Both the position numbers and the translations under genes were made by a program. From Spirochaetaceae bacterium (GTDB lineage Bacteria > Spirochaetota > Spirochaetia > SZUA-6 > Bin103), in the NCBI GenBank assembly GCA_028818385.1, contig JAPPNY010000113.1:1-31617 (forward strand): a DNA stretch of 31,617 bases, written 5' to 3'. The notes beneath the pieces are model-generated. The model made no database searches and was not told the origin of the DNA. It saw nothing but the letters and a program-made list of their open reading frames with translations. Below, piece by piece: positions 1-31,617 of the stretch (positions within the stretch are counted from its first letter, which is position 1; every line of letters begins with the position of its first letter).

Positions 1-162
1 CTATCGACTCATTCACAGGATCACCAGTCCTCTGTCAGCGTGGGATCGCCCTGGGGGCGCTTTTGGTGATGGCGGCTGACGGGCTACGGCTGCCGGTGGC
101 GGGGCAGGCGCGGGGGTGGGATTGCTGACGGCAACCGTGCGCGCCCGCCACCCGGCTGAACC

Positions 163-1146
163 GTGTCCCCCGCCCGTGCCATAGTTGACGCCGTGAAGCA
201 GAACACGGCCGCGCAACGCCTCGTCTATTTGAACGGGCAGTTCGTTCCCGAGCAGGACGCCCGCATCTCGATCTTCGACAGCGCCCTCATGTACGGCGAC
301 ATGGTGTTCGAGATGACCAGGTCCTTCCGGCAGGAGCCGTTCCTGCTCGACCGCCACCTGGACCGGCTGTACGACTCGATCCGCTACGCGCAGCTCGACT
401 GCGGCTTGAGCCAAGCGCAGATGATGACGGCCACCGAGCAGACGATCGAGCGCAACCGTGACGCGCTCGGCGACTACGACTTCCAGATCATGCACAACGT
501 CACGCGCGGCGGCATGGACCTGTACGCGGAGCTGATCCGCGAGGGGACCGCGCCGGTGGTGACCATCAACGTGATCCCGCTCATCCGCCACATCGGCCGC
601 AGCGCCGACGCCTACGAGCGGGGCGCGCACTTCGTGACCACCCCGCAGCGGTCGGTGCCGGCGCGCTACATCGACCCCAAGGCCAAGAACCGCAGCCGCA
701 TCTACTACAAGCTCGCGGAGCTTGCGGCCGCGCGCATCGAGCCGGGCGCGATGGCGCTCCTCACCGACGAGCGCGGCTTCATCACCGAGGGCACCGGCAA
801 CAACTTTTTCATGGTGCGCGACGGCGAGATCCTGACCCCGAAGCCGCACGACATCCTGCGCGGCGTCTCGCGCGGCTACTGCATGGAGCTGGCGCGGGCG
901 GCCGGCCTCACCGTCCACGAGGCCGACATCGAGCCCTACGACGTCCGCCAGGCGAACGAGGCGTGGTACACCTCCACCTCGATCGCGATGGTGCCGGTGA
1001 CGCGGTTCGACGGCGGGCCGGTCGGTTCGGGAACGCCGGGGCCGATCTACCGGCGCCTGCTGGATGCGTGGTCGGCGAACGTGGGCGTGGACATCCCCGC
1101 CCAAGCCAGACAGTACGCCGGTCTGGTCGACGACTGGAAGCCCTGA
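163..1146 (+). CDS. Aminotransferase class IV (BCAT/D-amino acid transaminase-like)
   Basis: A 327-residue PLP-dependent fold-type IV aminotransferase, related to branched-chain and D-amino acid transaminases. Visible family features are the N-terminal YLNGQFVPEQDARISIFD stretch (22-39), a probable PLP lysine in DPKAKNRSR (K173 most likely, K175 possible), and the ITEGTGNNFF segment (207-216) with conserved E209 near the cofactor. The length is normal for the family. The GTG at 163 is the farthest upstream start and has no clear Shine-Dalgarno; GTG at 193 is an alternative. The stop overlaps the next gene's start (TGATG at 1144-1148), so the two are probably co-translated. The amino donor cannot be predicted; pairing with a PhyH oxygenase suggests amino acid or amine modification, which is inference. 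Confidence 0.88.
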   Translation: MSPARAIVDAVKQNTAAQRLVYLNGQFVPEQDARISIFDSALMYGDMVFEMTRSFRQEPFLLDRHLDRLYDSIRYAQLDCGLSQAQMMTATEQTIERNRDALGDYDFQIMHNVTRGGMDLYAELIREGTAPVVTINVIPLIRHIGRSADAYERGAHFVTTPQRSVPARYIDPKAKNRSRIYYKLAELAAARIEPGAMALLTDERGFITEGTGNNFFMVRDGEILTPKPHDILRGVSRGYCMELARAAGLTVHEADIEPYDVRQANEAWYTSTSIAMVPVTRFDGGPVGSGTPGPIYRRLLDAWSANVGVDIPAQARQYAGLVDDWKP

Positions 1147-1970
1147 TGCGGTTCGTTCGGCTCACCGCCGAGCAGCGGCGGTTCTTCGACGACCACGGCT
1201 ACCTGGTCGTCCGCGACGCGATCGCGCCGGAACCGCTCGCCCGCTTCGCCGCCGCCGCCGACCGCCTGGTCGACCGGTGCTACCGGGAAGCCGGCGCCCG
1301 CCGCGCCAGCCTCACCAACGTGGTCGCCGCGGAGGCAGATCTCCTGCCGCTCCTCACCTGGCACACCACGGTCCCGCTCGTGGTGCAACTCCTGAGCCAC
1401 AACATCCACCTGACCAAGTCGCACCTGATCTACAACCATCCCGATCCGCCCACCGCCGGGCAGCCGACCTACTGGCACCGCGACATCGCCAACAGCTCCG
1501 ACGACCTGGGCCTGCACGGCAACACCCGCATGCAGGTCAGGGTCGCCTACCACTTCAGCGACTGCCCCGGACCGGGGTACGGCAACACCTGGCTGGCGCC
1601 CGGAAGCCACGCGCTGGACCGCCCGATGGACCTGGCGCCGGGCGGCACCGATCCCGCGGACGCATTCGAGCCGGAGCTGAATGCAGGCGACGCGTTCCTG
1701 TTCGAGAACCGCACCTTCCACCGGCAGGGTCTCAACCTGACCGACCGCACCCGCAAGTGCCTGATGATCGGCTACTCCTACGCGTGGCTGTCTCCCAACG
1801 ACTACGTCGTGCAGGATCCGGCGGTGCTGGAGCGCGCGCACGATCCGATCGAGCGCCAGCTCCTGGGCGGCCTGCGCAAGCCCAACACCCAGATCGACGA
1901 CGGTCCGCTGCGCGCGTGGGCGGAGCGGCACGGCGTGCGGCGTGCCTCCGAAGTCGCCGCGGACGCCTGA
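1146..1970 (+). CDS. Phytanoyl-CoA dioxygenase (PhyH) family oxygenase, copy 1
   Basis: A 274-residue non-heme Fe(II)/2-oxoglutarate-dependent oxygenase of the PhyH family. The iron facial triad is visible as H111-x-D113 (YWHRD) and distal H192 (FHRQGLNLTD). R201 or R203 is the likely 2-oxoglutarate carboxylate ligand. The N-terminus (EQRRFFDDHGYLVVRDAI) is the typical family opening. The ATG at 1146 shares its A with the TGA of the aminotransferase, which supports this start over a longer in-frame extension into that gene. Family members hydroxylate very diverse substrates (fatty acyl groups, ectoine, amino acids, secondary metabolites), so the substrate is unknown. Two other PhyH genes lie within 3.5 kb on the opposite strand. 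Confidence 0.88.
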   Translation: MRFVRLTAEQRRFFDDHGYLVVRDAIAPEPLARFAAAADRLVDRCYREAGARRASLTNVVAAEADLLPLLTWHTTVPLVVQLLSHNIHLTKSHLIYNHPDPPTAGQPTYWHRDIANSSDDLGLHGNTRMQVRVAYHFSDCPGPGYGNTWLAPGSHALDRPMDLAPGGTDPADAFEPELNAGDAFLFENRTFHRQGLNLTDRTRKCLMIGYSYAWLSPNDYVVQDPAVLERAHDPIERQLLGGLRKPNTQIDDGPLRAWAERHGVRRASEVAADA

Positions 1971-2007
1971 GAGGCGGTGCCTGCCCGGACCTGCCTGAGC
2001 CCCGAGC

Positions 2008-2823
2008 TCAGCCGGCGACGCCGGCGAAGCCCCAGCGCCGCAGCGCGCGAAGCCAGCGCCCGCGCCGCGGGTCGTCCGCGGGGTTGTCCACCCAGTGCGG
2101 CGGGCGCGCGAGCAGGGGAAACGCCTCCAGCAGTTGGGCGTCCTGCCGCGCCAGCACCGCCATCGCATCCTCTTCCGCCGCCGTCGCCGGTACGGCGAAG
2201 TAGCCCAGGCTGCACATCCTGCGGTCGGGTCTGCCCCCCCAGCTCGCGTGCCAGACGCGGCTGTCGAACGCGATCACGTCGCCGGGCTCCGAGCGCGCCA
2301 CGTACGCCGGCACCTCGTCGACCTCCAGCCCCTCGGCGTCCAGGACGCGCGTGTTGTCCTCTTTGATGCCGATCTGCCGCATGCCGGAGTGGAGCGGCTC
2401 CCTGTGCGATCCGGGGATGAAGCGCAGCGCGCCGCTTGCCTCGTCCAGCGGCTGCAGGTAGAAGGCGAACTTGACCCCACGCCTGAGGAGGATCGACGTG
2501 TCCGGATGCCACTCGGTGCGGTCGCCGTCGAACGAGTTGGAGTTGGCGTAGTAGCCGATCACCTCCCCACCATGGAAGCGCTCGGCGGCGTCGACGAAAC
2601 GGGCGTCCTCCAGCAGCGAGCCCAGAAACGGCGTGTCCGGTCCCAGGTTGGACCAGTTGAGCTGCTTGCGGATGCCGCGCCGCTCGGTGGCCGCGGCCGC
2701 GCGCGCCAGGCCGGTGTCGAACTCGGCGCGCGCCGCAGAGAGCTCATCGGAGCCGAGCACGCCGCGCAGCACGACGAAGCCGAAGGTCTCGAATTGCGCC
2801 ACATGGCGTTCCGTCAGCATCAT
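2008..2823 (-). CDS. Phytanoyl-CoA dioxygenase (PhyH) family oxygenase, copy 2
   Basis: A 271-residue Fe(II)/2-oxoglutarate oxygenase. The triad is H106-x-D108 (EWHPDTS) and distal H192 (VWHASWGG), with R198 or R201 as candidate 2-oxoglutarate ligands. FIPGSH (135-140) is a standard PhyH segment. The start is a double ATG (2821-2823 and 2818-2820), preceded by GAGGA five to six bases upstream on the minus strand. It is converging with PhyH copy 1, only 37 bp away, and lies downstream of the helicase in the same direction across a 177-bp gap. It is only distantly similar to copies 1 and 3, so this is not a recent tandem duplication. Substrate unknown. Confidence 0.87.
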   Translation of the reverse strand: MMLTERHVAQFETFGFVVLRGVLGSDELSAARAEFDTGLARAAAATERRGIRKQLNWSNLGPDTPFLGSLLEDARFVDAAERFHGGEVIGYYANSNSFDGDRTEWHPDTSILLRRGVKFAFYLQPLDEASGALRFIPGSHREPLHSGMRQIGIKEDNTRVLDAEGLEVDEVPAYVARSEPGDVIAFDSRVWHASWGGRPDRRMCSLGYFAVPATAAEEDAMAVLARQDAQLLEAFPLLARPPHWVDNPADDPRRGRWLRALRRWGFAGVAG

Positions 2824-3000
2824 GGATTCCTCGCAGGACAGTGGTCGCGACGATTATGCCGTTTCGGCGCTGTCGGCTCGACCCCCGGCATGCCGCTGCT
2901 CGCCGTGCCCGCGATGGGCGCTTCGCAAGCGCTTCCGAGGGCTCCAGCGTGCTCTTTTCGCCCTTACCAAGTAAAACTGGTGTCCGATGCCCTGCCGCGC

Positions 3001-4302
3001 TCAGCTTCCCTGAAACGCTGGGGTGCCCTTCCCCCCGCGACGGCCACGGCCACGGCGAGGCGGCCCACCGCGGTGCGCGCGACCGCCGCTCCGCTCGATG
3101 CGGACCGGTATGGTCGAGCGTTCGTGCCGGCCGTTTCCCGCCCGCTCGTCGACCGCGGTCGCCGCGAGGAACGGCTGGCCATCAACCTTCTTCAGGACGA
3201 CGCCGGTAAGCCTCTCGATGCCGCGGAGCTGCGACGCCTCGCTGGGATCGCAAAACGACAGCGCGGTCCCGGAAGCGCCGGCACGCGCGGTTCGGCCGAT
3301 GCGGTGCACGTAGCTCTCCGGCTCGTGGGGAAGCTCGAAATTGATGACGTGACTGATCCCGTCCACGTCGAGGCCGCGTGCGGCGATGTCGGTCGCCACC
3401 AGCACCCGCGAACGGCCCGCTCGAAACCGCTCCAGCGCGCGCTGGCGGGCGGTCTGCGACTTGTTGCCGTGGATGGCGTCCGCCTCGACCCCCAGCTTGG
3501 AGACGTGCTCGGCGACCCGGTTGGCGCGATGCTTGGTCCGTGCGAACACCAGCACGCGGGACAGCCGGCTGTCCTCCAGCAGCTCGCGGAGCAACTTGGG
3601 CTTGTCCGCGCTCTTCACGGAGTAGACGAACTGCCGCACGGTGTCCACCGTGGTCGCGGCCGGGGTCACCTCCACGCGCTTCGGCCGGTGCAGGATCTCC
3701 GCCGCCAGGCGGGCGACCTCGGGCGGCATGGTCGCCGAGAACAACAGCGAGCGGCGGCGGCGCGGCAACTCCCGGATGATCCGCTTGACGTCGTGGATGA
3801 ACCCCATGTCCAGCATGCGGTCCGCCTCGTCGAGCACGAAGAAGGCGATGCGGTCGAGGCGGACGTGGCCCTGCTCGGACAGGTCCAGCAGGCGGCCGGG
3901 TGTCGCGACCACGATGTCGATGCGCTTCGCAAGGGCCGCCACCTGGGGACCCTGCCCCACGCCGCCCAGGATGACCGTCTGGCGCAGGCGGAGGCCGGCG
4001 CCGTAGTCGCGGAAGTCGTCGTGGATCTGGATGGCGAGCTCGCGGGTCGGCGCCAGCACCAGGGCGCGCGGCGTGCGCGGCTCGGCCCGCTCGCGGGCTT
4101 CGGCAAGCTGCTGAAGCACCGGCAGGGCAAACGCGGCGGTCTTGCCCGTTCCGGTCTGGGCGATGCCCAGCAGGTCATCCCCGGCCAGGAGCCGCGGGAT
4201 CGCCTGTTGCTGGATGGGAGTGGGCGCCGCGTAGCCTCGGGCTCGCAGCGCGCGGACGATGGTCTCGGTCAGGCCGAGAGACGAAAAGTTGTTCGATGAC
4301 AA
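3001..4302 (-). CDS. rhlE: DEAD-box ATP-dependent RNA helicase, RhlE-like
   Basis: An RNA-unwinding ATPase probably acting in RNA decay, ribosome assembly or cold adaptation. With a TTG start at 4302 it is 433 residues. Helicase motifs in order: Q motif PTPIQQQAIP, Walker A AQTGTGKT (K54), motif Ib PGR, Walker B DEAD (158-161), SAT (189-191), and motif VI HRIGRTAR (333-340). The tail (about 395-433) is Arg/Gly-rich and basic, typical of RhlE RNA-binding tails. TTG 4302 is preferred because AGGGA lies 7 nt upstream and the protein then begins just before the conserved FSSLGL segment. A TTG at 4392 would add 30 residues but has no Shine-Dalgarno. RhlE is the closest subfamily; other DEAD-box paralogues remain possible. 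Confidence 0.92.
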   Translation of the reverse strand: MSSNNFSSLGLTETIVRALRARGYAAPTPIQQQAIPRLLAGDDLLGIAQTGTGKTAAFALPVLQQLAEARERAEPRTPRALVLAPTRELAIQIHDDFRDYGAGLRLRQTVILGGVGQGPQVAALAKRIDIVVATPGRLLDLSEQGHVRLDRIAFFVLDEADRMLDMGFIHDVKRIIRELPRRRRSLLFSATMPPEVARLAAEILHRPKRVEVTPAATTVDTVRQFVYSVKSADKPKLLRELLEDSRLSRVLVFARTKHRANRVAEHVSKLGVEADAIHGNKSQTARQRALERFRAGRSRVLVATDIAARGLDVDGISHVINFELPHEPESYVHRIGRTARAGASGTALSFCDPSEASQLRGIERLTGVVLKKVDGQPFLAATAVDERAGNGRHERSTIPVRIERSGGRAHRGGPPRRGRGRRGGKGTPAFQGS

Positions 4303-4410
4303 GAGAAGGTCCCTGTGGAAGAAGATGGCGGCCGATCGGTCACGGCCTTGCAGATCGTCGAGGCAGCGACGCCCGGGACGGGAAGTCGCCAATCAGGAGG
4401 TAACTACCAC

Positions 4411-4428
4411 CTCAGGGTCGCACCTGAG
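4411..4428. other. Stem-loop between PhyH copy 3 and the helicase
   Basis: A perfect 6-bp inverted repeat (CTCAGG/CCTGAG) with a 6-nt loop lies downstream of the PhyH stop on the minus strand and upstream of the helicase. A second, imperfect stem around GGTA-AC-TACC (about 4396-4413) adjoins it. There is no T tract, so it may be a weak terminator or an mRNA-stabilising structure in the helicase leader. Confidence 0.35.
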
Positions 4429-4472
4429 CGTGTCCTCCGTCAACTCGACGCCGTGTCCTCCGTCAACTCGAC
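4429..4472. repeat. Tandem direct repeat (21 bp x 2, period 23) at the PhyH 3' end
   Basis: Bases 4429-4449 and 4452-4472 are identical over 21 bp, beginning CGTGTCCTCC and ending CAACTCGAC. The right-hand copy contains the last codons and TGA of the minus-strand PhyH gene (4463-4465). The left-hand copy repeats that gene end just after the stop. This looks like a recent slippage or micro-duplication. Confidence 0.85.
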
Positions 4473-5383
4473 CGCGCGTAGCCGTCGGAGTTGCCCTTGC
4501 GCCAGTCCGGCACGTAGCCGCCGGCGGAGCCGAAGCCGTACGACGGGCGGATCTGGTTCTCGGTCCGCCAGGGCCAGCCCTGCCCGCCGATCACGCGGAA
4601 CTCGTCACCCTTCCCGGCAAGCCACGCCATCATGTGCGCGACGTAGCGCGCCACGAAGTGCCCGCCGTAGTCGGCGGTGCGCGGGTCGAAGGCGGCGTCG
4701 TCCAGCCAGTCACGCCGCGGCGGCGAGGTGCGCCAGTAGTTGTACTTGAGCATGCGGCGGCTGCCGGCGGCCACGGACGGCGCCCTGCGGTGCAGGATGC
4801 TCTGGTGGTGGATGCCGATGGTGCCGGCCGGGCCGTCGCTCAGCACGCCGCCGTCCGGTTCCCCGGAACGGTCGAACCGCGCCAGGTGGCTGCCGGCCAG
4901 GATCTCGGTCGGACCCAGCTCGGGCGGCGTGTCCTGCGGAAAGTAGAACACCTCCACGAAGTGCAACTCCGGCCCGAACACGCAGTCGGCGTCCTGGTGC
5001 CAGTTGCCGGCCTCCTCCGGGCACTCCACCCGGTGCAGGCTGGCAAGGATCGGCAGGCCGACCGTGGGCCCGAGCAGCGACCGCATGATTCCGGCGACCC
5101 GCGGGTTGAGGAGCACGTGCTCGATGAACCACTCCTCCAGGAAGATCGTCGTCGGCTCGTGGCTTGCCCGGATGCGATCCATCTCCGCCTGCGTCATCCC
5201 GTCCGGGACGAAGCCGGGCTCCGCCGGGATCGTGCCGTCGAGCCAGTCGCAGGCGCGCCGGTTGATTTCGTCGGGCACCACCCCGCGCAGCAGCACGCAG
5301 CCGTCGCGGCAAAACGCCAGGACCTCCGAGTCGGTCATGGTGGGCTGACAGTCGAAGGTCCAGGAGTCGCGATCGAAGCGCAC
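4463..5383 (-). CDS. Phytanoyl-CoA dioxygenase (PhyH) family oxygenase, copy 3
   Basis: A 306-residue Fe(II)/2-oxoglutarate oxygenase. The iron motif is H129-Q-D131 (NWHQDADCVFGP). The distal histidine is probably H198 (SILHRRAP), with R209 or R210 as the 2-oxoglutarate ligand. EILAGSH (160-166) matches the family PGSH-type turn. The GTG at 5383 is chosen because AAAGGGG lies 5 nt upstream and it starts 28 bp after the desaturase stop; a longer reading would overlap the desaturase. Same direction and near contact imply an operon with the desaturase, so a lipid or acyl substrate is possible but unproven. The last codons are duplicated just past the stop. Confidence 0.86.
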   Translation of the reverse strand: MRFDRDSWTFDCQPTMTDSEVLAFCRDGCVLLRGVVPDEINRRACDWLDGTIPAEPGFVPDGMTQAEMDRIRASHEPTTIFLEEWFIEHVLLNPRVAGIMRSLLGPTVGLPILASLHRVECPEEAGNWHQDADCVFGPELHFVEVFYFPQDTPPELGPTEILAGSHLARFDRSGEPDGGVLSDGPAGTIGIHHQSILHRRAPSVAAGSRRMLKYNYWRTSPPRRDWLDDAAFDPRTADYGGHFVARYVAHMMAWLAGKGDEFRVIGGQGWPWRTENQIRPSYGFGSAGGYVPDWRKGNSDGYARSS

Positions 5384-5411
5384 GGTTGCCCCTTTCCCGG
5401 ACGCCGCCCGC

Positions 5412-6593
5412 TCAGGCGCCGGCCCGCGCCAGGATGCCCGGCGCGAGGTCGCCGATGGAGGCGCCGAGCCCGTCGTCGTCCCGTGCCCGTGCATTCCCGA
5501 CGATCCCGGGTGTGGGCACGGGCGTGTCGTACTGGTAGTCCGGCTCGGTCTGCTGGCGCTTCCAGGTCGCGCGCATCTCCCGCCAGGCGCCCACCAGCGT
5601 GCGCGGTTCGGGCAGGTCCCCGGCGATGGTGCGGCTCAGCTCGCGCAGGTTGTAGCACGGCACGCCGGCGTACATGTGGTGCTCCATGTGCCAGTTCATG
5701 CGCCAGTAGACGAACGTGGACAGCGGGTCGAGCGTGATGGTGCGCACGCACTTGCGGAAATCGGGCACGTTGTCGCGCAGGCCGCAGTGCATGGGAGCGC
5801 CGACGAAGTACTTCCAGATGTTTCCGAAGAAGATCGGGAAGCTCACCAGCAGCGGCAGCAGCCACAGCCCCGACGCGATGCCGGCGACGGTCACCGCCGC
5901 GTGGAACAGCAGCGTGATCCGCGCCCAGCGCACGGACTTTGCGCGCTCTTCCGGATGCGCGTCGTACAGCGCCCTCACCCACTCCTCGGAGTTCGGGCCC
6001 GTCGTTTCCGGCGAGCTCTCGACGCCGCGGCGGGGGAAGATCCCCAGCGCCGTGCCGACGGTGGTGCGGAGCAGCGGAATCAGCCCCTTGGACTCGAAGC
6101 CGCCGGTGATACTGATCGTGCAGAGCTGCAGCAGGTACAGGAAGCGCAGCGAAGGCGTCTTCGGCAGCTCGACCTCGCGGTCGCCGTCCGGATGCAGGGT
6201 GTAGCGGTGGTGGTAGGTGTGGCTGAGCGCGTAGTCGTGGAAGTTGAACCACGCCAGCACGCCGTACACGCGCAGGAACAGGCGGTTGAGCCGCTTGGTC
6301 CGGAACACGGTGCCGTGATCGAGCTCGTGGCATCCGGAGCTGAAGAAGCTGGTGACCCCTCCGTGCAGCAGGAACGCCAACGCGCACGCGACCCACAGCC
6401 GCTGCGAGAACAGGTACCAGGTCAGAAGGCCGGTCCCGGCGGCCAGGGCCAGGTGGCCGACCGCCTGGAAGGCTCCGCGCAGGTCGCTGCGCTGCATCAG
6501 GCCGCGCAGCACGGCCGGCTCGATCGGGCTCCGGTACCACCGGACCCGCAGGCTGCGGCGAACGTCGGCGAGCGGCGGATGTACGCTGGACAT
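5412..6593 (-). CDS. Membrane fatty acid desaturase / hydroxylase-like protein
   Basis: A 393-residue membrane di-iron enzyme. The three histidine boxes of the fatty acid desaturase superfamily are present: HELDH (89-93), HTYHH (125-129) and HMEHH (302-306). Hydrophobic segments lie at about 45-80 and 225-265. The order and spacing fit acyl-lipid desaturases or hydroxylases that insert a double bond or hydroxyl into a fatty acyl chain using O2 and an electron donor. The ATG at 6593 is chosen because GAGGAGGA lies 7 nt upstream; an in-frame GTG at 6617 lies upstream of that ribosome site. It heads a minus-strand unit with a PhyH oxygenase 28 bp downstream. Regiospecificity cannot be predicted. 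Confidence 0.87.
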   Translation of the reverse strand: MSSVHPPLADVRRSLRVRWYRSPIEPAVLRGLMQRSDLRGAFQAVGHLALAAGTGLLTWYLFSQRLWVACALAFLLHGGVTSFFSSGCHELDHGTVFRTKRLNRLFLRVYGVLAWFNFHDYALSHTYHHRYTLHPDGDREVELPKTPSLRFLYLLQLCTISITGGFESKGLIPLLRTTVGTALGIFPRRGVESSPETTGPNSEEWVRALYDAHPEERAKSVRWARITLLFHAAVTVAGIASGLWLLPLLVSFPIFFGNIWKYFVGAPMHCGLRDNVPDFRKCVRTITLDPLSTFVYWRMNWHMEHHMYAGVPCYNLRELSRTIAGDLPEPRTLVGAWREMRATWKRQQTEPDYQYDTPVPTPGIVGNARARDDDGLGASIGDLAPGILARAGA

Positions 6594-6619
6594 CGACAGA
6601 TCCTCCTCGGCTCCCACCG

Positions 6620-6648
6620 AGCGTTTGCCGTCTCCACTCCCGTGTCAA
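6620..6648 (-). promoter_or_regulatory. Possible promoter of the desaturase operon
   Basis: On the minus strand a consensus -35 TTGACA (6643-6648) is followed after 17 nt by a poor -10 (AACGCT, 6620-6625). Transcription would begin near 6613, just ahead of the GAGGAGGA ribosome site and ATG 6593. The weak -10 keeps this tentative. Confidence 0.35.
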
Positions 6649-6670
6649 GACATGCCGGCACGTCCGTGCT

Positions 6671-7588
<918 letters not shown>

Positions 7589-7593
7589 CCGCC

Positions 7594-8682
7594 ATGACCT
7601 CCGTCGTTCCCCTCTACGTCGCCGCCCAGAAGAGCTTCATGCGCGACCGCATGGCGCTGTTCTGGACCCTCGCCTTCCCCGTCCTGTTCATCCTGCTGTT
7701 CGGGGTGATCTTCTCCGGCTCCGGACAGGATCCGGTCACCGTCGGCGTGGTGCGGCCCCAGGGCGCCGGCGGCGTGCCGGACCCCGTGCTGGCGGCGCTG
7801 AGCAGCATCCCCGCGCTGGAGGTTCGCTCCGGGACGCGGACCGAGCTGATGGACCAGCTCGGCGACGGCGACCTGCGCGTCGTGGTGGACGCGCCGCCAA
7901 GCCTGGCCGGAGACGTGGCCGGAGGCCGGGCGGTGGAGGTCGAGGTGGTCTTCGATCCCACCTCCGCCTCGGCGCGCCAGATCGCCGTGCCCGTGATCGA
8001 CGCCGCGCTGCGCGAGCTGGACGGCGTCATCCGCCGCCGGCCCGCGCTGATCACGACCCGCTTCACGACCGTCACGGCCGACCGCCTGCGCACGATCGAC
8101 TACCTGGTGCCGGGAATCCTGGCGATGGCACTGATGCAGCTCGGCCTGTTCGGGACCGCGGCGCCGCTGGTGCAGCTCCGGGAGCGGCAGGTGCTGCGCC
8201 GGCTGGGCGCCACGCCGCTGCCACGCCTGGCGCTGCTACTGTCGCAGCTCCTGCACCGGCTGACGATCGCGCTCGCCCAGGTGGTGATCATCGTCGCCGT
8301 GGGCCGGCTGGTGTTCGGCGTGGAGATCGGCGACCGGATCGGGCTGGTGGCCGCCTTCTGCGTGCTCGGCGCGCTCACCTTCGTCTCGCTCGGCTACCTG
8401 ATCGCCGCGCTGTCCCGGACCGAGGAGAGCGTGTTCGGCATCACGTCGGTGCTCAACTTCCCGATGATGTTCCTCTCCGGGATCTTCTTCCCGCTCGAGA
8501 CCATGCCGGACTGGATCCGGCCGGTGGTGCAGGCGATCCCCCTCACCTACCTCGGCGACGCGCTGCGGCAGACCATGGTGGGCGCGCCTCCCGTGCACGC
8601 GCTCGGTCTGGACGCGCTGGTGCTGGGCATCTGGCTGGCAGTGGCCGCGGCGCTGTCCGTGCGGCTGTTCCGCTGGGAGTAG
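7594..8682 (+). CDS. ABC-2 type transporter permease
   Basis: A 362-residue integral membrane subunit paired with the preceding ATPase. There is one N-terminal transmembrane helix (about 22-42), then a large soluble loop (about 43-170) containing the YLVPG entry to the membrane core, and five or so helices to the C-terminus. LRRLGATPLPR in the first cytoplasmic loop and the PMMFLSGIFFPLETMP segment are typical of YhhJ/DrrB-like ABC-2 permeases. ATG 7594 begins 5 bp after the ATPase stop. No substrate prediction is possible. Confidence 0.91.
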   Translation: MTSVVPLYVAAQKSFMRDRMALFWTLAFPVLFILLFGVIFSGSGQDPVTVGVVRPQGAGGVPDPVLAALSSIPALEVRSGTRTELMDQLGDGDLRVVVDAPPSLAGDVAGGRAVEVEVVFDPTSASARQIAVPVIDAALRELDGVIRRRPALITTRFTTVTADRLRTIDYLVPGILAMALMQLGLFGTAAPLVQLRERQVLRRLGATPLPRLALLLSQLLHRLTIALAQVVIIVAVGRLVFGVEIGDRIGLVAAFCVLGALTFVSLGYLIAALSRTEESVFGITSVLNFPMMFLSGIFFPLETMPDWIRPVVQAIPLTYLGDALRQTMVGAPPVHALGLDALVLGIWLAVAAALSVRLFRWE

Positions 8683-8697
8683 ACGGCGGACCAAGCC

Positions 8698-9162
8698 TCA
8701 AGAGCCCACCGCTTCCAGAACGTCCGGCGGCGCCAGATTCGGCGAAGCGAAGGGATCGATCACGCACACGCCGCCGAACACCTGGCCGTGCTGCAGGTCC
8801 TCGGTGAGGAGCACCCGGCACGCGCCGAGCTGGGCCGCCGCGACGATCAGCGCGTCCCACCACGAAAGGGAGTGGCGTTCCTGCAGGTTCCATGCACGTT
8901 CCAGAACGGAGAGGTCGACGGTGATCGGCTGCCATGCCTGCAGCGCACGCACGATCCGCTGTGCCTTCGACCGGGCGATGCCCGGCTTCAGCTTGCGCGT
9001 CAGCGTGGCATACATCTCCTGCAACACCTGGAAGCTCAACCGGCCGCACCGCCGGCGCCAAAGGTGCAGGTACCACGCGTCGGCCCGCGCCTGCTTGACC
9101 GGGTCCGACGCGTCGTACCGGTAGACCAGGACATTGGTGTCGACGAAGACTGACTCCGTCAT
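8698..9162 (-). CDS. PIN-domain toxin (VapC-like RNase), TA pair 1
   Basis: A 154-residue single PIN domain, a Mg2+-dependent endoribonuclease fold. The acidic site is visible: D8 (FVDTNVLVY), E49 (VLQEMYAT), D103 (SWWDALIVAAA), with E121/D122 (LLTEDLQHG). It lies 42 bp downstream of an 83-residue ribbon-helix-helix antitoxin in the same direction, the usual antitoxin-toxin order. It converges with the ABC permease with 15 bp between. RNA target unknown. All key residues are intact, so it is probably functional. Confidence 0.88.
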   Translation of the reverse strand: MTESVFVDTNVLVYRYDASDPVKQARADAWYLHLWRRRCGRLSFQVLQEMYATLTRKLKPGIARSKAQRIVRALQAWQPITVDLSVLERAWNLQERHSLSWWDALIVAAAQLGACRVLLTEDLQHGQVFGGVCVIDPFASPNLAPPDVLEAVGS

Positions 9163-9204
9163 GGTGTCTCCGCTTCCCGTTCCTGGGTCTTGGCAGCTAC
9201 CGGG

Positions 9205-9456
9205 TCACGGATGTGGATAAGGCCCGGGACGATCGTAGAGCACGTCGCGCGACGGATAGGGCGCTCCGCTCTCGTTCAGGATCTCGGGCTTCACCGCCAA
9301 CGCCTGCTCCATCGCGATCTGGTACTCGTCCTCTCGGCGCCTGATCCCCTCGATCAGGTCGGCCAGCCACCCCGAAACGCTGCGATCGTCTTCGGCCGCC
9401 CGGACCCGCAGCCACCTCGCAGCATCCTCGGGAAGGGCCACGGTCACGTTCTTCAT
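9205..9456 (-). CDS. Ribbon-helix-helix antitoxin, TA pair 1
   Basis: An 83-residue protein whose first ~37 residues fit a ribbon-helix-helix DNA-binding fold: a beta strand KNVTVALPED, then helices AARWLRVRAAEDD and SVSGWLADLIEG. The rest (40-83) would be the toxin-neutralising tail. It probably binds and represses its own promoter, where a perfect inverted repeat sits between -35 and -10. There is no Shine-Dalgarno in front of ATG 9456; the predicted transcription start coincides with the ATG. Confidence 0.8.
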   Translation of the reverse strand: MKNVTVALPEDAARWLRVRAAEDDRSVSGWLADLIEGIRRREDEYQIAMEQALAVKPEILNESGAPYPSRDVLYDRPGPYPHP

Positions 9457-9462
9457 GAAACT

Positions 9463-9491
9463 AAATTAGGATTACACGAAAATCGTGTCAA
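9463..9491 (-). promoter_or_regulatory. Promoter of TA pair 1, predicted leaderless
   Basis: On the minus strand TTGACA (9486-9491), a 17-nt spacer, TAATTT (9463-9468), then exactly 6 nt to the antitoxin ATG at 9456. Transcription should start on or next to the A of ATG. No ribosome-binding site is present. The local sequence is AT-rich compared with its surroundings. Confidence 0.6.
9474..9488. promoter_or_regulatory. Inverted-repeat operator in TA pair 1 promoter
   Basis: A perfect inverted repeat ACACGA-AAA-TCGTGT lies inside the spacer and touches the -35 box. It is well placed for autorepression by the ribbon-helix-helix antitoxin. Confidence 0.55.
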
Positions 9492-9641
9492 ACCAGAGCC
9501 GCGGTCCGGTCGCACCGCCGTGAGGGCCCTTGCGCAGCCCGGTCGCAGCACGCTCCACGGAGTGCCGGGCGCCTTCGCCCCCTACCCCAGCGCGGCTTCG
9601 CCTGCGACAATCGCCGCAACCTCATCAGCAAGGAGTGACTC

Positions 9642-10400
9642 ATGGGTACAGACGGCCGCGTGGCCGGCAAGGCGGCGATCGTCACCGGTGCCGCTTCCGG
9701 CATCGGCCAAGCCACCGCGGAGCTGCTCGCGCGGGAAGGCGCGTCGGTCTGCGTGGCCGACGTCGACGCGGGTCGCGGGCAACAGGTGGTCGACGGCATC
9801 GCGGCGGCCGGCGGGACGGCCATCTTCGTTCGCACCGACGTGGGCGTGAGCGCGGACGTCCGCACCATGATCGAGCGGACCGAGTCGGCCTTCGGCCGGC
9901 TCGACATCATCCACAACAACGCCATCTGGTTCCGGATGGGGGCGGCCACCGAATTGGACGAAGCCGACTGGGACGGCACCCTGAACGTGGGGCTGAAGGC
10001 GGTCTTCCTGGCCGCCAAGCACGGCATCCCGGTCATGCGCAAGACCGGCGGCGGCGCGATCATCAACACCGGATCCGTGCACTCGCTGGTCGGATTCGCC
10101 ACCTACACCGCCTACGACGCGGCCAAGGCCGGAATCCTCGGCCTCACCCGCACCCTGGCGATCGACTACGGACCGGACATCCGCGTCTGCGCGGTGCTGC
10201 CCGGCGCGATCCTGACGCCGCTCTGGGGCGACGCACCGGAGGAGGACCGGCGGCGCTTCGCGGAGATGGTGCCGGCCAGGCGCCTCGGCACCGGCCGGGA
10301 CGTCGCCAACGCGGTGTTGTTCCTGGCCTCGGACGAGGCGTCCTTCATCACCGGCACCGCCCTGACCGTGGACGGCGGCCTGCTGGCGCGCACCGATTAG
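9642..10400 (+). CDS. SDR family NAD(P)-dependent oxidoreductase
   Basis: A 252-residue classical short-chain dehydrogenase/reductase. The cofactor motif TGAASGIG is at 15-22. D40 ends beta-2, favouring NAD(H). The structural NNA lies at 92-94 (the usual following G is replaced by I). The catalytic set is N115, S145, Y158 and K162 (YDAAK). The C-terminus has the family FITGTALTVDGG segment. AAGGAG lies 6 nt before ATG 9642. It stands alone between two toxin-antitoxin loci, so context does not indicate a substrate; a sugar or hydroxyacid alcohol group is plausible. Confidence 0.93.
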   Translation: MGTDGRVAGKAAIVTGAASGIGQATAELLAREGASVCVADVDAGRGQQVVDGIAAAGGTAIFVRTDVGVSADVRTMIERTESAFGRLDIIHNNAIWFRMGAATELDEADWDGTLNVGLKAVFLAAKHGIPVMRKTGGGAIINTGSVHSLVGFATYTAYDAAKAGILGLTRTLAIDYGPDIRVCAVLPGAILTPLWGDAPEEDRRRFAEMVPARRLGTGRDVANAVLFLASDEASFITGTALTVDGGLLARTD

Positions 10401-10440
10401 GAGTTGTCCGGACCAGCCCCTTCACCCTTCGCTTCGCATC

Positions 10441-10469
10441 TTGACACCATGTTCGCAAGACATCATGAT
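10441..10469 (+). promoter_or_regulatory. Promoter of vapBC (TA pair 2), predicted leaderless
   Basis: A perfect -35 TTGACA (10441-10446), a 17-nt spacer, -10 CATGAT (10464-10469), then exactly 6 nt to the vapB ATG at 10476. There is no Shine-Dalgarno upstream of that ATG, so the mRNA is predicted to start at or next to the initiation codon. Confidence 0.6.
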
Positions 10470-10470
10470 G
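10461..10470. promoter_or_regulatory. Palindromic operator candidate in vapBC promoter
   Basis: The perfect 10-bp palindrome CATCATGATG covers the -10 box. A VapB dimer bound here would block RNA polymerase. The short length leaves chance occurrence possible. Confidence 0.4.
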
Positions 10471-10475
10471 CTCCC

Positions 10476-10736
10476 ATGCGAACGACCCTGACGCTGGACG
10501 ATGACCTTGCGGAGTCCCTGCGAGAGCGGGCGCGGCTTCACGACCTGCCGTTCAAGAAGGTCGTAAACGATACGCTGCGCCGCGGGCTGTCCCCGGCCAC
10601 GCGCGATGCCGCTCCACCCCGCTACCGCGTCGTCCCCAACCGCAGCGGACTTGTGCCCGGCGTCGATCCGCTGAAGTTGAACCAGGTCTACGATCAGCTC
10701 GAGGCGGAGACCTTCTCCCGGACACATCGCGAGTGA
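10476..10736 (+). CDS. vapB: VapB-type antitoxin (ribbon-helix-helix), TA pair 2
   Basis: An 86-residue antitoxin. The N-terminal RTTLTLDDDLAESLRERAR followed by VVNDTLRRGL matches ribbon-helix-helix VapB antitoxins. The C-terminal part (about 45-86) would wrap the toxin. ATG 10476 is selected because the protein then starts at the fold and the predicted transcription start coincides with it; an in-frame extension upstream would run through the promoter. The stop overlaps the toxin start (GTGA, 10733-10736), so the toxin is translationally coupled. Confidence 0.85.
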   Translation: MRTTLTLDDDLAESLRERARLHDLPFKKVVNDTLRRGLSPATRDAAPPRYRVVPNRSGLVPGVDPLKLNQVYDQLEAETFSRTHRE

Positions 10737-11158
10737 TCGTCCCCGACCTCAACCTGCTGATCTACGCTCACAACGAGGATGCGCCCCATCACGAGCCCGC
10801 CAGGCGCTGGTGGGAGGGGCTTGTCAACGGCACGGAACGAGTGGGCGTCCCGTGGGTGGTATCGATCGGATTCGTCAGGTTGATGACCAACCCCAGAGTG
10901 CTCGTCCATCCGGTGTCGACCGATGAAGCGACCGGTCACATGCGCGCATGGTTCCGCTTCCCTCACGTGACGCCGGTCAACCCCGGCGCCGATCATCTCA
11001 CCGGGTTTGCGCGGAACCTCGCCGCCGCCGGCGTGGGAGCCGATCTGGTGACCGACGCCCACATCGCCGCACTCGCGATGGAGTACCAGGCGGAGGTCCA
11101 CTCCAACGATACCGATTTCAGTCGTTTCCCGGGCCTCCGCTGGCGCAACCCTCTCTGA
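10733..11158 (+). CDS. vapC: VapC-type PIN-domain toxin, TA pair 2
   Basis: A 141-residue PIN endoribonuclease. D5 (VPDLNLLIYA), D108 (VTDAHIAALA) and D126/D128 (SNDTDFSRFPG) are the acidic residues. The C-terminal FSRFPGLRWRNPL is characteristic of the Mycobacterium-type VapC family (TIGR00028-like). The usual second acidic residue after the first helix is not evident (SIGFVRLMTNP), as in many members. GTG 10733 overlaps the antitoxin stop. It converges with the methyltransferase, 26 bp away. Confidence 0.87.
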   Translation: MIVPDLNLLIYAHNEDAPHHEPARRWWEGLVNGTERVGVPWVVSIGFVRLMTNPRVLVHPVSTDEATGHMRAWFRFPHVTPVNPGADHLTGFARNLAAAGVGADLVTDAHIAALAMEYQAEVHSNDTDFSRFPGLRWRNPL

Positions 11159-11184
11159 TCGTCCCTCGCAAGGCGGCACCGCAC

Positions 11185-12186
11185 TCAACCCAACGCGACC
11201 GCGTGGGCGACCAGCGGACCGCGCGGATCGCTCAGATCTTCTCTTCGGCGCACCTTCAGTCCCATTCGTCCTGCGGTGTCCAGCACGCGCTCCAGACCGG
11301 AACGGTCCGGGGCGACCGACTGCAGCTCGGCCAGGCGCGCCGACCGGTCCCGCAGCGTAGCATCCAGCTCCATCAGCGCTCGGCGGCATGGCGTTGTGCG
11401 CGTCGGGTCGGCCGGACCGCCTACCTCGTCGACGGCGCCGATCAAGGCGTCGCGCAGGGCGGCGGGCACGTCGCGCAGTGTCTCGACCGGCCAGGTTGCC
11501 TCCTGGCAGCTCGCGATCCGGTCGAGCCGCACGACCTCGCGCGCGAATGCACTCCAGGCGGCGTTCCGCTCGCGCGCCGTGGCGGCTCCCGCCCCGACCT
11601 CCAGGACCTCACGAGCCAGATCGAGCACGGCCCCGGGAGCGAGCACCTCATCGAGCTGCGCCAGCTCCACGCGGGCCGTGGCAACCACCGCCGACTCCTG
11701 CAGGTGGACGATGAACACCGCGCGGCCGGCCGGCCGCAGCACGCGTCTGACCTCGGCCAGAACCTCCGGCGTGTCTCCGTACTCCAGGGCGAACTGGCCG
11801 GCGACGAGATCGAAGTACCCGTCCGCGAATGGCGTGGATGTCATCGACGTGCCGGGGTGGAAGGTGACGCCGGCCGCCAGCTCCCGGTAGCGGCCGCTCA
11901 CCGTGCGGGCCGGATCGATGGCCGCCGCGTCGACCCCGTGGATCTCCCAGCATGCCTCCCGCGCCGCGGCGGTCTCGGCTGCCGGCAGCGCCACCGCCCC
12001 GTTGCCGCAGCCCAGGTCGAGCACGCGTGCGCGGCCCCCGAGCGCGGCCAGCTCACGCCGCCACACCGCTGCAAGCGGCCCGTCGCCGGGATCGCCGTAC
12101 ACCTCCGGCAGGGAGGAAACCACGCCGGACGCCCAGTAGCGCGTCCAGGGATCGGACCGGGGCTGCGCGCTCAGCGGATGGACCAC
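11185..12186 (-). CDS. Class I SAM-dependent methyltransferase
   Basis: About 333 residues. The SAM-binding motif DLGCGNG (57-63) and the post-motif pattern (FDLVAGQFALEYGD, then VRRVLRPAGRAVFIVH) identify a Rossmann-fold methyltransferase of the methyltransferase_11/25 type. The opening DPWTRYWASGVVSSLP resembles a subgroup of small-molecule methyltransferases. The start is uncertain: GTG 12186 overlaps the end of the Gfo/Idh gene by 16 bp and has GGGGA immediately before it, while a CTG at 12176 is also possible. It is probably co-transcribed with the oxidoreductase. Acceptor unknown. Confidence 0.85.
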   Translation of the reverse strand: MVHPLSAQPRSDPWTRYWASGVVSSLPEVYGDPGDGPLAAVWRRELAALGGRARVLDLGCGNGAVALPAAETAAAREACWEIHGVDAAAIDPARTVSGRYRELAAGVTFHPGTSMTSTPFADGYFDLVAGQFALEYGDTPEVLAEVRRVLRPAGRAVFIVHLQESAVVATARVELAQLDEVLAPGAVLDLAREVLEVGAGAATARERNAAWSAFAREVVRLDRIASCQEATWPVETLRDVPAALRDALIGAVDEVGGPADPTRTTPCRRALMELDATLRDRSARLAELQSVAPDRSGLERVLDTAGRMGLKVRRREDLSDPRGPLVAHAVALG

Positions 12187-13241
12187 TCCCCGGCGTGCCG
12201 GTACGCGGCGGCGTAGCGCGTGCCGGCCACCTGAGCCGGCTGCCCGCTGTCGATGGAATCGATCGCGGCGCTCAGCAGCGCGAACACCTTGAGGTTGTTC
12301 CTGCCGCTGAACGAAGGCTCCGTTCCGCCCGCGAGGTAGTCGTGCCAGGCGTCGTAGAACACCTGCCACGAGTCGACGTTCCCCAGGTCGGCGTCGATGT
12401 CGTCGCGCCGGGCGAACGTTCCGCCGCGCTCGGCGAACTCGTACTCCATCTCGTCGTTGCTCATGTGGATCCCGCGGCAGCGCAGCACTCCCCTGGTGCC
12501 CTCGATGCGGAACTCGTAGTGATCGCCCTGCGAGGAGAACCCGCCGTGGTAGAGGACGTGCAGCCCGCCCGAGCAGCGGATGAGGGCGTTGACCATGCAG
12601 GGGCCGGCGTACACCGACCAGGAGGGGCGGAACCCATCGCAGGTGATGCTCTCGGGTGCATGCTCGGGAAAGATGGCCATGAGGCTGTCGAAGTGGTGGC
12701 ACGACATCTCGTAGAGCGCCGGCTGCGCCAGCGTGGTGAGGTTGAGCGCCTTGTGGCGCGGCTTCGAGTTGAGAAAGGTCACGCTTTCGGGCATCCCCAG
12801 CCCGCCTGAGGCCACGAACCGGCGGACCGCCTGATAGTGCCGGTTGTAGCGCACCTGCTGGCCCACCGACAGCGACCGGCCGGCGCGTTCGGCGTGCTCG
12901 ACCAGCTCTACCGCCTCGTCGAAGTCGTTGGTGATCGGCTTCGCCACCAGCACGTCCAGCCCGGCATCGACGCAGGACCTGCACTGGCGATAGTGCCACT
13001 CCGAGGGCGTGTTGATGATCGCGACGTCCGCCGCCGCAGCCGCGAGCGCGGCATCCAGGTCCCGGAACAGCGCGCTGTCCGCCAACCCGAGCAGCTCCTG
13101 CCCCTGGATGAGCGCATCGTCGCTGACATCCACGATGCCCACGATCTCCGCCCACGGCTGCCGCGCGATGCCGGGCGTCATCACCCTGGCGATCCCGCCC
13201 ATGCCGACGACGATGCACCTTCGTACGCTGTTGTCCGGCAT
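12171..13241 (-). CDS. Gfo/Idh/MocA family oxidoreductase
   Basis: A 356-residue NAD(P)-dependent sugar/inositol-type dehydrogenase. The Rossmann motif VGMGGIA is at 12-18 and the second-strand acid D38 (GIVDVS). The family EKP motif appears as AKPITND with catalytic-type K101, and the substrate-side HH pair is in CHHFDSL (182-183). The C-terminal alpha/beta domain ends with a segment typical for the family. ATG 13241 starts directly at the Rossmann domain. It is divergent from the RIFT/PL26-like gene (69 bp between), which suggests shared regulation and a sugar or uronic acid derivative as substrate; that link is inferred. Confidence 0.9.
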   Translation of the reverse strand: MPDNSVRRCIVVGMGGIARVMTPGIARQPWAEIVGIVDVSDDALIQGQELLGLADSALFRDLDAALAAAAADVAIINTPSEWHYRQCRSCVDAGLDVLVAKPITNDFDEAVELVEHAERAGRSLSVGQQVRYNRHYQAVRRFVASGGLGMPESVTFLNSKPRHKALNLTTLAQPALYEMSCHHFDSLMAIFPEHAPESITCDGFRPSWSVYAGPCMVNALIRCSGGLHVLYHGGFSSQGDHYEFRIEGTRGVLRCRGIHMSNDEMEYEFAERGGTFARRDDIDADLGNVDSWQVFYDAWHDYLAGGTEPSFSGRNNLKVFALLSAAIDSIDSGQPAQVAGTRYAAAYRHAGEWSIR

Positions 13242-13310
13242 GGCCGCGGACTCTGCACCGGAGCGGCGCCCGCTGCCAAGCCACCGCGCGATACACTGCC
13301 GGCGCACACC

Positions 13311-16300
13311 ATGGAGCCCATACCCCACATCGACATCGGCGGCGACCGCCACATCGAGGAGATCCTGCAGGACCCGGCCAGCGCCGTGGTCGATGCGGTG
13401 ACCTGCGAGACCCTCGGCGGCTGGGTGCCCGACATCGGGCTCACCACCTACTCCCACCGCAGCATCTACCGGCCGCCGGTGCTGGCGCGGTCCGGACTGG
13501 CCACCACGCTGGCGCATCGCTTCTGGCGCACCCTCGAGGGGCTGATGGACCACACCGGCACCCGGTGGATCGGCGTGCTCATCTACGACCAGCAGGGCGA
13601 GCAGTGCCCGATGGAGCTGGAGGTGGCCGGCCGCGCGGTGGGCCGGCTGGAACCGATCCGGCACGACAACCGCCGCCACCTGATCGTCGCCGACCGGCCG
13701 GTCGAGTTCTTCGGCGGCATGGAGGTGTTCCAGCTCACCGCGCCGGGGCCGGGGACCTACCGGATCGAGGCGCTGGCGTTCCTTGCCTCCCGCCCGGAGC
13801 CGAGCAGCTTCGCGCCGACCATCCGCCACCTCACCGCGCGTTCGCGTCCGGGAGGCGTCGAGCTGCACTTCACCACCGACCACGTCGCAGCAGCCGAGCT
13901 GGTCGTGCGTTCCGGCGAGACGGTGGCGGGCCGGTCGCGCTCGGACCGGCGGACCAAGCTCCACGCGGTGGCGTTGGACGGACTGGCCGGCGGCGACTAC
14001 CGCTGCGACGTGACCGCCGCCGGTATCATCGGCGAGACGGAGCGAGCGTCGCTCGATGTCTCCGTCCGCGACGACACCGCTTCGACCGCCCTCCCCGGGG
14101 GCTCGGTGCAGGAGGTGTCCGTACCGGTCGAGATCGTCGACGCGACGGAAGCCGGTCATGCCGCGGCAGGTCTGCCGCTGACCTTCGGTGTTCCCCTGCC
14201 CCGCGGGCGGCTTCCGCGGGCACTGACCGGCCGGCTGCACGCCGGCGGCCTTTCCACCCCCGCCCAGTGCCGGGTCCACTCGCCGTGGCCGGACGGCAGC
14301 GCCCGCTGGGTGCTGGTGGACGCCGTCGTCCCGGCACCGTTTCCGCCGGAGGAGGGCCGGATCGCCGCGACCGTGCACCTGGCACCCGCTGCCGAGCGCG
14401 GCCCGAGCGGACGCGCTGGCGGCGGCGCCCTCCTGGAACGCGATGGTCTGCGCATCGACCTCTCCCCTGAGCGGCCGGCGTTTCCCACCGTGCTGTCGGA
14501 ACGCGAAGGCGGTGCTCACGTCCCCGCTACCTCGGCCGTGGAGGTCCGCCTGGCCAACGGCGCCGCGCTGATACCACGCAGCTCGGCCGCCGTCCAGGAG
14601 GAATCCGGCCCCGAACGGAGCGTGCTCCGCTACCACGTCGATCACTGCGACCGCGACGGGACGCCGCACCTCAGGAGCACCATCCGCATCCACGGGTACC
14701 GCGGCCAGCGCCACCTGCGCATCCAGCACCGGCTGGAGGTGGTGAGCCCGGCGCTGGGGCCGGCCGCCGGCGATCCGCGCGAGACGCCGGTGGCGGTGGA
14801 GTCCGGCGCCGCATCGCGCGGCATCACCGAAGCCGGCCGCACAGACGCGACGGCAACGGCCGCCGACGTGGCCGCCTGTGTCGGCAGCGGTCCGGGAGAA
14901 GAGAACACGCTGCTGGAGGTCTCATCGGCCATCGCCCGCATCGCGATCCCCGGCACCCGGGCGCTGGTCGCGGACGGACGCCGCCACGAACTGGCCGCGA
15001 ACGGCCACTGGCGGCTGGTTCAGGCCGACGACCGCAGATACCAAGTATACAAGGTGACTGAATCCGGCGGGCCGGCCGAGGCTGCGGAGGGCCGGTTCTC
15101 GGGCCGGCTCCTGATGGAGACGGAGGACGGACTGGTCGGGCTGGCAGTGCGCCGGTTCTGGCAGACCTGCCCCACGGGGCTGCAGGTCGATGGGGACGGC
15201 GCAGCGGTGGAGCTGCTGCCCGCGCTGACGCCGGAGCGCACGGCCGGGCAGCCCGGCGCCGACACGCCCGATCCGACAGACGCCGAGAGCTGGCACCAGC
15301 TCCTCTTCTGGCGCACGAACCGCGGCTACCTCCTCAAGGCCGGACAGGCGCTCACCGGCGAGGTCGCCGTCAGCCTGCCCGGCTCGCCGGAAGAAGCCGA
15401 GCGCATCGCCGCCTGGTGCGAGCAGCCGGCGCTGGTGCGCCCCGCGATCGACTGGCTGAACGGGACCGGCGTCCTGAGTCCCATCCGGGCCAAGGCGACC
15501 TCGCCCCACCCCCGCTACGAGCGGGCCGTAGACCAGGCGTATGACGAGTGGCTGCGGGAGCGGGACAACCTCCGGCAGTACGGGTTCCTGAATTTCGGCG
15601 ACTGGTACGGGGAGAGCGGCTGGTCATGGGGCAACAACGAGTACGACCCGGCCTTTGCCCACTACCAGGAGTTCCTGCGCGGCGGCCGGGCCGAGTGGGC
15701 GGTGCTGGCGGCGGAGGCGGCGCGCCACCTGGTCGACGTCGACACCTGCAACCACTCGTCGGACCCGGCCCAGGTCGGCGGCCAGTACGGCCACATGCCC
15801 GGCCACGCCGGCGGCTACCTGCCGGCCTACTTCCGCAGCAAGGTCGCCTGCTCCTGCATGTTCTACTCCCATTCGTGGGTGGAGGGGCCGGTGCTCCACT
15901 ACCTGCTCACCGGCGACGAGAGCGTGCGGGAGACGCTCGACCGCATCGGCGAATGGATGCTCGGCGGCCGCACCCACGGGGTCATCGGCGGCAGCGTGGT
16001 CGCCGACCGGCAGGGGCTGGACGCCTACGACTACGGGCAGCTCCGAGACGCCGGCTGGCACCTCATCCACCTGTGCGCCCTGGCCCGCTGGAGCGACGAC
16101 CCGCGTTTCATGAACGCCGCGCACCTGGTCGCGGAGCGGCTGCTGGAGCGACGTACGCCGGGTGGTGGCTGGGAGCGCCTGCTCGGCGAAGGGCACTGCT
16201 TCGCAGGCCCTCCCCGGACCCGCGGCGAGGCCAGCTTCATGGTGGGCGTCTGCCTGTCGGCGTTGCGGCGCTACCACGAGATGACCGGCGACGAGCGGGT

Positions 16301-16640
16301 CGCGACCGCGATCCTGGACGGTGCCCGCTGGCTGGTCGAGCACACCTACGACCGCGACGCCGGCCACTTCCGGTACACCTCCAGCCCCAGCCGCGGCGGC
16401 AGCGGCCCGGGCCACACCCAGCAGGTCATCGAGGGGCTGGTGTATGCCCTGTCCCTGCGCCATGACGCCGAGCTCGACGCCATCGTCCGCCGCGGCCTGG
16501 ACACCCTGGGGAGCGAGCGGAGTGCCGCCGAGCCGTTGGCGCTCGGCACGCCGGACGCCTCCACGGCGCGGGGCGTGGGACCCTCCCTCTGCCACGAGAC
16601 GCGGTACGTGCCGACCATGCTCGCCTACCTGTCCGGTTGA
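13311..16640 (+). CDS. RIFT-barrel / exo-rhamnogalacturonan lyase-like protein
   Basis: A 1109-residue protein. Residues ~265-345 hold a RIFT-barrel segment with VPLPRG and WPDGSARW (326-333), as in the first domain of the PL26/YetA exo-rhamnogalacturonan lyase-like family. Residues ~725-1109 are helical, as expected for an (alpha/alpha)6 toroid, with histidines in CNHSSDP (H815), YGHMPGHAGG and YSHSWVEG (H854) as candidate catalytic or metal sites. The first ~260 residues contain a fibronectin-like region. There is no signal peptide, so it probably acts in the cytoplasm on an imported oligosaccharide. PL26 lyases cleave the rhamnogalacturonan I backbone; activity here is inferred from fold-level similarity. 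ATG 13311 avoids an extension that would run antisense through the divergent gene. Confidence 0.72.
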   Translation: MEPIPHIDIGGDRHIEEILQDPASAVVDAVTCETLGGWVPDIGLTTYSHRSIYRPPVLARSGLATTLAHRFWRTLEGLMDHTGTRWIGVLIYDQQGEQCPMELEVAGRAVGRLEPIRHDNRRHLIVADRPVEFFGGMEVFQLTAPGPGTYRIEALAFLASRPEPSSFAPTIRHLTARSRPGGVELHFTTDHVAAAELVVRSGETVAGRSRSDRRTKLHAVALDGLAGGDYRCDVTAAGIIGETERASLDVSVRDDTASTALPGGSVQEVSVPVEIVDATEAGHAAAGLPLTFGVPLPRGRLPRALTGRLHAGGLSTPAQCRVHSPWPDGSARWVLVDAVVPAPFPPEEGRIAATVHLAPAAERGPSGRAGGGALLERDGLRIDLSPERPAFPTVLSEREGGAHVPATSAVEVRLANGAALIPRSSAAVQEESGPERSVLRYHVDHCDRDGTPHLRSTIRIHGYRGQRHLRIQHRLEVVSPALGPAAGDPRETPVAVESGAASRGITEAGRTDATATAADVAACVGSGPGEENTLLEVSSAIARIAIPGTRALVADGRRHELAANGHWRLVQADDRRYQVYKVTESGGPAEAAEGRFSGRLLMETEDGLVGLAVRRFWQTCPTGLQVDGDGAAVELLPALTPERTAGQPGADTPDPTDAESWHQLLFWRTNRGYLLKAGQALTGEVAVSLPGSPEEAERIAAWCEQPALVRPAIDWLNGTGVLSPIRAKATSPHPRYERAVDQAYDEWLRERDNLRQYGFLNFGDWYGESGWSWGNNEYDPAFAHYQEFLRGGRAEWAVLAAEAARHLVDVDTCNHSSDPAQVGGQYGHMPGHAGGYLPAYFRSKVACSCMFYSHSWVEGPVLHYLLTGDESVRETLDRIGEWMLGGRTHGVIGGSVVADRQGLDAYDYGQLRDAGWHLIHLCALARWSDDPRFMNAAHLVAERLLERRTPGGGWERLLGEGHCFAGPPRTRGEASFMVGVCLSALRRYHEMTGDERVATAILDGARWLVEHTYDRDAGHFRYTSSPSRGGSGPGHTQQVIEGLVYALSLRHDAELDAIVRRGLDTLGSERSAAEPLALGTPDASTARGVGPSLCHETRYVPTMLAYLSG

Positions 16641-16661
16641 CCGGTTCCAACTACACGCTGA

Positions 16662-16686
16662 GGGTGACGACCGGCAGGCGTCACCC
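16662..16686. terminator. Bidirectional terminator-like hairpin
   Basis: A perfect 8-bp stem GGGTGACG/CGTCACCC with a 9-nt loop sits in the 48-bp gap between two convergent genes. No T tract follows on either strand, so it is a GC-rich terminator candidate. Confidence 0.6.
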
Positions 16687-16688
16687 CG

Positions 16689-18266
16689 TCACATGCCCCA
16701 CACGTCGACCGGCACCGAGCCGGCGCCGCTACGCGGATGGGCCGCGTTGCGACGGACATGGAACACCTTTTCGTCCCAGCTCCGGTTCTCCCGCCGGTCG
16801 ATGACGACCAGGTGCCCGGCCTCCGCGGCGCAGCGGTCCACGTAGCGCGCCGTCTGTTGCACGCCCTCGTCGACGACGCTGTCCAGGCCGTCGCGCTCCC
16901 GCACAACCTTGCACTCCACCACGAACTCCTGCACCCGGTTCGCCAGCGGCCAGACGATCAGCAGGTCCACTCGCCCGCGCCCCAGGGCGTACTCGCGTTC
17001 GATGCGGCCGCCGCCGTTCACGACGCGCTGCAGACACGCCTGGAGGAGCAACTGCGGCCACGCCTCCTCGTAGGCGAAGCGGTTCTGCCAGTGCTCGGAG
17101 TGGCGGCGGAAGAAGGCCTGGAACTCCTCCATCAGCAACCCCGCGTCCAGGCTGCCGTCCGTTCGCACGTACCGCGGGGGTGACAGGTCCAGCGTCTCCT
17201 GCGCCACCCACGCGAGCTCCCGCGGCAGCACCTCGGCGTAGATCGGATTGGCCACCCGCAGCGGCGCATCGCCGGCCACCAGCCCCAGGTCGCGCGCGTA
17301 CGAGATGTCGCGGTCCGTGAAGGCGTGCCCGTGCGTGCCGCTCAGCATCGGCTCGATCACCCGCCGCACGCGGTCCTCGCGCAGCTTGTCCGCCAGATAG
17401 TCCAGGTGCGTCACCCGGTTCACGATGAGGTCCTCGCGCACCGCGGCGATGTCGTTCGCGGTCACCGTGCGGGAACGATCCTCGCGCAACGCCCTGTTCT
17501 CGAAGCATGCGCCATACGCCAGCGCGTTCACCAGCCACGGCTGGCCGCGCGTCTGCGTCCATACGGCCTCGAGCGCCTCAGGGGCGAACGCCTGGCCGGT
17601 CTCTTCGGTGTGCTGGCCCAGCAGCGCCAGCGTCTGCTCGCGCGTGAAGTCGCCCAGCCGCAGAGACTTCGCGGCGATGTTGAACGGACTGCCGGCGGCG
17701 CCCATGCGGTAGTCGCGCGGGTCGCGCATGCCGCACAGCACCACGCTGTGCGGAAAGCGCTCGGGGCGGCCAGGGTAGCCGGCGCGGATCTGCTGCAGCA
17801 CCGACAGCAGCGAATCGCCCGTCAGCGTGTCGATCTCGTCGATCAGCAGCACCAACTGCCGCGGCGACGCTTCCGCCCAGCGCTCCAGCGCGACGCTCAG
17901 CGCCAGGTCCGGCCCGAATTCGGCGAGGGCGTCCGCCCACACGTCGCGCAGGAACCGGTCGCCCAACGCCGCATCGGCCGCCTTCGCCAGGCTCGCGAGC
18001 ACCACGCGCATCGCCCGCTCCACGTCGTCGCGGGCGGTCCGTGCCGTCTCCACCGTGACGTACACGCACCCGTAGCCTCGACCGTTCAGCACGTCGGCCA
18101 GCGCCAGCAGTGCCGACGTCTTCCCCGTCTGCCGCGGCGCGTGCAGCGCGAAGTACTTCTTGTCGCGCACCAGGCCGAGCACCGAGTCCAGATCGATCCT
18201 CGACAGCGGCGCGATCAGGTAGTGATCGGTCGGATTGACGGGGCCGGCGGTGTTGAACGAACGCAT
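16689..18266 (-). CDS. AAA ATPase with C-terminal PD-(D/E)XK nuclease-like domain
   Basis: A 525-residue protein. The N-terminal STAND/AAA-like ATPase has Walker A APRQTGKTS (43-51, K49) and Walker B LVLLIDEIDTL (D143, E144). The C-terminal domain has D434 (GRGRVDLLIVWP), then E451 and K453 (FVVECKV), the core of a PD-(D/E)XK nuclease. The opening FNTAGPVNPTDHY is typical of a widespread uncharacterised family found in many copies in some bacterial genomes. The biological role is not established; defence against foreign DNA or a selfish-element function has been proposed for related AAA/PDDEXK proteins. It begins 3 bp after the dehydrogenase stop, so it is probably co-transcribed with catabolic genes, an odd pairing. 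Confidence 0.8.
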   Translation of the reverse strand: MRSFNTAGPVNPTDHYLIAPLSRIDLDSVLGLVRDKKYFALHAPRQTGKTSALLALADVLNGRGYGCVYVTVETARTARDDVERAMRVVLASLAKAADAALGDRFLRDVWADALAEFGPDLALSVALERWAEASPRQLVLLIDEIDTLTGDSLLSVLQQIRAGYPGRPERFPHSVVLCGMRDPRDYRMGAAGSPFNIAAKSLRLGDFTREQTLALLGQHTEETGQAFAPEALEAVWTQTRGQPWLVNALAYGACFENRALREDRSRTVTANDIAAVREDLIVNRVTHLDYLADKLREDRVRRVIEPMLSGTHGHAFTDRDISYARDLGLVAGDAPLRVANPIYAEVLPRELAWVAQETLDLSPPRYVRTDGSLDAGLLMEEFQAFFRRHSEHWQNRFAYEEAWPQLLLQACLQRVVNGGGRIEREYALGRGRVDLLIVWPLANRVQEFVVECKVVRERDGLDSVVDEGVQQTARYVDRCAAEAGHLVVIDRRENRSWDEKVFHVRRNAAHPRSGAGSVPVDVWGM

Positions 18267-18269
18267 GGA

Positions 18270-19271
18270 TCAGGGCTGCCTCTCCACGACTGCCTCGAGC
18301 TCTTCCCCGCGGGCGAAGCGGTTCAGGTTCTCCAGGGCGAATCGGGCGCGATTGCGCGATGTGCCGTCGGTACCGCCGGCCGTGTGCGGGCTGACGTAGA
18401 CATTCGGCAGTTGGAACACCGGGTGGGCCGGATCGGCCGGTTCGTGAGCGAACACGTCGAGGCCCGCGCCGCCGAGCCGTCGCTCGAGGAGCGCATCGTA
18501 GAGCGCATGCTCATCGATCAGCTCGCCGCGGGCGACGTTGATGATGCAGGCCGTGGGCTTCATCAGCCCGATGCGCCGCCGGTCGATGATGGCCTTGGTC
18601 TGGTCGGTCAGATGCAGGTGCGGCGAGAGGAAGTCGCACTGCGCGACGACGCCGTCCAGGTCGTCGGGCCCGCCGAGAAGCTCGGGCTTCAGCTCATGGA
18701 GCACCTGCTGCTCGATCGGCCGCACGTCGATCGCCAGGATCCGCATTCCGAACGCCCTGGCGCGGCGGGCAAGCAGTTGCCCGCTGTTGCCGAAGCCGAC
18801 GATCGCCAGGCTGCGGCCCGCAGGCTCCAGACCGTTCGGGGAGTAGAGCTCGCCCCGCATGAACGTGCGCCGGCCCTCTTCGTAGCGGTGCGCGAGCATG
18901 AGCAGGAACATCATGGCGCGGTCCGCCAGGGCGACGCTGCTCAGATGGCCGGGGCAGTGGCACAGCAGCATGCCGGCGTCGAGGATCCTGTCGACCTCGA
19001 CGTGGTCCAGTCCGTTCGTCTGCGCCTGGACGAACCTGACGCCGGCCTGCGCCGCGGCCTCAATCAGCTCGCCGCTGATATTGCCGCCCAGGTCGACGAT
19101 CACCTCCACACCCTCGAACTGGGCGGTGGCCTCGCGCTCGGCGTCGAACACCCGCAACTCGTGACTGCCGGCGATGGTCGCCACGACGTCGTCGGCCCAG
19201 GACGGATCGATCCCGGCGGGGTGCGGCATGAAGAGAACGTTGAGCCGACGCATCATCGGTCCAGCGGTCAT
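18270..19271 (-). CDS. D-2-hydroxyacid dehydrogenase (NAD-dependent)
   Basis: A 333-residue enzyme of the phosphoglycerate/D-isomer-specific 2-hydroxyacid dehydrogenase family. GFGNSG (159-164) and D182 bind NAD. The catalytic triad is R248 (NVARGELI), E277 (AHEPAD) and H296 (SPHTAGG). It would reversibly oxidise a D-2-hydroxyacid to a 2-oxoacid. ATG 19271 forms an ATGA overlap with the stop of the upstream Ig/ankyrin gene and has GAAGG 6 nt upstream. The first ~20 codons are partly duplicated at 20085-20142 (chimeric remnant). The AAA ATPase follows 3 bp downstream. Confidence 0.9.
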   Translation of the reverse strand: MTAGPMMRRLNVLFMPHPAGIDPSWADDVVATIAGSHELRVFDAEREATAQFEGVEVIVDLGGNISGELIEAAAQAGVRFVQAQTNGLDHVEVDRILDAGMLLCHCPGHLSSVALADRAMMFLLMLAHRYEEGRRTFMRGELYSPNGLEPAGRSLAIVGFGNSGQLLARRARAFGMRILAIDVRPIEQQVLHELKPELLGGPDDLDGVVAQCDFLSPHLHLTDQTKAIIDRRRIGLMKPTACIINVARGELIDEHALYDALLERRLGGAGLDVFAHEPADPAHPVFQLPNVYVSPHTAGGTDGTSRNRARFALENLNRFARGEELEAVVERQP

Positions 19272-20082
19272 CTTCTGCCTTCGAAGAACGGGCTCAACAA
19301 GGACCGATAGTCCTCCGTGCTCAGGTCTGAGGGAATCTCGAAGGAGATGCCGCCACGCGGCACGACCGCTCCACCATCGGCGAGCGCCTGCATGATCAGG
19401 CGGATCTCGGCCAACGGCTTCCCGCCCGCCAGGGCGCAGGAAATCGGATGGGTTCGCGGCCTGTCGCCGTACGAGATGTTCGGATCGGCGCCAAGATCCA
19501 GCAGCATCTTCACTTCGCGAGGTCCGGCGTATCGCGCGGCCTTGCACAGCGCGGTACCGTCGAAGTCGACCGCGTCGATGTCTTCGCCAAGCTCGTCGAG
19601 GCTCCATCCCGAGCGCGGCGATTCGACGATGATCGTGAACGTCAGCCAGTCCTTGTCGCCGCCGGTGGTATCGCCATCCGAGTCGACGACCGTGTAGATC
19701 ATCGAGTACGCGCCAGGCTCTGCGGGAATCCCCTTCAACGTGGTCCTGGCCAGGGCGAGGCCGGGGACTTGGGGATAGAGCTGGTAGATCAACGGTCCGT
19801 TGGCTCGCGTCGCAGCCGGCAACTTCAATTCGATCTCTTCGCCGACGAGGTACACCTGGGTGTCGACACTCTGGCTCCCGAAGTGCGGCCTGGCGCCTTG
19901 CGGCGCAACACGAACGTTGACCGCAAGGAGCGCAACCATTATTGCGGCCAGGGACGTAACGACGATCAGGACCGCCCGCACCTTGGCGCGCGGCTGAGGT
20001 TCCATGGACTCGGTGATCATCGCGGCGCCCGCCCGGTCCCGAGTGTAGTCATACGCTCCGGCACCGCTCACTCCAGGAACGC
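19206..20082. repeat. Tandem duplication, copy A (~0.88 kb)
   Basis: This segment runs from the ATCGAT in the dehydrogenase 5' end (19206-19211) to the fusion point near 20083. It carries Ig/ankyrin gene A and resembles copy B along its length at DNA and protein level, with many substitutions. Boundaries are accurate to a few bases. Confidence 0.75.
19268..20071 (-). CDS. Membrane-anchored Ig-like (He_PIG) / ankyrin protein, copy A
   Basis: A 267-residue protein not recognised as a named family. An N-terminal cytoplasmic stub is followed by one transmembrane helix (about 33-52). An Ig-like 'putative Ig' domain follows (about 72-150, with LKGIPAEPGAYSMIYTVVDSDGD). Then come two or so ankyrin-type repeats (about 164-240, with DGTALCKAAR and VKMLLDLGADPN). 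The GTG start at 20071 is conserved in copy B; ATG 20020 is an alternative. Its stop overlaps the dehydrogenase ATG, and its GTG overlaps the stop of the chimeric remnant (GTGA). By topology the Ig and ankyrin parts may lie outside the cytoplasmic membrane. Function unknown; a protein-binding role is inferred. Confidence 0.72.
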   Translation of the reverse strand: MSGAGAYDYTRDRAGAAMITESMEPQPRAKVRAVLIVVTSLAAIMVALLAVNVRVAPQGARPHFGSQSVDTQVYLVGEEIELKLPAATRANGPLIYQLYPQVPGLALARTTLKGIPAEPGAYSMIYTVVDSDGDTTGGDKDWLTFTIIVESPRSGWSLDELGEDIDAVDFDGTALCKAARYAGPREVKMLLDLGADPNISYGDRPRTHPISCALAGGKPLAEIRLIMQALADGGAVVPRGGISFEIPSDLSTEDYRSLLSPFFEGRR

Positions 20083-20142
20083 GTCGATCGCGGCGGGATA
20101 CGGCATGAAGAGCACGCTGAGCGACCGCATCATCGGTCCCAT
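20068..20142 (-). pseudogene. Chimeric remnant: dehydrogenase start fused to hydrolase end
   Basis: A 24-codon ORF. Its first part (GPMMRSLSVLFMPYPA) matches the dehydrogenase start (GPMMRRLNVLFMPHPA). Its end (AAIDAFLE and TGA) is identical to the C-terminus of the alpha/beta hydrolase. The join falls at an ATCGAT/ATCGAC sequence shared by both parents, so it is the junction of the tandem duplication. It starts inside the end of Ig/ankyrin gene B and its stop overlaps the GTG of gene A, so it could still pass ribosomes between the two genes. It is unlikely to make a functional protein. Confidence 0.78.
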
Positions 20143-20946
20143 CGTGCCGCTTCGAAGAACGGTCTCAAGAGCGAAAACATGTCCTCCGGGTCCAGATGTA
20201 CACGAACCACGGCAAGACCATCGTCCGGGATGACCGCTCCGCCATCGGCGAGCGCCTGCATGATCAGGCGGATCTCCGTCAACGGCTTCTCGCTCGCCAG
20301 TGCGCAGGAGATCGGATGGATTTCGTGCCTGCCTGCAGGGTAGAGATTCGGATCCGCGCCCCGATCCAGCAGCATCTTCACTTCGGCATGTCCCGCGTGT
20401 CTGGCGGCCTTGCACAGTACGGTACCCTCATCGTCGATCGCGTTGATGTCTTCGCCGATCTCCGGGCTCACACTTGAACGCGGCCACTCGACGAGTATCG
20501 TGAACGTCAGCCAGTCCTTGTCGCTACCGGTGGTATCCTCATCCGAGTCCACCACCGTGTAGATCATCGAGTACGTGCCCGGCGCCGACGGAGTCCCGTG
20601 CAAGGTGGAGCCCGACAAGGTGATGCCTGGGACTTTCGGATACAGCGTGTAGATCAGCGGTCCGTTGGCTCGCGCTGCCGTCGGCAGCTTGAGTTCGATC
20701 TCGTCGCCCACGACGTAGACCTGGGTTTCGACCTCCTGGTCCCCGAAGTGCGGCGTGGCGTCTACCGGTGCAACGCGAATACGGAACACCATGAGCGCGG
20801 CCACGATCGCCGCCACGGACGCGACGACGATCAGCGCCGCCCGTGCCTTCGCGTACGGCCGCGGTTCCGTGAACTCGCTGATCAGCGCCGTCCCCTCCCG
20901 ATCCCGAGTGTAGTCGCACGGGCCGGCGCCGGTCACTCGAGAAACG
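20083..20946. repeat. Tandem duplication, copy B (~0.86 kb)
   Basis: This segment runs from the fusion point near 20083 to the ATCGAT in the hydrolase 3' end (20947-20952). It holds Ig/ankyrin gene B and the duplicated dehydrogenase start. It is directly adjacent to copy A in the same orientation. Confidence 0.75.
20130..20936 (-). CDS. Membrane-anchored Ig-like (He_PIG) / ankyrin protein, copy B
   Basis: A 268-residue paralogue of the adjacent copy A, roughly two-thirds identical by eye, with the same layout: N-terminal stub (CDYTRDRE), transmembrane helix ~33-52, Ig-like domain ~72-150 (LHGTPSAPGTYSMIYTVVDS), ankyrin-type repeats ~163-240 (VLCKAARHAG, VKMLLDRGADPN). GTG 20936 overlaps the hydrolase stop (GTGA). 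It has no in-frame ATG near its start, which supports GTG initiation in both copies. Its stop overlaps the chimeric remnant. The Ig-like and IEIRLIMQALADGGAV-like parts are the best conserved, suggesting selection on both domains. Function unknown. Confidence 0.72.
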   Translation of the reverse strand: MTGAGPCDYTRDREGTALISEFTEPRPYAKARAALIVVASVAAIVAALMVFRIRVAPVDATPHFGDQEVETQVYVVGDEIELKLPTAARANGPLIYTLYPKVPGITLSGSTLHGTPSAPGTYSMIYTVVDSDEDTTGSDKDWLTFTILVEWPRSSVSPEIGEDINAIDDEGTVLCKAARHAGHAEVKMLLDRGADPNLYPAGRHEIHPISCALASEKPLTEIRLIMQALADGGAVIPDDGLAVVRVHLDPEDMFSLLRPFFEAARWDR

Positions 20947-21709
20947 CATCGATGGCGGCGGCCGACTCCTCCGGCGCGTCCAGGTCGACCTGGTGGCCGG
21001 CGCCCTCGATCACCTGTACCGCCGCGTCCGGGAGCGTGCGCGCCCAGAGCCCGCGGTAACCGGCGGGCAGGACGCGGTCGGCGCCGCCGAACAGCAGCAG
21101 CGCCGGCCGGTCCAGCCGATGCAGGCGGCGCGAGAGCCGCGTGTCGCCGACCGGCCAGAGCAGGCGCGCCGCCGCCTCCTGGGCGCGCACCTGCACGACC
21201 GCCCACTCCACCGGGTCCGCCGACTCCGGCAGCGCGACGTGGGCGTCCCAGGTGGCCGGATCGCCGCACAGCAGCGCACCCAGGTCTCCCGGCCCCTGCG
21301 CGAAAAGGTCGGCCGTGGGGTCGCCGGCGTCGAACAGTCCCAGCGGCGACGCCAGCACCAGCCGGCGCACCGACGCCGGCCATACGCAGGCCACGTCGGC
21401 GGCCAGCGCGGCGCCCACGGAGACGCCGATCAGGTCGGCTCCGGCGGCACCGGCCGCGGCCAGCAGGTCGTGGGTCGCCAGCAGCCAGTCGAGGTGGTCG
21501 TCGAGCTGGCCGATCGCGTCCGCGCCGGGGAAACCGGGCAGGCTCGGCGCGATCACGCGCCGCGTGCGGGCCAGCCGCTCCAGGAACGGTGTCCAGCGCG
21601 GCAGGCCGCCCACGCCGGCCAGGAACGCGACCGGCTCGCCGGTCCCTTGCTCCCACACGCGGCAGGACACACCGGCGACCCGCACCGTCCGTTCCCGCGG
21701 CTCGCTCAT
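20933..21709 (-). CDS. Alpha/beta-fold hydrolase
   Basis: A 258-residue alpha/beta hydrolase. The nucleophile elbow is GVSVG (S97), and the acid and base are probably D211 (GGADRVLP) and H239 (GAGHQVDL). PGFPGAD (58-64) fits the usual position after strand beta-4. The ATG at 21709 overlaps the monooxygenase stop (ATGA), and its own stop overlaps Ig/ankyrin gene B (GTGA). An LLM monooxygenase followed by a hydrolase suggests ring or ester opening of an oxidised intermediate, which is inference. Its last codons are copied in the chimeric remnant at 20068-20142. Confidence 0.88.
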   Translation of the reverse strand: MSEPRERTVRVAGVSCRVWEQGTGEPVAFLAGVGGLPRWTPFLERLARTRRVIAPSLPGFPGADAIGQLDDHLDWLLATHDLLAAAGAAGADLIGVSVGAALAADVACVWPASVRRLVLASPLGLFDAGDPTADLFAQGPGDLGALLCGDPATWDAHVALPESADPVEWAVVQVRAQEAAARLLWPVGDTRLSRRLHRLDRPALLLFGGADRVLPAGYRGLWARTLPDAAVQVIEGAGHQVDLDAPEESAAAIDAFLE

Positions 21710-22944
21710 GAGCCGTCCTCCCGCGAGTCGTCCACAGCAGCCCGACGGGCGGCCTCCGGCCACCATTGGTCCTCCCACCGGTCGGTGAACAGGTCGCGGA
21801 TCTGCGGCAGCACCCGTTCGGCGAACAGCGTCGTGTTGTGGCGGGTCAGGCCGCGGTCCATGTTGCCGAAGTGCAGGAGCAGCATGAGCTGGCCGATGTT
21901 CAGGTCCACGGCGATGTCCCGCAGCCGCTCCGCCACCTCGTCCGGCGTCCCTACGAGCAGGTAGCCGCGCTCCAGGATCTGGTCGTAGGTGGGCGCCGTT
22001 GTGAACTGCGCGACCGGATTGCCCGGATTGGCCTGCCGGGCGCGGAAGCGGACCGACTCCTCGGTCGCGTAGCCGGGCGGCACCGCGAAGCGCGGGTTGG
22101 TGTGCAGGCAGTTGGTGTAGAAGTACTCCGCCGGCTCGCGGTACATCTCGAGCGCCTCGCGCTTCGTCTCGGCGACGCCGACGAGTTGCAGGTAGCCGGC
22201 CTGGAACGGGTTGGGCTCCCGTCCCTGGCGCTCGAGCTCCGCCCAGTAGCCCTTCAGCACGCCGCGGGCGGTGTGGTAGCCGAAGTAGGACAGCGCCGCG
22301 TACACGTAGCCGTCGCGGCCGCACATGCGCCACGTGTCCGGTGAGCCGCCGCCGGGGATCCAGATCGGCGGACGCGGGCTCTGGATCGGCCGCGGCCAGA
22401 TGTTCACGTAGCGGTGCTGGAAGAAGCGGCCCGCGAACGCGAACGGCTCCCGCTCCTGCCACGCCCGTATCACCAGGTCGCACGCCTCGACATACTTGTC
22501 GCGCAGCGTGCTGGGATTGCGCCCGTAGGCGTAACAGGTGTCCATCGGCGTGCCGAGCGGGAGCCCGGCGATCAGCCGCCCGCCGGAGATGCAGTCCAGC
22601 ATCGCCATTTCCTCGGCGACCCGCAGCGGCGGGTCGTACAGCGCGGGCGCGTTGCCCATCACGCAGACCGCGCCGCGGGTCGTGTTGCGGGCCAGCACGG
22701 ACGCCATCAGGTTGGGCGACGGCATCATGCCGTAGCCGTTGGAGTGGTGCTCGTTGACGCAGACGCCGTCGAAGCCGAGTGCCGCCGCTTCCTCCAGCTC
22801 GTCGAGGTAGTCGCGGTACATGGCGCCGCCGCGCTCGGGTTCGTACAGCCGCGAGTCGATGTCCACCCAGATCGACGGATGCGACTCGCGGAAGTCGTCG
22901 GGGAGCTCCGCGTACGGCATCAGGTGAAAGAACAGGACGTTCAT
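21706..22944 (-). CDS. LLM class flavin-dependent oxidoreductase (luciferase-like monooxygenase)
   Basis: A 412-residue bacterial-luciferase-family enzyme using reduced FMN or F420. VNEHHSNGYG (63-72) and the later DCISGGRLIAGLPLG region are characteristic of the TIM-barrel fold. PIWIPGGGSPDTWR and the C-terminal LLVGTPDEVAERL segment match the monooxygenase branch. It lies 21 bp after the MBL gene and overlaps the hydrolase start. These enzymes oxidise small organics (alkanesulfonates, amines, ketones and others); the substrate cannot be predicted. Confidence 0.9.
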   Translation of the reverse strand: MNVLFFHLMPYAELPDDFRESHPSIWVDIDSRLYEPERGGAMYRDYLDELEEAAALGFDGVCVNEHHSNGYGMMPSPNLMASVLARNTTRGAVCVMGNAPALYDPPLRVAEEMAMLDCISGGRLIAGLPLGTPMDTCYAYGRNPSTLRDKYVEACDLVIRAWQEREPFAFAGRFFQHRYVNIWPRPIQSPRPPIWIPGGGSPDTWRMCGRDGYVYAALSYFGYHTARGVLKGYWAELERQGREPNPFQAGYLQLVGVAETKREALEMYREPAEYFYTNCLHTNPRFAVPPGYATEESVRFRARQANPGNPVAQFTTAPTYDQILERGYLLVGTPDEVAERLRDIAVDLNIGQLMLLLHFGNMDRGLTRHNTTLFAERVLPQIRDLFTDRWEDQWWPEAARRAAVDDSREDGS

Positions 22945-22965
22945 CGTGTGCTCCGCCGGGTCCGG

Positions 22966-24846
22966 TCAGCGGCCGACCGTGACCAGCGCCTCGGCGATTG
23001 CGCCGTGCGATTCGCCGTCGACTTCGATCCGCGCGGTCACCAGCCGGCGGATGCCGTCGCCGGCGGCCGGAGCCGTGGCCTGCAGCGCGACCTCCCCCCT
23101 CTCGCCTGGCCGCAGCCGCACCGAAGCCGCGGCGCCGGCGCGCCAGCCCGGCGGCGCGTCGAGCTCCGCGGCGTAGGTCGCGTCCCGCTCCAGGTTGTTG
23201 CGCAGCAGGAGCCGGTACGTGACCGACCCGCCGGGGTCCACGGTGGCCAGGTACGGGAGCAGCCGCGCCCAGAACAGGTCGACGTAGTGATCGGCCGGCT
23301 CGGCCACCAGGTTGCGGAACGCCCGCTCCTTGCGGGCGATGAAGTCGGCGTATTCGTCGAGCTGCTGCTTCGAGCAGTCGATCACGCCGCCGTGGCCGGG
23401 GCAGATCAGCTCCGGGTCGACGCGGCGCATCACCTCCGCGCAGCGCCGGTGCATGCCGAGCTGGAAGCTGTTGCGCAGGACCGTCGTCTGGATCGGCTTC
23501 CTGATCGTCTCCCCGGCGCGCAGCTCGTTCGAGAGGAAGAAATTGTCACCCGTGAAGGCGACCCTCCGGCCGTCGATCAGGCCGGCGTAGACGGAATGGA
23601 ACTCGGTCTGGCCGGGCGCGAAATGGATGTCGAAACGGTACTCCTCCCACGCGAAGCACTCGCCGTCGTGCAGGTAGCGGTCGATGCGGATCGGCCGCGG
23701 GTACGTGCACGGCGTGCTGGCCCACGCGGCCGGGTCCGCAAGCACCTGCGCGACCTCGCCCAGCGCCCAGCAGCGGGTGCCGTGGTGGCGCTGCAGGTAG
23801 GGAATGCCGCACGTGTGGTCGTCGTGGATGTGGGTGGGCACCACCACGTCGAGCTCGGTCACGCCGTAGTCGTCGCGCAGCTCCTCCAGGTGGTGGGCGA
23901 CGAAGCGCAGCGACTCCTGGCCGTGATGCTCGGAGTTGGTGTGCATGTGGGTGGCCAGCGAGTGGCCGTAGTCGACGAACATCGCCTTGCCGGAATCGCT
24001 CAGCACCACGTAGAAGTTGCTGCAGGTCCACGGCCCGCCCCACAGCAGGTGGCGGGACAGGGGCTGCATCCGGGCGTCCGGCAGGAAGTGGGAGGTCGGC
24101 AGATCCTCCCGCGAGCCGGCCACGCGCAGGCCGTTGCCGAGCGCGACGCAGTCGGCCAGCCGCCGGCGCAGGCGCGCGATGTCGCCGGCGACGTCCGTGA
24201 TCTCATCCCCGTGCGAAGGATAGGCGACCTGCACGTTCAGCCGGTCCAGCGCGTCGATCGACTCGATCGTGAAGCCGACGCCCTCCATGCCGCCGTAGGC
24301 GTACTCCATGGCGTGAAGCTGGTAGAGCCTGCCGCCGGCGCTCATCAGGTCCCCCGTGAACGCCACCCGCTGCCCGTCGATCGTGGCGATGAGCATCGAG
24401 GAGCCGCGCGTGTGCCCCTTGGCCGGAATGATCTCGAAGCGATGGCCGCGCCACGTGAAGGTCTCGTAGTCCTCCAGCACGGCGTCGACGGCGATGTCTC
24501 GCGCTGACGTGAAGAAGGTGTTGCGGTCGTCGTAATTGTCATACACCCGGCGCGTCCGCCAGAACAGCTCGGCCTCCGCGAACAGGTGGCGCTCGTGCTC
24601 GGGCACCGCGACCTGTGCGCCCGCGGCAGCTAGGGCCGGCGTGCCCGCGCATTGATCCCGGTGGTGGTGGGTGTGCAGAACCCATTCCACCGTGGCCGCT
24701 CCCGTCTCGGCCAGAGCCCCGGCGACCGCCCCGGAGCCGGCATCGATCAGCAGCGCCCGGTCACTGTCTACAATAACGTATATGTTGCAAGTATCGGTGA
24801 AGCGGTAGAGGTGCTCGCTCAGTCGCGCCAGACGGGGATCGGCCAT
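22966..24846 (-). CDS. Double metallo-beta-lactamase-fold protein with C-terminal Ig-like domain
   Basis: A 626-residue protein with two MBL-fold units. Domain 1 (about 1-245) has THHHRDQ (H60, H62, D64; the usual last histidine is Q65), H145 (KGHTRGS), D166 (FTGD) and H212 (PSHGD). Domain 2 (about 265-500) has the canonical THIHDDH (H339, H341, D343, H344), H417 (TEFHSVY), D434 (FTGD) and H485 (CPGHG). Residues ~535-626 look like a NEW3-type beta-sandwich. It is probably a hydrolase for an ester, lactone or phosphoester. It lies in the run of genes between the GH127-like enzyme (66 bp) and the monooxygenase (21 bp). No signal peptide is seen. Confidence 0.82.
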   Translation of the reverse strand: MADPRLARLSEHLYRFTDTCNIYVIVDSDRALLIDAGSGAVAGALAETGAATVEWVLHTHHHRDQCAGTPALAAAGAQVAVPEHERHLFAEAELFWRTRRVYDNYDDRNTFFTSARDIAVDAVLEDYETFTWRGHRFEIIPAKGHTRGSSMLIATIDGQRVAFTGDLMSAGGRLYQLHAMEYAYGGMEGVGFTIESIDALDRLNVQVAYPSHGDEITDVAGDIARLRRRLADCVALGNGLRVAGSREDLPTSHFLPDARMQPLSRHLLWGGPWTCSNFYVVLSDSGKAMFVDYGHSLATHMHTNSEHHGQESLRFVAHHLEELRDDYGVTELDVVVPTHIHDDHTCGIPYLQRHHGTRCWALGEVAQVLADPAAWASTPCTYPRPIRIDRYLHDGECFAWEEYRFDIHFAPGQTEFHSVYAGLIDGRRVAFTGDNFFLSNELRAGETIRKPIQTTVLRNSFQLGMHRRCAEVMRRVDPELICPGHGGVIDCSKQQLDEYADFIARKERAFRNLVAEPADHYVDLFWARLLPYLATVDPGGSVTYRLLLRNNLERDATYAAELDAPPGWRAGAAASVRLRPGERGEVALQATAPAAGDGIRRLVTARIEVDGESHGAIAEALVTVGR

Positions 24847-24912
24847 GCCCGCATCGTAGTGGGAGCGCCGACCCCGAGCAATCCGCGCGGTCCCATCGGT
24901 CAGTCACGCTCT

Positions 24913-26778
24913 TCACCACCTGAATTCCCGTTCCGGAACGAAACGGGTGACCTTCTTCCAGCGCGTCTCGTCCTGGCGATAGCGCTCCCTGCGATAGAGC
25001 GCTCCGTCCCTCCCCGGTGGATCGACGTCGATGACCGTCGTCCCCTTCAGGGTGTAGGTGTGCGGGACCTTCTCGATGTATGCGAGCTCGTCTCCGGTAC
25101 CCAGGGGAAAGCGCACCGAGACCGTCTGGCCCGGCTTGACCGGACCGGCGGCGCAGTAGCGGTCGTCCCACCGGGCGTTTCGCCGTTCGCCGTCGACCGC
25201 GTACACCGCGTCCTCCGGTCTCACGCCTGCGGGGATCCTGACCGCGCAACTCGCGAGCGGGCGCTTTGGCTTCACGTCGACCTGCCCCCGGTAGGGGATG
25301 TGGCTGTCGATGTCGGCCCACCGGGAGGAGCGGTTCAGCAGCAGGTTCACCCTCAGGGCATCGTCCCGGTAGTCACACACGCCGTTCCAGATGTAGTAGA
25401 GGGCGCGGGTCGCGTTGGCCGTGCAGCAGTGCATGACGTTGTTGCCCCACTCGTTGCCCGAAAGCCAACCGCCGAAGGCCCCGACGTGTCGCTCGGCCAC
25501 CTCGTGAACGGCGTCCGGGGACTCGGTCTCCGGCGGCTGCGCGGGGATCCCCGGACGGCGGTCGATCCTCCGCTGGATCCAGGAGATCTCGGTGAGCTGA
25601 CCCTCGGCAAAGTGGTTGCGGATCCAGCGGTCGGCGTCGTCCCACAGGTCTTCCCGTCCGGCCTGACTGATCTTGATGGCCAGGGCGATCATCTCGGCCA
25701 GTCCGCAGAGCTCGCAGGTGCAGCGCTTGCTCGCCCTGACCCATTCGGGGAAGAAGCCGACCAGAGGCTCGCCGTATGTCCTGCCCCAGGCGTATCCGCG
25801 CCCGATGAAGTCCCAGAACTCCTCGTCGCCGGTCTCGGTCGCGTACTCGGTCATGCCCAGCAGCACGCGGGTGTGGCCGTGGAAGTGCGGGGAGTTGATG
25901 AACTCGGCGGTGCCGGCATCGAAGGCGACGCTGTGCAGTGCGGAGCCCCGCAGCAGCTTCCCCGCTGCGTCGAGCGCCTCTTCGCAGCCAAGCGTGCGGT
26001 ACACCTGCACCAGAGCCTGCCCGATCCACCCCTCGTTGCAGGCGAGTTGGGCATTGTCCACCACGGGGCTGGAGCTGACGTCCACGTTCGGCGTGGCCAC
26101 GATCTTGGCAGCGTGCACGTCGACGGGGGTGTCCGGCCCGAAGACGATGTCCGGGAGGTAGAGGTGATCGTCACAGGCGAGACACCGCTTCAACAGCCCG
26201 TTCGCCGCGCGCAGGGAGGACTCCTTCCAGCCTTCGTCGCCGGTCAGCTCGTGCAACAGCGCCGCCGCGGCCATGCGCACGGAGCAGACGATGGGAATGG
26301 CGTAGTGACCCAGACCGGTGGTGGGGTAGAAGTCGAAGAACGTGGTGTCGCTCCACGGCCGCCTGGGATCGACCGGTTCGTAGAAACAGCCGTCGGGCCC
26401 CTGCAAGTGCAGGAGCACCTCGAACCATCGCCGGTCCACGTGGCTGTTGTGGCCGGATCCGGTGATGGTTCGCAGCAGCGGAACGCTCTCCAGGAACTTG
26501 GACTGCACGTGGTCATGGATCTGGTGAAACATCATGGGCGGATTGCGGTAGAACGAAACCAGCCAGTACACCTCGTAGTCGAGCGCGGGATTCGTGGGAG
26601 AGGTCATCCCGTTGATCCCCAGGAGGGCGCGTTCCTGGAGGTCCAGGGTGTCCGGCACCAGATCTTCGTACGACTCTCCCCGGTATTCGGGAAGTTCGAG
26701 ATCCGGAATGTCGAGGCGGATGTAGTTGATTCCGGTCTCTTTCAGGCTCGGCGCTTCCTGCGCTCTGTAGAGCTTCAC
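24913..26778 (-). CDS. GH127/DUF1680-like glycoside hydrolase (beta-L-arabinofuranosidase-like)
   Basis: A 621-residue protein resembling the DUF1680/GH127 family. The family's cysteine/zinc site is recognisable: E356 and C358 in CTCELCGLAEM, and C451-C452 in MHCCTANATR. In characterised GH127 beta-L-arabinofuranosidases the equivalent Glu and three Cys bind zinc and one Cys is the nucleophile. The flanking region is alpha-helical, consistent with an (alpha/alpha)6 barrel, and a beta-sandwich-like C-terminus follows (480-621). No signal peptide is seen. GTG 26778 has a GGGGG ribosome site 6 nt upstream. It is divergent from the sugar importer. Activity on arabinosyl or related sugars is likely but unproven. 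Confidence 0.75.
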   Translation of the reverse strand: MKLYRAQEAPSLKETGINYIRLDIPDLELPEYRGESYEDLVPDTLDLQERALLGINGMTSPTNPALDYEVYWLVSFYRNPPMMFHQIHDHVQSKFLESVPLLRTITGSGHNSHVDRRWFEVLLHLQGPDGCFYEPVDPRRPWSDTTFFDFYPTTGLGHYAIPIVCSVRMAAAALLHELTGDEGWKESSLRAANGLLKRCLACDDHLYLPDIVFGPDTPVDVHAAKIVATPNVDVSSSPVVDNAQLACNEGWIGQALVQVYRTLGCEEALDAAGKLLRGSALHSVAFDAGTAEFINSPHFHGHTRVLLGMTEYATETGDEEFWDFIGRGYAWGRTYGEPLVGFFPEWVRASKRCTCELCGLAEMIALAIKISQAGREDLWDDADRWIRNHFAEGQLTEISWIQRRIDRRPGIPAQPPETESPDAVHEVAERHVGAFGGWLSGNEWGNNVMHCCTANATRALYYIWNGVCDYRDDALRVNLLLNRSSRWADIDSHIPYRGQVDVKPKRPLASCAVRIPAGVRPEDAVYAVDGERRNARWDDRYCAAGPVKPGQTVSVRFPLGTGDELAYIEKVPHTYTLKGTTVIDVDPPGRDGALYRRERYRQDETRWKKVTRFVPEREFRW

Positions 26779-26841
26779 GATGAACCCCCGCCGATCGATC
26801 TCGTGCCGCCACCGTACCCGGCCCGGCGGAGTCTTGTCACT

Positions 26842-26853
26842 CCTCGATCGAGG
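26842..26853. promoter_or_regulatory. 12-bp palindrome between divergent sugar operons
   Basis: A perfect CCTCGATCGAGG palindrome lies in the 304-bp gap between the GH127-like gene and the importer. It could be an operator for a shared sugar-responsive regulator. The regulator is not in the window. A 7-bp hairpin (CGGCGGC/GCCGCCG, 26864-26880) lies next to it. No convincing sigma70 promoter is visible in this gap. Confidence 0.35.
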
Positions 26854-26984
26854 TTCGCCGAAGCGGCGGCGGTGCCGCCGACCTCGACCCGTCCCCGACT
26901 CCCGGGCCGGGCTTGCGGGACGTGGCCCATCCATGGAAAATGTCCGCAGATCCGAGGCCAGCGCGTTCCGCAAGGAGTAGCAGC

Positions 26985-27095
26985 ATGCCGCGAAAGTTGA
27001 TCGCTACGGACCCGAGCAGGTCGCCGTACGCGATCATCGGATCATCCCCGATCCGGTCGCCCCACGCACGGACATCGCCCGCATGCGAACGCTGA
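26985..27095 (+). CDS. Small upstream ORF overlapping the importer start
   Basis: A 36-codon ORF with the best ribosome site in this gap (AAGGAG at 26972-26977, 7 nt before ATG). It reads MPRKLIATDPSRSPYA onward and ends 13 bp past the permease ATG, in a different frame. The permease ATG at 27083 has no Shine-Dalgarno of its own. This suggests translational coupling or a regulatory leader peptide. The beginning is vaguely like the start of RidA-type proteins, so a decayed gene fragment is also possible. Confidence 0.4.
   Translation: MPRKLIATDPSRSPYAIIGSSPIRSPHARTSPACER
27036..27057 (+). other. Hairpin within the leader of the importer operon
   Basis: ATCGGATC pairs with GATCCGGT (8 bp including one T-G) around a 6-nt loop, 25 nt upstream of the permease ATG and inside the small upstream ORF. 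It could sequester or expose the permease start. There is no terminator-like T tract. Confidence 0.35.
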
Positions 27096-28069
27096 GTACG
27101 GCGGCGAAGAACGCTCTCCCCCGGCGCCGGCGCGGCAACCGGAACGGCGGGATACGCGGACTCTTGCACATCGACCCGTCCACGCGCCACAGAATGCTCA
27201 TGAACAGGCAGATCTACCTGATGTATCTGCCGGCGATTCTCACCGTCATCGTCTTCAATCTGTTCACCACCTACGGGCTGAAGATAGCCTGGCTCGATTT
27301 CAATTTCCAGGACGGCTTGAACAGCCCCTCCATCGGCTGGGAGTACTTCCGGGTGCTGTTCGGCATGCCACGGTTCTTTCGCCTGATGCGGAACACGGTG
27401 GAGATAACCTTCCTTCGCCTTCTGTTCGGGTTCCCGATCGTCATACTCCTGGCGCTGCTGCTCAACGACATACGCAGCAAGGGACTGAAGAACGTATCCC
27501 AGTCGGTGCTCTACCTTCCCCACTTTCTCAACTGGGTGATCATAGCGACCCTGCTCTACCTGGTCTTCAACGAGCACTCCGGGGTTCTGAGCCGTCTGTT
27601 CGGCGCCGTCGGCCTGCCCTACGAGGACATCACCTGGAAGCGGGAATGGATCCGCGTCGTCCTCATCGGCAGCGGCATATGGAAGACCATGGGCTGGAGC
27701 ACGATCATCTACCTCGCCGCATTGTCCGCCGTCGACCCCGGTCTCTATGAGAACGCGATCGTCGACGGAGCCGGCAAGATCACGCAGATGTGGCACATAT
27801 CCGTCCCGGCGATCTTCCCGGTGATCGCGATTTCATTCGTGTTCGCGATCACGACGATCTTCATGGAGAACCTCACGCAGATCCTCCTGCTGGGCCGCAA
27901 CATGCCCAACGTCGAGGTGTTCGAAACCTGGATCTACGATTGGGGCCTGCTCAGGGGAAACTACGGGATGGCGACCGCCATGGGCCTGTTCCAGACGATG
28001 TTCGGGATCGTCCTGTCGTTGTTCGCGAACTACCTGGTCAGCAAGATCGGCTATGAGGTGCTGTGGTGA
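27083..28069 (+). CDS. lplB: Carbohydrate ABC transporter permease, LplB-like
   Basis: A 328-residue inner-membrane permease of a CUT1-type importer. There are about six transmembrane helices (first ~45-65) and an EAA loop at about 223-242 (ENAIVDGAGKITQMWHISVPA), which contacts the ATPase. VFNLFTTYGLKIAWLDF and ILLLGRN are typical of the LplB/YtcP pair. ATG 27083 overlaps the small upstream ORF; ATG 27194 or 27200 would give shorter versions. The next permease overlaps its stop (GTGA). No ATPase gene is nearby, so an MsmX-like shared ATPase is likely. Confidence 0.9.
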   Translation: MRTLSTAAKNALPRRRRGNRNGGIRGLLHIDPSTRHRMLMNRQIYLMYLPAILTVIVFNLFTTYGLKIAWLDFNFQDGLNSPSIGWEYFRVLFGMPRFFRLMRNTVEITFLRLLFGFPIVILLALLLNDIRSKGLKNVSQSVLYLPHFLNWVIIATLLYLVFNEHSGVLSRLFGAVGLPYEDITWKREWIRVVLIGSGIWKTMGWSTIIYLAALSAVDPGLYENAIVDGAGKITQMWHISVPAIFPVIAISFVFAITTIFMENLTQILLLGRNMPNVEVFETWIYDWGLLRGNYGMATAMGLFQTMFGIVLSLFANYLVSKIGYEVLW

Positions 28070-28944
28070 GAGCGACGGCCTCCGACAAGCTCTTCTCCAT
28101 CGTATCCAACGGCGTGATCATCCTGCTGTCTCTGACCTGCATCATGCCCTTCCTGTACGTGGTCTCCGTGTCGATCACCACGTCGAAGGCCTTCTATCTC
28201 GAAGGAGCGCGTCTGATACCGAACGACGTGACGTTCGCTGCCTATCGCTCGCTGCTGGTGGACGCCACGCTGTTCCGGCGGGCGCTGGCCAACACGCTGG
28301 TCCTCACCGTGATGGGCACGAGCGTCACGGTGTTCCTGAGCACGATGACCGGGTATGCGTTCTCCAAGAGGGATGTCCCGGGCAGAAAGCTGATACTGAT
28401 CTTCCTCTACCTTTCCGGCTTCTTCGCCGGCGGCCTGATACCCAAGTTCTTCGTGTTGCAGCGCATGGGCCTCATCAACACCTACTGGGCGCTGATCATA
28501 CCGACCGCTGCCGTGTTCAATTACCTGTTGATCAAGAACTACTTCATCATGGCGCTCCCGGAGGCGATCGAGGAGTCCGCGAAGCTCGATGGCGCGAGCA
28601 CGTTCCAGATACTCATACGCATCGTCATGCCGCTGGCCCTGCCGATCATGGCGACCATCGCGCTGTTCAGCGCGGTGATGTTCTGGAACACGTACATGGA
28701 GGCCGCGCTGTTCGTTCCGTCCCGCAAGAAGATGGTGGTCATGCGCCTGCTGCAGAGCATGATCGAGGTCTACAGCGGCGACTTCGCCGAGCAACTCGGG
28801 AAGAGCGTCGACATGTCGGAAGCGCCGTCCGAGGGATTCAAGATGGCGGCCCTGTTCATCGCCACCGTTCCGATCCTGTTCCTGTATCCGTTCCTGCAGA
28901 AGCACTTCGCGAAAGGGATCATCATCGGCGCCGTGAAGGGGTAA
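28066..28944 (+). CDS. lplC: Carbohydrate ABC transporter permease, YtcP/LplC-like
   Basis: A 292-residue second permease of the importer, with six predicted transmembrane helices. The hallmark GGLIPKFFVLQRMGLINT starts at 122, and the EAA loop is at about 169-190 (EESAKLDGASTFQILIRIVMP). GTG 28066 overlaps the first permease stop and has GAGG 7 nt upstream; GTG 28063 is an alternative. It forms a heterodimer with the preceding permease and takes substrate from the binding protein encoded downstream. Confidence 0.9.
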   Translation: MRATASDKLFSIVSNGVIILLSLTCIMPFLYVVSVSITTSKAFYLEGARLIPNDVTFAAYRSLLVDATLFRRALANTLVLTVMGTSVTVFLSTMTGYAFSKRDVPGRKLILIFLYLSGFFAGGLIPKFFVLQRMGLINTYWALIIPTAAVFNYLLIKNYFIMALPEAIEESAKLDGASTFQILIRIVMPLALPIMATIALFSAVMFWNTYMEAALFVPSRKKMVVMRLLQSMIEVYSGDFAEQLGKSVDMSEAPSEGFKMAALFIATVPILFLYPFLQKHFAKGIIIGAVKG

Positions 28945-28949
28945 TCCAG

Positions 28950-28977
28950 GGATGCCGCGGACTCGTTGCGGGCATCC
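28950..28977 (+). other. Intercistronic stem-loop downstream of permease 2
   Basis: GGATGCC (28950-28956) pairs with GGCATCC (28971-28977). The inner part can add pairs around a single bulge. It lies in the 164-bp gap before the binding-protein gene. Such hairpins often adjust the ratio of binding protein to permease by stabilising or attenuating the transcript. No T tract is present. Confidence 0.4.
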
Positions 28978-29074
28978 GTGCACGGGGGTGAAGGGCATGC
29001 ACATGAAAGCTTGAGGGAGGCGGGAGGGAATCGTAGGGGGAAGATCCCCGGAAACAGATCGAATCGACGGACAT

Positions 29075-29089
29075 CGATGCCGAGCATCG
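29075..29089 (+). other. Stem-loop just upstream of the binding-protein ribosome site
   Basis: A perfect 6-bp stem CGATGC/GCATCG with a CGA loop ends 5 nt before the AAGGAG of the binding-protein gene. It may protect the 5' end of a processed mRNA. Chance occurrence cannot be excluded. Confidence 0.35.
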
Positions 29090-29108
29090 GTGACAAGGAG
29101 TTGAACGA

Positions 29109-30740
29109 ATGAACAAGAGGGCAACGATAGCGGTGCTGCTGGCCGTTCTCGCCACCCCCCTGCTGCTCGCTTCGGCAGAGGGAGAAGAAGGCGGGGACGC
29201 CGCGGTCCCGCACTACGAATACGTGGTCATAGGCCCCGCGCCACAGGCCATAGAGCGCAGCGAGCTCAAGCATTACGATGAGGTCAAGGCCGCTCTCGAC
29301 GAGAAGATGGCCGCCGAGCTGGGATTCACGATCGACGTGACCGACCTGAGCCAATCGGGTATGGCCGTCAACCAGTTGATCCAGTTGTCCGCCGCCGGCG
29401 GCGACCCCATCCACATCGTGCAGGGCACGGGTGAAATGGGCGGCGCCACCGAGTGGGCGCCGATGTGGATCCCGGTGGAAGGTCTCGTCGACGAGCATGC
29501 GCCGGACTACCTGGAGCTGGTGAATGACTACAATCCGCTGTTGCTGGAGACGTTCAGCGACAAGGACGGAAACCTTGCCGGCCTGCCCCACCTGGTCCGC
29601 ATGCGGGGGCTGATCTACCTGTTCAACCAGGACCTGATCGACAAGCTGGGAGTCGAGCTGCCGCCGCTGCCGGAGGGCAGGTTCGACCTGACGTTCGATC
29701 ACCTGGAGCAGTTGGGCGAGGCGTTCAACCGCGAAGTGCCCGACGGCATGGGCATCATGTGGTACCACACCTTCAAGACCTTCCTGGGCGCCTTCGAAGA
29801 CAATATCTCCATGTCGAACTGGAACCCGCAGGGATACGTGAACTATTTCGATCAGGAAGAAGGGATCTGGAAGGATTGGGTCGATTCCGAGTACTACGAG
29901 GACTCGGTCCGGCTGTTCGACAAGTTCCTGAAGAAGGGATACTACTGGCACAGCCTCGCCGAGCCGGCCGGAACGGAGCGGGACAGGGGTTTCATCAACG
30001 GCACCATTCTTGGCAGAGACGGTCAGGGCTGGTACGGAGGCAACCCGACCTACAAGGAGTGGATCGACGAAGATCCGGCCAACGAAACCAAGATCCTGGT
30101 CTACGGCGTGGCTTCGAAGAAACAGCCTATCTGGAGCGCCGGATTCAGGGGACTGTTCTTCACCAAGCGGAACACGCAGGAGCAGGTCGAGAAGTACCTG
30201 CAGTTCATCAACTGGATGTCCAGGGATGAGGCGAACTACAACCTGGCACGCTACGGGATCGAGGGTCTTACCTTCGAGATCGAGCAGACGGCCGGCGGCG
30301 ACATGAGTCTCCATATCCCGGAAGCCGAAATGACCGACACCATCCAGGAGCCCTACCAGCTCATGGGCTTCGAGCACCGGTGGCTGCTCGGAAACTACGA
30401 CCGCAAGTACGAACGGGCCGGGCTGACGTTCGCGGGCAACGAGATCCACGACCTGTTCGATGCCCTGAACGCGCAGAACAGCACGATCGAGCCGTACGTG
30501 TTCGCGCGCTTCGTCTACACCCCGGAGGAGCAGCAGAAGGTCGCGGACTCCTTCGCCTTCATCACCAGCGAGTTCTTCGATGGCGTGCTGATGGACCGGG
30601 ACATGGACGTCGAAGAGAAGATCGCCCGCGGCAGGGAGATATACGCCGAGTTCCACAAGATGGGAGGAGGCATCTACATAGACAAGACCAACGAGTACTA
30701 CCTGGCGAATCCGGGTCTGAGACCGCTCCCGCTCAACTGA
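29109..30740 (+). CDS. Extracellular solute-binding protein (sugar importer)
   Basis: A 543-residue periplasmic or surface binding protein of the large LipO-like class that accompanies LplB/YtcP permeases. An N-terminal signal peptide is clear (KR at 3-4, hydrophobic 6-20, ASA at 21-23). There is no lipobox cysteine; signal peptidase I cleavage after A23 is likely, followed by an acidic linker EGEEGGD. AAGGAG lies 8 nt before ATG 29109. The mature part has the two-lobe binding-protein pattern with aromatic-rich stretches (WYGGNPTYKEW). It probably captures an oligosaccharide or sugar derivative for the two permeases. The acidic cysteine-free N-terminus is reminiscent of spirochaetal sugar-binding proteins. 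Confidence 0.88.
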   Translation: MNKRATIAVLLAVLATPLLLASAEGEEGGDAAVPHYEYVVIGPAPQAIERSELKHYDEVKAALDEKMAAELGFTIDVTDLSQSGMAVNQLIQLSAAGGDPIHIVQGTGEMGGATEWAPMWIPVEGLVDEHAPDYLELVNDYNPLLLETFSDKDGNLAGLPHLVRMRGLIYLFNQDLIDKLGVELPPLPEGRFDLTFDHLEQLGEAFNREVPDGMGIMWYHTFKTFLGAFEDNISMSNWNPQGYVNYFDQEEGIWKDWVDSEYYEDSVRLFDKFLKKGYYWHSLAEPAGTERDRGFINGTILGRDGQGWYGGNPTYKEWIDEDPANETKILVYGVASKKQPIWSAGFRGLFFTKRNTQEQVEKYLQFINWMSRDEANYNLARYGIEGLTFEIEQTAGGDMSLHIPEAEMTDTIQEPYQLMGFEHRWLLGNYDRKYERAGLTFAGNEIHDLFDALNAQNSTIEPYVFARFVYTPEEQQKVADSFAFITSEFFDGVLMDRDMDVEEKIARGREIYAEFHKMGGGIYIDKTNEYYLANPGLRPLPLN

Positions 30741-30756
30741 TCAACTGATCCCGCCT

Positions 30757-30803
30757 CGGAGTCTGTCGGATCTGTCGCCGCGCGCGGCAGGTCCGACACT
30801 CCG
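30757..30803. terminator. Strong bidirectional terminator-like hairpin
   Basis: CGGAGT/ACTCCG and GTCGGA/TCCGAC form a long stem with a 2-nt bulge around a self-complementary GC-rich core (GCCGCG/CGCGGC). It lies between the convergent binding-protein and PIN toxin genes. No T tract follows. A tandem TCAACTGA repeat at the binding-protein stop precedes it. Confidence 0.65.
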
Positions 30804-30810
30804 GCGCTCG

Positions 30811-31242
30811 TCAGGGCGCCATCACGTCGATGCCGGCAAGATCGAACCGCTCGAAGTGCGTGACGTCATACGTCAGGATCCGGTCGAGGGCAGCCTTGCG
30901 CGCGCACCGCACGTGGAGCGCGTCGTAGACCGCACCGCTCGTCAGACCCAGCCCGGCGACTTCGCGGAGGACCTCCAGGTAGTCGTCGAGCACGATTTCG
31001 ACCACCGACAGCCGCCCGCGTATGCTCTCCTCGACCAGTGATCGCGCCTCTTCCGGCAGCACGCGTTTCGGCAGCGGCAGCGCCGTGAGCGTCGCGTAGC
31101 ACTCCGCCAGCGCGTGCGTGGAGCAGTACCCCTGGTCCTCGCCGTCCGTGTAGCGATGGAGCGCGTCGAACGCTGCGTGGTGATTTCCGAGCTGATCCAC
31201 CAGGGCCGGAACCAGCACCGACGTGTCGAACAGCGTACGCAT
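30811..31242 (-). CDS. PIN-domain toxin (VapC-like RNase), TA pair 3
   Basis: A 143-residue PIN ribonuclease. The acidic residues are D6 (LFDTSVLVPA), E47 (ALAECYATL), D107 (VYDALHVRCA) and D126 (TYDVTHF). ATG 31242 shares its A with the antitoxin TGA (TGATG); GTG 31245 is one codon upstream and also overlaps. The toxin follows an AbrB/MazE-like antitoxin, a common pairing for PIN toxins. Key residues are intact. Confidence 0.88.
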   Translation of the reverse strand: MRTLFDTSVLVPALVDQLGNHHAAFDALHRYTDGEDQGYCSTHALAECYATLTALPLPKRVLPEEARSLVEESIRGRLSVVEIVLDDYLEVLREVAGLGLTSGAVYDALHVRCARKAALDRILTYDVTHFERFDLAGIDVMAP

Positions 31243-31508
31243 CACTCGATGGCCGAGACGATGTGCCGGCTCCGCGCCTCACGCTCCGCGCGGATGAAGT
31301 CGACGATGTCGACCGCGATCCGGTCGTCGCCGTGATGCACCAGGATGCCCTTCTTGCGAATCAGCGACGGCTCGGCTCCCACCTTGCGGAGGGTCACGCC
31401 GTCGCCCGCGGCTTCGATCGCAAGCTCCGTGCCCGGCACCAGATTGAACCGGTCACGGAACGGCTTCGGCACGACGATCCTGCCGGCACGGTCGATGGTA
31501 ACGATCAT
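31242..31508 (-). CDS. AbrB/MazE-type antitoxin, TA pair 3
   Basis: An 88-residue protein. Residues 1-45 form a SpoVT-AbrB swapped-hairpin DNA-binding domain (VTIDRAGRIVVPKPFRDRF). The remainder would bind the toxin. Its stop overlaps the toxin start. ATG 31508 has no Shine-Dalgarno and lies 6 nt after a -10 box, predicting a leaderless transcript. It probably represses its own promoter through the direct repeats at 31514-31533. Confidence 0.87.
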   Translation of the reverse strand: MIVTIDRAGRIVVPKPFRDRFNLVPGTELAIEAAGDGVTLRKVGAEPSLIRKKGILVHHGDDRIAVDIVDFIRAEREARSRHIVSAIE

Positions 31509-31513
31509 GCCAT

Positions 31514-31533
31514 GATGGTATTCCAGATGGTAT
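31514..31533. promoter_or_regulatory. Direct-repeat operator in TA pair 3 promoter
   Basis: Two copies of GATGGTAT (31514-31521 and 31526-31533, 12-bp period) cover the -10 box and part of the spacer. An AbrB-type antitoxin could bind them to autoregulate. Only two copies are visible. Confidence 0.5.
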
Positions 31534-31543
31534 AACGCGTCAA
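31515..31543 (-). promoter_or_regulatory. Promoter of TA pair 3, predicted leaderless
   Basis: On the minus strand -35 TTGACG (31538-31543), a 17-nt spacer, -10 TACCAT (31515-31520), then 6 nt to the antitoxin ATG. This is the same geometry as TA pairs 1 and 2. Confidence 0.58.
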
Positions 31544-31617
31544 GGAACGTTGCGACTCGTTCGAGGTAACTGTTCAGGCGTAGGGTAGGTTCGTTCGACA
31601 GATTTCGGCAACCGGTC

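Follow-up and report, generated by a model that had tools for sequence, protein, structure and literature searches.

Probable leaderless antitoxin genes in three unrelated VapBC modules of a bacterial contig

The leaderless toxin-antitoxin operons of Mycobacterium tuberculosis are said to include VapBC modules. In the portion of the start-site study available, 32 of the 37 toxin-antitoxin pairs with a primary start site are leaderless (Cortes et al. 2013, PMC3898074). A TA-led (leaderless) class of genes has also been described, whose TANNNT hexamer has its first T around 12 bp upstream of the start, so that 6 nt separate the hexamer from the start codon (Zheng et al. 2011, PMC3160421). This class, as presented in the main text of that paper, is genome-wide and not linked to antitoxins; the word 'toxin' occurs there 0 times. 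A further relevant case is pvuIIC of the PvuII restriction-modification system, which the available part of its report (PMC2997769) depicts as a self-regulated control gene with a regulated transcript that begins at the initiator codon and with an overlap with the next gene.

Here, we describe three VapBC modules in a window of 31,617 nt (the whole stretch of DNA analysed), for which leaderless transcription of the antitoxin genes is the best reading. The modules resemble the M. tuberculosis operons in their predicted transcription from the start codon and in a TANNNT -10 box, with the difference that start sites were mapped there and are predicted here; in addition, the -35 elements are near consensus here, whereas the available part of the mycobacterial account reports that no conserved -35 motif was found (PMC3898074). 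The three promoters share the 6-nt spacing between hexamer and start with the TA-led class (PMC3160421). The product of pvuIIC is an activator of a restriction system, in contrast to the antitoxin repressor predicted here (PMC2997769). Leaderless toxin-antitoxin operons being already known from M. tuberculosis (PMC3898074), what is added is an apparent link of the layout with antitoxin families, together with an extension, by sequence evidence, to this contig and to relatives in Chloroflexota and in the phylum that includes a Spirochaetes-titled genome.

Each of the three toxins is a VapC protein with a PIN domain (PIN or PIN_3 above the cut-off), and each has a small antitoxin gene directly upstream on the same strand (ORFs of 83, 86 and 88 aa). 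We classify the modules as VapBC type II toxin-antitoxin systems, apparently unrelated to each other, with neutralisation and autoregulation predicted. The DNA-binding type of the antitoxins was assigned from PF04014 for VapB3, from PF07878 in some relatives for VapB1, and from the look of the sequence only for VapB2. The best homologues are mostly 80-83, 86 and 88-89 aa long, consistent with the assigned antitoxin starts.

When the sequence is read directly, TTGACR-N17-hexamer-N6-ATG is found at VapB1, VapB2 and VapB3 alike, and AGGA, GGAG and GAGG are absent within 16 nt of the ATG at each. Both the common geometry (-35, 17-nt spacer, -10, 6 nt, ATG) and the lack of a Shine-Dalgarno (SD) sequence, as reported in a first-pass annotation of this DNA, are therefore borne out. 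All three antitoxins share the lack of an SD with the TA-led class; TAATTT (VapB1) and TACCAT (VapB3), at 6 nt, also have its -10 form, to which CATGAT of VapB2, without the T, conforms only loosely. The strict pattern TTGACN18NANNATN6ATG occurs at 2 places in the window, as against 0 in 100 shuffles, and a pattern admitting all three promoters, written after they had been seen, occurs three times where base composition predicts 0.003. When 8600-11300 and 30700-31617 were searched with a promoter scanner, one promoter-like site per stretch was returned, that of VapB2 and that of VapB3; the VapB1 promoter, with a TAATTT below the scanner threshold, was not listed.

In module 1, on the minus strand, the VapB1 promoter (9463-9491) consists of TTGACA (9491-9486), a 17-nt spacer and TAATTT (9468-9463), followed by 6 nt and the ATG at 9456. 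The inverted repeat ACACGA-TTT-TCGTGT (9474-9488), which lies over the -35 end and the spacer, is a putative VapB1 operator. The antitoxin (9205-9456, 83 aa) has no Pfam match of its own and is assigned to the ribbon-helix-helix type through PF07878 in some relatives, which we take to be a ribbon-helix-helix family. The VapC1 toxin (8698-9162, PIN domain by Pfam) starts 42 nt after vapB1, with GGAG 9 nt upstream of its ATG. Relatives of VapB1, every one distant, were found in 8 of 301 Chloroflexota genomes, with no match among plasmids and none among viral contigs. Nine loci were listed and six scored; among the matches listed, 4 of these 6 distant relatives (35-44% identity) have an SD.

Module 2 lies on the plus strand, with the VapB2 promoter TTGACA-N17-CATGAT at 10441-10469, 6 nt and the ATG at 10476. 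Its -10 is covered by a putative operator (10459-10472), GACATCATGATGCT, a degenerate copy of the palindrome GACATCATGATGTC; four of the 16 close VapB2 relatives (among the matches listed) carry the exact palindrome, and a repeat search detected an inner CATCAT/ATGATG palindrome inside the putative operator. The antitoxin (10476-10736, 86 aa) is ribbon-helix-helix-like by eye and without a Pfam match, and the VapC2 toxin (10733-11158), a PIN-domain protein of Mtu_PIN_fam by domain search, overlaps vapB2 through GTGA. VapB2 has 1730 homologues, of which 30 loci were listed and 28 scored. Among the matches listed, 15 of the 16 close VapB2 loci of Chloroflexota have TTGAC[AG] at precisely 29 nt upstream of the ATG, and an SD is present in 0 of the 28 scored loci. 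The VapB2 promoter is supported because the sequence between about -39 and the ATG is conserved among the close relatives, while the flank further upstream is at background level. The hexamer itself is variable, with.A...T at 5-8 nt in only 19 of 28 loci and TANNNT at 6-7 nt in 10 of 28, again among the matches listed.

In module 3, on the minus strand, both the sequence and the scanner give the VapB3 promoter TTGACG-N17-TACCAT (31515-31543), 6 nt before the ATG at 31508. The putative operator (31514-31533) is a direct repeat, two copies of GATGGTAT spaced 12 nt start to start, over the -10. The antitoxin (31242-31508, 88 aa) carries an AbrB/MazE domain of the 'GRIVVPK' type (PF04014, TIGR01439), and the start of the VapC3 toxin (30811-31245, PIN_3) overlaps the vapB3 stop (GTGATG). 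Relatives of VapB3 occur in 26 of 301 Chloroflexota genomes (identities 26-45%), in 4 of 64 genomes of G012's phylum and, within the phylum of the Spirochaetes-titled genome, in 9 of 296; there was no match among plasmids and one partial match among viral contigs. In all, 46 loci were listed (L156 left out) and 42 scored, and AbrB antitoxins were split into GR-type and others by a loose motif drawn post hoc from the sequences. Of the 22 GR-type VapB3 relatives scored among the matches listed, 15 carry TANNNT at a distance of 6-7 nt from the start, 2 have an SD and 6 lack a -10 at 5-8 nt. Four GR-type loci (L387, L396, L397 and L398), from four genomes of the phylum of the Spirochaetes-titled genome, match TTGACR-N17-TANNNT-N6-ATG exactly.

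We give a probability of roughly 0.7 to the reading that these are three unrelated VapBC modules in which an autoregulated promoter-operator is fused to the antitoxin start codon, yielding a leaderless mRNA. Its basis is the sequence, the conservation seen around VapB2 and, partly, VapB3, and the contrast with other antitoxin families described below. Each module would have a sigma-70-type promoter with a gap of 6 nt between the -10 and the antitoxin ATG, and RNA polymerase should accordingly initiate at the A of this codon and produce a leaderless message; a start site on the ATG is predicted for all three. VapB or the VapBC complex probably binds its own repeat (ACACGA/TCGTGT, degenerate GACATCATGATGTC, or GATGGTAT twice) and represses transcription. 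The 17-nt and 6-nt spacings would be set by RNA polymerase, and promoter, operator and start codon would be packed into about 40 bp and retained with the antitoxin family. Toxin translation would depend on the stop-start overlap in modules 2 and 3 and on the toxin's own SD in module 1; the toxins had been called coupled, which suits the overlapping VapC2 and VapC3 but not VapC1. The first-pass annotation had transcription beginning on or next to the ATG, and the messages of the three antitoxin genes do probably lack a leader; the conserved VapB2 promoter agrees with this, but a leaderless VapB1 promoter is unsupported by comparison.

The leaderless layout seems to go with particular antitoxin families, in one case across distant phyla. 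The family counts that follow cover the matches listed, not all matches, and related loci are not independent; for PF04014, 30 loci were listed and 25 scored (flank cut in 5), and for PF02604, 30 were listed and 22 scored (flank cut in 8). Non-GR AbrB antitoxins are SD-led in 22 of 25 loci and Phd/YefM antitoxins in 17 of 22, which rules out leaderlessness as a general antitoxin trait. Other antitoxin families are thus mostly SD-led in the Chloroflexota searched here, unlike the M. tuberculosis operons in the available part of that study (PMC3898074). Within the 15 genomes that carry both an SD-less close VapB2 relative and one or more scored PF04014 or PF02604 loci, these other loci are SD-led in 21 of 25 cases (among the matches listed), with at least one such SD-led locus in 13 of the 15. 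Where both AbrB types are among the scored loci (four genomes), TANNNT at 6-7 nt precedes the GR copy in all four and an SD precedes the other copy in three. Partner toxins were checked by Pfam for 20 picked loci only, because automatic choice of the downstream gene gave the wrong frame in many. The partner is a PIN protein in 10 of the 11 SD-led cases tested (the partner at L299 has no family), in 8 of 8 SD-less VapB2- or GR-type cases, and at L313, whose antitoxin lacks an SD under the rule used.

We propose tentatively, at somewhat less than even odds, that the mode of initiation is an inherited trait of the antitoxin family: the VapB2-type in Chloroflexota and the GR-type AbrB across phyla would keep a leaderless promoter-operator-start cassette, while families with like PIN toxins, often in the same genome, are SD-led. 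This suggests that antitoxin families differ in translation start despite sharing a toxin family and a genome. A leaderless start is independent of the host's anti-SD match, so such modules could function at once in a new host, which raises the question of whether leaderless starts aid the movement of toxin-antitoxin modules between hosts.

Could transcription truly start further upstream, giving leaders that lack an SD, with the hexamers close to the ATG serving as operator parts instead of -10 boxes? CATGAT and its variants TTTGAT, TTCGAT, TCTGAT and CGCGAT are poor -10 sequences (the A is missing in 9 of 16 close VapB2 relatives among the matches listed), CATGAT sits within a palindrome, and readthrough from an SDR gene, 75 nt upstream of vapB2, is possible. 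We nevertheless consider upstream starts unlikely: the diverged VapB2-like paralogues L102, L105 and L109 have TATGAT at 7 nt and no SD, the -35 position is exact in nearly all close VapB2 relatives listed (see above), and the scanner found no further promoter-like site in either stretch searched.

It is similarly improbable that leaderless starts are widespread among the genes of the host, with the antitoxins as mere examples. An MBL gene in the window (ATG at 24846), outside any toxin-antitoxin module, has the same layout, as do 7 PPK2 and 11 Gfo/Idh-type genes among 64 ORFs matching the layout pattern in 41 genomes. Some groups have many leaderless genes, on average 19.2% in Actinobacteria and 4.7% in those Chloroflexi (4 of 12) with any detected, according to the part of the survey at hand (PMC3160421). 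Two Chloroflexota genomes were sampled, neither of them that of the window; in these, TANNNT spaced exactly 6 nt from the start is nonetheless rare, marking 6 of 781 candidate starts in one and 9 of 1025 in the other (an excess of about 2% of the 283 and 325 ORFs), and a looser scan of sampled Chloroflexota genomes, again not the window's own, showed a weak peak only. The MBL, PPK2 and Gfo/Idh genes do rule out a geometry specific to toxin-antitoxin modules, and, a distance of 6 nt being normal for leaderless genes, the common geometry requires no such special cause. The contrast drawn earlier with SD-led metabolic genes is weak, in that 11 of 17 listed genes outside the modules show no SD when the first start is picked mechanically, and the desaturase named there has GGAG only at -18 of its first start, or, if a later ATG is taken, GAGG at -15.

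Least likely is the original suggestion, unsupported here, that different translation of a leaderless antitoxin and a coupled toxin gives built-in control of the toxin:antitoxin ratio under ribosome stress: the layout is as described, toxin starts overlap in modules 2 and 3, and toxin-antitoxin mRNAs of M. tuberculosis rise 1.53-fold on average in starvation (available part of PMC3898074), but with an overlap toxin translation should track antitoxin translation, both shifting together, the toxin is SD-led in module 1 and not in modules 2 and 3, so that the modules share no design, SD-led antitoxins are the rule in other families, even in genomes with a VapB2 relative and mostly with PIN partners among those tested, and the stress-ribosome model has not been reproduced by other laboratories, according to the part of a review at hand (PMC9031893). 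As a whole, the first-pass interpretation is partly supported.

Elsewhere in the window, a 543-aa protein (29109-30740) gave one weak match in 21 genomes, none in plasmids and none in a search of 64 genomes, in which an empty answer carries no weight. The DEAD helicase has matches of mixed phyla, at up to 63%, the luciferase-like protein matches at 52% in one genome of G044's class, and the 2-hydroxyacid dehydrogenase matches at 61% in a genome titled Gemmatimonadetes.

The sequence at all three promoters agrees with the geometry described in the first-pass annotation. The VapB1 promoter reads TTGACA-N17-TAATTT-N6-ATG (9491-9454, minus strand), the VapB2 promoter TTGACA-N17-CATGAT-N6-ATG (10441-10478, plus strand) and the VapB3 promoter TTGACG-N17-TACCAT-N6-ATG (31543-31506, minus strand). 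A pattern admitting all three, composed post hoc with the promoters already known, has 3 matches in the window versus 0.003 expected from base composition, and a stricter form has 2 matches versus 0 in 100 shuffles. All three pairs are VapBC modules, each with a different antitoxin, since every toxin carries a PIN or PIN_3 domain by Pfam (VapC2 being a good fit to Mtu_PIN_fam) and the antitoxin types differ: VapB3 is AbrB/MazE by Pfam, PF07878 is present in some VapB1 relatives, and VapB2, without a match in the Pfam search, looks by eye like a ribbon-helix-helix protein.

For leaderless promoters of this type, it is RNA polymerase that dictates the spacing common to the three. The -10 hexamer canonically ends 6 nt upstream of +1, and a 17-nt spacer is the sigma-70 optimum. 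Zheng et al. (PMC3160421) put bacterial TA-like signals about 12 bp upstream of the start when measured from the first T, equivalent to a hexamer ending 6 nt ahead of the start. That the geometry is specific to toxin-antitoxin genes, as had been suggested, is not supported: a metallo-beta-lactamase-fold gene outside the three modules has the same leaderless layout without a Shine-Dalgarno (SD) sequence (TTGCTC-N17-TACGAT-N6-ATG; ATG at 24846, minus strand), and most open reading frames (ORFs) with the exact pattern elsewhere are not toxin-antitoxin genes. Nor is SD absence distinctive in the window, since 11 of the 17 other genes listed have no four-letter SD at the first start, picked mechanically for each gene, and 6 have one.

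Across 41 genomes, TTGACR-N17-NANNNT-N6-ATG occurs at 98 places, about 2.4 per genome, and its reversed control at 34; 64 of the 98 open an ORF of at least 60 aa and 34 do not. Among the first 25 of 48 Pfam families on these 64 ORFs are Gfo/Idh oxidoreductases (11), PPK2 (7), AbiEi-type antitoxins (4) and Gp49-like proteins (2), the last being RelE/HigB-type. In addition there are 7 VapB2 proteins and, by eye, one ribbon-helix-helix and one HicA-like protein. About 15 of the 64 are thus toxin-antitoxin-related, a large share, yet orthologues recur and most are other genes. The AbiEi-type genes with the exact pattern (loci L205, L215, L218 and L221) lie in four Chloroflexota genomes. The PPK2 genes (L187, L188, L189, L191, L192, L194 and L235, in seven genomes) have the exact layout with TANNNT as the -10, and may be conserved leaderless genes of metabolism. 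TANNNT was also counted ahead of candidate starts in genomes G044 and G031 (400 kb from each; neither is the window's own). It peaks at exactly 6 nt (6/781 and 9/1025, versus about 1-2 at most neighbouring distances), an excess of about 2% of ORFs; a looser scan gave only a weak peak at 6-7 nt.

Within the phylum of a Chloroflexi-titled genome, 33 of 301 genomes carry a VapB2 relative. Among the 16 loci nearest to VapB2, conservation runs from about -39 (CATC) through the ATG and the flank is not conserved; 15 have TTGAC[AG] exactly 29 nt upstream of the ATG. Fidelity is lower at the -10, whose A is missing in 9 of the 16 (eight TTTGAT, TTCGAT or TCTGAT, one CGCGAT), and the palindrome GACATCATGATGTC over it is exact in 4. 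None of 28 scored VapB2-type loci has an SD, while a.A...T hexamer lies at 5-8 nt in 19 and TANNNT at 6-7 nt in 10; diverged paralogues have TATGAT 7 nt ahead of the start.

Of 22 loci for AbrB antitoxins with a GR motif resembling the 'GRIVVPK' of VapB3 (GR-type), 15 have TANNNT 6-7 nt ahead of the start, 6 are without any -10 at 5-8 nt, and 2 have an SD. Four such loci, in four genomes from the phylum of a Spirochaetes-titled genome, carry exact TTGACR-N17-TANNNT-N6-ATG. Non-GR AbrB loci from the same searches, by a division drawn post hoc, have TANNNT at 6-7 nt in 2/20 and an SD in 9/20. The VapB1 layout is not supported by comparison, because the relatives found are only distant (8/301 genomes) and an SD precedes 4 of the 6 that were scored.

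Other families behave differently. In the same 41 genomes, which belong to one Chloroflexota class, 22 of 25 scored AbrB (PF04014) loci, all non-GR and 21 with a KGQ, KRQ or RNQ motif, and 17 of 22 Phd/YefM (PF02604) loci are SD-led, at a chance rate of about 9% for an SD match as scored; TANNNT at 6-7 nt is absent from both sets. Fifteen genomes carry a close VapB2 relative together with one or more scored loci of these families and so allow a comparison within genomes: the VapB2 relatives have an SD in 0/15, the other loci are SD-led in 21/25, and 13 of the 15 genomes hold at least one SD-led locus. Both AbrB types were scored in four genomes (G222, G046, G262 and G190); TANNNT lies at 6-7 nt in 4/4 of the GR copies, and an SD precedes 3/4 of the non-GR copies. 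Initiation mode is not decided by toxin family, since PIN partners accompany both antitoxin kinds. Partners were checked at 20 picked loci. Of the 11 SD-led antitoxins among them, 10 have a PIN partner, the exception being L299, whose partner matches no family; so do all 8 SD-less antitoxins of VapB2 or GR type, and also the antitoxin of L313, which lacks an SD by the scoring rule used. PIN stands beside both kinds within G072 (L093 with L284) and G170 (L089 with L285 and L323).

The three VapBC promoters are likely leaderless, and of a known kind. In M. tuberculosis, start-site mapping by Cortes et al. (PMC3898074) gave a primary start site for 37 toxin-antitoxin pairs, 32 of them leaderless, and a later paper (PMC8485053) calls these transcripts predominantly leaderless. 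Searches of open-licence papers listed no title or abstract opening that describes leaderless initiation as characteristic of certain antitoxin families in several phyla. What appears new is that predicted initiation mode goes with antitoxin family: for VapB2 the association shows within genomes, and for GR-type AbrB across phyla. The samples are modest and not independent of one another, and the AbrB part depends on the post hoc division.

From sequence, the three modules are best read as compact autoregulated cassettes. A sigma-70-type promoter would be overlaid by the antitoxin operator, and transcription would begin on the A of the ATG. The putative operators are the repeat ACACGA/TCGTGT for VapB1 (9474-9488), a degenerate GACATCATGATGTC for VapB2 (10459-10472) and two copies of GATGGTAT for VapB3 (31514-31533); binding there would block polymerase. 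The further proposal, that differential translation sets the toxin:antitoxin ratio under ribosome stress, is weakly founded and not supported, because the VapC2 and VapC3 starts overlap their antitoxin genes, so that their translation should follow that of the antitoxin, and VapC1 has its own SD. Moreover, a review (PMC9031893) states that other laboratories failed to reproduce MazF-made ribosomes favouring leaderless mRNAs.

Elsewhere in the window, a 543-aa protein (29109-30740) adjoins two ABC permeases and is either a divergent binding protein or of another kind; it has no Pfam or plasmid match, and a search of 21 genomes gave one weak match, a search of 64 none. The desaturase (minus strand) and ABC ATPase (plus strand) genes diverge across a 53-nt gap (6617-6671), inside which TTGACA lies on the desaturase strand.
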